A stretch of 64,000 nt of DNA from Serinicoccus chungangensis (GTDB lineage Bacteria > Actinomycetota > Actinomycetes > Actinomycetales > Dermatophilaceae): NCBI RefSeq assembly GCF_001483745.1, contig NZ_LQBL01000027.1, forward strand, positions 62,001 to 126,000. Direction: 5' to 3'. The notes under the pieces are model-generated. The model worked only from the letters and a program-made list of their open reading frames with translations. It was not told the DNA's origin and made no database searches. Position numbers and translations under genes: made by a program. Position 1 is the first letter of the stretch, and each line of letters begins with the position of its first letter. Shown piece by piece: positions 1 through 64,000 of this stretch.

Positions 1-846
1 CGCGCGCCGCGCGAGCACCCGCACGTTGCGGATGGCGAGGTCCAGCGGCTGCAGGAGGGCCTTGATCTCGAGCACCTCGGCGCGGTGCACCCCCGACAGC
101 AGCGGGGCCAGCCGGGCCGCCGCGGCCGCCTCCGCGGTCGCGTCCTGCAGGGCCACCAGCTCGGAGGACAGCCCACGGGCGGTCGCCAGCGCCTGCGTGG
201 CCCGCCCCTCGTCCCGGTTGCGCAGGGCCTGGGCGGTGTCGGTGAGCACCTCGGCGAGGTGGCCCACGAGCGCGATGATGCGCTCCCGCGGCCGCTTGGT
301 CGTCGAGCGCATGGGGGCCAGCATGGCGATGACCAGGGCCACCGACCCGCCCACCGCCGCGTCCAGCCACCGGCTGAACGCCTCGCCGTCGCTGGCCACC
401 AGGGTGGTGATGATGACCCCCTGGATCCCGGCCTGCATCATGAGCAGCTGTCCCGCCCCGGCGAGGACCGCGAGGCCCATGGCCACCACGCAGACCGCGA
501 AGATCTGCCACAGGCCGGTGCCGAAGGCGTGCACGAAGACGTCGCCGATGGCCACCCCGATGGCCACCCCCACCGTGAGCTCGGCGATCCGCCGGACCCG
601 GTCGCCGTAGGTCAGCCCCAGGCAGATCATGGCGGTGATCGGGGCGAAGAAGGGCAGGGCGTGGCCCAGGAGGTCGTGGGCGATGAACCACGCCAGGACG
701 GCGCCGGTCGCCGCCTGCAGGATGAGCCACGCGCGAGCGCGGAGCCGGAGCAGCCGGGTCCGGGTGGCGCTGGTGCTGATCTCCTCCCGCAGCGGGTCCC
801 ACACGACGTGGCCGGCCGCGCGGGCGTGGTCGCGGGCGCTGGTCAT
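1..846 (-). CDS. FUSC / aromatic acid exporter family membrane protein (3' end beyond window)
   Basis: The reading frame is open on the minus strand from an ATG at 846 to the window edge (282 codons, no stop), so the C-terminus is missing. The N-terminal half has about six hydrophobic segments between residues 40 and 180. They are followed by a soluble, helix-rich, Ala/Leu/Glu-rich region, the layout of the FUSC/ArAE (DUF939-like) family of inner-membrane proteins thought to export aromatic acids. A CACACT box lies 6 bases before the ATG and could be a weak leaderless -10. The gene lies 54 bases downstream of the TIGR03085 gene on the same strand. The family call is from topology and general sequence feel; the substrate is unknown. 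Confidence 0.7.
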   Translation of the reverse strand, partial: MTSARDHARAAGHVVWDPLREEISTSATRTRLLRLRARAWLILQAATGAVLAWFIAHDLLGHALPFFAPITAMICLGLTYGDRVRRIAELTVGVAIGVAIGDVFVHAFGTGLWQIFAVCVVAMGLAVLAGAGQLLMMQAGIQGVIITTLVASDGEAFSRWLDAAVGGSVALVIAMLAPMRSTTKRPRERIIALVGHLAEVLTDTAQALRNRDEGRATQALATARGLSSELVALQDATAEAAAAARLAPLLSGVHRAEVLEIKALLQPLDLAIRNVRVLARRA

Positions 847-900
847 GGGTCCAGTGTGGCCGAACGCCCGGTCACGTGCCGGACCGGCCGGAGGGCGCGG

Positions 901-1548
901 TCAGGCGCTGCGCCGGTGCGCGGCCAGCGCCTGCACGTCGCGGTCCTCGCCCTCTGTCCCCACCCGGGCGACCCGCTCGCGGCCGAAGGCGTGCAGCAGC
1001 AGCTCCAGCGGCGCACCGGTGAGGACGACGGTGCCGCTGCCCTCGGGGGGACGGCGCAGGGCCACCCGCCCATGACCGGGCGCCACGGCGACGACGCCGC
1101 ACGACGCCGAGCGGTAGAGCATCCGGCCGGTCGTGCGCAGGGTGGCCCACAGCTGCTCGGCCGTCCCCTCCGGCAGCGCGGTGGGCTCCCAGCCGGGCTG
1201 GGCGCGGGCCATGTCCTCGAGGTGGATGCACAGCTCGGCCACGTTGACCGCGCGGTCCAGGACGGGCAGGCGGGTCGGCCACCACGGCGCCGGCCCGCCT
1301 CGCACGGTGTCCACGAGCTCCTCGAACGGTCGGCGCGCGGCCCGGTCCTGCACCTTCTCGGTATGCCGCTGCAGCGCCGGGACGGGCAGTCCGACGCCGG
1401 GGAGGGCGTCGACCCGGGACTCGCGGACCACGAGGTGGGCGAGCAGGTCCCGGACGGTCCACGGGTCGCACAGCGTGGGGGCGTCCGGTCCGAGCCGGAG
1501 GGCGGTGGTCGCGACGCGCTCGCGCAGCAGGTCAGGGGTGTGCGGCAT
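901..1548 (-). CDS. TIGR03085 family metal-binding protein (DinB / maleylpyruvate isomerase fold)
   Basis: A 215-residue protein of the actinobacterial TIGR03085 family, related to the mycothiol-dependent maleylpyruvate isomerase N-terminal (DinB-like four-helix) domain. The diagnostic block is near residues 26-45, where Leu-Cys-Asp-Pro-Trp-Thr-Val-Arg-Asp-Leu is followed by the metal-ligand-type His38 in LLAHLVVRE. A second His-containing helix (residues 103-113) could supply further ligands. The biochemical role is not established; proteins of this fold often act with a low-molecular-weight thiol. In many actinobacteria this gene sits near hisI and trpE, neither of which is present here, although other trp genes follow at 5277. 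Confidence 0.8.
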   Translation of the reverse strand: MPHTPDLLRERVATTALRLGPDAPTLCDPWTVRDLLAHLVVRESRVDALPGVGLPVPALQRHTEKVQDRAARRPFEELVDTVRGGPAPWWPTRLPVLDRAVNVAELCIHLEDMARAQPGWEPTALPEGTAEQLWATLRTTGRMLYRSASCGVVAVAPGHGRVALRRPPEGSGTVVLTGAPLELLLHAFGRERVARVGTEGEDRDVQALAAHRRSA

Positions 1549-1642
1549 ACCGTCATCGAACCACGGGAAGGTCTGTCAGGCACGCGTGGTTGGATAGGTC
1601 ACCGGCCCCACCCACCCACCTCTTCCAGGAGGCCCCTTCTCC

Positions 1643-3478
1643 ATGTCCGCCACTGCCTCGAGCGCGCCGGTGCCGCGTCCCGTTGCCGACCGAGCCGTGC
1701 TGCGCCGGGGGTTGCGGGTGATCTGGGGCGGCATGCGCGCCCAGAAGCGGCCCGTCGTCGTCGCGGTGGTGGGCTCCGTGCTGTGGGCCGGGGCCACGGT
1801 GGCCACCGCCGGGGCGATCGGCTGGCTGACCTCCGAGGTGGTCGAGCCGGCCGTCGACGCCCGGCAGATCGAGGCGGCCGGCCTGTGGACCATCTTCGGG
1901 GTGCTCGTGGCGGTGCTCCTGGTCAACGTCACCGGGGTCATCCTGCGCCGGGTCTACGCCACCGTCGCCGGGTTCAACCTGCAGGCCGACTACCGGCAGC
2001 GGGTGACCCGCCAGTACCTCCGGCTGCCGCTGTCGTGGCACCACGCCCACCCCTCCGGGCAGCTGCTGTCCAACGCGCACGCCGACGTGGAGGCCACCTG
2101 GCAGGTGTTCAACCCGTTGCCGATGGCGATCGGCGTCATCGTCATGCTCGTCATCGCGGGCACGATGATGGTGCTCGTCGACCCGTTGCTGGCGATCCTG
2201 GGACTGCTCGTCTTCCCGGGCCTGTTCGCCGCCAACCTCGTCTTCCAGCGGGTCATGTCGCCGCGGATCACCCGGGCCCAGCAGCTGCGCGCCGAGGTCG
2301 CCGAGGTGGCCCACGAGTCCTTCGAGGCCGGACTGGTCGTCAAGGCCATGGGCCGGGAGGACCAGGAGACCGAGCGCTTCCGCGCCAAGACCCACGAGCT
2401 GCGCGACGCCCTCATCCTCGTCGGCCGCACCCGGGGGGTGTTCGAGCCGGTCATCGAGGCGATCCCCACGCTGGGCACGCTCGCCGTGCTGGGGGTCGGC
2501 ACCTGGCAGGTCTCCCGGGGCGAGCTGGACGCGGCGGAGGTCGTGCAGATGGCCTACCTCTTCTCCATCCTCGCCTTCCCCGTGCGTGCCCTGGGCTGGG
2601 TCCTCGCGGAGATCCCCCGCTCGGTCGTGGGGCACGACCGGGTGCAGCACGTGCTGCAGGCGCAGGGGGGTATGGCGTACGGCAGCTCCGCGCTGCCCCG
2701 GCGCAGCCCCGCGTCCTCCCGCCTCGCCGGGGTCACCTACGCCCACGCGGGCGAGGAGCGCCCGACGATCCGCGGCGTCACCCTCGACATCCCCTCGGGC
2801 GGCACGGTGGCCCTGGTCGGGCCGACCGGGTCGGGCAAGAGCACCCTCGCCAACCTCACCCTGCGGCTCGTCGACGCCGACTCCGGCTCGGTCCGCCTCG
2901 ACGGCGTCGAGGCCCGGGACCTGGCCCGGGGGCAGCTGCCGGCCAGCGCCGCGCTGGTCGCCCAGCAGACCTTCATGTTCGACGACACGGTCCGCGGCAA
3001 CATCACGCTGGGCGCGGACTCCGACGACGCCGAGGTGTGGGAGTCCTTGCGGATCGCCCAGGCCGACGACTTCGTGCGTGCCCTCCCCGCCGGCCTGGAC
3101 ACCGTCATCGGTGAGCGTGGGGGCAGCCTGTCCGGCGGGCAGCGGCAGCGCATCGCCCTCGCCCGGGCCATCTGGCGCCGGCCACGGCTGCTGGTGCTGG
3201 ACGACGCCACCAGCGCCGTCGACCCGTCCGTGGAGCAGGCGATCCTGGCCGGGCTGCGCGAGGCCCGGGGAGGCATGACCGTCCTGGTCGTCGCCTACCG
3301 GCTGGCCACCATCCTGCTGGCCGACGAGGTGGTCTACGTCGAGCACGGCGCCGTCGTGGACCAGGGGTCGCACGAGCAGCTGCTGGGCCGGTGCCGGGGC
3401 TACGTCGACCTGGTCCAGGCGTACTCGCGGGAGGCGGCCGAGCGGGCCGCCGTGACACGGCAGGAGGAGCCGTCATGA
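1643..3478 (+). CDS. ABC exporter half-transporter, subunit with degenerate ATP site
   Basis: A 611-residue type IV ABC half-transporter with a six-helix membrane domain (residues about 35-320) followed by an ATPase domain. Walker A is GPTGSGKST (393-401) and the signature is LSGGQ (496-500). The Walker B block reads LLVLDD, so the usual catalytic Glu is Asp521, and the switch-loop His is replaced by Tyr552. These are the changes expected in the non-catalytic member of a heterodimeric exporter. The start is supported by AGGAGG about 10 bases upstream. The stop overlaps the ATG of the partner gene (ATGA), so the two are translationally coupled. The substrate is unknown; multidrug or lipid export is typical of the class. 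Confidence 0.9.
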   Translation: MSATASSAPVPRPVADRAVLRRGLRVIWGGMRAQKRPVVVAVVGSVLWAGATVATAGAIGWLTSEVVEPAVDARQIEAAGLWTIFGVLVAVLLVNVTGVILRRVYATVAGFNLQADYRQRVTRQYLRLPLSWHHAHPSGQLLSNAHADVEATWQVFNPLPMAIGVIVMLVIAGTMMVLVDPLLAILGLLVFPGLFAANLVFQRVMSPRITRAQQLRAEVAEVAHESFEAGLVVKAMGREDQETERFRAKTHELRDALILVGRTRGVFEPVIEAIPTLGTLAVLGVGTWQVSRGELDAAEVVQMAYLFSILAFPVRALGWVLAEIPRSVVGHDRVQHVLQAQGGMAYGSSALPRRSPASSRLAGVTYAHAGEERPTIRGVTLDIPSGGTVALVGPTGSGKSTLANLTLRLVDADSGSVRLDGVEARDLARGQLPASAALVAQQTFMFDDTVRGNITLGADSDDAEVWESLRIAQADDFVRALPAGLDTVIGERGGSLSGGQRQRIALARAIWRRPRLLVLDDATSAVDPSVEQAILAGLREARGGMTVLVVAYRLATILLADEVVYVEHGAVVDQGSHEQLLGRCRGYVDLVQAYSREAAERAAVTRQEEPS

Positions 3479-5280
3479 GCACCGCGGCGGCGAGGGAGTC
3501 CAGCCAGATCGACGCGCAGTCCGAGCTCGGCGTCGGCGCGACGCTGCGCCGAGGGTTCCAGCTGTCGCCGGAGCTCAGGGTCGGCCTGTGGCTCACCGTC
3601 GGACTGGCCCTGGTCGCGACCGTGGGGCGGGTGGTCATCCCCTTCGTCGTGCAGCAGGCCACCGACAACGGCATCCAGGCCGAGGGCGGGCCGGACGTCG
3701 GCTTCGTCCTCACCGCGATCGCCATCGCCGCCGGCGTCGTGCTGGTCACCTCGCTGGCGCAGTACGCCGTCAACGTCCGGCTCTTCCGGTCGGCCGAGTC
3801 GGGGCTGGCCACGCTGCGGCTCAAGGCGTTCCGCCACATCCACGACCTGTCGGTGCTGACCCAGAGCACCGAGCGTCGGGGCGCGCTGGTCTCCCGCGTC
3901 ACCAGCGACGTCGACACCATCTCGATGTTCGTGCAGTTCGGCGGGCTCATGCTGCTCGTCAGCTCGGCGCAGATCGTGCTGGCCACGATCCTCATGGTCG
4001 TCTACAGCCCGGTCCTGGCGGGGGTCGTCTACCTCTGCCTGGTCCCGCTCGTGCTGCTGGTCCGCTGGCTGCAACCGGTGCTGGGGCGTGCCTACGGCAC
4101 CGTCCGGGAACGGGTCGGGGACCTGCTGGGCGCCATCAGCGAGGCGATCGTCGGCGCTACGACCATCCGGGCCTACGGGGTCGAGGACCGCACGGCGACC
4201 CGCATCGACGGGGCGATCGAGGCGCATCGCCGGTCGGCGATCCGGGCGCAGGTGCGCTCGGTCCTGGCCTTCGTCTCGGGGCAGACCTTCGCCGGCGTGA
4301 CGACCGCGGTCGTGCTCGTCGTGGGGACCGTGCTGGCGGCCCGGGGCGACATGACGCTCGGCGAGCTGCTCGCCTTCCTCTTCCTCGTCAACCTTTTCAC
4401 CCAGCCGGTGCTCATGGCCACCGAGATCTTCACCGAGATGCAGAACGCCGTGGCCGGCTGGCGGCGGGTCATCGGGGTCATCGACACCCCGGCCGACGTG
4501 TCGGACCCGGGTGCCGACGGCGTCGTCCTCGACCGGGGGCCCATCACCATCGACTTCGAGGGTGTCTGGTTCTCCTACCCCGGTGGCGAGCCGGTCCTGC
4601 GGGACGTCGACCTGCGCATCGAGCCGCACACCCGGGTCGCCGTCGTGGGCCAGACGGGGTCCGGCAAGACCACCCTGGCCAAGCTGCTGACCCGGCTCAT
4701 GGACCCCAGCGACGGCGTGGTGCGGCTCGACGGTACCGACCTGCGCGACGTGAGCTTCGCGAGCCTGCGCCAGCGGGTCGTGCTCGTCCCGCAGGAGGGC
4801 TTCCTCTTCGACGCCGACCTGGCCGACAACATCCGGTTCGCCCGCCCGGAGGCGAGCGACGAGGAGCTGCACCTGGCCATCACCGAGCTCGGGCTCGACT
4901 CCTGGGTCGACGGCCTCCCGCACGGCCTGGCCACGCAGGTGGGTCAGCGCGGCGAGTCGCTGTCGGCGGGGGAGCGGCAGCTGGTGGCCATCGCCCGGGC
5001 CTACCTCGCCGACCCCGACCTGCTCGTGCTCGACGAGGCGACCAGCGCCGTCGACCCCGCCACCGAGGTGCGGGTGCAGCGAGCCCTGGAGGGGCTGACC
5101 ACGGGCCGGACCTCGGTGGCCATCGCCCACCGCCTCTCGACCGCGGAGGCGGCCGACCTCGTCGTGGTCGTGGATGCCGGGCGGATCGTGGAGCTGGGCC
5201 CGCACCGCGAGCTGGTGGGCCAGGGCGGGGTGTATGCCGGCATGCACCGTTCCTGGGCGGCGCAGCAGAGCAGCGGGTGA
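3475..5280 (+). CDS. ABC exporter half-transporter, catalytic partner subunit
   Basis: A 601-residue half-transporter, starting at the ATG that overlaps the upstream stop. It has a membrane domain (about 35-325) and an ATPase domain with Walker A GQTGSGKTT (392-400), Walker B ending Asp520-Glu521, and an intact switch His552. Its signature is LSAGE (496-500), which departs from LSGGQ. In a heterodimer this weak signature would face the degenerate Walker B and switch loop of the upstream subunit, while the intact Walker B and His of this subunit face the perfect LSGGQ of the partner. That gives one active and one inactive ATP site. The gene is followed directly by trp-associated genes through a GTGA overlap. 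Confidence 0.9.
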   Translation: MSTAAARESSQIDAQSELGVGATLRRGFQLSPELRVGLWLTVGLALVATVGRVVIPFVVQQATDNGIQAEGGPDVGFVLTAIAIAAGVVLVTSLAQYAVNVRLFRSAESGLATLRLKAFRHIHDLSVLTQSTERRGALVSRVTSDVDTISMFVQFGGLMLLVSSAQIVLATILMVVYSPVLAGVVYLCLVPLVLLVRWLQPVLGRAYGTVRERVGDLLGAISEAIVGATTIRAYGVEDRTATRIDGAIEAHRRSAIRAQVRSVLAFVSGQTFAGVTTAVVLVVGTVLAARGDMTLGELLAFLFLVNLFTQPVLMATEIFTEMQNAVAGWRRVIGVIDTPADVSDPGADGVVLDRGPITIDFEGVWFSYPGGEPVLRDVDLRIEPHTRVAVVGQTGSGKTTLAKLLTRLMDPSDGVVRLDGTDLRDVSFASLRQRVVLVPQEGFLFDADLADNIRFARPEASDEELHLAITELGLDSWVDGLPHGLATQVGQRGESLSAGERQLVAIARAYLADPDLLVLDEATSAVDPATEVRVQRALEGLTTGRTSVAIAHRLSTAEAADLVVVVDAGRIVELGPHRELVGQGGVYAGMHRSWAAQQSSG

Positions 5281-5933
5281 GCGGGGCCGCCATGGCCACG
5301 CCGCGGCGAGGTCGCCCCGCCCGGGACGCGCGCTCCGGGGCGCGGGGCAGCGTGCTCGCCCTGCTCGCGGTGAGCACCGCCCTGGTGTCCACCACCCAGC
5401 CGTGGGTCGTCCGGCAGGGGGTGGACGCGGCAGGGGTGAGCACCCAGGAGTCCTGGACCGGGCGAGAGCTGGCAGCCCCCGTGGTGGCGGTGCTCCTCGT
5501 CGTCGCCGCGGCCGGACTCGCTGGGCTGGCGTGGCGTGGTCGCCCCGGTCTCGGCGCCCGGGTGCTGGCCCTGGTCGCGGCCGTGGCGGCACTGGGCCTG
5601 GTCGTGGCTGCCCGGCCGGCGGACCCGACCCCCTGGTGGTGGGTGGGTCTGGCCGGTGCAGCGGCGGCGGTCGTCGGGACCCTGATGGCGGTCCCGCCGG
5701 CGCCTCGCGCGCGGCGCTCCGGGGGAGCGGCCCCGCCCACGGACCCTGGGCCGGCGACCGGCCCCGAGGTCGAGGCCCACGAGCAGGCCCGCCGGTCCGA
5801 CGAGGCGTCCTGGGCGGCGCTGTCGAAGGGGGAGGACCCGACCATCGCACCTGCTCGGTCCGAGGAGGGGGCGGCTGGCACAATGTCCGACGAGGGTGCC
5901 GACGGGAGTCGGGTCGACCCGTCCAGCCGCTGA
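5277..5933 (+). CDS. Trp biosynthesis-associated membrane protein (TIGR02234 type)
   Basis: A small membrane protein (218 residues from GTG 5277, or 213 from ATG 5292) with about four hydrophobic segments in the first 140 residues and a Pro/Ala/Glu-rich soluble tail. The TTQPWVV stretch after the first helix and the position just before an HGxxPAAW protein and trpC are typical of the TIGR02234 family, found in actinobacterial trp loci. Its function is unknown. GTG 5277 overlaps the ABC stop (GTGA), which argues for coupling; neither start has a strong Shine-Dalgarno sequence, so the start is uncertain. trpE, which often precedes this gene, is missing. Confidence 0.75.
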   Translation: MSGAAMATPRRGRPARDARSGARGSVLALLAVSTALVSTTQPWVVRQGVDAAGVSTQESWTGRELAAPVVAVLLVVAAAGLAGLAWRGRPGLGARVLALVAAVAALGLVVAARPADPTPWWWVGLAGAAAAVVGTLMAVPPAPRARRSGGAAPPTDPGPATGPEVEAHEQARRSDEASWAALSKGEDPTIAPARSEEGAAGTMSDEGADGSRVDPSSR

Positions 5934-5951
5934 GTCGAGGAGCACAACCAC

Positions 5952-6164
5952 ATGCACGAGGACAGCCACGGTCACAGCGTCGCCGCCTGGGTGGGCGTCG
6001 GCATCATGCTCGTCGCCAGCGTCATCGGGAGCTGGGGTGTCGTGTTCTCCCCGGACTGGCTGCTCTACGTCGGTCTGGCCCTCGGTGTGGTCGGGGCGCT
6101 CGCCTGGTACCTCCTCGACAGGGCCGGGATGGGCGACCCCCACCAGCACGCCGACGAGCACTGA
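5952..6164 (+). CDS. HGxxPAAW family small membrane protein
   Basis: A 70-residue protein with two hydrophobic helices (about residues 10-32 and 36-55) and a His/Asp-rich tail. The N-terminal HGHSVAAW block at residues 6-13 matches the motif that names the HGxxPAAW family, with Val in place of Pro. Family members lie between the TIGR02234 protein and trpC in many actinobacteria, exactly as here. The function is unknown; a role accompanying tryptophan synthesis is inferred only from context. GAGGAG lies about 10 bases before the ATG. Confidence 0.8.
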   Translation: MHEDSHGHSVAAWVGVGIMLVASVIGSWGVVFSPDWLLYVGLALGVVGALAWYLLDRAGMGDPHQHADEH

Positions 6165-6170
6165 CCGCCC

Positions 6171-6190
6171 GGCCGGGTCGAGGCCCGGCC
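6171..6190 (+). terminator. G+C-rich hairpin between the HGxxPAAW gene and trpC
   Basis: GGCCGGG (6171-6177) and CCCGGCC (6184-6190) form a 7-bp perfect stem around a 6-base loop, just after the HGxxPAAW stop. No T tract follows. It may end the upstream transcript before the separate trpC promoter, but the evidence is only the dyad. Confidence 0.4.
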
Positions 6191-6229
6191 CGGACCGGCC
6201 CCGCGACCGCGCCCCCGGGGAGCGGCGAC

Positions 6230-6235
6230 TAGGCT
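6230..6235 (+). promoter_or_regulatory. -10 box of trpC (leaderless)
   Basis: TAGGCT ends 6 bases before the GTG start of trpC at 6242. A transcript starting at the usual distance would begin on the start codon itself. No clear -35 element is visible. Confidence 0.6.
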
Positions 6236-6241
6236 GGGGGA

Positions 6242-7071
6242 GTGTCCACCGTGCTCGAGCAGATCGTCAGCGGGGTCCGCGAGGACCTCGACCAGCGCCG
6301 GCGCTCGACGCCCCTGGACGAGGTCCAGGAGCGCGCCCGGCACGCCCCCTCGTGCCGTGACGCCTGGGGGGCGCTGAGCGCCCCGGGCACCCACGTCATC
6401 GCGGAGGTCAAGCGCAGCAGCCCCTCGAAGGGTGCGCTGGCGGCCATCGCCGAGCCCGCCTCGCTGGCCGCCGACTACGAGGCCGGGGGCGCGACGGTGG
6501 TCAGCGTCCTCACCGAGGGCCGACGCTTCGGGGGCTCCCTCGCCGACCTCGACGCCGTCCGCGCCGCCGTCGAGATCCCCGTGCTGCGCAAGGACTTCGT
6601 CATCGACCCCTACCAGGTCTGGGAGGCCCGCGCGCACGGCGCCGACCTCGTCCTGCTCATCGTTGCCGCGCTGCCGCAGGAGGTCCTCGTCGGCCTGCTG
6701 GAGCGGACCGAGGCCCTGGGCATGCAGGCGCTCGTCGAGGTGCACGACGAGACCGAGCTGGACCGCGCCCTCACCGCGGGCGCCCGGGTCATCGGCGTCA
6801 ACAACCGCAACCTCAAGACCCTCGAGGTCGACCGCGGCACCTTCGCCCGGCTGGCGCCCGGCATACCCCCCGACCGGGTGGCGGTCGCCGAGTCGGGGGT
6901 GCGGGGACCCCTCGACCTCGTGGAGCTCGCCGAGGCCGGCGCCCAGGCCGTGCTCGTGGGGGAGGCGCTGGTGACCCACGGGATGCCGCGCGAGGCCGTC
7001 GCGCGCATGGTGGCCGCCGGGTCCCACCCGGCGGTCCACGCCGGAGCCGAGGCCCGGACGGGAGGACGGCG

Positions 7072-7075
<4 letters not shown>
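6242..7075 (+). CDS. trpC: Indole-3-glycerol phosphate synthase
   Basis: TrpC (277 residues) closes the carboxyphenylamino-deoxyribulose 5-phosphate chain to indole-3-glycerol phosphate in the cytoplasm. The TIM-barrel signatures are clear: [11 protein letters not shown] near residue 57 contains the catalytic Lys, the KDFVIDPYQ block carries the second catalytic Lys, and [10 protein letters not shown] with AESGV makes up the C-terminal phosphate-binding part. The start is the GTG at 6242, which gives a normal-length protein and lies 6 bases after a TAGGCT box with no Shine-Dalgarno sequence, so translation is probably leaderless. The stop overlaps trpB by 4 bases (ATGA). Confidence 0.97.
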
Positions 7076-8324
<1,249 letters not shown>

Positions 8325-8328
<4 letters not shown>

Positions 8329-9110
8329 GCGCCCTGGACGACCTCTTCGCCGGCTGCCGTGCGGAGGGGCGGTCCGCCCTGGTCGGCTACCTGCCGGCCG
8401 GCTACCCGGACCTGCCGACGTCGCTCGAGGCGATCCGCACGCTCGCGGAGGCAGGCGCGGACGTCATCGAGGTGGGGGTGCCCTACACCGACCCGCTCAT
8501 GGACGGCCCGGTCGTCGAGCGGGCGGCCAGCACCGCCCTCCGGGCCGGCTTCCGGCTCAAGGACGTCTTCACCGTGGTGGCGGCCGCCCGGGACGCCGGG
8601 GCGGTGCCGGTCGTCATGACCTACTGGAACCCCGTGCTGCGGTACGGCGTGGACCGCTTCGCGCAGGACCTCGCCGACGCGGGTGGTGCCGGGCTCATCA
8701 CCCCCGACCTCATCCCGGACGAGGCGGGTCCCTGGAGGGCGGCGGCACAGGAGCGCGGCCTCGCTCCGGTCTTCCTGGTGGCGCCGAGCTCCACCGACGA
8801 CCGCCTGCGGTCCACGACCCAGGCCTGCCGCGGCTTCGTCTACGTCGCCTCCACGATGGGGGTCACCGGGGTGCGCGACGCGGTCGGCGCGGATGCCGAG
8901 CGGCTGGTCCAGCGCACCCGGGCCGTGACCGACCTCCCGTTGTGCGTGGGGCTGGGGGTGAGCACGGGCGACCAGGCCGCCCAGGTCGCCGCCTTCGCCG
9001 ACGGCGTCATCGTCGGGTCGGCCCTCGTCCGCGCCCTGGGCGGGTCCGACGGGCTCGGGGCCCTGCGCCACCTCACCGAGGAGCTGGCCGCCGGGGTCCG
9101 CCGGGCATGA
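8325..9110 (+). CDS. trpA: Tryptophan synthase alpha chain
   Basis: TrpA (261 residues) cleaves indole-3-glycerol phosphate to indole and glyceraldehyde 3-phosphate and channels indole to TrpB. The barrel motifs are the YLPAGYPD strand, [16 protein letters not shown] (with the catalytic Glu and Asp), the [12 protein letters not shown] segment and [10 protein letters not shown]. The ATG at 8325 overlaps the trpB stop (ATGA); the stop overlaps the next gene in the same way. lgt, which often follows trpA in actinobacteria, is not present. Confidence 0.97.
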
Positions 9111-9613
9111 CCACGGTGCGGCGTCAGCCGACGCCCGGGGTGCGGTCCGGACCACACGTCCTGGACGTCGTGGGCCTCGGCGTCCGTCTGGGGCTCGCCG
9201 GCGTCCTCGGCTACGCCGGGTGGACCAAGGTCGTCGACCTCACGGGGTCGGTCCAGAACGTGCTGGCCTACGAGCTGTTCTCCTACGAGGTCGCCCGGGC
9301 CGTCGGGGTCCTGCTGCCCGTCCTGGAGCTCGCGCTGGCCGCTCTCCTCCTCCTGGGGCTGCTCACCCGCGGCGCCGCCGCGGCGACCGCGGTGCTCATG
9401 ACGGTGTTCGTCGTGGGGATCGCGTCGGCCTGGGCCCGCGGCCTGTCCATCGACTGCGGCTGCTTCGGCACCGGAGGGCGCGTCGCGCCCGAGGAGACGA
9501 GGTACCTCGCCGAGATGCTGCGGGACGTGGGCTTCGTCGCGATGGCGGCCTGGCTGGTCGTCCGGCCACGCACACCGTTCTCCCTCGACCACCACCTGCT
9601 CGGAAGGACCTGA
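9107..9613 (+). CDS. MauE/DoxX family redox-associated membrane protein
   Basis: A 168-residue protein with four predicted membrane helices (about residues 22-42, 62-83, 86-110 and 138-155). The loop DCGCFGTGG between helices three and four is the conserved Cys-Gly-Cys-Phe-Gly motif of MauE/DoxX-type proteins, thought to pass electrons or disulfides across the membrane. It overlaps the trpA stop (ATGA) and is followed after 1 base by a DsbA-like thiol oxidoreductase, suggesting that the pair forms one extracytoplasmic disulfide module, with this protein recycling the DsbA-like partner. That pairing is inference from gene order and motif. Confidence 0.85.
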   Translation: MTTVRRQPTPGVRSGPHVLDVVGLGVRLGLAGVLGYAGWTKVVDLTGSVQNVLAYELFSYEVARAVGVLLPVLELALAALLLLGLLTRGAAAATAVLMTVFVVGIASAWARGLSIDCGCFGTGGRVAPEETRYLAEMLRDVGFVAMAAWLVVRPRTPFSLDHHLLGRT

Positions 9614-9614
9614 C

Positions 9615-10343
9615 ATGCCCCGCCCTCCCGCACCCGCCGTGAAGCCCGTCACCGCCCGGGGCCCCTCGGTGCCGCTCGTCGCCGGGGTCGTCCTGCTGGT
9701 CGTCGCGCTCGTCGGGGGGCTCGTGCTGTGGGCCGTGTCCCGTGGTGGCGGGCTGGAGGCGGAGGGCAGCACCAACGCGCTGCCCGAGGGCGGGGGCGTG
9801 CGTCTCGGCGCGACGTCGCAGGACGCCCCGCAGGTGCACGTCTACGAGGACTTCCAGTGCCCGTTCTGCGGCGTCCTGGAGGAGTCAGTCGGGGCGGAGC
9901 TGGCCGAGCGCGCGGAGGCCGGCGAGATCGGTCTGACGGTGACCATGATGTCCTTCCTCGACGGCTCCCTCGGCAACGACTCCTCGCACCGCGCGGCCAA
10001 CGCCGCCCTCTGCGCCGACGACGAGGGAGCCTTCCTCGACTACCACGCCGCGGTCTTCGCCGGGCAGCCGGAGCAGGAGGGCGCCGGCTGGACCGACGAG
10101 GAGCTGCTCGGGTTCGCCTCCGAGGCCGGGCTCACCGGGAGCGCGCTCGAGTCCTTCACGGCGTGCACGCAGGGGGACGCCTACGGCGACTACGTCGAGG
10201 CCATGCAGGAGCGCGCCAACCGGGACGGGGTCACGGGCACGCCCCGCCTGCTCGTCGACGGCGAGCAGGTCGGCGACGACCAGATGCGGGCCCTCATGGC
10301 CGGACCCGAGACGCTCGACGAGGTGCTCGGCTCGACCCCCTGA
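9615..10343 (+). CDS. DsbA family membrane-anchored thiol oxidoreductase
   Basis: A 242-residue protein with one N-terminal hydrophobic anchor (about residues 20-42) followed by a thioredoxin-fold domain. The catalytic motif is CPFC in EDFQCPFCGVLEES near residue 83, and GVTGTPRLLVDGEQV near the C-terminus supplies the cis-Pro region. This fits the DsbA/Thioredoxin_4 group, which oxidises or isomerises disulfides outside the membrane. It follows the MauE/DoxX gene almost without spacing, so the two are very likely one transcript and one pathway. Confidence 0.9.
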   Translation: MPRPPAPAVKPVTARGPSVPLVAGVVLLVVALVGGLVLWAVSRGGGLEAEGSTNALPEGGGVRLGATSQDAPQVHVYEDFQCPFCGVLEESVGAELAERAEAGEIGLTVTMMSFLDGSLGNDSSHRAANAALCADDEGAFLDYHAAVFAGQPEQEGAGWTDEELLGFASEAGLTGSALESFTACTQGDAYGDYVEAMQERANRDGVTGTPRLLVDGEQVGDDQMRALMAGPETLDEVLGSTP

Positions 10344-10383
10344 CGCCGGGGCAGGCGATGCGGGGATCACCGGCCGGGAGGAC

Positions 10384-10389
10384 TAGGGT
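10384..10389 (+). promoter_or_regulatory. Probable -10 box of pyk
   Basis: TAGGGT lies 7 bases before the ATG at 10397. With the usual initiation distance the transcript would be leaderless. A competing reading is a GTG start at 10388 using the GGGAGG at 10376-10381. Confidence 0.45.
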
Positions 10390-10396
10390 GGAGGTC

Positions 10397-11857
10397 ATGC
10401 GTCGCGCCAAGATCGTCTGCACCCTCGGCCCCGCCACCGACTCCTACGAGCAGATCGAAGCGCTCGTCGCCGCCGGTATGGACGTGGCCCGGCTCAACCT
10501 CTCGCACGGCTCCTACGAGGAGCACCACGAGCGCTACCTGCGGGTCCGGGAGGCCAGTGACGCCACCGGTCACGCAGTGGCGGTGCTCGCGGACCTGCAG
10601 GGCCCCAAGATCCGCACCGGCACCTTCGCGGACGGCCCGGTGTCCCTGTCGACCGGCGACACCTTCACCATCACCACGAGGACGGTGTCCGGTGACCGGG
10701 ACGTCGTGGGCACGACCTACCCGGGGCTGGCCGGTGACGTCCGCCCCGGCGACGACCTGCTGGTCGACGACGGCAAGGTGCTGCTGCAGGCCACCGAGGT
10801 GTCCGACACCGACGTCGTCTGCGAGGTGGTCGTGGGCGGGGTCGTGTCCAACAACAAGGGCATCAACCTGCCGGGGACGGCGGTGAGCGTCCCCGCGATG
10901 TCCGACAAGGACGAGGAGGACCTGCGCTGGGCCCTGCGCAGCGGGGTGGACTTCATCGCGCTGTCCTTCGTGCGCTCCGGCCGCGACGTGGAGGGCGTGC
11001 ACCGCATCATGGACGAGGAGGGCCGGCGGCTGCCGGTCATCGCCAAGATCGAGAAGCCGCAGGCGGTCGACAACCTGGCCGGCATCGTCGACGCCTTCGA
11101 CGGCATCATGGTCGCCCGGGGCGACCTGGGCGTCGAGCTGCCCCTCGAGCAGGTGCCGCTGGTGCAGAAGGACGCCATCCAGCTGTGCCGGGAGAAGGCG
11201 AAGCCGGTCATCGTGGCGACCCAGGTCCTGGAGTCGATGATCGACAACCCGCGACCCACCCGCGCGGAGGCGAGCGACTGCGCCAACGCCGTGCTCGATG
11301 GGGCGGACGCCATCATGCTCTCCGGCGAGACCTCCGTGGGCGCCTGGCCGGTCCGCGCCGTGGAGACGATGGCCAGCATCATCTCCAGCACCGAGGAGCA
11401 CGGTCTGCACCGCATCCCCCCGATCGTGCGCAAGCCCAAGACCCCGGGCGGTGCCGTCACGAGGGCGGCGATCTCCCTGGCCGACGCCCTGGGTGACCAG
11501 GTCAAGTTCCTGGTGACCTTCACCCAGAGCGGCGACACCACGACGCGGATGGCCCGGGTGCGCCCGGGGACCCCGATGCTCGCCTTCACGACCGAGCAGG
11601 CGACCCGTTCCCGCCTGGCGCTCACGTGGGGCGTCGAGACCTTCCTCGTGCCCTTCGTCTGGCACACCGACCAGATGGTCAAGCAGGTGGAGGAGACCCT
11701 GCTGCGCGAGCAGCGGTGCGAGGAGGGAGACGTGGTCGTCATCGTGGCGGGCTCGCCCCCCGGCGTGTCCGGCACCACCAACGCGCTGCGGATGCACCGG
11801 GTCGGTGACGCCATCCTGGGTCAGGCCCCGGCCTACACCCGCGACCCCGAGGTGTGA
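10397..11857 (+). CDS. pyk: Pyruvate kinase
   Basis: Pyruvate kinase (486 residues) converts phosphoenolpyruvate and ADP to pyruvate and ATP, the last step of glycolysis. MRRAKIVCTLGPA at the N-terminus, LNLSHGSYEEH, KIEKPQAVDNLAGIVDAFDGIMVARGDLGVE style active-site blocks and the MLSGETSVGAWP segment are all present, and the allosteric C-terminal domain is complete. The ATG at 10397 gives the family's usual N-terminus; a GTG three codons upstream has a better-spaced Shine-Dalgarno sequence and cannot be excluded. Confidence 0.97.
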   Translation: MRRAKIVCTLGPATDSYEQIEALVAAGMDVARLNLSHGSYEEHHERYLRVREASDATGHAVAVLADLQGPKIRTGTFADGPVSLSTGDTFTITTRTVSGDRDVVGTTYPGLAGDVRPGDDLLVDDGKVLLQATEVSDTDVVCEVVVGGVVSNNKGINLPGTAVSVPAMSDKDEEDLRWALRSGVDFIALSFVRSGRDVEGVHRIMDEEGRRLPVIAKIEKPQAVDNLAGIVDAFDGIMVARGDLGVELPLEQVPLVQKDAIQLCREKAKPVIVATQVLESMIDNPRPTRAEASDCANAVLDGADAIMLSGETSVGAWPVRAVETMASIISSTEEHGLHRIPPIVRKPKTPGGAVTRAAISLADALGDQVKFLVTFTQSGDTTTRMARVRPGTPMLAFTTEQATRSRLALTWGVETFLVPFVWHTDQMVKQVEETLLREQRCEEGDVVVIVAGSPPGVSGTTNALRMHRVGDAILGQAPAYTRDPEV

Positions 11858-11873
11858 GGTGACCGGGAGCCGG

Positions 11874-11879
11874 TAGACT
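11874..11879 (+). promoter_or_regulatory. -10 box for the tRNA-Leu / pdtaR transcript
   Basis: TAGACT lies 45 bases before the mature 5' end of the tRNA in the pyk-tRNA spacer. No strong -35 element is visible. Confidence 0.4.
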
Positions 11880-11924
11880 CCCTGCGACGTCCCCGGTGCG
11901 GCCACGACCAGCACCGGCACGCCC

Positions 11925-12010
11925 GCCGGGGTGGTGGAACGGCAGACACGGAGCACTCAAAATGCTCTGCCCGCAAGGGCGTGCGGGTTCGAGTCCCGCT
12001 CCCGGCACCA
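11925..12010 (+). tRNA. tRNA-Leu (CAA anticodon)
   Basis: An 86-base class II tRNA. The acceptor stem pairs GCCGGGG (11925-11931) with TCCCGGC before the discriminator A, with one G-U pair, and the CCA end is encoded. The anticodon stem GAGCA/TGCTC encloses the 7-base loop CTCAAAA, giving anticodon CAA, which reads UUG. The long variable arm (about TGCCCGCAAGGGCG) and the GTTCGAGTC T-loop are typical of tRNA-Leu. It lies between pyk and pdtaR on the same strand. Confidence 0.95.
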
Positions 12011-12063
12011 GTCCCGCGCCGGTGAGGTGCCGATGCGGGTGGATGCGACGAGAGGCAGTGAGC

Positions 12064-12780
12064 GTGAGCGAGACGACACCGCAGGAGCCGGGGGCCACCC
12101 CCTCCGCGACGACCGGGCCGGCGCCGGAGACCCCGGACCGTGGCGCGAGCTCGACCGACCCGGGTCCGGAGGGGATCCCGACCGATACCGGGCCGGAGAG
12201 CGGCCTGCGCATCCTGCTCGCCGAGGACGAGGCCCTCATCAGGATGGACCTCGCCGAGATGCTCACCGACGCCGGGCACACCATCGTCGGGCAGGCCGCC
12301 GACGGGGAGCAGGCGGTGGCGCAGGCCCAGGAGACCACCCCGGACCTCGTCGTCATGGACATCAAGATGCCCGGTATGGACGGCATCACCGCGGCCGAGC
12401 AGATCGGCCGTGAGGGCCTGGCCCCCGTGGTCATGCTCACCGCCTTCAGCGACAAGAACCTCGTCGAGCGCGCCCGGGACGCCGGGGTGATGTCCTACGT
12501 CGTCAAGCCCTTCAGCGCCGCCGACGTCCTGCCGGCCATCGACATCGCGCGGGCCCGCTGGGCCGAGCGCAAGGCGCTCGAGGCCGAGGTCGCCGACCTC
12601 GGCGAGCGCTTCGAGACCCGCAAGCAGGTGGACCGGGCCAAGGGCCTGCTCATGGCCCAGCTCAAGCTGAGCGAGGCGGACGCCTTCCGGTGGATCCAGA
12701 AGGCCGCGATGGACCGGCGGCTGTCGATGCGGGAGGTCGCGGAGGCGGTCATCTCCGGCATGCCCGCCAAGAAGGGCTGA
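12064..12780 (+). CDS. pdtaR: ANTAR-domain response regulator (PdtaR type)
   Basis: A 238-residue two-component regulator. After a disordered Pro/Thr/Glu-rich N-terminus of about 47 residues comes a receiver domain with the acidic pair Glu54-Asp55, phospho-acceptor Asp99 in [12 protein letters not shown], the switch Thr in MLTAF and Lys in VKPF. The C-terminal ANTAR domain (about 175-232; [20 protein letters not shown]) binds paired hexaloop RNA hairpins and acts as an antiterminator. The partner is normally the histidine kinase PdtaS, which is not in the window. GTG 12064 is preferred because AGAGG sits 8 bases upstream; GTG 12058 and ATG 12043 are alternatives. In mycobacteria pdtaR is also near pyk and polA. 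Confidence 0.9.
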
Positions 12781-12786
12781 CCCCCC

Positions 12787-13218
12787 TCACCGTCCGTCCG
12801 GCCGGTCGCGCAGCGCGCAGGTGAGCCGGGCGGTGCAGACCCGGCGCCCACGGTCGTCGGTGATGGTGATGTCGTAGCTCGCGACCGTGCGGCCGAGGGA
12901 GAGCGGGGTCGCGACGGCGGTCACCTCGCCCTCCCGGACGGGCCGGTGGTGCGTGGCGCTGAGGTCGACCCCGACGGCGATGCGTCCCTCGCCCGCGTGC
13001 AACGCCGCGGCCACCGACCCGACGGTCTCGGCCAGCGCCGCCGACGCACCCCCGTGCAGCAGTCCGTAGGGCTGGGTGTTGCCCTCCACGGGCATGGTCG
13101 CGACGGTCCGCTGCGCGGACAGCTCCCGCAGCTGGATCCCCATGCGGCTGGCCAGGGCCCCCCGCGCGGCGTCGTCGGTCGTCGGGGTCGGGGGGCTCGA
13201 GGTGGTGTTGTCGGTCAT
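12787..13218 (-). CDS. PaaI family hotdog-fold thioesterase
   Basis: A 143-residue single-domain hotdog protein. The block YGLLHGGASAALAETVGS around residues 54-72 contains the HGG turn and the catalytic acidic residue on the central helix, as in PaaI/EntH-type acyl-CoA thioesterases. The C-terminal strands carry GVDLSATHHRPVREG. The substrate is unknown. It is convergent with pdtaR and divergent from polA with only 18 bases between the start codons, so its first codons overlap the polA promoter. Confidence 0.9.
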   Translation of the reverse strand: MTDNTTSSPPTPTTDDAARGALASRMGIQLRELSAQRTVATMPVEGNTQPYGLLHGGASAALAETVGSVAAALHAGEGRIAVGVDLSATHHRPVREGEVTAVATPLSLGRTVASYDITITDDRGRRVCTARLTCALRDRPDGR

Positions 13219-13230
13219 GGGACATAGGCT
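13208..13230 (+). promoter_or_regulatory. polA promoter: RecA-NDp/PafBC-type damage element plus -10
   Basis: TTGTCGGTC (13208-13216), 8 bases, then TAGGCT (13225-13230), then 6 bases to the GTG of polA at 13237. The layout equals the mycobacterial RecA-independent damage promoter (tTGTCRgtg-N8-TAnnnT), and the transcript would be leaderless. The 9-mer overlaps the first codons of the divergent thioesterase gene. The same layout occurs before uvrB and uvrA. Confidence 0.75.
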
Positions 13231-13236
13231 GCCACC

Positions 13237-15957
13237 GTGAGTCGTTTGCTGCTGCTGGACGGACATTCCCTGGCCTACCGCGCCTTCTTCGCGCTGCCCG
13301 TGGAGAACTTCTCCACCACGACGGGGCAGAGCACCAACGCGGTCTACGGCTTCACCTCGATGCTCATCAACGTGCTGCGCGACGAGGCGCCGACGCACCT
13401 GGCCGTCGCCTTCGACGTCTCCCGGCAGACCTTCCGGACGCAGGAGTACGCGGAGTACAAGGCCGGGAGGGCGACGACCCCGGGCGAGTTCGTCGGGCAG
13501 GTCGACCTCATCAAGCAAGTGCTGGACGCTCTGCGCATCACCCACGTCGAGGTCGACGGCTACGAGGCCGACGACATCATCGCCACCCTCACCGGGCAGG
13601 CCCGCTCCCAGGACATGGAGGTGCTCATCCTCTCGGGGGACCGCGACGCCTTCCAGCTCGTCGACGACAGGACGCTGCTGCTCTACCCGGTCCGGGGCGT
13701 CTCCGAGACCTGGCGGATGACCCCGGAGAAGGTCGAGGAGAAGTACGGCGTGCGCCCCGAGCGCTACAGCGACCTCGCCGCCATGGTGGGGGAGAGCTCG
13801 GACAACCTGCCCGGCGTCCCGGGGGTCGGGCCCAAGACCGCGGCGAAGTGGCTGGCCGCGCACGGTGACCTGTCCGGCATCGTCAGCGCCGCCGACCAGC
13901 TCACGGGCAAGGCCGGTCAGGCGCTCCGCGACCACCTGGACCAGGTGCTGCGCAACCGCCGGCTCAACCAGCTCGTGGGTGACGTGCCGCTGGAGGTCGG
14001 CATCGAGGACCTCCAGGCCAGGGGGTGGGACCGCGAGGAGGTGCACCGCGTCTTCGACGGGCTCGAGTTCCGCGTCCTGCGGGACCGGCTCTTCAGCACG
14101 CTGGAGTCGGCCGAGACGGAGGCCGAGGACGGCATCGAGGTCGCGGGGACGCTCCTGCAGCCCGGTGCCGTCGCCGCCTGGCTGGAGGAGCACGCGACCC
14201 GAGGTCGGGTGGCCCTGGTCGTGGACGCCGAGCCACGGACCGCCGCCGGCCCCGGGGAGGCCACCGGGCTGGCCCTCGCCGGACCCGAGGACGCGGCATA
14301 CCTCCCCCTCGCCGACATGGAGCCCGAGGACGAGGGCGCGCTGGTGGCATGGCTGGCGGACGCGTCCCGACCCAAGGCCCTGCACGGGGCCAAGGAGCAG
14401 GTCGCCTCGCTGGAGGCCGTCGGCCTGCAGGTCGAGGGGATCGTCAGCGACACCGCCCTCGCGGCCTACCTCGCCCGCCCGGACCAGCGCTCCTACGACC
14501 TGGCCGACCTCGCCCTGCGCTACCTGAGGCGCGAGCTGCGGCTGGAGGGGGGTGACGCCGCGGACGCGGTCTCGCAGGGCGAGCTGGACCTCGGGTTCGC
14601 GGAGGGGGAGCAGGACGCCCGCTCCGCCGCGGCGCGCTCGGCCATGGTGCACGCCCGCGCCGTGCACGACCTCGCCGAGGCCCTGGACGCCGAGCTCGCG
14701 GACGAGGAGGAGCAGCACCTGCTCCGCGAGGTGGAGCTGCCGCTGGTGGGGGTGCTGCGGCGGATGGAGCGCGCCGGCATCGCGGTCGACCTCGACGCGC
14801 TGGAGACCCTGGAGCGGGAGTTCGCCGACGGCGTGGCGCAGGCCCAGCAGGACGCCTGGGCCGCCATCGAGGACGACACCGTCAACCTGGGCTCGCCCAA
14901 GCAGCTGCAGACCGTGCTCTTCGACCGGCTCGCGCTGCCCAAGACCCGGCGGACCAAGACCGGCTACACGACGGACGCCGACGCCCTGGCAGGGCTGTAC
15001 GCGCAGACCGAGCACCCCTTCCTTGAGGCCTTGCTGCGGCACCGGGACGTCACCCGGCTCCGGGTCACCGCCGAGGGGCTCATCAAGGCGGTGGCCGACG
15101 ACGGGCGGATCCACACGACCTTCCAGCAGACCATCGCGGCCACGGGACGCCTGAGCTCGACCGAGCCGAACCTCCAGAACATCCCCATCCGGACGGCGGC
15201 CGGCCGGCGGATCCGGGAGATCTTCGTGGTCGGTTCCGAGCGCTCCTCCGGGACCCGCTACGCCACGCTCATGTCCGCCGACTACAGCCAGATCGAGATG
15301 CGCATCATGGCGCACCTGTCCGGCGACGACGGGCTCATCGAGGCCTTCCGCGCGGGGGAGGACCTGCACCGGTTCGTGGGCTCCCGGGTCTTCGGGGTGG
15401 ACCAGGCCGACGTGACGCCCGAGATGCGCTCCAAGGTCAAGGCGATGAGCTATGGGCTCGCCTACGGGTTGTCCGCCTTCGGGTTGTCCAAGCAGCTGGG
15501 CATCTCCACCGCCGAGGCCAAGGAGCTCATGGAGGAGTACTTCGAGCGGTTCGGGGGCGTGCGCGACTACCTGCGCGACGTCGTCTCCGAGGCGCGGCGC
15601 ACCGGCTTCACCGAGACCATCCTGGGCCGCCGTCGACACCTGCACGACCTCACCAGCGACAACCGGCAGCGGCGCGAGATGGCCGAGCGGATGGCCCTCA
15701 ACGCGCCGATCCAGGGGTCGGCCGCGGACATCATCAAGGTCGCGATGCTGCGGACCGAGGCCGCGCTGCGGGACGCCGGTCTGGAGTCCCGGATGCTGCT
15801 GCAGGTCCACGACGAGCTGGTCCTCGAGGTCGCGGCCGGCGAGGAGGTGCAGGTGGAGGCGCTCGTGCGGGAGCAGATGGGCGCCGCCGCCGAGCTGTCG
15901 GTGCCCCTGGACGTCAGCGTCGGCCTCGGGCACAGCTGGCACGAGGCAGCCCACTGA
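13237..15957 (+). CDS. polA: DNA polymerase I
   Basis: A 906-residue family A polymerase for gap filling in excision repair and Okazaki fragment maturation. The N-terminal 5'-3' nuclease domain (1-300; LLLLDGHSLAYRAFFALP, GYEADDIIAT, GVGPKTAAKWL) is followed by a 3'-5' exonuclease-like domain (about 315-490) and a complete polymerase domain (motif A DYSQIEMRIMAH, the RSKVKAMSYGLAYG O-helix block, motif C VHDELVLEV). The proofreading motifs look degenerate: a D-x-E remains in VVDAEP but the second and third acidic motifs are not recognisable, as in other actinobacterial Pol I. The GTG start lies 6 bases after the -10 box with no Shine-Dalgarno sequence. Confidence 0.98.
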   Translation: MSRLLLLDGHSLAYRAFFALPVENFSTTTGQSTNAVYGFTSMLINVLRDEAPTHLAVAFDVSRQTFRTQEYAEYKAGRATTPGEFVGQVDLIKQVLDALRITHVEVDGYEADDIIATLTGQARSQDMEVLILSGDRDAFQLVDDRTLLLYPVRGVSETWRMTPEKVEEKYGVRPERYSDLAAMVGESSDNLPGVPGVGPKTAAKWLAAHGDLSGIVSAADQLTGKAGQALRDHLDQVLRNRRLNQLVGDVPLEVGIEDLQARGWDREEVHRVFDGLEFRVLRDRLFSTLESAETEAEDGIEVAGTLLQPGAVAAWLEEHATRGRVALVVDAEPRTAAGPGEATGLALAGPEDAAYLPLADMEPEDEGALVAWLADASRPKALHGAKEQVASLEAVGLQVEGIVSDTALAAYLARPDQRSYDLADLALRYLRRELRLEGGDAADAVSQGELDLGFAEGEQDARSAAARSAMVHARAVHDLAEALDAELADEEEQHLLREVELPLVGVLRRMERAGIAVDLDALETLEREFADGVAQAQQDAWAAIEDDTVNLGSPKQLQTVLFDRLALPKTRRTKTGYTTDADALAGLYAQTEHPFLEALLRHRDVTRLRVTAEGLIKAVADDGRIHTTFQQTIAATGRLSSTEPNLQNIPIRTAAGRRIREIFVVGSERSSGTRYATLMSADYSQIEMRIMAHLSGDDGLIEAFRAGEDLHRFVGSRVFGVDQADVTPEMRSKVKAMSYGLAYGLSAFGLSKQLGISTAEAKELMEEYFERFGGVRDYLRDVVSEARRTGFTETILGRRRHLHDLTSDNRQRREMAERMALNAPIQGSAADIIKVAMLRTEAALRDAGLESRMLLQVHDELVLEVAAGEEVQVEALVREQMGAAAELSVPLDVSVGLGHSWHEAAH

Positions 15958-15965
15958 GGTGACCT

Positions 15966-15981
15966 GCGGCGGGCCCGCCGC
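15966..15981 (+). terminator. Palindromic hairpin after polA
   Basis: GCGGCGGGCCCGCCGC is a perfect 16-base palindrome 8 bases after the polA stop, extended by flanking AGGTG/CACCT. A second small hairpin (CCCTGC TAG GCAGGG, 16005-16019) follows. They are probable factor-independent or pause-type terminators without a T tract. Confidence 0.5.
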
Positions 15982-16066
15982 CACCTCCGCCGACCCGCAC
16001 CAGGCCCTGCTAGGCAGGGGGGCTGACGTGTGCTTTACTCCCGGTGTCCGCATCGAAGGAGATCCC

Positions 16067-17386
16067 GTGACCGCCCGCCTGTGGGCAGCGATCGCTGCCG
16101 TCCTGCTGGGGATGCTGCTGCTGGTGGCCCCGGCCGGCGCCACCACGCCCAGCGTGTCCTCCCCGGTCGCCGCGGGGGCCTCGGACGAGGCCGCCGAGAC
16201 GGTCCAGGGCACGGTGCGGGACCCGGACCGTGAGCCCCTCGAGGGCATCACCATCACGGTCACCCAGGACGGTGAGGAGATCGGCTCGGCGGTGACCGAC
16301 ACCGAGGGCTCCTGGGAGGTCCCGCTGCCCGGCCCCGGCTCCTACACCGTGACGCTGGACGTGGCCGGGCTGCCCGAGGGGGTGGCGCCGCGAGCCGAGG
16401 GCGGCGAGGTCCTGGACGGCGTGACCGTCCGCCCCGGAGCCTCCCAGGGGGTCATCTTCCAGCTGGGGACCGGTGAGGTCGAGGAGGGTGGCGCAGGGAT
16501 CCCGGTGGGCCGCGTGCTGCAGCTCGTGGTGGACGGCATCAAGTTCGGGGCGATCATCGCCATCACCGCGGTGGGGCTGTCCCTGGTCTTCGGCACCACC
16601 AAGCTCATCAACTTCGCGCACGGCGAGTTCGTCACCATCGGCGCGGTCACGGCATACTTCCTCAGCACCGCGCCCGGCAACCTGCCCATCGTCCTGGCGG
16701 CGGTGCTGGCCATGGTGGTCGGTGGAGCCGTCGCCGGCGGCGTCGAGGTCGGCCTCTGGCGGCCGCTGCGCAGGCGCGGAGCCGGGCTGATCCAGATGTT
16801 CATCGTGGCCATCGGGCTCTCGCTGCTGCTGCGCCACCTCATCCTCATCGTCTTCGGCTCCCGGCGCCAGCAGTACGACGAGTACTCGTTGCAGACCGCC
16901 TGGACCCTGGGCCCGGTGCGCATCACCCCCCGCGACCTGATCATCACCCTGCTGGCGTTCGCCATCATGATCGGCGTGGCGGTCATGCTGCAGCGCACCA
17001 GGATCGGGACGGCGATGCGCGCCGTCAACGACAACAAGGACCTGGCCGAGGCGTCCGGCATCGACGTCCAGCGGGTCATCCTCGTGGTCTGGGTGCTCGG
17101 GGGCGCCCTGGCCGCCATCGGGGGAGTCTTCTTCGGCCTCACCCAGGCCATCTACAGCGAGATGGGCTTCGAGCTGCTGCTGCTCATGTTCGCCGGGGTC
17201 ATCCTGGGCGGTCTGGGCAGCGCCTACGGCGCCATGCTGGGCTCGCTGGTCATCGGCCTGGTGTCGCAGCTGTCCACCCTCTGGTTCCCGGCCTCGCTGG
17301 CCTACATGTGGGCACTGCTCGTCATGATCATCGTTCTCCTCGTCCGGCCCCAGGGCATCCTGGGCCGGCGCGAGCGGGTCGGCTGA
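16067..17386 (+). CDS. livH: LivH-type branched-chain amino acid ABC permease with N-terminal carboxypeptidase-regulatory-like domain
   Basis: A 439-residue protein, about 140 longer than a usual LivH. Residues 1-25 form a signal-peptide-like helix ending in an Ala-rich APAGA site. Residues about 45-125 look like a carboxypeptidase-regulatory-like beta-sandwich (QGTVRDPDREPLEGITITV, VTDTEGSWEVPLPGPGSYTVTL). Residues about 145-435 are the LivH permease with eight or so helices and the LINFAHGEFVTIGA block. The permease forms the membrane channel with LivM and is powered by LivG and LivF. AAGGAG sits 5 bases before the GTG, so the long N-terminus is real. The added domain would sit outside the membrane and could contact the LivK binding protein; that is inference. 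Confidence 0.9.
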   Translation: MTARLWAAIAAVLLGMLLLVAPAGATTPSVSSPVAAGASDEAAETVQGTVRDPDREPLEGITITVTQDGEEIGSAVTDTEGSWEVPLPGPGSYTVTLDVAGLPEGVAPRAEGGEVLDGVTVRPGASQGVIFQLGTGEVEEGGAGIPVGRVLQLVVDGIKFGAIIAITAVGLSLVFGTTKLINFAHGEFVTIGAVTAYFLSTAPGNLPIVLAAVLAMVVGGAVAGGVEVGLWRPLRRRGAGLIQMFIVAIGLSLLLRHLILIVFGSRRQQYDEYSLQTAWTLGPVRITPRDLIITLLAFAIMIGVAVMLQRTRIGTAMRAVNDNKDLAEASGIDVQRVILVVWVLGGALAAIGGVFFGLTQAIYSEMGFELLLLMFAGVILGGLGSAYGAMLGSLVIGLVSQLSTLWFPASLAYMWALLVMIIVLLVRPQGILGRRERVG

Positions 17387-17397
17387 GGAGGGGAACG

Positions 17398-18387
17398 ATG
17401 GACGTCCTGGCAGTGCTCTCGGTCGCGGTCCGCGGCGCGCTCGGCCCCGAGGCCGCGATCTACGCCCTGGCCGCGATCGGGCTCAACATCCACTTCGGCT
17501 ACACCGGGCTGCTCAACTTCGGCCAGGTGGGCTTCATGCTCGTCGGCGCCTACGGCACGGCCATCTCGGTGCTGTCCTTCGACGCGCCGCTGTGGGCCGG
17601 CGTGCTCGTCGGGATGGCCTGCGCCGTCGTCCTGGCGCTCGTCCTCGGGATCCCCACGCTGCGGCTGCGGGGCGACTACCTCGCCATCGCCACCATCGCC
17701 GCCGCCGAGGTCCTGCGCTACCTCTACCGCTCCTCGTTCGCCGAGCCCGTGACCGGCGGCGTCTTCGGGCTCGTGCAGTTCGCCGGCGAGTTCTACGCCG
17801 TCAACCCCTACACCGCCCCGCTGGAGCTGGGACCGCTGCGCTTCAACGAGCGGGCCCTGTGGCTGATGACCGTGGCCTGGGGCATCACCTTCCTCGCCGC
17901 CGGGCTGGTGTGGCTGCTCGTGCACAGCCCGTGGGGCCGCGTGCTGCGTGCGGTCCGGGAGGACGAGGACGCGGCCCGCAGCCTGGGCAAGAACGTCTTC
18001 GCCTACAAGATGCAGGCCCTCGTCCTCGGCGGCGTGCTCGGGGCGCTGGCAGGGTCGTTGCTGGCGATCAACAGCCAGGCGATCACCCCCGACGCCTTCA
18101 TCCCGATCATCACCTTCTACCTGTGGACGATCATGATCCTGGGCGGGGCGAGCCGGGTCCTCGGGCCGATCCTGGGCTCCATCGTCTTCTGGTTTCTGCT
18201 CACCTTCCTCGACGCCTTCCTCCGCGGCGCCATGTCGGCGGGCTGGATCCCCGGCAGCCTGCTGGCCCCGAGCGACATCGGCGCCGTGCGCTTCGCGGCC
18301 GTCGGCCTGGGGCTCATGCTCCTCATGGTGTTCCGGCCCGCGGGGCTCATCGGCAACCAGAAGGAGCTGCGTCTCGATGTCCGATGA
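17398..18387 (+). CDS. livM: LivM-type branched-chain amino acid ABC permease
   Basis: A 329-residue permease with about nine hydrophobic segments. The N-terminal block ALAAIGLNIHFGYTGLLNFGQVGFM is the LivM signature, and EDEDAARSLGKNVFAYKMQA corresponds to the loop contacting the ATPase subunits. It pairs with the LivH-type subunit. GAGGAGGGG lies directly upstream of the ATG at 17398, 11 bases after livH. Its 3' end overlaps livG by 11 bases. Confidence 0.93.
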   Translation: MDVLAVLSVAVRGALGPEAAIYALAAIGLNIHFGYTGLLNFGQVGFMLVGAYGTAISVLSFDAPLWAGVLVGMACAVVLALVLGIPTLRLRGDYLAIATIAAAEVLRYLYRSSFAEPVTGGVFGLVQFAGEFYAVNPYTAPLELGPLRFNERALWLMTVAWGITFLAAGLVWLLVHSPWGRVLRAVREDEDAARSLGKNVFAYKMQALVLGGVLGALAGSLLAINSQAITPDAFIPIITFYLWTIMILGGASRVLGPILGSIVFWFLLTFLDAFLRGAMSAGWIPGSLLAPSDIGAVRFAAVGLGLMLLMVFRPAGLIGNQKELRLDVR

Positions 18388-19306
18388 CCGCCACGAGGAC
18401 CTCCTCGCCCAGCGCGAGTCCGTCCACGAGCAGGAGCAGGAGCGCGAGGACGCCCCCTCGGTGGGGGCCCGGCGCGCGGCCGCGGCGCTGGCGGGCGTCG
18501 CCAACGTCCCCGGTGTCGCCAAGCCGGACGCGATCCTGGTGGCGGACGACATGTCCCGTCACTTCGGCGGTGTCCGGGCGGTCGAGGTGGAGCACCTGGA
18601 GATCCAGCGCGGCACCATCACCGCGCTCATCGGTCCCAACGGCGCCGGCAAGTCCACCTTCTTCAACCTCATCACCGGGTTCGACAGGCCCAACTCGGGC
18701 CGCTGGTCCTTCGACGGCAGGGACATCAGCGGCGCCCCGTCCTTCCGCATCGCGCGGCACGGCATGGTCCGGACCTTCCAGCTGACCAAGGCCCTGACCC
18801 GGCTCACCAGCCTGGAGAACCTCATGCTGGGGGCGACGGGGCAGCGCGGCGAACGTCTGCTGACCTCGTTGCTGCGCCCGGCCTGGGCCGCGCAGGAGGC
18901 GGGGATCCGCGAGCGGGCCGAGGAGCTGCTGGCACGGTTCAACCTCAGCCACATGCGCGACGAGTTCGCCGGCACCATGTCCGGGGGGCAGCGCAAGCTG
19001 CTCGAGATGGCGCGGGCCCTCATGGTGCAGCCGGACATGATCCTGCTCGACGAGCCCATGGCCGGGGTCAACCCCGCCCTCACCCAGTCGCTGCTGGGCC
19101 ACATCGAGGCCCTGCGGGACGAGGGCATGACCATCGTCCTCGTCGAGCACGACATGGACGTCATCATGTCGATCAGCGACTGGGTGGTCTGCTTCGCCCA
19201 GGGCAAGGTCATCGCCGAGGGCCGCCCGGACGACATCCGCAGGGACACCGCGGTCATCGACGCCTACCTCGGCACCCACCGCTCCCTCCAGGAGGACCAG
19301 ACGTGA
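18377..19306 (+). CDS. livG: LivG-type ABC transporter ATP-binding protein with extended N-terminus
   Basis: A 309-residue ATPase of the branched-chain amino acid uptake system. Walker A is GPNGAGKST (about residues 89-97), the signature is MSGGQRKLLEMARAL, Walker B is MILLDEPMAGVNP and the switch His lies in LVEHDMDV. The first 55 residues are a highly charged Glu/Arg-rich extension absent from ordinary LivG proteins of about 255 residues. The start at 18377 is supported by AAGGAG 11 bases upstream inside livM. The stop overlaps livF (GTGA). Confidence 0.93.
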   Translation: MSDDRHEDLLAQRESVHEQEQEREDAPSVGARRAAAALAGVANVPGVAKPDAILVADDMSRHFGGVRAVEVEHLEIQRGTITALIGPNGAGKSTFFNLITGFDRPNSGRWSFDGRDISGAPSFRIARHGMVRTFQLTKALTRLTSLENLMLGATGQRGERLLTSLLRPAWAAQEAGIRERAEELLARFNLSHMRDEFAGTMSGGQRKLLEMARALMVQPDMILLDEPMAGVNPALTQSLLGHIEALRDEGMTIVLVEHDMDVIMSISDWVVCFAQGKVIAEGRPDDIRRDTAVIDAYLGTHRSLQEDQT

Positions 19307-20109
19307 GCGAGGACGTGCGACCGGAGCACCCGCGCGAGGACGCCGACGCGGAGCGTCCGCCGGACGCCCCCGCGCCGCGTGCGGAGCGGGTCCTGTGGAC
19401 CGAGCAGCTCGTCGCCGGGTACATCCCGGACGTCGACATCCTGCGGGGGTGCACGGTCGAGGTCCGGACCGGGGAGCTCGTCGGCATCATCGGTCCCAAC
19501 GGCGCCGGGAAGTCCACCCTCATCAAGGCGATGTTCGGGCTGGTCCCGATCCGCTCGGGCCAGGTCCTGCTCCAGGGCACGGACATCACCGGTCGCCCGG
19601 CCCACAAGCTCGTGGCCGACGGCCTGGGCTACGTGCCGCAGAACAACAACGTCTTCCCCTCGCTGACCGTGGAGGAGAACCTCCAGATGGGCCTCTACCT
19701 CCGGCCCAAGGAGTATGCCGCGCGCTTCGGCGAGGTGAGCGACCTCTACCCCTTGCTCGCCGACCGCCGGTCCCAGCGAGCCGGTTCGCTCTCCGGTGGT
19801 GAGCGGCAGGTGGTCGCCATGGGACGGGCCCTCATGACCGGCCCGCACGTCCTCTTCCTCGACGAGCCGTCCGCCGGCCTGTCGCCCCTCATGCAGGACT
19901 CGGTGTTCGAGGCCGTCGCGCGGATCAACGAGTCGGGGGTGTCGGTGCTCATGGTGGAGCAGAACGCCCGCCAGTGCCTGGAGATCTCCGACCGCGCCTA
20001 CGTGCTCGACCAGGGTCAGGACGCCTACACGGGGACGGGTGCCGAGCTGGCCCGCGACCCCAAGGTCATCGAGCTCTACCTCGGCACCCTGGCGCGCGTC
20101 GACGGCTGA
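19303..20109 (+). CDS. livF: LivF-type ABC transporter ATP-binding protein
   Basis: The second ATPase of the uptake system (268 residues). Walker A is GPNGAGKST (about 66-74), the LivF-typical GLGYVPQNNNVFPSLTVEENL block follows, the signature is LSGGERQVVAMGRAL, Walker B is VLFLDEPSAGLSP and the switch region reads MVEQNAR, as is normal for LivF. An acidic N-terminal tail of about 28 residues precedes the core. It ends the plus-strand liv operon; a strong hairpin lies 39 bases downstream. Confidence 0.93.
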   Translation: MSEDVRPEHPREDADAERPPDAPAPRAERVLWTEQLVAGYIPDVDILRGCTVEVRTGELVGIIGPNGAGKSTLIKAMFGLVPIRSGQVLLQGTDITGRPAHKLVADGLGYVPQNNNVFPSLTVEENLQMGLYLRPKEYAARFGEVSDLYPLLADRRSQRAGSLSGGERQVVAMGRALMTGPHVLFLDEPSAGLSPLMQDSVFEAVARINESGVSVLMVEQNARQCLEISDRAYVLDQGQDAYTGTGAELARDPKVIELYLGTLARVDG

Positions 20110-20148
20110 GAGCGGCCGACGCGGCCCGGCGGTCGCCGGTGGCGACCG

Positions 20149-20180
20149 GTGGTGGCCGGGTGCGCGCACCCGGCCACCAC
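20149..20180. terminator. Bidirectional terminator hairpin between livF and livK
   Basis: A perfect 15-bp stem, GTGGTGGCCGGGTGC (20149-20163) against GCACCCGGCCACCAC (20166-20180), with a 2-base centre. It lies between the convergent livF and livK stops and would work in both directions. No T tract flanks it. Confidence 0.75.
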
Positions 20181-20185
20181 GGCGC

Positions 20186-21538
20186 TCACTCGGCGGGGTT
20201 GGCCTCGACCGTCTCGAGCGACTGCAGCTCGCCCGCGTCGTCGAACTCGTAGACCTCGATGGTGGCGGTCCCGGGCTCACCGGCGTCGGTGAAGTCCAGC
20301 GGGCCGCTCGCACCGTTGTAGTCGATGTCCTCGCCGTCCTCCAGCAGGCCCAGGCACTCCTCGTAGGAGGTGCACTCGGTGCCCTCGCTCGTCACCCCGT
20401 TGACCTCGGCCTTGAAGTCCGCGGCGTTCACGGAGTCGGCCGCCACGGCCGCCAGGGCCATGGTGACGGCGCAGTCGTAGACCTGCGGGGCGAACTGGGT
20501 CTCCTCCAGGTCGGGCGCGAACTCCTGCAGCCGGGAGATGAAGTCCGGGTTGTCGGCCGAGGCCGGCGCCGTCCCCTTCATCCCGGCGATGACGCTGGGG
20601 TCCGACTCGTTGACGATGCTGCCGAGGTCGGCCGAGCGCAGTCCGTCGGCGCCGTAGACGCCGACGGTGTCGGGCGTCAGGCCGGCCTCGAACATGCCCT
20701 GGAGGATCTGGCCTCCCTCCTCGAAGGCGATGACGACCACGGCATCCGGCTGGGCCGCCTCCACCGAGGACACGACGGCGTTGAACTCACGGGCCAGCGG
20801 GTCGTAGGTCTCGTTGAGCGCCACGGTCGCCCCGGCGTTCTCCAGCGCGGTGGCGGTGGCCTCGGCCAGACCCGAGCCGTAGTCGTCCGCCCGGGCGACG
20901 ATCGCGACGTTGCTGTAGCCGTCGTTGACGATGGTGTTGGCGAGCACCGGCCCCTGCAGCGCGTCCGAGGGAGCGGTCCGGATGTAGAGCCCGTCGTCCT
21001 CGTAGTCGGTGAACGTCGGGGCGGTGTTGGAGCCGGAGCACTGCATGACGTTGGCCCCGGTGACCCGGTCGATGATGGCGAGGGACATCCCGGACGCGGC
21101 AGCGCCGACGATGGCGCTGGGCTGCTCGGCGAGGATGCGGTCCGCAGCCTGCTGGGCGGCGGCCTCCTGCCCCGCCTCGTCACCGGCCACGGGGGCCGGT
21201 ACCTCCTGGCCGAGGACGCCGCCGGCGGCGTTGATGTCCTCGATCGCCAGACTCAGGGCCTCGATCTGGGGCGGGCCGAGGAAGGCCAGCTGGCCGGTCT
21301 CGGGGAGCACGTAGCCGAAGGTGAAGGTGTCCGAGGTGTTGCCGTCACCCCCGGCGGACTCCTCCTCGGTCTCCATCGACTCGTCGGAGGAGCCGTCCCC
21401 CTCGTCCTCCTCCGCGGCGGTGTCCTCCGCAGCGGTCTCCTCGGTCGCGGTCTCGTCGGCGGCGTCGCCGCCGCAGGCTGCGAGCATGGCCAGGGCCGAC
21501 AGGGCGGCCACGCTCCTCAGGTGCGTCTTCACACGCAT
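20186..21538 (-). CDS. livK: Branched-chain amino acid ABC transporter substrate-binding lipoprotein
   Basis: A 450-residue exported binding protein. The N-terminus has a Lys/Arg start, a hydrophobic helix and the lipobox LAAC (Cys22), so it should be a lipoprotein. A very acidic, low-complexity Asp/Glu/Thr/Ser linker of about 45 residues precedes the type I periplasmic binding fold (TFTFGYVLPETGQLAFLG and VVIAFEEGGQILQGMFEAG recognisable). It supplies substrate to the LivHMGF channel but is encoded convergently, with its own promoter. GAGAGG sits 6 bases before the ATG at 21538. Branched-chain amino acids are the family default; amides or urea are possible. Confidence 0.92.
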   Translation of the reverse strand: MRVKTHLRSVAALSALAMLAACGGDAADETATEETAAEDTAAEEDEGDGSSDESMETEEESAGGDGNTSDTFTFGYVLPETGQLAFLGPPQIEALSLAIEDINAAGGVLGQEVPAPVAGDEAGQEAAAQQAADRILAEQPSAIVGAAASGMSLAIIDRVTGANVMQCSGSNTAPTFTDYEDDGLYIRTAPSDALQGPVLANTIVNDGYSNVAIVARADDYGSGLAEATATALENAGATVALNETYDPLAREFNAVVSSVEAAQPDAVVVIAFEEGGQILQGMFEAGLTPDTVGVYGADGLRSADLGSIVNESDPSVIAGMKGTAPASADNPDFISRLQEFAPDLEETQFAPQVYDCAVTMALAAVAADSVNAADFKAEVNGVTSEGTECTSYEECLGLLEDGEDIDYNGASGPLDFTDAGEPGTATIEVYEFDDAGELQSLETVEANPAE

Positions 21539-21590
21539 GTGTCACCTCTCTGGTGTTCGGGGGGCATCGTTGCCCCGTCCACGGGATCTC

Positions 21591-21596
21591 ACCCTA
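21591..21596 (-). promoter_or_regulatory. -10 box of livK
   Basis: On the minus strand this reads TAGGGT, about 52 bases before the livK ATG. A small leader hairpin (GGGGCAACGATGCCCC on the minus strand) lies between it and the Shine-Dalgarno sequence. No clear -35 element is seen. Confidence 0.5.
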
Positions 21597-21624
21597 GGAC
21601 GCGCCACCCACCGTCGTGCGCATC

Positions 21625-21640
21625 GTCACCAAACTGTGAC
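21625..21640. promoter_or_regulatory. Operator-like dyad upstream of livK
   Basis: GTCAC-N6-GTGAC forms a 5+5 inverted repeat about 29 bases upstream of the livK -10 box, between livK and the methyltransferase stop. It could bind an activator or repressor of livK; the regulator is unknown. Confidence 0.35.
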
Positions 21641-21644
21641 CTGA

Positions 21645-22469
21645 TCAGGGCCGATGGGCCACGAGGATGGCGGTCCCGGGCAGGAGGCGACCGCGGACCG
21701 GCCCCCACCCGCCCCACTCCCGCTCCAGCCCCGGGGGCCATCCGGGCTCGACGAGGTCGACGAGGACGAGGCCGGCGCCGTGGACCGCGCGGACGAGGTC
21801 GCCCACCGTGCGGTGGTGCTCGGTGTAGGTCGCCGTCCCGTCCTCGGTCTCCTCGACGTAGGCCTCGTCGGTGGAGTACGGGTACCTCGCGACGAGCCCC
21901 TCGGGGCCGGGGAGGTCGGGGAAGACCCACCGGAACGGGTGCGGGAGCGAGAAGACCACCCGACCTCCGGGGCGGACGACCCGGGCCCACTCCCGCAGCA
22001 CCGCGTCGGCGTCCGGCACGAAGGCCAGCACCCCGTGGGCTGTGACCACCAGGTCCACGCACGCGTCCGCGAAGGGCAGCCTGGCCCCGTCGCACTGGGC
22101 ATACCCCTGCGGGGCCGGACCGGCGGACCGGGCGTCGATCCCGCGCCCGACCTGCAGCATCCCCGCGCTGAGGTCGGTGCTGACCACCCTGGCCCCCTGG
22201 GCGGCGCACCACCGTCCTCCCTGCGCCGCACCCGCCCCGACCTCGAGGACGTCCTGCCCCCGCAGCCCGCCCAGGAGGCCCAGCTCCCGTTCCGTCCAGC
22301 CCTCGGGGCCCCACGTGAGCTCGGCGTCGCCCAGGTCCACCCCGTGCTCGTCGTAGTACCGGTCGGCCTCGGCGTCCCACCACGTCCGGACCGCGCGGGC
22401 GGACTCCTCGTGCGTGGCCCGCCGTCGCACGGCGCGGTCGGGGGAGGTCGGGGGGCCCGGGTGGTCCAT
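21645..22469 (-). CDS. Class I SAM-dependent methyltransferase
   Basis: A 274-residue cytoplasmic methyltransferase. The SAM-binding motif I is [14 protein letters not shown] (about residues 75-88), followed by VVSTDLSAGML (motif II acidic residue) and DLVVTAHGVLAFV. A methyltransferase of this kind lies next to rpsA in many actinobacteria, but its substrate is not known to me. It is divergent from rpsA, whose -35 element lies only 18 bases from this start codon. Confidence 0.85.
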   Translation of the reverse strand: MDHPGPPTSPDRAVRRRATHEESARAVRTWWDAEADRYYDEHGVDLGDAELTWGPEGWTERELGLLGGLRGQDVLEVGAGAAQGGRWCAAQGARVVSTDLSAGMLQVGRGIDARSAGPAPQGYAQCDGARLPFADACVDLVVTAHGVLAFVPDADAVLREWARVVRPGGRVVFSLPHPFRWVFPDLPGPEGLVARYPYSTDEAYVEETEDGTATYTEHHRTVGDLVRAVHGAGLVLVDLVEPGWPPGLEREWGGWGPVRGRLLPGTAILVAHRP

Positions 22470-22487
22470 GACCCCATGATGCGCGCT

Positions 22488-22516
22488 TTGACCTGCCTGA
22501 GGTGCACCGATAGGCT
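22488..22516 (+). promoter_or_regulatory. Strong sigma-70-type promoter of rpsA
   Basis: TTGACC (22488-22493), a 17-base spacer and TAGGCT (22511-22516) make the best housekeeping promoter in the window. The start of transcription should be near 22523, leaving a leader of roughly 115 bases before the rpsA ATG. Confidence 0.8.
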
Positions 22517-22546
22517 GTCAGGGTTCGTCATGCGTCCTCGTGGTGC

Positions 22547-22567
22547 CCGGGAGCGTCCAGCTCCCGG
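22547..22567 (+). promoter_or_regulatory. Hairpin in the rpsA mRNA leader
   Basis: CCGGGAGC (22547-22554) and GCTCCCGG (22560-22567) form a perfect 8-bp stem with a GTCCA loop inside the predicted rpsA leader. It may take part in autoregulation or attenuation; rpsA leaders are known targets of S1 autocontrol in other bacteria. No run of T follows. Confidence 0.5.
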
Positions 22568-22639
22568 AGTCCTCGGTCACGACGCGGCGGACACGCACAT
22601 CCATCCATACATCGTGTCCACAATCGGAGTCCCTACTAC

Positions 22640-24103
22640 ATGACTGCCACCACGGCCGAGAAGGCCACCTCCCAGATCGCCGTCAACGACATCGGCTCTG
22701 AGGAGGAACTGCTCGCGGCCATCGACGCCACGATCAAGAACTTCAACGACGGCGACATCGTCGAGGGAGTGATCGTCAAGGTCGACCGCGACGAGGTCCT
22801 GCTCGACATCGGCTACAAGACCGAGGGGGTCATCCCCTCCCGTGAGCTCGCCATCAAGCACGACGTCGACCCCTCCGAGGTCGTCACCGTCGGCGACGAG
22901 GTCGAGGCCCTGGTCCTCCAGAAGGAGGACAAGGAGGGCCGCCTGATCCTGTCCAAGAAGCGCGCCCAGTACGAGCGCGCCTGGGGCTCGATCGAGCAGA
23001 TCAAGGAGGAGGACGGCGTCGTCACCGGCACCGTCATCGAGGTCGTCAAGGGCGGTCTCATCCTCGACATCGGTCTGCGCGGCTTCCTGCCCGCCTCGCT
23101 CGTCGAGATGCGCCGCGTCCGCGACCTCCAGCCCTACGTCGGCAAGGAGATCGAGGCCAAGATCATCGAGCTGGACAAGAACCGCAACAACGTGGTCCTG
23201 TCGCGCCGCGCCTGGCTGGAGCAGACCCAGTCCGAGGTGCGCACCACCTTCCTCAAGGAGCTGGCCAAGGGCCAGGTCCGCTCCGGGGTGGTCAGCAGCA
23301 TCGTGAACTTCGGCGCCTTCGTCGACCTGGGTGGCGGGGTGGACGGCCTCGTGCACGTGTCCGAGCTGTCCTGGAAGCACATCGACCACCCGGGTGAGGT
23401 CGTCGAGGTCGGAGACGAGGTCACCGTCGAGGTCCTGGACGTCGACATGGACCGCGAGCGGGTCTCGCTCTCGCTTAAGGCGACCCTCGAGGACCCGTGG
23501 CAGACCTTCGCCCGCACGCACGCGATCGGCCAGGTCGTGCCCGGCAAGGTCACCAAGCTGGTCCCCTTCGGCGCCTTCGTGCGCGTCGAGGACGGCATCG
23601 AGGGCCTCGTGCACATCTCCGAGCTGGCCGAGCGCCACGTGGAGCTGCCCGAGCAGATCGTCACCGTCGGCGCCGAGGTGTTCGTCAAGGTCATCGACAT
23701 CGACCTGGAGCGCCGCCGCATCTCGCTGTCGCTCAAGCAGGCCAACGACGCGGTCGCCAACGAGTTCGACCCGACGCTGTACGGCATGGCTGCCGAGTAC
23801 GACGAGCAGGGCAACTACAAGTACCCCGAGGGCTTCGACCCCGAGACCAACGAGTGGCTCGAGGGGCACGAGGAGCAGCGGGAGAAGTGGGAGAAGGAGT
23901 ACGCCGACGCCCACGCCCGCTGGGAGGCGCACAAGGCGCAGGTCGAGGCCGCGTCCGAGGCCGACTCCTCGGCCGGCGTCGAGGTCGCCCCGGCGTCCAC
24001 GTCATACTCCTCGGACAACACCACCGGCTCCGACGACGGCGCGGGCACCCTCGCCTCGGACGAGGCGCTGGCCGCGCTGCGGGAGAAGCTCACCGGGAAC
24101 TGA
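22640..24103 (+). CDS. rpsA: 30S ribosomal protein S1
   Basis: Ribosomal protein S1 (487 residues) unwinds and delivers mRNA to the 30S subunit. Four S1 RNA-binding domains are visible between residues about 35 and 370, with repeated blocks such as GFLPASLVEMR, VNFGAFVDLGGGVDGLVHVSELSW and VPFGAFVRVEDGIEGLVHISEL. They are followed by an acidic, Glu/Ser-rich tail, as in other actinobacteria. No strong Shine-Dalgarno sequence precedes the ATG at 22640. coaE, the usual next gene, is absent; a BCCT transporter follows instead. Confidence 0.98.
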   Translation: MTATTAEKATSQIAVNDIGSEEELLAAIDATIKNFNDGDIVEGVIVKVDRDEVLLDIGYKTEGVIPSRELAIKHDVDPSEVVTVGDEVEALVLQKEDKEGRLILSKKRAQYERAWGSIEQIKEEDGVVTGTVIEVVKGGLILDIGLRGFLPASLVEMRRVRDLQPYVGKEIEAKIIELDKNRNNVVLSRRAWLEQTQSEVRTTFLKELAKGQVRSGVVSSIVNFGAFVDLGGGVDGLVHVSELSWKHIDHPGEVVEVGDEVTVEVLDVDMDRERVSLSLKATLEDPWQTFARTHAIGQVVPGKVTKLVPFGAFVRVEDGIEGLVHISELAERHVELPEQIVTVGAEVFVKVIDIDLERRRISLSLKQANDAVANEFDPTLYGMAAEYDEQGNYKYPEGFDPETNEWLEGHEEQREKWEKEYADAHARWEAHKAQVEAASEADSSAGVEVAPASTSYSSDNTTGSDDGAGTLASDEALAALREKLTGN

Positions 24104-24117
24104 CCCTCGGTCCCCAA

Positions 24118-24159
24118 GACGACGGTCCGCCCTGCCGCTCGGCAGGGCGGACCGTCGTC
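24118..24159 (+). terminator. Terminator hairpin after rpsA
   Basis: A perfect 19-bp stem (24118-24136 with 24141-24159) closes a GCTC loop, 15 bases after the rpsA stop. It is the strongest terminator-like hairpin in the window and separates rpsA from the BCCT gene. Confidence 0.85.
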
Positions 24160-24190
24160 GTCTGCCCCCGGGCCGTCGGCGAGCGGATGA

Positions 24191-24196
24191 TACGGT
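24191..24196 (+). promoter_or_regulatory. -10 box of the BCCT transporter gene
   Basis: TACGGT lies 60 bases upstream of the start codon at 24257, after the rpsA terminator. No convincing -35 element is visible. Confidence 0.4.
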
Positions 24197-24256
24197 GCCA
24201 CGGCCGAGATCGCGCACTGACACGACCCCTGTACGACGTCGACGAAACCGGAGATC

Positions 24257-26047
24257 ATGGACGACAACGCTGCACAGACGGACCAGGCCCCGCCGCCCGG
24301 TCCGGAGACCTCGTCCGTGGAGCAGCAGCTGCTGCGCCACGGCGTGAAGCTGGGGCCCGGGGGGGTGGCCCCCAGGGTGTTCTGGCCCGCGCTGGCGCTC
24401 GTGGCGATCGTCGCGGTGTTCTCCGCCGTCTTCACCGACACCGCCGGAGACCTCTGGAACAGCATCCAGAGCGGGATCGTCACGAACTTCGGCTGGTTCT
24501 ACACCCTCGCCATCGCCGGCTTCGTGGTGTTCGCCCTGTTCCTGGCCTTCAGCCGGTTCGGTGACATCACGCTGGGCCGGGACGGGGAGGAGGCCGAGTT
24601 CGGGCTCATGTCGTGGTTCGCCATGCTCTTCGCGGCCGGCATGGGCATCGGCCTGGTCTTCTACGGCGTGGCCGAGCCCCTGACGTTCTTCACCTCCCCG
24701 CCGCCCGGGGTGTCGCCTGACGCCTCGAACGCCGAGCTGGCCGAGCGCGCCATGGCCCAGACCTTCATGCACTGGGGGTTCCACCCCTGGTCGGTCTACG
24801 TCATCATCGGCCTGTCCCTGGCCTACGCCATCCACCGCAAGGGACGTCCCGTCTCCATCCGCTGGGCGCTCGAGCCGCTCTTCGGCGACCGCGTGAAGGG
24901 GACCCTCGGTGACGTCGTGGATATCCTGGCGATCGTCGGCACCGTGTTCGGGGTCGCGACCTCGCTGGGGCTCGGGGTGACCCAGGTGGCCACCGGGCTG
25001 AGCGAGCTCGGGATCGTGGACGAGAGCAGCAACCTGCTGCTGGTCGTCCTCATCGTCGGCATCACGGCGATCGCCGTGGTCTCCGTGGTGAGCGGGGTCG
25101 GCAAGGGCATCCGCTACCTCTCGAACGGCAACCTCGTCCTGGCCGGCATCTTCCTCCTCGCGGTCCTGCTCCTGGGACCCACGCTCTTCCTTGCCCGCGA
25201 CTTCGTCCAGTCGTTGGGCGCGTACGCGGCCAGCATCATCCCGCTCACCTTCGAGGGCTTCGCCTACAGCGGTGAGGAGGGGATCAGCTGGGCCAGCGGA
25301 TGGACCATCTTCTACTGGGGCTGGTGGATCTCCTGGGCGCCCTTCGTCGGTGTCTTCATCGCCCGCATCTCCCGTGGGCGTACGGTTCGGGAGTTCGTCA
25401 CCGGTGCCCTGCTCGTGCCGACGCTGGCCAGCTTCGTGTGGTTCACCGTCATGGGCGGCACCGCCATCATGCGGCAGATCGAGGTCGGCGACCTCGTCGG
25501 CGAGGACGGGGTGACGGCGGAGGCTGCACTGTTCGACACCCTGAACACCCTGCCGTTGGGCACGGTCCTGTCCGGGATCGCGATCATCCTGGTCGTCATC
25601 TTCTTCGTGACCTCCTCCGACTCCGGCTCGCTGGTCGTGGACATGCTCGCCTCCGGTGGCCATCCGGACCCCCCGACCTGGAGCCGCGTGCTCTGGGCCG
25701 GGCTGGAGGGCCTGCTGGCCATCGGCCTGCTGCTGGCCGGCGGCTCGGCCGGCCTGAGCGCCCTGCAGGCGGGGTCCGTCGCGACCGGCTTCCCGTTCGC
25801 GATCGTCATGGTGCTCATCGCCATCTCCCTCTACAAGGCGCTGTCCGCCGAGCACCGCACCATCACCCAGGCGGAGCTGCGCATGCGGCGGCGCGAGCTG
25901 ACGGGTGAGATTCACGAGAACTTCGACGACGTCTTCGGTCCCAAGGTCGACGACCGCATCGACTACGCCCTGTCGCGGACCCACGGCGTGTCCTGGCGGT
26001 CCGGACGGCAGAAGAAGGCGCCGGCGGCGGACGGCAGGCGCGACTAG
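24257..26047 (+). CDS. BCCT family betaine/choline/carnitine-type transporter
   Basis: A 596-residue transporter with 12 predicted helices, a 40-residue polar N-terminus and a charged C-terminal tail of about 75 residues. The family's Gly-rich unwound helix reads [16 protein letters not shown], and the Trp-rich substrate site [24 protein letters not shown] is intact. BCCT proteins import betaine, ectoine, choline or carnitine with Na+ or H+; Gly-rich sequences of this GMGIG form resemble the Na+-coupled BetP group. The charged tail could sense osmotic stress as in BetP; that is inference. CGGAG lies 4 bases before the ATG. It occupies the position where coaE is common. Confidence 0.93.
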
Positions 26048-26080
26048 CGCGCTTCCCTGAGCGACGTCGGCGACGACGAA

Positions 26081-26110
26081 GGGTGGCCCGGCCGATCGGC
26101 CGGGCCACTC
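26081..26110 (+). terminator. Terminator hairpin between the BCCT gene and uvrB
   Basis: A 26-base perfect palindrome (26083-26108), extended by two more pairs to GGGTGG...CCACTC, followed directly by TTGTC. It ends one base before the uvrB damage-promoter 9-mer, so read-through from the transporter should be blocked. Confidence 0.8.
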
Positions 26111-26133
26111 TTGTCAGTCCCGAGGACTACCGT
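26111..26133 (+). promoter_or_regulatory. uvrB promoter: RecA-NDp/PafBC-type damage element plus -10
   Basis: TTGTCAGTC (26111-26119), exactly 8 bases, then TACCGT (26128-26133), then 6 bases to the uvrB ATG at 26140. The layout equals tTGTCRgtg-N8-TAnnnT with a leaderless start. No LexA-type palindrome is present. Confidence 0.8.
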
Positions 26134-26139
26134 AGAGGC

Positions 26140-28251
26140 ATGCGTCCGACCACCGACCTCCAGCGCACGGTCAACCCGTTCCGCGTCGTCTCCGAGTTCA
26201 GCCCCAGCGGGGACCAGCCCACGGCGATCGCGGAGCTGGCCAGCAGGGTGCAGGCGGGGGAGGAGGACATCGTCCTGCTGGGCGCCACCGGCACCGGGAA
26301 GTCGGCGACGACCGCGTGGATGATCGAGCAGGTGCAGCGCCCGACGCTGGTCATGGCGCCCAACAAGACGCTGGCCGCGCAGCTGGCCAACGAGTTCAAG
26401 GAGCTGCTGCCGCACAACGCGGTGGAGTACTTCGTGAGCTACTACGACTACTACCAGCCCGAGGCCTACGTCCCGCAGACGGACACCTACATCGAGAAGG
26501 ACTCCTCCATCAACGACGAGGTGGAGCGGCTTCGCCACTCGGCCACCAACTCCCTGCTCACCCGCCGGGACGTCGTCGTGGTCGCGTCGGTGTCCTGCAT
26601 CTACGGGCTCGGCACCCCGCAGGAGTACGTCGACCGCATGGAACGGCTCCGGGTGGGGGAGACGGTGGAGCGCGACGAGCTGCTGCGCCGGTTCGTCACC
26701 ATGCAGTACACCCGCAACGACATGGCGTTCTCCCGCGGGACGTTCCGGGTGCGCGGGGACACCGTCGAGATCATCCCGCAGTACGAGGAGCTCGCGGTGC
26801 GGATCGAGTTCTTCGGGGACGAGATCGACCGGCTCTACACCCTCAACCCGCTGACCGGGGAGGTGGTGCGTGAGGAGCAGGAGATGTATGTCTTCCCGGC
26901 CTCCCACTACGTCGCCGGGCCGGAGCGGATGGAGCGCGCGATCGGCAGCATCGAGGCCGAGCTCGCGACCCAGCTGGAGACCTTTGAGAAGCAGGGCAAG
27001 CTCCTGGAGGCGCAGCGGCTGCGGATGCGGACCACCTACGACATCGAGATGATGCGCCAGGTCGGGTCCTGCTCCGGCATCGAGAACTACTCCCGGCACA
27101 TCGACGGGCGGTCCTCGGGGTCGGCCCCGAACTGCCTGCTCGACTACTTCCCGGAGGACTTCCTCCTCGTCCTGGACGAGTCGCACGTCACCGTGCCGCA
27201 GATCGGTGCGATGTACGAGGGGGACATGTCGCGCAAGCGCACCCTCGTCGACCACGGGTTCCGTCTGCCCAGCGCCATGGACAACCGCCCGCTGAAGTGG
27301 GAGGAGTTCCTGGAACGGATCGGCCAGACGGTCTACCTGTCCGCCACCCCCGGGGACTACGAGATGGCCAAGAGCGAGGGCTACGTCGAGCAGATCATCC
27401 GCCCGACCGGGCTGGTCGACCCGCAGGTCGTCCTCAAGCCCACCAAGGGCCAGATCGACGACCTGCTGCACGAGGTGGGGGAGCGTACGGCGCGCGACGA
27501 GCGGGTGCTGGTGACCACGCTGACCAAGAAGATGGCCGAGGACCTCACCGACTACCTGCTCGACAAGGGGGTCCGGGTGCGCTACCTGCACTCCGAGGTG
27601 GACACCCTGCGCCGGGTCGAGCTGCTGCGCGAGCTGCGCCTCGGCGAGTACGACGTGCTGGTGGGCATCAACCTGCTGCGCGAGGGTCTCGACCTGCCGG
27701 AGGTGTCCTTGGTGAGCATCCTGGACGCCGACAAGGAGGGCTTCCTGCGCTCCGCCCGGTCGCTCATCCAGACCATCGGCCGGGCCGCCCGCAACGTTTC
27801 GGGTCAGGTGCACATGTATGCCGACACCATCACCCCGTCGATGGAGCAGGCCATCGAGGAGACCAACCGGCGCCGGGACAAGCAGCTGACCTACAACGCC
27901 GCCCAGGGCATCGACCCGACCCCGCTGCGCAAGCGGATCGCCGACATCACCGACATGCTCGAGCGCGAGGACGCCGACACCGAGACCCTCATGGGCAGCG
28001 GGCGCAGCCAGTCCCGCGGCAAGAGCGGCGGCCGGGGTCGAGCGGCCGCGTCCGTCGTCGGTACCGGTGCGGTGGAGCGCCGGGCCGGGGAGCAGCTGCC
28101 GGCGACCGAGCTGGCCGATCTCATCCACGAGCTCACCGAGCAGATGCACCAGGCGGCCACCGACCTGCACTTCGAGCTGGCGGCCCGCCTCCGGGACGAG
28201 ATCGGTGACCTCAAGAAGGAGCTGCGTCAGATGCGCGAAGCCACCGGCTGA
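26140..28251 (+). CDS. uvrB: Excinuclease ABC subunit B
   Basis: UvrB (703 residues) is the damage-verifying helicase of nucleotide excision repair, loaded by UvrA and partner of UvrC. Walker A is GATGTGKS (48-55). The beta-hairpin block [21 protein letters not shown], helicase motifs [13 protein letters not shown] and [13 protein letters not shown], and the [10 protein letters not shown] motif VI are intact. The C-terminal UVR motif (about 660-695) follows a basic Gly/Arg/Ser-rich linker. The ATG at 26140 is chosen because it matches the family N-terminus and sits 6 bases after the -10 box; upstream in-frame codons run into the terminator. Confidence 0.98.
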
Positions 28252-28349
28252 CCGTCCGCCTGGCGCCGCCAGGGTGATCGGTGACGGCGGACGTACTCCT
28301 GCTGGCCGACCTATCGTCACGCCGTGGACCGGCCGCGCGCTCGGCTGAC

Positions 28350-28355
28350 TAGTCT
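28350..28355 (+). promoter_or_regulatory. -10 box of the TerC-family gene
   Basis: TAGTCT lies 55 bases before the ATG at 28411. No clear -35 element is seen. Confidence 0.45.
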
Positions 28356-28387
28356 GGACCGTCGGGGCGGAGCAAGCTCCGCCAGAC
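28352..28387 (+). promoter_or_regulatory. Nested dyads in the TerC-gene leader
   Basis: GTCTGG (28352-28357) pairs with CCAGAC (28382-28387), and inside it GGCGGAGC (28366-28373) pairs with GCTCCGCC (28376-28383), sharing two bases with the outer arm. The structure overlaps the predicted transcription start. The conserved bases of the manganese yybP-ykoY riboswitch are not present. Confidence 0.4.
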
Positions 28388-28410
28388 ACCACTCATCTCG
28401 GGAGGTTGCG

Positions 28411-29400
28411 ATGGATGTACCCGCCGGACTCTGGATCGCCACGGTCGGGCTGGTCCTCGTCATGCTCACCGTCGACCTCGTCGGACATGTCCGCACCCCG
28501 CACGCACCGACCCTGCGCGAGGCAACGGCCTGGTCGGTGGCCTACGTCGGCATCGGACTGCTCTTCGGGCTGGTGGTGCTCTGGCAGGGCGGGGGCGAGT
28601 TCGCGATCCAGTACTACGCGGGCTTCCTCACCGAGAAGAGCTTGTCGGTCGACAACCTGTTCGTCTTCGTCCTCATCATGAACAGCTTCGCGGTTCCTCG
28701 GGTCTACCAGCAGAAGGTCCTGTTCATCGGGATCATCATCGCTCTGGTCCTGCGCACCGTCTTCATCTTCCTCGGTGCGGCGTTCGTCAGTGCCTTCGCC
28801 TGGATCTTCTACATCTTCGGCCTCTTCCTCCTGTGGACGGCGATCGCACAGCTGCGCGCCGCCGCGAAGCCGGAGGACGAGGAGTACCACGAGAACGGCA
28901 TCACTCGGCTCACCCGGCGCGTCCTGCCGACCACCGAGACCTATGTCGAGGGGAAGATGATGGTGCGTGTGGACGGGCGCCTGATGATCACACCCATGCT
29001 GATCGTCATGGTGGCGATCGGCAGCGCGGACATCCTGTTCGCGGTCGACTCGATCCCGGCGATCTTCGGCATCACCCAAGAGGTCTTCCTGGTCTTCGCG
29101 GCCAACGCCTTCTCGCTGCTCGGCCTGCGACAGCTCTACTTCCTCGTGGGCGGACTGCTCGACCGTCTGGTCTACCTGCACTACGGGCTGGCGGCGATCC
29201 TGGCCTTCATCAGCGCCAAGCTGCTCATCCACGCCCTGCACGAGAACGAACTGGCCTTCATCAACGGTGGGGAACCGGTCCACGCGATTCCCGAGATCGC
29301 ACCGGTGCCATCGCTCGTCGTCATCGTCGTCATCCTCGCCGTGACCACGGTCGCGAGCCTGGTGAAGTCCCGATCGGACCGCCGCACCATCGATGCGTGA
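28411..29400 (+). CDS. TerC family integral membrane protein
   Basis: A 329-residue protein with about nine hydrophobic segments. The family's charged intramembrane motifs are present: LTEKSLSVDNLFVFVLI near residue 75 and GSADILFAVDSIPAIFGIT near residue 205. TerC/Alx proteins are linked to tellurite resistance and, better established, to Mn2+ export and metal loading of exported proteins. GGGAGG sits 6 bases before the ATG. It is a single-gene unit with its own promoter, convergent with the EamA gene. Confidence 0.92.
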   Translation: MDVPAGLWIATVGLVLVMLTVDLVGHVRTPHAPTLREATAWSVAYVGIGLLFGLVVLWQGGGEFAIQYYAGFLTEKSLSVDNLFVFVLIMNSFAVPRVYQQKVLFIGIIIALVLRTVFIFLGAAFVSAFAWIFYIFGLFLLWTAIAQLRAAAKPEDEEYHENGITRLTRRVLPTTETYVEGKMMVRVDGRLMITPMLIVMVAIGSADILFAVDSIPAIFGITQEVFLVFAANAFSLLGLRQLYFLVGGLLDRLVYLHYGLAAILAFISAKLLIHALHENELAFINGGEPVHAIPEIAPVPSLVVIVVILAVTTVASLVKSRSDRRTIDA

Positions 29401-29431
29401 TGTCGTCGACCCAGCGCCAGGGCCGGATGGG

Positions 29432-30328
29432 TCACCTCCCGCTGGGCGACGCGTCCGGCAACGGCTCACCCGCGCGCGGACGGCCGAGCACGACGATGCT
29501 CGCCGTCACCACGAGCACCATGCCGACCAGCTGAGGCGCGGAGAGCACCTGGCCGAGCACGAGCAGGCCCGCCAGGGCGGCCGCCGCAGGCTCTAGGCTG
29601 AGCAGGACGCCGAAGGTCCCGGAGCGCAGACGGCGCAGCGCCAGCAGCTCCAGGCTGTAGGGCACGGCCGAGGAGAGCAGGGCGATCCCGAGCCCGCGCA
29701 GGAGGACGTCGGCCGACCACAGGTCCGTCCCGGCCGTGAGCAGACCGACCGGCAGCATGACCACCGCGCCGAGAGCCATGCAGATCGCGATGCCGTCGAG
29801 CCCGGCGAACCGTGCGCCGGTACGGCGGCTCAGGACGATATAGGCGGCCCAGCAGGCGCCGGCGGAGGCAGCCAGCAGGATGCCCACGAGGTCCAGCTCG
29901 GCCCAGGGGGTGGTCAGCGCCCCGGAGATGAGCGTCACGCCGAGCAGGGCCGCCAGCACCGCCGCGCCGTCGCGCACGCGTCGCGAGAGCACGGCCGCGA
30001 GGGCCAGCGGGCCCAGGAACTCGATGGTCACGGCCACCCCGATCGGCAGTCTGGCCAGCGAGCCGTAGAACGCGAGGTTCATGGTGGTGAGGGCCACGGC
30101 GAACAGCCCGACCACCGACCAGTCGGCGGCGCTGCGGCCCCGGAGCCGGGGCCGCACGAACAGCCACAGGACCGCGGTCGCCAGCACCAGGCGCAGCGTC
30201 ACCGAGCCGACCACCCCGACGATCGGCAGCAGCGTGGCCGCCAGGGCCCCGCCGAACTGGACGGAGACGACCGCGAGGAGGACGAGGGCGACCGGGCGCC
30301 CGGCCAGGGAACGACCGGGGAGCGTCAC
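29432..30328 (-). CDS. EamA/RhtA-type transporter
   Basis: A 298-residue protein with ten predicted helices arranged as two EamA repeats. The first repeat has LAFYGSLARLPIGVAVTIEFLGPLALA and the second has AVPYSLELLALRRLRSGTFGVLLSLEPAAAALAG, the form seen in RhtA/YdcZ-like amino acid or threonine/homoserine exporters. The GTG start at 30328 overlaps the upstream MBL stop (GTGA), so it is coupled to that gene. The transported compound is not shown by the sequence. Confidence 0.88.
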   Translation of the reverse strand: MTLPGRSLAGRPVALVLLAVVSVQFGGALAATLLPIVGVVGSVTLRLVLATAVLWLFVRPRLRGRSAADWSVVGLFAVALTTMNLAFYGSLARLPIGVAVTIEFLGPLALAAVLSRRVRDGAAVLAALLGVTLISGALTTPWAELDLVGILLAASAGACWAAYIVLSRRTGARFAGLDGIAICMALGAVVMLPVGLLTAGTDLWSADVLLRGLGIALLSSAVPYSLELLALRRLRSGTFGVLLSLEPAAAALAGLLVLGQVLSAPQLVGMVLVVTASIVVLGRPRAGEPLPDASPSGR

Positions 30329-31011
30329 CACCCGCGTTCGCGCCACTGCGGCAACGAGCCGCGCTCGGCGCCCAGGGTGGTGTTGTCCCCGTGGCCCGGG
30401 AGGACGAGGGCGTCGTCGTCGAAGACCGCGAAGACGCGGGCCTCCAGGTCGTCCATGAGGACGGTGAAGTCGTGCGCCGAGGTGGTCCTGCCCGGCCCGC
30501 CGGGGAAGAGGCTGTCCCCGGTGAAGAGCAGGGTCGTGGTGCGGTCCGCCGCGGTGCTGAGCGCGAGCGCGACCGAGCCGGGGGTGTGACCCCGCAGGTG
30601 CACGACGTCCAGGACCAGGTTCCCGACGCGCAGCGTGTCCCCGTCCCGGAGACGGTGGTCGACCGGCACCGGCAGGTCGTCGGCGTCGACCGCCCCGGCC
30701 AGGGTCGCCGCCCCCGTGCGCCGGACGAGCTCGGGGAGGGCCCGGTGGTGGTCCCAGTGCCGGTGCGTGGTGAGGACCTGCCCGAGCTCGTGGCCGCCCC
30801 GTCGGCCGTCCTCCTCGAGCAGGCGGACGATCCGCTCGACGTCGTCCGCGGCGTCCACCAGCAGGCGCTCGCCGGTCGCGGTGCAGGTGATGAGGTAGAC
30901 GTTGTTGTCCATCTCGCTCACGCTGCACTTGCGCACGACGACCGATCCGAGGTCGTAGGTCCAGCTCGCGCCGCCGGGGGTGACGTGTCCGTGCAGGTCT
31001 TCGGGCTTCAC
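30325..31011 (-). CDS. MBL-fold metallo-hydrolase, glyoxalase II-like
   Basis: A 228-residue metallo-beta-lactamase-fold protein. The metal-binding motif THRHWDHH (H-x-H-x-D-H) lies near residue 83; a further His in LRGHTPGSVAL, Asp in LLFTGDSLFPGGPGRT and His in LVLPGHGDNTTLG complete the two-metal site. This is the arrangement of hydroxyacylglutathione-hydrolase-like enzymes; in a mycothiol organism a mycothiol thioester is a plausible substrate. Proteins of this kind are found near uvrA and gltD in actinobacteria. The GTG start is 6 bases after a TAGACT box. Confidence 0.88.
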   Translation of the reverse strand: MKPEDLHGHVTPGGASWTYDLGSVVVRKCSVSEMDNNVYLITCTATGERLLVDAADDVERIVRLLEEDGRRGGHELGQVLTTHRHWDHHRALPELVRRTGAATLAGAVDADDLPVPVDHRLRDGDTLRVGNLVLDVVHLRGHTPGSVALALSTAADRTTTLLFTGDSLFPGGPGRTTSAHDFTVLMDDLEARVFAVFDDDALVLPGHGDNTTLGAERGSLPQWRERGW

Positions 31012-31017
31012 GCGGCG

Positions 31018-31023
31018 AGTCTA
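31018..31023 (-). promoter_or_regulatory. Leaderless -10 box of the MBL hydrolase gene
   Basis: On the minus strand this reads TAGACT, 6 bases before the GTG at 31011, in the 23-base gap after gltD. It suggests that the MBL-EamA pair can be transcribed separately from gltBD. Confidence 0.55.
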
Positions 31024-31034
31024 GGCGGGCCGGC

Positions 31035-32495
31035 TCACACGGCCAGCGGCCGGTCCGTGGCCTTGATCGGTGAGGGCAGCGTGGTGGTCCCGGAGAGGTA
31101 CCGGTCGACCGTGGCCGCACACGCGCGGCCCTCGGCGATCGCCCAGACGATGAGGGACTGCCCGCGGCCGCAGTCACCGGCGGCGAAGACCCCGGGCAGC
31201 GGGGTCGCGAAGGCGTCGTTGCGCTCGTAGGTGTTGCGCGCGGACCGGGGCAGCACCTCCTCCGGTGCCGCCTGGTCGTCCGGCCCGACGAAGCCCATCG
31301 CGAGGAGCACCAGCTCGGCCGGGATCTCCCGCTCGCTGCCCTCGGTCGGCACGAACCGGCCGTCGGTGAACCTGCCGTCCACCATGACCAGACCGCGCAC
31401 CCGGCCCTCGTCGTCACCGAGTACCTCGACGGTGGACGCGCCGTAGGTGCGGTCCCCACCCTCCTCGTGGGCCTCGCTCACCTTGTAGAGCATGGGGTAG
31501 GTGGGCCAGGGCTGGTTCTTGGGCCGCTCCTGCGGCGGGGTCGGCATGATCTCCAGCTGCAGGACCGAGGCCGCCCCGTGCCGGTGCGCGGTCCCGAGGC
31601 AGTCGGCGCCGGTGTCGCCGCCGCCGATGATGACCACATGCTTGCCGCCGGCGTCGATCCCGCGCGGCCCGCCCAGCGCCTCCTTGTTGGCGGGCACGAG
31701 GAAGTCCATCGCCGGGTGGACGCCGTCCAGCTCGGCTCCCGGCACCTGCAGCATCCGGGGCACGGTCGACCCGGTCGCGAGGACGACGGCGTCGAAGCGC
31801 TCCCGGAGCTGGTCCAGGGACTCGTCGTCGGGGCCGTCACCCCCGATCGTCACGCCGGTGACGAACCGGATGCCCTCGGCGCGCAGCTGGACGAGGCGCC
31901 GGTCCAGGACCGACTTCTCCATCTTGAACTCCGGTATGCCGTAGCGCAGCAGCCCGCCGACCGCGTCGGAGCGCTCGTAGACGACGACCGTGTGGCCGGC
32001 CCGGCCCAGCTGCTGCGCGGCGGCCAGCCCGGCCGGCCCCGACCCGACCACGGCGACCGTCTTCCCGCTGAGCCACTCCGGCTCCTGGGGCGTGACGCGG
32101 CCGTTGGAGAACGCCCGGTCGATGATCGAGACCTCGATCTGCTTGATCGTCACCGGCGGCTGGTTGATGCCGAGCACGCAGGCGGTCTCGCACGGCGCGG
32201 GGCACAGCCGACCGGTGAACTCCGGGAAGTTGTTGGTCGCGTGCAGGCGCTCGATGGCCTCGGCGAAGTTGGCCCGCCGGGTCTGGTCGTTCCACTCCGG
32301 GATGAGGTTGCCGAGCGGGCACCCGGTGTGGCAGAAGGGGATGCCGCAGTCCATGCACCGGCTGGCCTGCCGCTGCAGGACCGAGGTCTCCTGCTCGCCG
32401 TGCACCTCCTCCCAGTCCATGATGCGCACGGGGACCGGCCGTGAGGGCCGGTTCTCCCGCTCGCGGTGGGTCAGGAAGCCTTTGGGGTCAGCCAT
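31035..32495 (-). CDS. gltD: Glutamate synthase small subunit
   Basis: GltD (486 residues) feeds NADPH electrons through FAD to the large subunit of glutamate synthase. The N-terminal Cys clusters for two 4Fe-4S centres are present ([17 protein letters not shown] and [16 protein letters not shown]). They are followed by an FAD-binding fold ([22 protein letters not shown]) and the NADPH site ([22 protein letters not shown]). The C-terminal [19 protein letters not shown] closes the FAD site. The ATG at 32495 lies 8 bases inside the end of gltB. Confidence 0.97.
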
Positions 32496-35400
32496 GGGAG
32501 TCCTCCAGGATGAGCTGCCAAGCGTGGGGGCCGTTGGGGTCGTCGCCGCGTTCCTCCGCCTCCCGGCGGATGCGCAGCACGCTGGCGTACTGGCGCGGGG
32601 TGACGACGGTGAGCCGGAGAGCCCAGTCGGGGTCGTCCAGCAGCTCGCTGGCGACCGTGCTGCCGGTGAGCTCGGCGTGCTCCTCGAGCAGCGCTCGCAC
32701 GTGGTCGACGTGCCCGGTCTCCGCCAGGGGGGCGAGGAGCAGGTCGCCGCCCGCCACGGCGAGCGGGTTGAGCGTGCCGCGGTCCAGGTCCAGGACGACG
32801 CCGGTGCCACCCGACATCCCCGCGCCGAGGTTGCGGCCGGTCCGGCCCAGGATGAGGGCCAGCCCACCGGTCATGTACTCCAGGGCGTGGTCGCCCACGC
32901 CCTCGACGACCGCGGTGGCTCCGGAGTTGCGGACGCAGAACCGCTCACCCACGACACCGCGCAGGTTGACCTGCCCGGACGTCGCTCCGTAGCAGATGAC
33001 GTTGCCCGCGACGACCTGGTCGGTGGCGACGAAGGCCGACCCCTCCTCGGGCCGGACCACGATACGCCCCCCGGAGAGGCCCTTGCCGACGAAGTCGTTG
33101 GCGTCGCCGACGAGGCGCAGGGTGATCCCGCGGGGCAGGAACGCCCCGAGGGACTGCCCGGCCGAGCCGGTCAGCGTGAGGTCGATGGTGCCGTCCGGCA
33201 GCCCCTCCGGTCCTGCGGAGACCGTGACGTGGTGGCCCAGGAGGGTGCCCACCGTGCGGTTGACGTTGGTGATCGGGAACGAGCCCACCACCGGGGTGCC
33301 GTCGGCGAGCGCCGGGCCGGCCAGCTCCACGAGCTGGTTGTCCAGCGCCGCCTCCAGGCCGTGCTCCTGCGTGGTGGTGCAGTGGCGGGAGGCGCCCTCG
33401 GGCAGGTCGGTGAGGTGCAGCACGGGGGAGAGGTCCAGCCCGTCGGCCTTCCAGTGCTCGACGGCACGGGAGGTGTCCAGGAGGTCGCTGCGCCCGATGA
33501 CCTCGTCCATCGAGCGGTACCCCAGGCTCGCGAGCAGCTCCCGCACCTGCTGGGCGATGAACTCGAAGAAGGTGACCACGAACTCGGCCTTGCCGGTGTA
33601 GCGCTCGCGCAGCTCGGGGTTCTGCGTGGCGATGCCCACGGGGCAGGTGTCGAGGTGGCAGACCCGCATCATGATGCACCCGGAGACCACGAGGGGCGCG
33701 GTGGCGAAGCCGTACTCCTCTGCGCCCAGGAGGGCCGCGACGAGGACGTCCCGCCCCGTCTTGAGCTGCCCGTCGCACTGGACCACGATGCGGTCTCGCA
33801 GCCCGTTGAGCAGCAGCGTCTGCTGGGTCTCCGCGAGGCCGAGCTCCCAGGGCGTGCCCGCGTGCTTGAGCGAGGTGAGCGGGCTGGCGCCGGTGCCCCC
33901 GTCGTGCCCCGAGATGAGCACGACGTCGGACTTCGCCTTCGACACGCCGGCGGCCACCGTCCCGACGCCGATCTGGCTCACCAGCTTGACGTGGATGCGC
34001 GCGCGGGGGTTGGCGTTCTTGAGGTCGTGGATGAGTTGCTTGATGTCCTCGATGGAGTAGATGTCGTGGTGCGGCGGCGGGGAGATGAGGCCCACGCCGG
34101 GGGTGGAGTGCCGGGTGCTCGCCACCCAGGGGTAGACCTTGCCCGGCGGCAGCTGTCCGCCCTCACCCGGCTTGGCACCCTGCGCCATCTTGATCTGGAT
34201 GTCGTCGGCGTGCACGAGGTAGGGCGAGGTGACGCCGAAGCGTCCCGAGGCCACCTGCTTGATGGCCGAGCGCCGCTCGGGGTCCAGCAACCGCTCCACG
34301 TCCTCGCCGCCCTCGCCGGTGTTGGACTTGCCGCCCAGCCGGTTCATCGCGACGGCCAGCGTCTCGTGCGCCTCCTGGGAGATCGAGCCGTAGCTCATGG
34401 CCCCCGTGGCGAACCGCTTGACGATCGCGCTGACCGGCTCGACCTCCTCGACGTCGATCGGCTCCCGGTCCGGCTGCAGCCGGAACAGCCCCCGCAGGGT
34501 CATGAGGCTCGCGGACTGCTCGTCGACGAGGTCGGTGTAGCGGGTGAAGACGTCGTAGCGACCCTCCCGGGTGGCGTGCTGCAGCCGGAAGACCGCCTCC
34601 GGGCTGAAGAGGTGCGGGGGGCCCTCGCGACGCCACTGGTACTCCCCGCCGATGTCGAGCGCGCGGTGGTAGGGCGGGATGCCGGACAGCGGGTAGGCCA
34701 CGGCGTGCCGGCGCGCCACCTCCTCGGCGATGACCCCCAGACCCACCCCGTCGATCTGGCTGGTCGTGCCGGTGAACCACCGGGTGACGACGTCCTGCGA
34801 CAGGCCGACGGCCTCGAAGGTCTGGGCGCCGCGGTAGGAGGCGATCGTGGAGATGCCCATCTTGGACATGACCTTGAGGACACCCTTGCCCAGCGCCTTG
34901 ATGAGGTTCCTGATGGCGACGTCCGGGTCGAGGCCGTCCAGCAGCTGGCCGGCCGAGCAGAGGTTCTCGACGGTCTCCATGGCCAGGTAGGGGTTGACCG
35001 CGGCCGCGCCGTAGGCGACGAGCAGCGCGACGTGGTGGGTCTCACGCACGTCGCCGGCCTCGACGAGGAGCCCGACCCGCGTCCGGGTGTTGTTGCGCAC
35101 GAGGTGGTGGTGCACCGCGCTGGTGAGCAGCAGCGAGGGTATGGGCGCCCGCTCGCGGTCGGCGTGCCGGTCGGAGAGCACCACGAAAAAGGCCCCGCCG
35201 GCGATGGCCTCGTCGACCTCGGCGCAGATCTCCTCGAGCCGCTGCTCCAGGGCCGCAGCACCGCCGTCGACGCGGTAGAGCCCGCGGACGACCACGGCGT
35301 CCAGCCCGGGGTGCTCGCCGTCGGCGTTGATCCGGCGCAGCTTGGCGAGCTGGTCGTTGTCGATGACGGGGAAGGGCAGGACGACCTGCCGCGCGTGCGC

Positions 35401-37074
35401 GGGCGTCTCGTCGAGCAGGTTGGGCTCGGGACCGCTCGAGGCCTCCAGCGAGGTGACGATCTCCTCCCGGATCGCGTCCAGGGGCGGGTTGGTCACCTGT
35501 GCGAAGGCCTCGACGAAGTAGTCGAAGAGCAGCCGCGGTCGGTCGGACAGCACGGCGATCGGGGTGTCGGTGCCCATGGCGCCCAGCGGCTCGGCCCCGG
35601 CCTGGGCCATCGGGGCCAGGATGATCCGCAGCTCCTCCTCGGTGTAGCCGAAGATCTGCTGGCGCCGGGTCACGGACGCATGGGTGTGCCGCACGTGGAC
35701 CTGCGTGGGCAGGGAGTCCATGTGCACCAGCTCCGCATCGAGCCACTCGCGGTAGGGCTGGCGTGCGGCCAAGTCCCGCTTCACCTCGGTGTCGTCCAGG
35801 ATCTCCCCGCGGTCGAGGTCGACCAGGAACATCCGGCCCGGGGCGACCCGGCCCTTGCGCACCACGCGCTCGGGCGGGATCGGCAGCAGGCCCGACTCCG
35901 AACCGAGCACGACCAGCCCGTCGTCGGTGACCCAGTACCGGGAGGGGCGCAGCCCGTTCCGGTCGAGCACGGCCCCGACCTGGGTGCCGTCGGTGAACAC
36001 CAGGTTGGCCGGCCCGTCCCACGGCTCCATGAGCATGGAGTGGAACTCGTAGAAGGCGCGGACGTCGGGGTCCATCGTCTCGTCGTTCTCCCAGGACTCC
36101 GGGATCATCATGAGGACGGCGTGGGGGAGGGAGCGCCCGCCGAGGCTCAGCAGCTCCAGCACCTCGTCGAAGGTCGCGGAGTCGCTGGCGTCGGGGGTGC
36201 AGATCGGCAACGCGTCCGCGAGGTCCCCGGGGAACAGCTCGCTGCGCAGCTCGGACTGGCGGGCCCTCATCCAGTTGCGGTTGCCCTTGACCGTGTTGAT
36301 CTCGCCGTTGTGCGCGATGACCCGGTAGGGGTGCGCCAGGGGCCAGGACGGGAAGGTGTTGGTCGAGAAGCGGGAGTGGACGACCGCGAGGGCGCTCGTG
36401 AAGCGCTCGTCGGTGAGGTCCGGGAAGTAGGCGGGGAGCTGGTCGGTGGTGAGCATGCCCTTGTAGGTCATGGTCCGCGTCGAGAGGGACACGGGGTAGG
36501 CGGGCGTGCGCCGCTCGACCCGCTTGCGGGCCAGCCAGACGCGGCGCTCCAGCTCCAGACCGGACTCCTGCGGGGTCGCCTCGCCCGCGGCGACCACGAG
36601 CTGACGCATGACCGGCATGACCGAGAGCGCGGTCGGGCCGACCAGGCCGGGGTCGACCGGGACGTCGCGCCAGCCGAGCACCCGCAGTCCCGATCCCTCG
36701 ACGATCTCCTCCACCTGCGCCGCGACCTCGTCGGTCTGCCCCTGCCCCGGCAGGAACACGATGCCCGCGGCGTACCGGCCGGGCTCCGGCAGCTCGAAGG
36801 GCAGCACCTCGCGCAGGAAGGCGTCGGGCAGCTGCGTGAGGATGCCGGCCCCGTCACCGGTGTTCTCCTCGCTGCCGACGGCACCACGGTGGTCCAGGTT
36901 GTGCAGCGCGGTGAGCGCCTGGGCGACGATGTCGTGGCGGGGGACCCCGTCCAGGGTGGCCACGAAGGCGACACCGCAGCTGTCGTGCTCGTGGGCACCG
37001 TCGTACAGACCCTGGGGCGCCGCCCCCGGGACGGGACGCAGGGCAGAGGAGGTCTGGTCGATCGACTCTGTCAT
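32488..37074 (-). CDS. gltB: Glutamate synthase large subunit
   Basis: GltB (1528 residues) transfers the amide of glutamine to 2-oxoglutarate, giving two glutamates. The class II glutaminase nucleophile is Cys33 in [15 protein letters not shown], so a 32-residue propeptide is probably removed. The central FMN/synthase domain has [32 protein letters not shown] and the 3Fe-4S Cys cluster near [24 protein letters not shown]. The C-terminal Gly-rich beta-helix ([17 protein letters not shown]-like) is complete. The ATG at 37074 has only a weak Shine-Dalgarno sequence. It is divergent from uvrA across 180 bases. Confidence 0.98.
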
Positions 37075-37178
37075 GGGATCACCGGATTTCAGGACGGGGC
37101 GCGCCACCACGGGAGCGGCAGGCCGGAAGAACACGATCGGGGCGACGACGACCCGGCGAAGGTTTCATGCAGGGTTCA

Positions 37179-37190
37179 GCATACCTATGC
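37179..37190. promoter_or_regulatory. Inverted repeat in the gltB-uvrA divergent region
   Basis: GCATA-CC-TATGC forms a 5+5 dyad in the middle of the 180-base divergent spacer. On the minus strand it includes TATGCT, a possible -10 for gltB, so a bound protein could control gltB transcription. The regulator is unknown. Confidence 0.4.
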
Positions 37191-37225
37191 AGTTGCCCTG
37201 GCGGAAAAGCCGTCGGAGGAGAGGT

Positions 37226-37248
37226 GTGTCGGTGCCGGGACCTACAGT
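37226..37248 (+). promoter_or_regulatory. uvrA promoter: RecA-NDp/PafBC-type damage element plus -10
   Basis: GTGTCGGTG (37226-37234), exactly 8 bases, then TACAGT (37243-37248), then 6 bases to the GTG of uvrA at 37255. Eight of the nine bases of the 5' block fit tTGTCRgtg. The transcript would be leaderless. Confidence 0.8.
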
Positions 37249-37254
37249 GGTGGG

Positions 37255-40229
<2,975 letters not shown>

Positions 40230-40233
<4 letters not shown>

Positions 40234-40709
40234 CCCGGACACCTCAGGAGCGCCACCCGGACGCGACCTGCTCGTCGGCCTGCGGGCGCGGGCCCGCCCG
40301 GCGTCGGCTGCTCGCCGCCGGCGGCGGGCTCGCGGTCGCCGGCTCGCTGGCCGCCTGCGGAGGCGGCCGGCAGGAGGCGGACCCGTCCGGCGCGGGCGAG
40401 GCGGAGCCGGCCGGTGGGGGGACCAGGGTGCCCCTGGCGGACGTCCCGGTCGGCGGCAGCCGCTACGTCGAGGACGCCGAGGTCGTGGTCGCCCAGCCCA
40501 CGGAGGGTGAGGTCGTGGCCTACGACGCGACCTGCCCGCACCAGGGGTGCATGGTCTCCACCACGGGTGCGGACGGCACGCTCGTCTGTCCCTGCCACGG
40601 GAGCGCCTTCGCCCTGGCCGACGGTGCCGTCGTGCAGGGGCCGGCGACCGAGGGGCTGACCACCCTGACGTCCACGGTGGACGGCGCCGACGTCGTCATC
40701 AGTGGCTGA
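40230..40709 (+). CDS. Exported Rieske-type 2Fe-2S protein (Tat lipoprotein)
   Basis: A 159-residue protein with a twin-arginine-type signal (Arg24-Arg25-Arg26-Leu-Leu) and a lipobox LAAC with Cys43, so it is probably folded in the cytoplasm, exported by Tat and lipid-anchored. The Rieske site is complete: Cys102-Pro-His104 and Cys120-Pro-Cys-His123 as ligands, with Cys107 and Cys122 for the stabilising disulfide. It resembles the soluble head of cytochrome bc Rieske proteins but has no bc partners nearby. Its ATG overlaps the uvrA stop and its stop overlaps the uvrC GTG, so it is embedded in the excision-repair operon. Its role is unknown. Confidence 0.9.
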
Positions 40710-42615
40710 CCCGCGCAGCTACCGGCCCCGGCCGGGGGAGATCCCCACGGACCCCGGGGTCTACCGGTTCCGCGACCAGCACGGCCGGGTCATCTACGTC
40801 GGCAAGGCACGGTCGCTGCGACCGCGCCTCTCGTCCTACTTCCAGGACCTCCGCGCGCTGCACCCGCGGACCGCGCAGATGGTCACCACCGGCGCGAGCG
40901 TGGAGTGGACGGTCGTCCGCAACGAGGTCGAGGCCCTGCAGCTGGAGTACTCCTGGATCAAGGAGTTCGACCCCCGGTTCAACGTCAAGTACCGCGACGA
41001 CAAGTCCTACCCCTACCTCGCCGTCACCATGGGCGAGGAGTTCCCCCGGGCCCAGGTCATGCGCGGCCGGAAGCGCCCGGGTACCCGCTACTTCGGTCCC
41101 TACACCCACGCCTGGGCGATCCGGGAGACGATGGACACCCTGCTGCGCGTGTTCCCGGTCCGCACCTGCTCGGCCGGGGTCTTCCGGCGGGCCGAGCAGG
41201 TCGGGCGCCCCTGCCTCCTGGGCTACATCGACAAGTGCTCCGCGCCCTGCGTCGGTCGGGTCGACCCGGAGGAGCACCGCGCCATCGCCGAGGACTTCTG
41301 CGCCTTCATGGCCGGTGACAGCGCCCGCTTCGTGCGGGACCTCGAGGAGCGCATGCGGCAGGCGTCGGCCGACCTGGACTTCGAGACGGCCGCCCGGTTG
41401 CGGGACGACCTGGGCGCCCTGCGCAAGGCCCTCGAGCGCTCGGCGGTCGTGCTGTCGGACGCGACCGATGCGGACGTCTACGCCCTGGCCGAGGACGAGC
41501 TGGAGGTGGCGGTCCAGGTCTTCCACGTCCGCGGCGGCCGGATCAGGGGCCAGCGGGGCTGGGTGAGCGAGAAGGGGGCCGAGTCCACCCCCGAGGTGGT
41601 CGAGCACCTGCTCCAGCAGGTCTACGGCGCCGAGCGCGGCGAGGACGTGCCCCGGGAGGTCCTGGTCCCGATGCTGCCGGACGGGCACGAGGAGGTGCAG
41701 GAGTGGCTCACCGGGCTGCGCGGCGCCCGGGTGGGCGTGCGGGTGCCCCAGAGGGGGGACAAGCGCACCCTCATGCAGACCGTCGCGCGCAACGCCGAGC
41801 AGGCGCTGGCGCGGCACAAGGTGGCCCGCTCCGGGGACCTCACGCTGCGCTCGCAGGCGCTCCAGGAGCTGCAGGAGGTCCTCGAGCTGGACGACGCGCC
41901 CCTGCGGATCGAGTCCTTCGACATCAGCCACGTCCAGGGCAGCGACGTGGTCGGGTCCATGGTCGTCTTCGAGGACGGGCTGGCCCGCAAGGGTGAGTAC
42001 CGCCGCTTCATCGTCCGGTCGGGCACCGGCGACGACACGGCCGCCATGCACGAGGTGCTCACCCGTCGCTTCCGGCACCTCGCCGCCGCGCCCACCCCCG
42101 GTGCCGACGAGGAGGGCAGGCCGACGAAGTTCGCCTACCCTCCCAACCTCGTGGTCGTGGACGGCGGGCGCCCGCAGGTCCGGGCCGCGCAGAGCGCCCT
42201 GGCCGAGGTGGGGGTCGCCGACGTCACCGTCATCGGCCTCGCCAAGCGCCTGGAGGAGGTGTGGAACGCCGACCAGGACTACCCGGTGGTGCTCCCGCGG
42301 ACGAGCGAGGCGCTCTACCTCCTGCAGCGCGTGCGGGACGAGGCGCACCGCTTCGCCAACACCTTCCACCGGCAGCGACGCTCCCGCAGCATGACGACGA
42401 GCGCCCTGGACGGCATCCCCGGGCTCGGTCCTGCGCGCCAGCAGGCCCTGCTGCGCCACCTCGGCTCCGTCAAGGCGGTCCGTACCGCCAGCGTGGAGCA
42501 GCTCCAGGAGGTCCCGGGGGTCGGCCCGGCCCTGGCCGCCGTGGTGCACGAGCGGCTGTCCGGCGAGCAGCCCGCGCCTGCGGTTAACCTGAGCACGGGA
42601 GAGGTGCTCGAGTGA
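40702..42615 (+). CDS. uvrC: Excinuclease ABC subunit C
   Basis: UvrC (637 residues) makes the dual incisions in nucleotide excision repair. The N-terminal GIY-YIG nuclease domain has [19 protein letters not shown], and a UVR domain (about 215-250) binds UvrB. The RNase-H-like C-terminal nuclease carries the [21 protein letters not shown] and VVDGGRPQV acidic motifs, and the protein ends with two helix-hairpin-helix motifs ([22 protein letters not shown]). The GTG start overlaps the Rieske gene by 8 bases. Confidence 0.97.
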
Positions 42616-42667
42616 CCCGGTGCCGTGCCGGACGGCTCTCCCCGCACGACCGACGGGAAGAGAGATC

Positions 42668-43591
42668 GTGACCTCACGCCGATCCGACCTGGGGGAGCAG
42701 CCGCCCCTCCCTCCGGAGGCGACCGGCCGCTCCGACGTCGTCATCCTCACCGGGATGTCCGGCGCCGGGCGCACGACGGCGGGGGACGTCCTGGAGGACC
42801 GCGGCTGGTACGTCGTGGACAACCTGCCGCCCTCGATGATGGTCCACCTCATGGACGCCACGGCCGACGACCCGCAGCGCCAGCGGGTCGCGGTGGTCGT
42901 CGACGTCCGCAGCCGCGACTTCACCAGCGAGCTCTCGGTGGCGCTGGAGACCCTGGGCGAGCGCGGGTGGCGCCCCCGGGTCGTCTTCGTCGACTCCTCC
43001 GACGAGACCCTGGTGCGCCGCTTCGAGGCGGTCCGTCGGCCCCACCCCCTGCAGGGGGAGGGACTGCTCCTGGACGGCATCCGCCGGGAGCGGCGGATGC
43101 TCGGCGACCTGCGCTCGGACGCCGACCTCGTCCTGGACACCTCGAGCTACAACGTGCACGAGCTGTCCGCCAAGATCGACGCGCTGCTCAACGTCGACGC
43201 CGACGTGCGACTGCGTCTCGCGGTCATGGCCTTCGGCTTCAAGTACGGCATACCGCTGGACGCCGACGTGGTCCTCGACCTGCGCTTCCTGCCCAACCCC
43301 TACTGGGTGCCCGAGCTGCGGCCGCACACCGGCAAGGAGGCCGCCGTGCGCGACTTCGTGCTCGGGAGCGACCTGGCGCAGAGCTTCGTCGAGCACGCGG
43401 CCCAGATGCTGCGGACGGCCATGCAGGGCTACCTCGCCGAGGGACGGCGCTACGTCACCGTCGCGGTCGGCTGCACCGGCGGCAAGCACCGGTCCGTGGC
43501 GACGGCAGAGGAGCTCGCGCGGCGGCTGGCCCACCTGGAGGAGTCCGGCGTCCAGCTGTCGACCTTCCACCGGGACCTGGGGCGCGAGTGA
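42668..43591 (+). CDS. rapZ: RNase adapter / nucleotide-binding protein RapZ
   Basis: A 307-residue RapZ/YvcJ-family protein. The N-terminal P-loop is GMSGAGRTT near residue 30, followed by DNLPPSMM and [10 protein letters not shown]. The C-terminal domain has [22 protein letters not shown] and the [10 protein letters not shown] phosphate-binding block. In enteric bacteria RapZ controls glucosamine synthesis by presenting a small RNA to RNase E; in actinobacteria its role with YvcK and WhiA is less clear. GTG 42668 is chosen for the family N-terminus, with AAGAGAG upstream. It starts 52 bases after uvrC and overlaps yvcK by 4 bases. Confidence 0.92.
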
Positions 43592-44550
43592 GCGGCCCGC
43601 GCGTCGTGGCCCTGGGGGGCGGCCACGGCCTGGCGGCGTCCCTGCGGGCGCTGCGCCACCTCACCGAGGCCATCACCGCCGTCGTGACGGTCGCCGACGA
43701 CGGCGGGTCGAGCGGGCGGCTCCGGCAGGAGTTCGACATCCTGCCCCCCGGGGACCTGCGGATGGCGTTGGCGGCCCTCTGCGAGGACACGACGTGGGGG
43801 CACCAGTGGTCGGCGGTCCTGCAGCACCGCTTCGGAGGGGAGGGGGAGCTGTCCGGGCACGCGCTCGGCAACCTGCTCATCATGGCGCTGTGGGAGCTCC
43901 GGCCCGAGGAGCAGGTCCGGGGGCTGGACCTCGTCGGGCGGCTGCTCAACACGCGCGGCCGGGTCCTGCCGATGGCCCTGGAGCCGTTGGACATCGAGGC
44001 GGTCATCGAGGCGGAGACGCCGGCGGGCACCGTGGCCCGGAGCACGGTCCGGGGCCAGTCGACGGTGGCCCGCCAGCCGGGTGTGGTGCGCTCGGTGCGG
44101 CTCATCCCGGAGGCGCCGCAGGCCTGCCCGCAGGCTCTCGAGTCCATCAAGCTCGCCGACCTGGTGGTGCTCGGGCCGGGGTCGTGGTTCACCTCGGTGA
44201 TGCCGCACCTGCTCGTGCCCGAGCTGCGACAAGCGCTCTGCGACACCCCCGCACGACGGATCCTCACCCTCAACGTGAGCCTCAGCGACGACGAGGCCAA
44301 CGGCTACAGCCTCGCCGAGCACGTCGTGGCGATCGCCGCCCACGCCCCGGAGCTGACCTTCGACCACGTGATCGCCGACCCCCAGGTGGTGCGGTCGTCC
44401 GCGGAGCGGACGGCCCTGGACGCCGCGGTCGAGCGGGTCGGTGCCAGCCTCGTGCTGACGTCGGTCGGCAACCCCGGCCGCCCGGGTGTCCACGACACCC
44501 TGCGGCTCGCCGCGGCCTACCGCGACGTGATCTCGGAGCAGGGTCTGTGA
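43588..44550 (+). CDS. yvcK: Gluconeogenesis factor YvcK / CofD-like protein
   Basis: A 320-residue protein of the YvcK/CofD fold that binds UDP-sugars and is needed for normal cell shape and carbon use in Bacillus and mycobacteria (CuvA). Diagnostic blocks are [18 protein letters not shown] at the N-terminus, [30 protein letters not shown] and [17 protein letters not shown]. The GTG start overlaps rapZ (GTGA). The rapZ-yvcK-whiA trio is the standard actinobacterial and Gram-positive order. Confidence 0.93.
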
Positions 44551-44642
44551 GCGCCGCACCGCCCCCAGCAGATAGCCTGCCGGGGTTGTCCGGGAGCACC
44601 GACCCGGCGCCCGCGACCGGCCGAGCGAGGAGGATGAGTGCT

Positions 44643-45623
44643 GTGGCGATGACCGCGAAGGTCAAGGACGAGCTCAGCCGGCTGCCCGTCACCAAGACCT
44701 GCTGCCGCAAGGCGGAGGTGTCGACCATGCTCCGCTTCGCCGGGGGGCTGCACATCGTCGGGGGACGCATCGTCATCGAGGCGGAGCTGGACACCGCGCA
44801 GAGCGCCCGCCGGCTGCGGACCTTCATGGCCGAGGTCTACGGCTCCAGCAGCGAGCTGGTCGTCATGAGCCCCGGTGGGCTGCGCAAGCAGACGAGGTAT
44901 GTCGTGCGCGCCACCTCCGACGGCGAGGCGCTGGCCCGGCAGACCGGGCTCATCGACCATCGCGGACGCCCGGTGCGCGGGCTGCCGCCCCGGGTGGTGG
45001 GCGCGGCCGCGTGCGACGCCGAGGCCGCCTGGCGGGGTGCCTTCATCGCCCACGGCTCCATCACCGAGCCCGGGCGGTCCTCGGCGCTGGAGGTCACCTG
45101 CCCCGGGCCCGAGGCCGCGCTGGCGCTGGTCGGTGCGGCACGGCGCCTGCGGGTCCAGGCCAAGGCGCGCGAGGTGCGGGGGGTGGACCGCGTCGTCATC
45201 CGCGACGGGGACGCCATCGGCGCCATGCTGACCCGCTTGGGGGCCCACGACGCGGTCCTCGCGTGGGAGGAGCGCCGGATGCGGCGCGAGGTCCGGGCGA
45301 CCGCCAACCGGCTCGCCAACTTCGACGACGCCAACCTGCGGCGGTCGGCACGGGCGGCCGTCGCGGCCGGGGCCCGGGTCGAGCGGGCGATGGAGATCCT
45401 GGGGGACGGTGTCCCCGACCACCTCCGGGTGGCCGGTGAGCTCCGCCTGGAGCACAAGCAGGCCAGCCTGGAGGAGCTCGGTCAGCTGGCGGACCCGCCG
45501 ATGACCAAGGACGCGGTGGCCGGGCGCATCCGCCGGTTGCTCGCGCTGGCCGACAAGCGGGCCGAGGAGCTCGGGGTGGACGGCACCGAGGCCAACATCA
45601 CGCCGGACATGCTGGAGGACTGA
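44643..45623 (+). CDS. whiA: DNA-binding protein WhiA
   Basis: WhiA (326 residues) is a homing-endonuclease-like two-domain regulator of cell division and, in Streptomyces, sporulation. The N-terminal LAGLIDADG-type domain has [24 protein letters not shown], and the C-terminal helix-turn-helix has [20 protein letters not shown] and [19 protein letters not shown]. The length is standard. GTG 44643 is preferred because it gives the usual M-A-M-T-A start and sits 9 bases after GAGGAGG; ATG 44634 is possible but directly abuts that sequence. Confidence 0.95.
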
Positions 45624-45664
45624 CGCCGGGCCCGGCCGATGTGGTGCGCCACGGTCGGGGCCGA

Positions 45665-46755
<1,091 letters not shown>

Positions 46756-46756
<1 letters not shown>

Positions 46757-47979
46757 TGCGGACCATCGAGCAGCTCAGCGAGGAGCTCGGAGGCCTGCGC
46801 GGCAGGACGGTGCTGGTCCGCAGCGACCTCAACGTCCCCCTGGACGGGTCGACCATCACCGACGACGGCCGGGTGCGGGCCTCGGTCCCGACGATCAACC
46901 GGCTGCGCGAGCAGGGCGCCCGGGTCGTGGTGTGCGCCCACCTGGGTCGCCCAAAGGGCTCGCCCGACCCGCAGTACTCCCTCGCCCCGGTGGCCGCTCG
47001 GCTGCGCGAGCTGGTGGACGGCGACGGGGAGGGGAGCGTGTCCTTCGTCGAGGAGACGGTGGGCGAGCGAGCCGCGACCGCGGTGGCCGGGCTCGGGGAC
47101 GGCGACGTCCTCGTCCTCGAGAACCTGCGCTTCCACCCGGGCGAGACCGCGAAGAGCGACGAGGACCGGGCCGACTTCGCCCGGCAGCTCGCCGACCTGG
47201 CGGACGCCTTCGTCTCGGACGGGTTCGGTGTGGTCCATCGCGCCCAGGCGTCGGTCTACGACGTCGCGCGCCTGCTCCCGCACGCCGCCGGGGGCCTGGT
47301 CCGGTCCGAGGTCGAGGTCATGCGCGCCCTCCGGGAGGACCCGCAGCGTCCGTACGCCGTCGTCCTCGGCGGGGCCAAGGTGAGCGACAAGCTGGGCGTC
47401 ATCGAGTCGCTGATCTCGGTCGCCGACCGGCTGCTCATCGGCGGTGGGATGGTCTTCACCTTCCTCAAGGCCCAGGGCCACGAGGTCGGCACGAGCCTGC
47501 TGGAGGAGGACCAGGTGGACACGGTGAAGGGCTACCTCGACACGGCGGCCGAGCGAGGGGTGGAGATCGTCCTGCCCGCCGACGTCGTCGTGGCCGACGA
47601 CTTCTCCGCCGACGCGGCCCACGACGTGGTGCCGGCGGACTCGATGCCCGCCGACCGCATGGGCCTCGACATCGGGCCGGAGGCGCAGCGCCACTTCGCC
47701 GAGCGTCTCGCGGACGCGCGCACCATCTTCTGGAACGGCCCCATGGGGGCCTTCGAGATGGAGCCCTTCGCCGCGGGCACCCGCGCGGTGGCGGCAGCGC
47801 TCGTGGAGCGCACCCGGGCCGGGGCCATGACGGTCGTGGGCGGGGGTGACTCCGCCGCCGCCGTCCGTGAGTTCGGCCACGCCGACGACGACTTCACCCA
47901 CATCTCGACCGGGGGCGGGGCCAGCCTGGAGTATCTCGAGGGCAAGGACCTGCCCGGACTATCGGTGCTGGAGGACTGA
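46756..47979 (+). CDS. pgk: Phosphoglycerate kinase
   Basis: PGK (407 residues) makes ATP from 1,3-bisphosphoglycerate. The substrate-binding [24 protein letters not shown] and [10 protein letters not shown] blocks, the KVSDKLGVI segment and the nucleotide-site [11 protein letters not shown] are present. It sits between gap and tpiA with one-base overlaps on both sides. Confidence 0.98.
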
Positions 47980-48791
47980 TGAGCGACGCACGAGCCACCA
48001 CCCGCACGCCGTTGATGGCGGGCAACTGGAAGATGAACCTCGACCACCTGCAGGCCACCCATCTCGTGCAGAAGCTGGACTGGACCCTGCGCGACGCCCG
48101 GCACGACCCCGCCGACGTCGAGGTCGTGGTGCTCCCGCCGTTCACCGACCTGCGCTCCGTGCAGACCCTCGTCCAGGGTGACCAGCTGTTCCTGCGGTAC
48201 GGCGGGCAGGACCTGAGCCCGCATGACGAGGGCGCCTACACCGGCGACATCTCCGGTGCCTTCCTCGCCAAGCTCGGCTGCACCTACGTGGCTGTGGGGC
48301 ACAGCGAGCGGCGCGAGGGTCACCAGGAGTCCGACGAGCTCGTCGGCGCCAAGGTGCGGGCCGCCCTGCGGCACGACCTGGTGCCGATCCTGTGCGTCGG
48401 GGAGCCGTTGGAGGTCCGCCGGTCCGGTGACCACGTCGAGCACGTGGTCACCCAGCTGCGGGCCGCCCTCGACGGTCTGGACGCCGGGCAGGTCTCGCGC
48501 GTCGTCGTCGCCTACGAGCCGGTATGGGCGATCGGCACCGGTGAGGTGGCCACCCCCGACGACGCCCAGGAGGTGTGCGCGGCGATCCGGGCCGCCGTCG
48601 CGGAGCTGGCCGACGACGCCACGGCAGCAGCCGTGCGGGTGCTCTACGGCGGGTCGGTCAAGCCGGGCAACGTCGCCGAGCTCATGCAGCGCCCGGACGT
48701 CGACGGAGCGCTCGTGGGTGGTGCCTCGCTCTCGGTGGAGGACTTCGCCTCGATCTGCCGCTACCGCGCCCACGCGGGCTCCGCCGGCTGA
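47979..48791 (+). CDS. tpiA: Triosephosphate isomerase
   Basis: TIM (270 residues) interconverts dihydroxyacetone phosphate and glyceraldehyde 3-phosphate. The catalytic residues are visible: Lys in LMAGNWKMN, His in [10 protein letters not shown], and Glu in [10 protein letters not shown]. The phosphate loop [10 protein letters not shown] is present. It ends the gap-pgk-tpi unit and is followed by a promoter and leader hairpin for secG. Confidence 0.98.
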
Positions 48792-48826
48792 CGCGCGGCG
48801 GTTCGTCCTGCCGACGGCTCGTCGGT

Positions 48827-48867
48827 TAGGCTGTCCGGGGCTCCGGGCCTTCGCGCCCCGGAGTCCC
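48827..48867 (+). promoter_or_regulatory. secG -10 box and leader hairpin
   Basis: TAGGCT (48827-48832) is followed at once by GGGGCTCCGGG (48837-48847) and CCCGGAGTCCC (48857-48867), an 11-bp stem with one G-U pair. The hairpin lies near the predicted transcript start and about 37 bases before the secG GTG. It may be the tpiA terminator, a secG attenuator or both. Confidence 0.5.
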
Positions 48868-48904
48868 GGACCGCTGCCCCTCTCGACGACAAGGTTGTGC
48901 CCAC

Positions 48905-49147
48905 GTGGAGTTCGTCCGATGGTTCCTGGACGCCCTGCTGGTGATCACCAGCTGCTTCCTGGTGCTGCTCATCCTCATGCACAAGGGTCGCGGCGGGGGT
49001 ATGTCGGACATGTTCGGCGGGGGCATGAGCAGCAGCCTCGGGGGCAGCTCGGTCGCCGAGCGCAACCTCAACCGGATCACCGTCGCCATGGCGCTCGTCT
49101 GGGTCGCGGTCATCGTCGGCCTCGGCGTGCTGGTGCGCTTCAGCTGA
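48905..49147 (+). CDS. secG: Preprotein translocase subunit SecG
   Basis: An 80-residue SecG with two membrane helices (about 5-24 and 55-77) joined by the Gly/Met-rich cytoplasmic loop GRGGGMSDMFGGGMSSSLGGSS typical of actinobacteria. It is the small accessory subunit of the SecYEG protein export channel. The start is the GTG at 48905. The position after tpiA is conserved across the phylum. Confidence 0.95.
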   Translation: MEFVRWFLDALLVITSCFLVLLILMHKGRGGGMSDMFGGGMSSSLGGSSVAERNLNRITVAMALVWVAVIVGLGVLVRFS

Positions 49148-49196
49148 CGATCGGCGTAGGGTGACCCTGACATAGCGTCCGGCGAAACGAGGCACC

Positions 49197-49559
49197 ATGG
49201 TCAACACCAACGCCATCCGCGGCTCGCGGGTGGGTTCGGGTCCGATGGGGGAGAGCGAGCGGGGTGACACCGCACCTCGCGTGCGCATCAGCTACTGGTG
49301 CGCGCACGGGCACGAGACGCGCCCGAGCTTCGCCGACCACGGCGAGGTCGACATCCCGGACACGTGGGACTGCCCGCGGTGCGGGCTGCCCGCCGGCCGG
49401 GACCGGGGCACCCCGCCCGAGGCTCCGCGGACCGAGCCCTACAAGACCCACCTGGCCTACGTGAAGGAGCGCCGCAGCGACTCCGACGGGGCAGCCCTGC
49501 TGGACGAGGCCCTCACCAGGATGCGCGAGCGCGGCGTCGGCGGCGGCGCCCGGACCTAG
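49197..49559 (+). CDS. rbpA: RNA polymerase-binding protein RbpA
   Basis: A 120-residue actinobacterial RbpA, which binds the beta and sigma subunits and stabilises open complexes. The N-terminal NTNAIRGSRVG tail, the central Cys/His core (YWCAHGHE and DCPRCGLPA) and the C-terminal sigma-interaction helix (KTHLAYVKERRSDSDGAALLDEAL) are recognisable. GAGG sits 4 bases before the ATG. It is convergent with opcA, with 28 bases between the stops. Confidence 0.95.
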   Translation: MVNTNAIRGSRVGSGPMGESERGDTAPRVRISYWCAHGHETRPSFADHGEVDIPDTWDCPRCGLPAGRDRGTPPEAPRTEPYKTHLAYVKERRSDSDGAALLDEALTRMRERGVGGGART

Positions 49560-49587
49560 CAGGCGCCGCCCGGCCGTCGCGCCTCGC

Positions 49588-50718
49588 TCAGCCGTCGCCT
49601 CCGGCGGTACCCTCCGTCTGCGCCAGCCCCTCCTGCACCGCGTCCTCGACCGCGTCCGTCCCGGGGGACTCCTCGGGCTCGTCGGCACGCTCCAGGGCGC
49701 GGCTGCCCACGGCCGCCCGCTCGGACCCCTCCACCGTGGCCGGGCCGGCCGGAGAGGTCCCGGCCCGTGCGGCCGCGGAACGGGTACCGCCCCGGCGGAC
49801 CGCCGGGAGACCCGTGCAGAGGGCCCGGGAGTAGACCTCGTCGGCGTCCAGCCGACGCAGCTCGGCGGTGAGCGCCTCGAAGGTGGACGGGGAGTGCAGG
49901 GCGACCAGCCGGGGTTGGCTCCCCGGGACCGACAACGTCGCGGTGTCCTTGCCGTCGTCGGTGCGGACGAGGTCGATCGGCCCGGAGGCCCGGCTCAGTC
50001 GCACGCTCTGCAGCCCCGACCCCGCCGGGGTCCGCACCACCTCGACCGGGCAGCGCAGGGAGGCAGCCAGCCACCCGGCCAGCAGGTCGCAGCTCGGGTG
50101 GTGTGCCTCCGCGGCCACCGTGACGGATTGGACCGGCTCGAACGGCTCGCTCTCCAGCGCGGCGGCCAGCAGCGCCCGCCACCGCGTCACGCGGGTCCAG
50201 GCCAGGTCGGTGTCGCCGGGCCGGTAGTGCTTGCCCCGGCGGCGCAGCTGGGTGCCGGCCTCCACGTCGGGGGAGGCGGCCGCATCGGTGATGCGGCGGT
50301 GCGCCATCCGGCCCAGGGCCGATCCGGCGACGTCCGCCTCGACCCGGCCCGGCCACCACGCGACGACGGGGGAGTCGGGCAGCAGCAGCGGGGTCACCAC
50401 CGAGCTGCCGTGGCGGGTCAGCTCGCCGTAGAGGCGCAGCACGACGATCTCCGAGGCGCCGGCGTCGCCGCCGACCCGGATCTGGGCGTCCAGCCGCCCG
50501 CGTCCGCGCGCGTTGGCGGAGACGACCACGAGGATGCGCGCCGGGTGCTGGCGGGTCGCGCGGGTGGCGACGTCCACCGCCTCGTCGGCGTGCTCCTCGT
50601 CGACCACGACGATGAGCGTCAGCACCCGGCCCATGGCCATCGCGCCGACGTCGTTGCGCAGCCGGACGAGGTTCTTGGCGACGTCGGCGGCGGTGCAGCT
50701 GGGAAGGTCGACGATCAT
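49588..50718 (-). CDS. opcA: Glucose-6-phosphate dehydrogenase assembly protein OpcA
   Basis: OpcA (376 residues) is needed for assembly and redox-dependent activity of glucose-6-phosphate dehydrogenase in actinobacteria and cyanobacteria. The family blocks VLTLIVVVDEE, the LYGEL...SVVTPLLLPDSPVVAWWPG segment and DLAWTRVTRWRALLAAALE are clear. The last 60 residues are an acidic, low-complexity tail. The ATG overlaps the zwf stop (ATGA). It ends the pentose phosphate operon here; devB, the common next gene, is absent. Confidence 0.95.
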   Translation of the reverse strand: MIVDLPSCTAADVAKNLVRLRNDVGAMAMGRVLTLIVVVDEEHADEAVDVATRATRQHPARILVVVSANARGRGRLDAQIRVGGDAGASEIVVLRLYGELTRHGSSVVTPLLLPDSPVVAWWPGRVEADVAGSALGRMAHRRITDAAASPDVEAGTQLRRRGKHYRPGDTDLAWTRVTRWRALLAAALESEPFEPVQSVTVAAEAHHPSCDLLAGWLAASLRCPVEVVRTPAGSGLQSVRLSRASGPIDLVRTDDGKDTATLSVPGSQPRLVALHSPSTFEALTAELRRLDADEVYSRALCTGLPAVRRGGTRSAAARAGTSPAGPATVEGSERAAVGSRALERADEPEESPGTDAVEDAVQEGLAQTEGTAGGDG

Positions 50719-52268
50719 GGCAGCCTCCACTCGCGTCCGTCACGCCGCATGAGGTCGTCGGCGTCGGCAGGCCCCCACGTCCCTGCGGCGTAGTCCTGGG
50801 GGGAGGTGCCCTGCCGGTGCCAGTGGTCGATGACCGGGTCGAGGATCCGCCAGGACTGCTCCACCTCGGCGTGCCGGGGGAAGAGCGGCGGCTCGCCCAG
50901 CAGCACGTCCAGGATGAGGCGCTCGTAGGCCTCCGGGCTGGACTCGGTGAAGGAGGAGCCGTAGCCGAAGTCCATCGACACGTCCCGCACCTCCATCTGG
51001 CTCCCGGGCACCTTCGAGCCGAAGCGCATGGTCATGCCCTCGTCGGGCTGCACCCGGATGACGATCGCGTTGGCGCCGAGCTCCTCCGTCGCCGTGGAGC
51101 TGAAGGGCAGGTGCGGCGCCTTCCGGAAGACGACCGCGATCTCGGTCACCCGCTTGCCCAGGCGCTTGCCCGTGCGCAGGTAGAACGGCACACCGGCCCA
51201 GCGGCGCGTGCGCACGTCGACCTTCAGGGCGGCGTAGGTCTCGGTGTGGTGGCCCTCGTCGACCCCGTCCTCGTCGAGGTAGCCGGGCACCTTCTCGGTG
51301 CCCTGCCAGCCCTCGGCATACCGTCCTCGGGCGGTCGCCGCGTCGAGGTCGTCCGGGAGCCGGACCGCTGCGAGCACCTTCTCCTTCTCGGCCCGCACGG
51401 CGTCCGCGGTGAAGGACACCGGCTCCTCCATCGCCGTGAGGGCGAGCAGCTGGAGGAGGTGGTTCTGGATGACGTCCCGGGCCGCACCCACCTCGTCGTA
51501 GTAGCCCGCGCGGCCCCCGATGCCGATGTCCTCGGCCATGGTGATCTGCACGTGGTCGACGTAGTTGGCGTTCCAGACCGGCTCGAAGAGCTGGTTGGCG
51601 AAGCGCAGCGCCAGGATGTTCTGGACGGTCTCCTTGCCGAGGTAGTGGTCGATGCGGAAGACGGAGTCCGGGGGGAAGACCCCCTCGACGATCTCGTTGA
51701 GCTCCTGCGCGCTCTCCAGGTCGTGGCCGAACGGCTTCTCGATGACCACCCGGCGCCAGGTGCCGGGGCTCGGGTCGGACAGACCCGACTCCTGCAGCCG
51801 GGTGCACACCGCGGCGAACCACGAGGGAGGGATCGAGAGGTAGAACGCGTGGTTGCCGCCGGTACCGCGCTCCTCGTCGAGCGCGCGCACCGTGCGGGCG
51901 AGCAGCTCGAAGGCGTCGGGGTCGTCGAAGGCGCCGGGGACGAACCGGAAGCCCTCGGCCAGGGAGCGCCACACCTCCTCCCGGAACTCGGTGCGGGCGT
52001 GCCGACGCACCGAGTCGTGCACCACCTTGGCGAAGTCCTGGTCCGCCCAGTCCCGGCGGGCGAAGCCCACCAGGGAGAAACCGGGCGGGAGCAGACCCCG
52101 GTTGGCGAGGTCGTAGATGGCCGGCATGAGCTTCTTGCGGGCGAGGTCACCCGTCACGCCGAACATCACCATGCTGCAGGGCCCGGCGATGCGCGGCAGG
52201 CGCTTGTCGTCGGGGTCGCGCAGCGGGTTGGAGTCGGCGGTGACGGGGGCGGGTCCGGAGCTGCTCAC
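50715..52268 (-). CDS. zwf: Glucose-6-phosphate 1-dehydrogenase
   Basis: G6PDH (517 residues) commits glucose 6-phosphate to the oxidative pentose phosphate pathway and yields NADPH. The nucleotide-binding GVTGDLARKKLMPAIYDL and the catalytic RIDHYLGKETVQN block are intact. The C-terminal domain, with RTGKRLGKRVTEIAVVFRKAP, is complete. The GTG start overlaps the pgi stop (GTGA) and its stop overlaps opcA, its assembly partner. Confidence 0.98.
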   Translation of the reverse strand: MSSSGPAPVTADSNPLRDPDDKRLPRIAGPCSMVMFGVTGDLARKKLMPAIYDLANRGLLPPGFSLVGFARRDWADQDFAKVVHDSVRRHARTEFREEVWRSLAEGFRFVPGAFDDPDAFELLARTVRALDEERGTGGNHAFYLSIPPSWFAAVCTRLQESGLSDPSPGTWRRVVIEKPFGHDLESAQELNEIVEGVFPPDSVFRIDHYLGKETVQNILALRFANQLFEPVWNANYVDHVQITMAEDIGIGGRAGYYDEVGAARDVIQNHLLQLLALTAMEEPVSFTADAVRAEKEKVLAAVRLPDDLDAATARGRYAEGWQGTEKVPGYLDEDGVDEGHHTETYAALKVDVRTRRWAGVPFYLRTGKRLGKRVTEIAVVFRKAPHLPFSSTATEELGANAIVIRVQPDEGMTMRFGSKVPGSQMEVRDVSMDFGYGSSFTESSPEAYERLILDVLLGEPPLFPRHAEVEQSWRILDPVIDHWHRQGTSPQDYAAGTWGPADADDLMRRDGREWRLP

Positions 52269-53899
52269 CGCGCGAGCACGGCGCGCAGCTGGGCCAGTCC
52301 CCGGTCCTGGTCGGTGAGGTGCACCCGCAGGACAGGGCGCCCGTGGTCGGCGAGGACGCCCGCGTCCCCGGCCGCCTGGGCCGCGATGAACTCCCCGAAG
52401 GTGAAGTCCTTGCCCGGTACCGCCAGGTCCTGACCGGGCGCACCGGTCACCTGCAGGTAGACCCCCTGGGCCGGGCCGCCCTTGTGGTACTGCCCGGTGG
52501 AGTGCAGGAACCGGGGGCCCCAGCCGAAGGTGACGGGCCGTCCCGTCCGCCGCACCAGGTCGCCCTGCACCCCGGCGAGGCCGGCGTGCTCCACGCGGTC
52601 GAGGTAGACCATGAGGGACAGGTAACCGGTGTCGGGGTCCAGCTCACCCAGCAGGGCGTCGACCGCGCCCTCGAGCGTGCTGACGCCCTCAGGCCACCAA
52701 GCACCGCCGGCGGCGCGGATCTCCACGGCGTCGTCCACGAGGTCGGGCGAGCCGGCGCCGTCGGCGCCGTCCTCCATGATCTCCCGGGCCGCCTGCTTGG
52801 CGCTCTCGACGTCCGGCTGGTCGAAGGGGTTGATCCCCAGCAGCCGCCCGGCGACCGCGGTGGCGACCTCCCACAGCAGCAGCTGCGCCCCCAGCGACCC
52901 GGACACCGCGACCAGCGACCCGGCGCCCTCGACGTCGGCGGCCTCGTCGTCCCCGTCCTCGGGAGCCAGGACCACGACGGTGCAGTCGTCGGTCGAGGCC
53001 AGCCCGGCGGTCGGGGAGCCGTCCGCGGGGGCGACGACGGGGAGGACCCCCGTGCCCTGCTTGCCGGTGGACTCGGCGATGAGCTGCTCGGCCCAGTCGG
53101 CGAGCCCGGCGATGCCCGACCCGGCGTCGGTGAAGAGCAGCTTGTCGCGCAGTGGTCGGGTGCCGGCCAGGGCTGCTCCCAGCCGCAGACCGGGGTTGGC
53201 CTCGTCGTCCGCGCCGAGGAGGTCGGCGACCTCCTCGGCCTCGTCCAGGAGGGCCCCGATGTCGGCACCGGCCAATCCGGAGGGGACCAGACCGAAGGCG
53301 GTCAGCGCCGAGTAGCGGCCACCGACCTCGGGGTCGGCGTTGACCACGCGGTAGCCGTCGGCCCGCGACTGCTCGTCGAGCGGGCTGCCGGGGTCGGTCA
53401 CGACCACGACGCGCTCGGTCGGGTCGATGCCGGCCTCGGTGAAGGCGTGCACGAACGCGCGACGCTGACTGTCGGTCTCCAGCGTCGACCCGGACTTGGA
53501 GGAGACCACGACGGCGCTCCCGGCGAGGTCCTCCTCGAGGGCCGACCGCACCATGTCGGGGTCCGAGCTGTCGAGCACGACCAGGTCGACGCCCGCGGTA
53601 CCCGTGATGACCTCCGGCGCCAGGGAGGAGCCGCCCATGCCGCACAGCACGACGCGGCGCACCCCTCGCTCGCGCAGCTCCTCGCGCAGGGCCTCGACCT
53701 CGCCCACGAGCGGTCGGGAGCTGCGGTGCAGCCCGACCCAGGACAGCCGGACGGACGCCTCGGACTCGGCGTCGGGACCCCACAGCGTCGCGTCGCGGGC
53801 GAACAGCCGCGACGCCACCGCGTCCTGGACCAGGTCGGGCAGGTGGCGCTCGACCGCCTCGGCGGCGGCGCCCAGGGCCTGGACCGCCAGGGCGCTCAC
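52265..53899 (-). CDS. pgi: Glucose-6-phosphate isomerase
   Basis: A 544-residue phosphoglucose isomerase-type protein with SIS folds. The sugar-phosphate site [14 protein letters not shown] and the [11 protein letters not shown] segment are present, together with [16 protein letters not shown] near the C-terminus. It is of the divergent actinobacterial form usually found between tal and zwf. The GTG start overlaps tal by 4 bases. It connects glycolysis with the neighbouring pentose phosphate genes. Confidence 0.93.
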
Positions 53900-55047
53900 C
53901 GAGCCTCCTCGCCGTCCGTGCCGCTCCCGCCCTGCTCGGCCTTGTCCAGCTCCTCCTGCACCGTACCGAGCAGCTCGGACCAGGACTTCTCGAACTTGTC
54001 CACGCCCTCGACCTCGAGCTGCTCGACGACCTCGGCGTAGGACACGCCGAGGCGCTCGAGGTCGTCGAGCACCTGCTGCGCCTCCTCGTAGGTCCCGGTG
54101 ATGGTGTCGCCGCGCAGCTCGGCGTGGTCGACGGTGGCCTCCAGCGTCTTGCCCGGCATGGTGTTGACGGTGTGCGGGGCGACGAGGCCGGTGACGTACA
54201 TCGTGTCCTCGTAGTCGGGGTTCTTCACCCCGGTCGAGGCCCACAACGGGCGCTGCAGGTGGGCGCCGTCGTCGGCGAGGTTCTGCCAGCGCGGGGTGGC
54301 GAAGACCTCCTCGAAGGCCTGGTAGGCCAGGCGGGCGTTGGCCAGGCCGGCCCGCCCGCGCAGGGCGAGGGCCTCGTCGGTGCCGATCTCCTCGAGCCGG
54401 GAGTCGATCTCGCCGTCCACGCGGGAGACGAAGAAGCTCGCCACCGAGTGGATGGAGGACAGGTCGCGCCCCTGCTCGCGGGCCTGCTCCAGACCGGTGA
54501 GGTAGGCGTTCATCACCCCGCGGTAGCGGTCCAGCGAGAAGATGAGGGTGACGTTGACGCTGATGCCGCTGGCCAGGGTCTGGGTGATCGCCGACAGACC
54601 CTCGACGGTGGCGGGGATCTTGATGAACAGGTTGGGCCGGTCGATGGTCTCCCACAGCTGCTGGGCGATCTGCACGGTCCGGTCGTCGTCCTTGGCGGCC
54701 CCCGGGTCCACCTCGATGGACACCCGTCCGTCGACCCCGCCGGTGCTCTCGTAGACCGGCAGCAGCACGTCGCAGGCGTTGCGGACGTCCTCGGTGGTGA
54801 GCGCGAAGACCGCGTCGTCCACGTCCGCGCCGTCGGCGGCGAGGTCGCGCACCTGGTCGGAGTAGGCGTCGCCCTCGGCCAGGGCCGAGGCGAAGATGGT
54901 CGGGTTGGTGGTGACCCCCAGGACGCCGCGGTCCACGTAGGACTGCAGCTCCCCGGAGGAGATCATCGGACGGTTCAGGTCGTCCAGCCAGACGGACACC
55001 CCGGCGTCGGCCAGGTCGTGGAGGGTGGTGCGGGCGTGGTCAGTCAT
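53896..55047 (-). CDS. tal: Transaldolase
   Basis: Transaldolase (383 residues, the long actinobacterial class) moves dihydroxyacetone units between sugar phosphates. [13 protein letters not shown] and [13 protein letters not shown] open the barrel, and the Schiff-base Lys lies in [13 protein letters not shown]. The [14 protein letters not shown] and [13 protein letters not shown] blocks are also present. It ends 4 bases into pgi and begins 38 bases after tkt. Confidence 0.97.
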
Positions 55048-55085
55048 CTCGCTCCTCAGGTGGTGGTGGGAAGGCGGTAGGGGGC

Positions 55086-57287
55086 TCAGGCCCCGACGGT
55101 CTCGGTGCCGCCGTCGTCGGGGACCTCCACCCCGCCGGGCACCGGGTCACGCGTGGTGTCGGTGAGGGAGTCACGGGCGGCGGCCACCACGGCGTCGGTG
55201 GTGATGCCGAACTCGTCGAAGAGCCGCTGGTAGTCGGCCGAGGCACCGTAGTGCTCCAGGCTCACGAGCCGGCCGGCGTCGCCGACGACCTCGCGCCAGC
55301 CCTGAGCCACGGCCGCCTCGACGCTGACCCGGGCCCGCACCCGCGGGGGCAGCACCTGCTCGCGGTAGGCGCGGTCCTGCTGGGCGAACCACTCGCGGCA
55401 GGGCATGGACACGACGCGGGTCGCCACGCCGTCGGCCTCGAGGCGCTCCCGCGCCTGCACGGCGAGCTGCACCTCGGACCCGGTGGCCACGAGGATCACC
55501 TCGGGCTCGCCGGAGCCGGCCTCCTGGAGCACGTAGGCACCGCGCGCCGTCCCCTCGGCCGACTCCATGACGTCCCGGTCGAAGGTCGGCAGGTTCTGCC
55601 GGCTCAGGACCAGCGCCGCGGGGTGGTCCTGGATGCCGAGGACGGTGCGCCACGCCACCGCCGTCTCGTTGGCGTCCGCGGGACGGACGACGTCCAGCCC
55701 GGGGATGGCCCGCAGGGCGGCGAGGTGCTCCACCGGCTGGTGCGTCGGTCCGTCCTCGCCGAGTCCGATGCTGTCGTGGGTCCACACGTAGACCGGGTTG
55801 GCCTGCTGGATGGCGGCCAGGCGCAGCGACGGGCGCATGTAGTCCGAGAAGGTGAGGAAGGTGCCGCCGTAGGGCCGGGTGAGGCCCTCGAGGCAGATGC
55901 CGTTGAGGATCATCCCCATGGCGTTCTCGCGGATGCCGAAGTGCAGCGTCCGGCCGTACTCGTCACCGGGGAACATCTCCGTGGCCTTGCCGCTGGGCAC
56001 GAAGGAGGGAACCCCGGACATCGTCGTGTTGTTGGAGCCGGCGAGGTCGGCCGAGCCTCCCCACAGCTCCGGCATCACGTCGGCGAGGGCGCTGAGGACC
56101 TCTCCGGACGCCTTCCTCGTCGCCATGCCCTTCTCGTCCGCCGGGAAGGAGGGGATGGCCTCGTCGAGGCCGTCGGGGAGCTCGCGGCGCTGCAGGCGGT
56201 CGAGCAGGGCGGCGTTCTGCGGGTGCGCCGTGCGCCACGCCTGGTAGCGCTCCTCCCACGCGGCGTGGGCCTGCGCCCCGCGCTCGCCCACCTGCCGGGC
56301 GTGCTCCAGCACCCCGTCCTCGACGGCGAAGGTGCGACGCGCGTCGAAGCCCAGCAGTTGCTTGGTCGCCGAGACCTCCTCGGCCCCCAGCGCGGACCCG
56401 TGGGCGGCGCCGGTGTCCCGCGCCTCAGGGGCCGGCCAGGCGATGATGGTGCGCAGCAGGACCAGGGTCGGGCGGTCCGTCCGGGCCCGCGCGGCCTGCA
56501 GTGCGGCATACAGCTCGTCGATGTTCTCGGTGTAGGGGGCCTGGTCGCGCCAGTCGACCACCTCGGTGGCCCACCCGTACGCCTCGTAGCGTCGGGCCAC
56601 GTCCTCGCTGAACGAGATGTCGGTGTCGTCCTCGATGGAGATGAAGTTCTGGTCGTAGATGACCGTGAGGTTGGACAGCTCCTGGTGCCCGGCCAGCGAG
56701 CTCGCCTCGGAGGTGACGCCCTCCATGATGTCGCCGTCGGAGGCGATGACCCAGATCTGGTGGTCGAAGGGGGACTCCCCGGGGGCGGCGTCCGGGTCGA
56801 GCATCCCCCGCTGCCGGCGCTGCGCCATGGCCAGGCCCACGGCCGAGGCGAGCCCGGAGCCCAGCGGCCCGGTGGTCATCTCGACGCCGGTGGTGTGGTG
56901 CACCTCGGGGTGCCCGGGCGTGGCGGACCCCCACGTGCGCAGCTGCTGCAGGTCCTCCAGCTGCAGGCCGTACCCCGACAGGTAGAGCTGGATGTACTGG
57001 GTCAGGCAGGAGTGCCCGGCCGAGAGCACGAACCGGTCCCGACCCAGCCAGTGCGGGTCGGAGGGGTCGTGCACCATGACGTTCTGGTAGAGCAGGTAGG
57101 CCAGCGGCGCGAGGCTCATCGCGGTGCCGGGGTGCCCGCTGCCGCACTTCTCCACGGCATCGGCGGCGAGGACGCGGGCGGTGTCCACCGCACGCACGTC
57201 CGCATCGGTCCACCCGACCTGGGAGCAGACGGGTCGGGCCAGGGAGTCGTCCCGGCCGGCGGTGTAGTTCTCGGTGGAGGTGGTCAC
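55086..57287 (-). CDS. tkt: Transketolase
   Basis: Transketolase (733 residues) transfers two-carbon units with thiamine diphosphate. The N-terminal part has [17 protein letters not shown] and the cofactor-binding [15 protein letters not shown]-type segment (here SDGDIMEG). The pyrimidine domain has [15 protein letters not shown] and the C-terminal domain has [12 protein letters not shown] 20-residue variable N-terminus and a C-terminal acidic tail extend it. The GTG start has AGGAG 8 bases upstream. It heads the tkt-tal-pgi-zwf-opcA operon. Confidence 0.98.
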
Positions 57288-57356
57288 TGGTTCATCTCCT
57301 GACGGTGCGTGGGCACGTGGCGTCGGAGCGGCGCGATGACGCCCCGGTACACACCG

Positions 57357-57362
57357 ACCTTA
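57357..57362 (-). promoter_or_regulatory. Possible -10 box of tkt operon
   Basis: On the minus strand this reads TAAGGT, 69 bases before the tkt GTG, in the 220-base divergent spacer with ctaB. No convincing -35 element is visible. Confidence 0.35.
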
Positions 57363-57435
57363 GTCCCTGTGCGTCGGCACGCGAGCCGGGTGGGCCACCG
57401 TCGATCCCGGGCCGCGAGGCGCTCGGGCGGGCGGC

Positions 57436-57441
57436 TACGAT
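57436..57441 (+). promoter_or_regulatory. -10 box of ctaB
   Basis: TACGAT lies 66 bases before the ctaB GTG in the divergent tkt-ctaB spacer. The rest of the spacer shows no clear operator or strong hairpin. Confidence 0.45.
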
Positions 57442-57507
57442 GGAGCACGCGTCGAGAGCCCCACCGGCTCCGCGCCCGACCTGCACCGCGACCCCCCGAA
57501 GGATGCC

Positions 57508-58482
57508 GTGACCACGCTCGACCCCCGTCCTGGCCGTCCCGGACGGACCCGGCCCGGGACCACGGGCAAGGACCGGGGTGGCCGGGGCTGGCGGCAGGTG
57601 GTCGGTGACTACGTCGCGCTGACCAAGCCGCGCATCATCGAGCTCCTGCTGGTCACGACCTTCCCGGTCATGTTCCTGGCCGAGCGGGGGGTCCCCCCCG
57701 TGTGGCTCATCGTGGCGACCCTCGTCGGGGGCACCCTCGCGGCCGCCTCCGCCAACGTCCTCAACTGCTTCCTCGACCGCGACATCGACGCCCGGATGCA
57801 CCGGACCTCCACGCGCCCGCTGGTCACCGGGGCCGTCTCGCCGCGCGCGGCACTGGTCTTCGGCGGCGTCCTCGGGGTCGCCTCGGTCGGGTGGCTGGGT
57901 CTGGTCGTCAACGCGCTGTCGGCGGCGCTGGCCCTGGGGGCGATCCTGCTCTACGTCGTGTTCTACACGATCGTGCTCAAACGGCGCACCAGCCAGAACA
58001 TCGTCTGGGGCGGTGTCGCCGGGTGCATGCCGGTGCTCATCGGCTGGTCCGCGGTGACCGGCAGCCTCTCGTGGGCAGCCCTCGTGCTCTTCCTCGTGGT
58101 CTTCTTCTGGACCCCGCCGCACTACTGGCCGCTGTCGATGCGCTTCAAGGAGGACTACGCCGCCGCCGGGGTGCCGATGCTGCCCGTGGTCGCCGAGGAC
58201 ATCGCCGTGGGCCGGCAGGTCGTGGTCTACGCCTGGGTCACCGTCCTCACCTCGCTGGTCCTCGTCCCCGTCGCCCCGATGGGGTGGATCTACACGGTGG
58301 TGGCCGTCGTCGCCGGCGCCGTCTTCGTCGTCGAGTCGCACCGGCTGCTCGCCCGTGCCCGGGCCGGCGTCACCGGGCCCCCGCTGGGCGCGATGCGGCT
58401 GTTCCACTTCTCCATCAGCTACCTCACCCTCCTCTTCCTCGCGGTGGCGGTCGACCCGCTGCTGCACCTCCCGCTGTCATGA
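57508..58482 (+). CDS. ctaB: Protoheme IX farnesyltransferase (heme O synthase)
   Basis: A 324-residue UbiA-family prenyltransferase that adds a farnesyl group to heme b to give heme O. Nine hydrophobic segments run through the protein. The prenyl diphosphate motif [18 protein letters not shown] is present in the first long loop, and [19 protein letters not shown] is the second, family-specific loop. GAAGGA precedes the GTG start by 5 bases. The stop overlaps ctaA (ATGA), the next enzyme of the pathway. Confidence 0.97.
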
Positions 58483-59522
58483 CGACCGCCCTCGACCGCA
58501 GGCCGGAGCCGGTGCCTCCCGCGTCGCCGCTCGGCCGTCTGCTGCCGCGCACGCCCGGCCGGTGGCTGCGCGTCATGGCGCTGGCCTCGCTGCTCGCCAA
58601 CTCGTTGCTGGTCCTGACCGGAGGTCTGGTGCGCCTGACCGGCAGCGGTCTGGGGTGCCCGACGTGGCCCCGGTGCACGGACGCGTCGTGGACCAACACA
58701 CCGGAGATGGGGGTCCACGGCGTCATCGAGTTCGGCAACCGGGTGCTCACCTTCCTGCTGGCCGCCATCGCGATCCTCACCTTCCTGGCCGTCTGGCGGC
58801 TGCGTCGCGAGCACCGCGACCTCTTCGTCCTCGCCCTCGTCATGGGAGTGGGCATCCCGCTGCAGGCGGTCCTCGGCGGGATCACCGTCCTCACCGGCCT
58901 CAACCCGTGGGTGGTCGGGGTCCACTTCCTGGTGTCGGGCGTGCTCATCGCCCTGGGGTCCCTGCTCGTCGTGCGGTCACGCCGGGCGAGCCTGCCGCGG
59001 GCGGCGCACGCGCAGCGCCCCGGCCAGGTGCGCACCGGTCGCCGGGCGATCCGGGCGCTCGGCGCCGTCATCGCGCTGAGCGCGGCCCTGGCGGTCTATC
59101 TCGGCACCCTCGTCACCGGCACCGGCCCCCACTCGGGCGACTCCGGCGAGGTGGCGCGGCACACCTTCGACGCCTACCTCGTCACCCGAGCCCACGTCGT
59201 CCCGGTCTACGTCCTGGTGCTGACCACCGGCGCGGCCGTGCTGGGGGCCTTCACCCTGGGCTGGCCGCGCGTCGTGCGCCGGATGCTCCTCGTGCTGGCG
59301 GCGGTGCTGCTGGCCCAGGCGGCGGTCGGCTACTACCAGTTCTTCACCGGGCTGCCGGTGGCTGCCGTGGCCCTGCACCTCGTCGGGGCGGCGACCCTCG
59401 TCTCGGTCACCGCGATGACGGTCCACGTCATGTATGCCGTCAGCGCCCCCGACCCGGACGCGGTCGCCGACGTCACGGCACCGGGCGGTGCGTCGGCGAC
59501 GGAACGCGAGCGGCAGCGGTGA
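58479..59522 (+). CDS. ctaA: Heme A synthase
   Basis: A 347-residue CtaA/COX15 protein that oxidises heme O to heme A for cytochrome aa3 oxidase. About eight helices are predicted; [16 protein letters not shown] holds a Cys pair of the first extracytoplasmic loop, and [15 protein letters not shown] and VAALHLVGA-like segments carry heme-ligand His residues. The ATG overlaps the ctaB stop. The gene is followed by an ABC transporter pair through a GTGA overlap. Confidence 0.95.
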
Positions 59523-60256
59523 ACGAGGGCGACCCCCGCCCGGACGCCGTGGAGCTGCTCGACCTGACCCGCAGCTTCGGGGCGAGGGCCGCGCTGCGGG
59601 GTCTGACCCTCTCGGCGCGCCACGGCGAGGTCACCTGCGTGCTGGGGCCCAACGGCGCGGGCAAGACGACCGCCGTGGAGATCGCCGTGGGCCTGCAGCG
59701 GCCGGACGGCGGGCAGGTGCGGGTCCTGGGCCGCCACCCCTACGGAGCGGGGGCGGCCCACCGGGACCGCGTGGGGGTCATGCTGCAGGACGGCGGGCTG
59801 CCGCAGGCGGTCACCCCGCGGGCGCTGCTGCCGCACCTGGCCCGGTTGTACTCCACGCCGGTCGACGTCGCCGAGCTGGCCGGCCGCCTCGGCATCCCCG
59901 CCTTCGAGCGCACGACGGTCCGCCGGCTCTCCGGGGGGCAGCGGCAGCGGGTCGCGCTGGCCGCGGCGCTCGTGGGGTCGCCGGAGGTGGTGTTCCTCGA
60001 CGAGCCCACCGCCGGCCTGGACCCGCACGCACGGCGCGAGGTGCACGTGCTGCTGCGCGAGGTGGCCGCGGGCGGGACCGCCACGGTCGTCACCACCCAC
60101 TCCTTCGAGGAGGCCGAGCGCCTGGCGGACCGTGTGGCCGTCGTGGTGGACGGCCGGGTGGCGGCGGCCGGCACCGTCCAGGAGGTGTGCTCGGGTGCCG
60201 GGGCCACGGGTCTCGAGGAGGCCTACTTCGCGCTGACCGACGGGGTGCCGCTGTGA
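59519..60256 (+). CDS. ABC transporter ATP-binding protein
   Basis: A 245-residue single-domain ATPase. Walker A is GPNGAGKTT, followed by VMLQDGGLPQAVTPR as Q-loop, the signature LSGGQRQRVALAAAL, Walker B VVFLDEPTAGLDP and the switch His in VVTTHSFEEAE. It belongs to the ABC-2/drug-export (CcmA-like) group, with the permease encoded next. Genes of this type lie between ctaA and sufR in many actinobacteria. A link to heme or cytochrome oxidase assembly is guessed from context only. The GTG start overlaps ctaA. Confidence 0.92.
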   Translation: MNEGDPRPDAVELLDLTRSFGARAALRGLTLSARHGEVTCVLGPNGAGKTTAVEIAVGLQRPDGGQVRVLGRHPYGAGAAHRDRVGVMLQDGGLPQAVTPRALLPHLARLYSTPVDVAELAGRLGIPAFERTTVRRLSGGQRQRVALAAALVGSPEVVFLDEPTAGLDPHARREVHVLLREVAAGGTATVVTTHSFEEAERLADRVAVVVDGRVAAAGTVQEVCSGAGATGLEEAYFALTDGVPL

Positions 60257-61032
60257 CCGCCGCGGGGACGACGCCTGCGCGGCAGGAGGCGCCGGCCGCG
60301 CGGCGCGTCCTGGCCCAGGCGAGGTTCGAGGCGCTCGGTCTCCTGCGCCACGGCGAGCAGCTGCTGGTCTCGGTGGTGCTCCCCGTGCTCGCGCTCGTGG
60401 GGCTGAGCCTCCTGAGCTCCCCGCAGCTGGCGGTCGGGCGGTGGTCCGACGCCGCTCGGATCGACGTCCTCGCGCCGGGCGTCCTCGCGCTCACCGTCCT
60501 CTCCACCGCCTTCACCGGCCAGGCCATCCTGCTCGGGTTCGAGCGTCGCTGGGGCGTGCTCCGCCTGCTGGGCACCACCCCGCTCGGCCGCGGGGGCCTG
60601 CTCCTCGCGAAGACGACGGCCGTCCTGGCGGTCCTGACGCTGCAGCTGCTGCTCCTCGGTGCCGTCGCCGGCGCCCTCGGCTGGCGCCCGGACGTGGCCG
60701 GCCTGCTCCCGGCGGTCGTGGCGGTCGTCCTGGGGGCGCTGGCGCTGGTGTCGCTCGCCGCGTGCCTGGGCGGCGCGCTGCGTGCCGAGGCCGTCCTCGC
60801 GCTGGCCAACCTCGTCTGGGTGCTGCTGGCCGGCCTCGGCGGGACCGTCCTCCCGGCGGCCGCGCTCCCGGGCGGGTCGGTGCTCTCCCTGCTGCCGACC
60901 GCGGCCCTCGGGGACGCCCTGCGCGACGCCTTCGTGCTGGGCGCCTGGAACGGCCGCGCGCTCCTGGTCCTGGCCGTCTGGGGGCTGCTGGCCGGGGTGC
61001 TCGCGCGCCGGCTCCTGCGCTGGTCGGACTGA
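60253..61032 (+). CDS. ABC-2 type transporter permease
   Basis: A 259-residue membrane protein with six hydrophobic segments and the FERRWGVLRLLGTTPLGRGGLL cytoplasmic loop seen in ABC-2 exporters. It is encoded immediately downstream of, and overlapping (GTGA), the ATPase gene. The exported compound is unknown. A 68-base spacer separates it from sufR. Confidence 0.88.
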   Translation: MTAAGTTPARQEAPAARRVLAQARFEALGLLRHGEQLLVSVVLPVLALVGLSLLSSPQLAVGRWSDAARIDVLAPGVLALTVLSTAFTGQAILLGFERRWGVLRLLGTTPLGRGGLLLAKTTAVLAVLTLQLLLLGAVAGALGWRPDVAGLLPAVVAVVLGALALVSLAACLGGALRAEAVLALANLVWVLLAGLGGTVLPAAALPGGSVLSLLPTAALGDALRDAFVLGAWNGRALLVLAVWGLLAGVLARRLLRWSD

Positions 61033-61063
61033 CCGGGAGCGCCGGTCCAGGGTGAGGGTGCCC

Positions 61064-61069
61064 TACCTT
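61064..61069 (+). promoter_or_regulatory. Possible -10 box of the suf operon
   Basis: TACCTT lies 31 bases before the sufR ATG at 61101. A transcript from here would start near 61076 and run through the SufR-like dyad at 61091-61107. Confidence 0.4.
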
Positions 61070-61090
61070 GGCACCCGCCGCGCGAATACG

Positions 61091-61107
61091 TCACACTGTC
61101 ATGGTGA
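61091..61107. promoter_or_regulatory. Probable SufR operator over the sufR start
   Basis: TCACACT-GTC-ATGGTGA is an imperfect inverted repeat (outer TCAC/GTGA arms perfect). It contains ACACT-N5-GGTGA, one base from the ACACT-N5-TGTGA element I recall for mycobacterial SufR. It spans the sufR start codon, so binding would block the suf operon. Operator identity is inference. Confidence 0.55.
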
Positions 61108-61922
61108 ATATCACGCAGGTGCCTGACGCCATGGCGGAGGTGCACGACGAGTCCCGGACCCGGGACCGCGTGCGTCGCGCCGTGGGGGAGCGGGCGCCGG
61201 TGACCGCGAGCGCGCTGGCCAAGGAGCTGGGGCTGACCCCCGCCGCGGTGCGCCGCCACCTGGACGCGCTGGACGAGGCCGGGCTCATCGCCGAGCACGA
61301 CGGCCCGCTGCCCGGTCGTCGGGGACGCGGCCGTCCCGCGCGTGCCTACGTCCTCACCTCGCTGGGGCAGGAGCAGTTCCGCACCAGCTACGACGGGGTG
61401 GCCAACGCCGCCCTGCACTACCTCGCCGACCGGGTCGGGGTCGCCGCGGTGGAGTCGTTCGCCGAGGCCCAGATCGACCAGCTCGAACAGCGCCTGCGGG
61501 CGTCCGTCGACCGCGCCGTCGCCGAGGCCGGCCGCGACGACCTGCAGACGCGCACCGCCGCCCTGGCCAAGGCGCTCTCCCACGAGGGGTATGCCGCCTC
61601 CGCGCGGCCGGTGGGGGAGGGGACCGGGCTCGCCGGCCTGCAGCTGTGCCAGGGCCACTGCCCCGTCCGCGAGGTGGCGACCGAGTTCCCGCAGTTCTGC
61701 GAGGCCGAGACCAAGGCCATCGCCCGCATCCTCGACGTGCACGTCCAGCGGCTGGCGACCCTGGCCGGGGGCGAGCACGTCTGCACGACCTTCGTACCGA
61801 TCGGCGCTCTCGGGACCGCACCGCCGAGTGCGGAAGAAAGAGCGAGTGCCCCGCCGTTCGTCATACCGAGGACCCCTGACCGCACAGACCACATCGACCG
61901 CACCGCCGACGAGAGGACGTGA
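61101..61922 (+). CDS. sufR: Fe-S cluster-sensing transcriptional repressor SufR
   Basis: A 273-residue ArsR/DeoR-like winged-helix regulator. The DNA-binding part (about 20-75) includes [27 protein letters not shown]. The C-terminal half carries the conserved Cys set [19 protein letters not shown] plus a later Cys in GGEHVCTTF, the ligands of the 4Fe-4S cluster that senses iron-sulfur status. It should repress the sufRBD operon when clusters are abundant. The ATG at 61101 is chosen; TTG 61068 and ATG 61131 are in frame, and 61131 would place the operator in the leader. sufB starts 1 base after the stop. Confidence 0.93.
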
Positions 61923-61923
61923 C

Positions 61924-63345
61924 ATGAGCACCAACATCGAGGAGCTCAACCCGGGCCTGAAGGACCTGGGCAAGTACGAGTACGGCTGGGCCGACCGGGA
62001 CGAGGCCGGAGCCTCGGCGCGGCGTGGCCTGTCCGAGGCCGTCGTGCGCGACATCTCGGACCGCAAGGGCGAGCCCCAGTGGATGCTCGACCAGCGCCTC
62101 AAGGCGCTGCGACTGTTCGGGAAGAAGCCGATGCCCCACTGGGGCGCCGACCTCTCGGACATCGACTTCGACAACATCAAGTACTTCGTGAAGTCCACGG
62201 AGAAGCAGGCCACCAGCTGGGAGGACCTGCCCGAGGACATCCGCAACACCTACGACCGGCTCGGCATCCCCGAGGCCGAGAAGCAGCGGCTCGTCGCCGG
62301 CGTCGCCGCGCAGTACGAGTCCGAGGTCGTCTACCACCAGATCCGCGAGGACCTGGAGGAGAAGGGTGTCCTCTTCCTGGACACCGACACCGCCCTGCGC
62401 GAGCACGGCGACCTGTTCCGGGAGTACTTCGGGTCGGTCATCCCCTCGGGGGACAACAAGTTCTCCGCGCTCAACACCGCCGTCTGGTCCGGTGGCTCGT
62501 TCATCTACGTCCCCAAGGGTGTCCACGTGGACATCCCGCTGCAGGCCTACTTCCGGATCAACACCGAGAACATGGGCCAGTTCGAGCGGACCCTCATCAT
62601 CGCCGACGAGGGCTCCTCGGTGCACTACGTCGAGGGCTGCACCGCCCCGATCTACAAGACCGACAGCCTGCACAGCGCGGTCGTCGAGATCGTGGTGAAG
62701 AAGAACGCCAAGGTGCGCTACACCACCATCCAGAACTGGTCGAACAACGTCTACAACCTCGTCACCAAGCGGGCGACCTGCGACGAGGGCGCGACCATGG
62801 AGTGGATCGACGGCAACATCGGCTCGAAGGTGACGATGAAGTACCCGGCCGTCTTCCTCCTCGGCGAGCACTCCAAGGGCGAGACCCTGTCCGTCGCCTT
62901 CGCCGGCGAGGGCCAGCACCAGGACGCCGGCTCCAAGATGGTGCACGCCGCCCCGCACACCTCCTCGACCATCGTGAGCAAGTCGGTGGCCCGTGGTGGC
63001 GGCCGGTCCTCCTACCGCGGCCTGGTCCAGATCAACGAGGGCGCCCACCACAGCAGGTCCTCGGTGGTCTGCGACGCGCTGCTGGTCGACCAGATCTCCC
63101 GGTCCGACACCTACCCCTACGTCGACGTCCGCGAGGACGACGTGCAGATGGGCCACGAGGCCACGGTGTCCAAGGTGTCCGAGGACCAGATGTTCTACCT
63201 CATGTCCCGAGGCATGTCCGAGACCGAGGCCATGGCCATGATCGTGCGCGGCTTCGTGGAGCCGATCGCCCGCGAGCTGCCCATGGAGTACGCCCTCGAG
63301 CTCAACCGCCTCATCGAGCTGCAGATGGAAGGAGCCGTCGGCTGA
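61924..63345 (+). CDS. sufB: Fe-S cluster assembly protein SufB
   Basis: SufB (473 residues) is the scaffold subunit of the SufBC2D complex that builds Fe-S clusters. The protein is full length and free of the intein present in mycobacterial Suf[38 protein letters not shown] and the C-terminal [22 protein letters not shown] blocks are conserved, and a Cys (in [10 protein letters not shown]) lies in the beta-helix core. The ATG is at 61924. The stop overlaps the sufD ATG by one base. Confidence 0.98.
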
Positions 63346-64000
63346 TGTCGCTTCTTGTCGACGAGACGACCCAGGACCACCAGGACCCGCAGGCCCAGAT
63401 CGGCGGGGACCACCGCATCCCCGACCAGTCCCGCGCGGCGCGCACCCGGTCCTTCGACGTGGACGCCTTCGGCGTCCCCACCGGTCGCGAGGAGGAGTGG
63501 AGGTTCACCCCGGTGGACCGGCTGGCCGGCCTCTTCGCCGACGCCGCCACCGACGACCGCGAGGGTGACGCCGCGGCCGAGTTCGATGTCCGCGCGTCCG
63601 ACGAGGTGAGCGTCGCCACCCTGGCCCCGGGCCAGGCCCCCCGTGGCACCGTGCTCGTGCCCGAGGACCGCGGCGCGGCCGTCGCCTCGGCCAACACGGC
63701 GGAGGCGCTGCACCTCGCGATCGCCGCCGAGGCGCAGCTCGCCCAGCCGGTGCGGGTCGACGTCGCCGGCCGCGGGGCGGGGCGCCGCTCCAACGCCCAC
63801 GTGGTGCTGGAGGCGGGCGCGCACAGCAAGGCGCTGGTCATCCTCGACCACACCGGTGCCGCGGACCACACGGGCAACCTCGAGGTGCTCGTGGGTGACG
63901 GGGCCGACGTCACCGTCGTGTCCCTGCAGCGCTGGGACGACGAGGCGCTGCACCTCGCCCAGCACGAGGCGCTCGTCGGCCGGGACGCGACCTACAAGCA
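63345..64000 (+). CDS. sufD: Fe-S cluster assembly protein SufD (3' end beyond window)
   Basis: The reading frame opens at the ATG overlapping the sufB stop and stays open for 218 codons to the window edge. The N-terminal region has the SufD-typical REEEWRFTPVDRLAGL block near residue 50 and enters the beta-helix core (RSNAHVVLEAGAHSKALVILDH). SufD pairs with SufB in the scaffold complex. The C-terminus, and presumably sufC, lie outside the window. Confidence 0.95.
   Translation, partial: MSLLVDETTQDHQDPQAQIGGDHRIPDQSRAARTRSFDVDAFGVPTGREEEWRFTPVDRLAGLFADAATDDREGDAAAEFDVRASDEVSVATLAPGQAPRGTVLVPEDRGAAVASANTAEALHLAIAAEAQLAQPVRVDVAGRGAGRRSNAHVVLEAGAHSKALVILDHTGAADHTGNLEVLVGDGADVTVVSLQRWDDEALHLAQHEALVGRDATYK

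Follow-up and report, generated by a model that had tools for sequence, protein, structure and literature searches.

Promoters of the RecA-NDp type, which are controlled by PafBC in mycobacteria and turn on repair genes there independently of classical SOS, follow the consensus tTGTCRgtg-8 nt-TAnnnT (as quoted in PMC5656591), and the mycobacterial genes under PafBC control include those for UvrABC and RecA (PMC8223512). The reports examined do not settle the extent of PafBC control outside mycobacteria: one report states that this promoter type precedes damage genes in Actinomycetales and describes it outside mycobacteria, at recA and SCO6735 of Streptomyces, where it is shown for single genes only (PMC5087735), whereas another left the S. 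venezuelae PafBC regulon open after an initial motif search had failed (PMC9380542). A further relative in function is DriD of Caulobacter, reported likewise to be a WYL activator that binds single-stranded DNA (ssDNA) and serves a non-canonical damage response (PMC12340889).

We analyzed a 64-kb stretch of DNA from Serinicoccus chungangensis (the window; coordinates given without a locus name are positions within it, and the features listed for the three genes lie on the + strand). A sequence-only reading had described one promoter layout before three repair genes, consisting of a 9-base box, N8, a TANNNT −10 element, N6, and the start codon, and direct reading of the letters confirmed it. 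Before polA (13237..15957; DNA polymerase I, 906 aa; NCBIfam NF004397, 1031 bits), the PafBC-type −26 box TTGTCGGTC occupies 13208..13216 and the −10 element TAGGCT 13225..13230, followed by the predicted leaderless start GTG at 13237. The box of uvrB (26140..28251; excinuclease subunit B, 703 aa; NF003673, 1076 bits) is TTGTCAGTC at 26111..26119, with TACCGT at 26128..26133 and ATG at 26140. That of uvrA (37255..40233; excinuclease subunit A, 992 aa; NF001503, 1531 bits) is GTGTCGGTG at 37226..37234, with TACAGT at 37243..37248 and GTG at 37255. The identities of the three genes were confirmed by the NCBIfam equivalogs. Box, 8-base spacing, and form of the −10 element are shared with the mycobacterial promoters. 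The words "exact" and "equal" used earlier for this match are slightly too strong, because every one of the 9-mers differs from tTGTCRgtg in a single lower-case, weakly conserved base; unlike in the Mycobacterium consensus, the last base of the box is C in polA and uvrB, making the final position S and not G. Nor are the genes unlinked, as had been supposed, because no more than 24 kb contains all three, and relatives have the same cluster. With a probability of roughly 0.9, the promoters at polA, uvrB, and uvrA are of the RecA-NDp type, depend on PafBC, and are part of a genome-wide, LexA-independent damage regulon in this Serinicoccus-like actinobacterium. PafBC regulation of Serinicoccus repair genes would then be a known type of control in another lineage.

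When up to one mismatch was allowed, KTGTCRGTS-N8-TANNNT matched three places in the window, exactly those at polA, uvrB, and uvrA (0.35 expected from shuffling), and 1 of 100 shuffled windows held three such places. The earlier reading had noted no such motif before the other promoters it inspected, and in the window TGTCRGTS-N8-TANNNT was found at these three genes only. Among the 22 TGTCRGTS boxes in the window, three are followed by TANNNT after 8 bases, and none is when the spacing is set to another value between 2 and 20. These counts bear on the possibility that we are looking at ordinary sigma-A leaderless promoters, with the TGTC box as a degenerate −35 element or a product of chance. 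A −35 hexamer stands about 16 to 18 bases from the −10 element, whereas only 8 bases lie between the TGTC box and the −10 here, and TTGTC as a sigma-A −35 was rejected on account of this spacing. The −10 element and its distance to the start, in contrast, are ordinary: 104 kb of sequence (including two 20-kb stretches, selected because they surround pafBC and a motif site) contain 18 gene-like starts with the TANNNT-N6/7-start layout, and 13 of these have no TGTC box. The identical N6 spacing, which had been offered as an argument for a damage regulon, therefore adds no evidence; we rejected it as a damage-specific feature, since it is the general layout of leaderless starts in this genome.

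Genome-wide counts weigh against sigma-A alone. TGTCRGTS-N8-TANNNT has 20 exact sites in the 3.56-Mb genome and 1 in the control read backward. At 16 of the 20, RTG follows 6 to 7 nt past the −10 element (control, 0), and 14 lead straight into the start codon of a long frame, unlike the site mapped for M. tuberculosis Rv1955, which has a leader (PMC2897130). For counts across genomes, we required a start codon 6 to 7 nt after TGTCRGTS-N8-TANNNT. In an even draw from the phylum, this motif was present in all 38 genomes of the same class (own genome included), with 533 sites against 3 in the control. As the sole explanation, sigma-A promoters are refuted by these controls, and with spacing 8 as the only one in the window and repair genes behind part of the genomic sites, we consider this alternative extremely unlikely.

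The repair or replication genes stand behind 7 of the 20 exact sites (P ∼1e-6, taking an assumed, unmeasured 3% share of all genes) and comprise polA, uvrB, uvrA, a photolyase, a GyrB/ParE-type subunit, a DEDD/UvrC-type nuclease, and an HRQ1-type helicase, so that the enrichment at repair genes expected of a PafBC regulon was found. The other 13 sites precede genes not counted in this group, and these include a DUF222 protein, two nuclease-like families, pumps, CopD/CtaG, PNPOx, an RNB nuclease, and unknowns. Pumps among the genes, one of them inside the pup locus, set this regulon apart from that of Mycobacterium, while UvrABC and RecA are common to both; recA carries TGTCGGGG (one mismatch)-N8-TAGCGT 87 bases 5′ of its ATG. 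Looser patterns were noisy (156 matches against 72 in the control with up to three mismatches and N6; 118 against 15 with up to two mismatches and N7). They probably add ligA, a LigD-type polymerase, an Nth-type glycosylase, an Lhr-type helicase, RecC, RarA, DnaX, an ATP-dependent ligase, a SprT-like protein, and DUF222 proteins as members. We claim no repair-gene rate for them, because the downstream proteins scanned against Pfam were picked by hand (7 of 30 places in the N6 set with loci and 9 of 22 one-mismatch places in the N7 set). A spacing of 18 in three named loci traces to a single gene, whose promoter region is represented there from related species.

A further alternative is classical SOS control, with polA, uvrB, and uvrA under LexA. 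lexA is present in the genome (Pfam) with the box-like AAACATGTGTTC in its intergenic region, LexA-type boxes occur at other genes, and the sole exact GAACN4GTTC in the window falls within uvrA, at 38116, 861 bases beyond its start codon, with one-mismatch matches inside polA and uvrB. However, GAACN4GTTC with up to one mismatch was absent just upstream of the three genes, in agreement with the earlier observation that they have no LexA-type palindrome, and the number of such matches in the whole window is at chance level (12 against 13 by chance). On these grounds LexA control of the three genes was rejected, and we regard it as the least probable of the alternatives. The proposal of a LexA-independent regulon stands at the promoter level for these three genes only; at three other places, namely a DUF222 gene and two DUF222-like copies that are broken, a LexA-type box of the form CGTAC-N4-GTTCG overlies the −10 element of a PafBC-type promoter. 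Of the three genes with such composite promoters, two had no Pfam match, and neither had the gene at locus L226, which had looked like DUF222 by eye.

The genome encodes the regulator. pafB and pafC are adjacent, about 5 kb downstream of arc-dop-pup-pafA (ARC, Dop, Pup, and PafA at 2540-9895 of locus L056; pafB starts at about 14881), which agrees with the expectation that pafBC would be found near the Pup genes. WYL and WCX domains are present in both proteins and HTH_PafC in PafC; no Pfam HTH family matched PafB, which still matches M. smegmatis PafB over its full length. Relatives with solved structures are found in 9fnd/7p5x, with the PafB chain (E 6e-54) and the PafC chain (E 2e-59) of M. 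smegmatis, and in 6sj9, which is PafBC of A. aurescens. Changing R181, Y196, R204, and R208 of M. smegmatis PafB is reported to abolish ssDNA binding (PMC11804915), and in a hand-numbered alignment all four residues are conserved in this PafB. Proximity to pupylation genes, the ssDNA-binding residues, and a LexA arm alongside are thus shared with Mycobacterium. Unlike there, no 20S proteasome gene was found (PF00227 unmatched at E 0.001 across the genome); the proteasome is not a requirement for PafBC.

If the M. smegmatis mechanism applies, ssDNA arising at damage would bind the PafB-PafC heterodimer at its WYL domains, and ssDNA-bound PafBC would join RNA polymerase-sigma A. Instead of a −35 element, the TGTCRGTS box, centered near −26, would be recognized by the helix-turn-helix of PafB. 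Transcription would start 6 to 7 nt past the TANNNT −10 element, on the start codon itself, and polA, uvrB, and uvrA would be induced by damage as leaderless mRNAs.

Another activator, ClgR-like or a third WYL protein, might read the box, with PafBC merely co-occurring. Binding of a ClgR-like protein to the motif of mycobacteria has been reported (cited in PMC5656591), and a third WYL gene lies in this genome at C11:147279. Some families with PafC also lack the motif: outside the class, where 66 of 358 genomes have it (120 sites against 23 in the control, counted by hand), the drawn genomes of families f29, f59, and f28 had no motif-start match despite clear PafC (best E 1.6e-63, 9.2e-63, and 1.5e-50). 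PafC alone is therefore no predictor of the motif. Against this reading, M. smegmatis PafBC is reported to work via the same motif (PMC6789036), and the ssDNA residues of PafB and the domain make-up of both proteins are kept here. Site number also follows PafC in 18 relatives hand-picked from 38 nearer ones (one-sided Mann-Whitney P 0.002, kinship ignored): 14 with PafC at E<1e-40 have 1 to 17 sites, compared with 0, 0, 1, and 1 in the 4 whose PafC is weak or missing. Control by a different activator is thus very unlikely.

Regulation by PafBC agrees with the wider distribution. Among the nearer relatives, 36 of 38 (own genome included) have the motif, and no sites were found in G026 and G034. 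PafC is present in all 38 same-class genomes of the phylum draw (E 5e-27 or better). With the site counts in that draw, the reach of PafBC becomes directly testable, on exact promoters from a group of organisms for which the sources examined showed no link to disease. The 11 genomes of family f17 (6.1 to 9.9 Mb) have 10 to 38 sites each. Genome size and sampling suggest that f17 is Streptomyces; six contig ends from three genomes lacked the Streptomyces telomere core, and one genome has palindrome-rich inverted ends. Other genera have the motif before these genes too, and sites fetched from other genomes precede polA (11), uvrB (9), and uvrA (5). These regions were selected by pattern match, and their evidence lies only in the identity of the gene behind. 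The agreement of box letters among orthologous promoters (0.94 to 0.96 against 0.50 to 0.58 upstream) is no evidence, because every row was chosen by the pattern. In G012, uvrA has TGTCGGGG, with one mismatch.

A broader reading, which we put forward tentatively and hold somewhat less probable than its negation, is that PafBC is a class-wide switch of Actinomycetes and forms an AND gate with LexA at DUF222 (13E12-like) genes. If so, the PafBC damage switch would be no mycobacterial speciality, and the DUF222 genes would need PafBC activated by ssDNA as well as the loss of LexA. At two targets, the photolyase and an MFS pump, the predicted leaderless start opens an ORF of 7 to 8 codons, with a stop that overlaps the main gene's start.

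Direct reading of the sequence confirmed the promoters that the sequence-only reading had placed before polA, uvrB and uvrA, and curated NCBIfam models identified the downstream genes. The motif KTGTCRGTS-N8-TANNNT, allowing at most one mismatch, occurred at 3 places in the 64-kb window, where 0.35 were expected and 1 of 100 shuffles reached 3; these three were the only matches. TGTCRGTS alone was found 22 times in the window, with TANNNT 8 bases on in 3 cases and at none of the other spacings from 2 to 20 bases. The polA box ends in CAT (window 13216-13218), a possible start codon of a candidate divergent minus-strand frame; counted by eye, 10 of the 12 polA promoters that we aligned share this CAT.

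We then scanned the whole genome (3.56 Mb, 33 contigs; the window corresponds to C27:62001-126000), using the motif read backward as a control. TTGTCRGTS-N8-TANNNT matched only at polA and uvrB (control, 0), while TGTCRGTS-N8-TANNNT gave 20 matches versus 1 in the control. An RTG start codon followed the -10 box by 6-7 bases at 16 of these 20 sites (control, 0), opening a long frame at 14 and a frame of 7 or 8 codons at 2. The scan bore out the expected link to repair genes, with DNA repair or replication families behind 7 of the 20 sites: polA, uvrB, uvrA, photolyase, a GyrB/ParE-type subunit, a DEDD exonuclease with a UvrC-like part and an HRQ1-type DEAD helicase. Other exact sites precede genes for a DUF222 protein, a metallophosphoesterase, an endonuclease/exonuclease/phosphatase-family protein, two MFS proteins, a DrrA-like ABC protein, a CopD/CtaG protein, a PNPOx protein, an RNB ribonuclease and two proteins without a Pfam match; two sites (C5:24735 and C33:70272), with products outside the family scan, have no start at 6-9 bases. 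Predicted leaderless ORFs at PafBC-type starts overlap the photolyase start (8 codons, L055, C33:144405) and an MFS-protein start (7 codons, L037, C2:263056) by xTGA. Both are retained in G012 (L248 and L247), which is weak evidence because G012 is a close relative. At recA (L058, C2:55964-56923), TGTCGGGG-N8-TAGCGT, with one mismatch, lies 87 bases upstream of the ATG, leaving a leader, and three strict patterns detected no LexA box in the fetched stretch.

The 6-base gap to the start codon, which had been read as part of the damage-promoter layout, did not hold up as a hallmark. In 104 kb of sequence, made up of the window plus two further stretches of 20 kb, we looked for RTG codons that lie behind a TANNNT and open a long frame with coding-type composition. 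There were 11 cases at a distance of 6 and 7 at a distance of 7, with 0-2 at each other distance up to 30. The predicted leaderless layout is thus general in this genome, and since 13 of the 18 starts at distance 6 or 7 lack a TGTC box, the gap does not mark a damage regulon. Among the titles and abstracts seen, none linked PafBC to leaderless starts.

Two of the three WYL matches in the genome fall in the adjacent genes pafB and pafC, whose products contain WYL and WCX domains, with HTH_PafC in PafC as well. The pair lies near the pupylation genes: pafB-pafC-tatA-tatC follow arc, an MFS gene, dop, pup, pafA and FKBP-type genes. No 20S proteasome gene was found in this genome by a search that matched 10 of 14 control genomes, despite the presence of Pup, Dop, PafA and ARC. 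PafC is 95-96% identical to PafC of Serinicoccus sediminis and two uncultured Serinicoccus, on which basis we place the organism in or close to Serinicoccus. The best solved relatives of PafB and PafC are PafBC of M. smegmatis (9fnd, 9fne, 7p5x) and A. aurescens (6sj9). PMC11804915 shows that residues R181, Y196, R204 and R208 are important to M. smegmatis PafB for binding ssDNA or forming the complex, and all four align with identical residues in our PafB. The MFS gene between arc and dop (L056:4531-6558, G000:C27:176531-178558) has an exact PafBC-type promoter and encodes 675 aa with C-terminal carboxypeptidase-regulatory-like repeats; its counterpart in G012 (L249) has the same promoter type and is 97% identical over 310 aa.

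Among 38 relatives, a set that includes our own genome, 36 had the motif followed by a start codon after 6-7 bases (control, 1 match over all); G026 and G034 had none. We compared sites with PafC in 18 of the 38, picking 4 members of the genus and every one of the 14 from the rest of the order: the 14 genomes with strong PafC had 1-17 sites each, and those where PafC was weak or missing (4) had 0, 0, 1 and 1. An even draw of the phylum gave matches in 104 of 396 genomes. All 38 Actinomycetes in this draw, own genome included, carried both PafC and the motif, with 2-38 sites each and 533 in total (control, 3). Of the 358 genomes that fall outside the class, 66 carried the motif, with 120 sites versus 23 in the control (hand count), 59 of the 66 having 1-3 and none more than 7; family f27 was clearest (45 sites in 16 of 17 genomes; control, 1). 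Families f28, f29 and f59 gave no match although PafC is clearly present in them (best E 1.5e-50 to 1.6e-63), and we propose that their motif has diverged or their promoters are leadered.

To identify genes behind the sites in other genomes, we fetched 40 stretches, 39 at known motif sites and one (L250) to seek uvrA of G012. Because sites were chosen by pattern, agreement in box letters is forced by construction. The identity of the genes is not forced, although resemblance to the promoters of polA, uvrB and uvrA, and a similar position, also guided our choice of sites. By blastp, the 39 sites precede polA (11), uvrB (9), uvrA (5), the pup-locus MFS gene (1) and DUF222-type genes (4), and 9 matched no query; Pfam found UvrC, a DEDD/GIY-YIG nuclease and two DUF222 proteins among these 9. 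The polA-uvrB-uvrA order with a promoter at each gene is kept in G006, G008, G015 and G013, and the uvrA promoter of G012 has one mismatch. The strong DUF222 proteins behind PafBC-type promoters in L263 (G131) and L264 (G074), with E values of 3e-100 and 5e-70, come from f18, another family of the class, so the association of these multi-copy proteins with the motif extends beyond the genus.

Overall, a PafBC-type, LexA-independent repair regulon in this Serinicoccus-like actinobacterium appears well supported at the sequence level, and the chief value lies in the class-wide distribution and in composite PafBC/LexA promoters. Gamulin 2004 is cited as the source of the motif, and Muller 2018 as that of the regulon. 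PMC5656591 quotes the consensus as tTGTCRgtg-8 nt-TannnT, PMC5087735 places RecA-NDp promoters before damage genes in Actinomycetales and shows them in Streptomyces, and PMC9380542 states that an initial S. venezuelae motif search suggested no conservation. Our search found no PafBC regulon study for this lineage, which is weak evidence of absence since it mostly did not cover subscription literature.

The LexA-type box CGWAC-N4-GTTCG occurs at 8 places in the genome (11 strand matches; backward-read control, 0), and 3 of 5 boxes of the CGTAC form overlap the -10 of PafBC-type promoters. In one composite promoter (C2:95841) the -26 box is exact, and Pfam assigns the product to DUF222. In the others (C28:182068 and C28:240974; L222 and L223) the -26 box carries one mismatch, and the frames are short and masked, with products that have no Pfam match and by eye resemble broken DUF222 copies; each of the two frames contains two N, at matching positions, and ends early, as in masked or collapsed repeat sequence. 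Five fetched sites in relatives carry TACACTTGTTCGCATG, and their products are DUF222 by Pfam in 2, DUF222 by blastp to our own DUF222 proteins in 2 (one also with a sub-threshold Pfam match) and not DUF222 in 1. The conserved letters of composite promoters could reflect shared ancestry of multi-copy genes. We take the overlap as putative dual control, by analogy with mycobacterial recA, uvrA and uvrC, for which PMC8223512 describes such control. Such an overlap may act as an AND gate. Of the remaining LexA-type boxes, one precedes a DUF222 gene (C27:21488), one falls within a long frame (C28:349796), two stand before products without Pfam match and one before a protein with DUF6504 (C28:361920), a domain found beside ImuB/DnaE2. 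The intergenic region of lexA itself contains AAACATGTGTTC.
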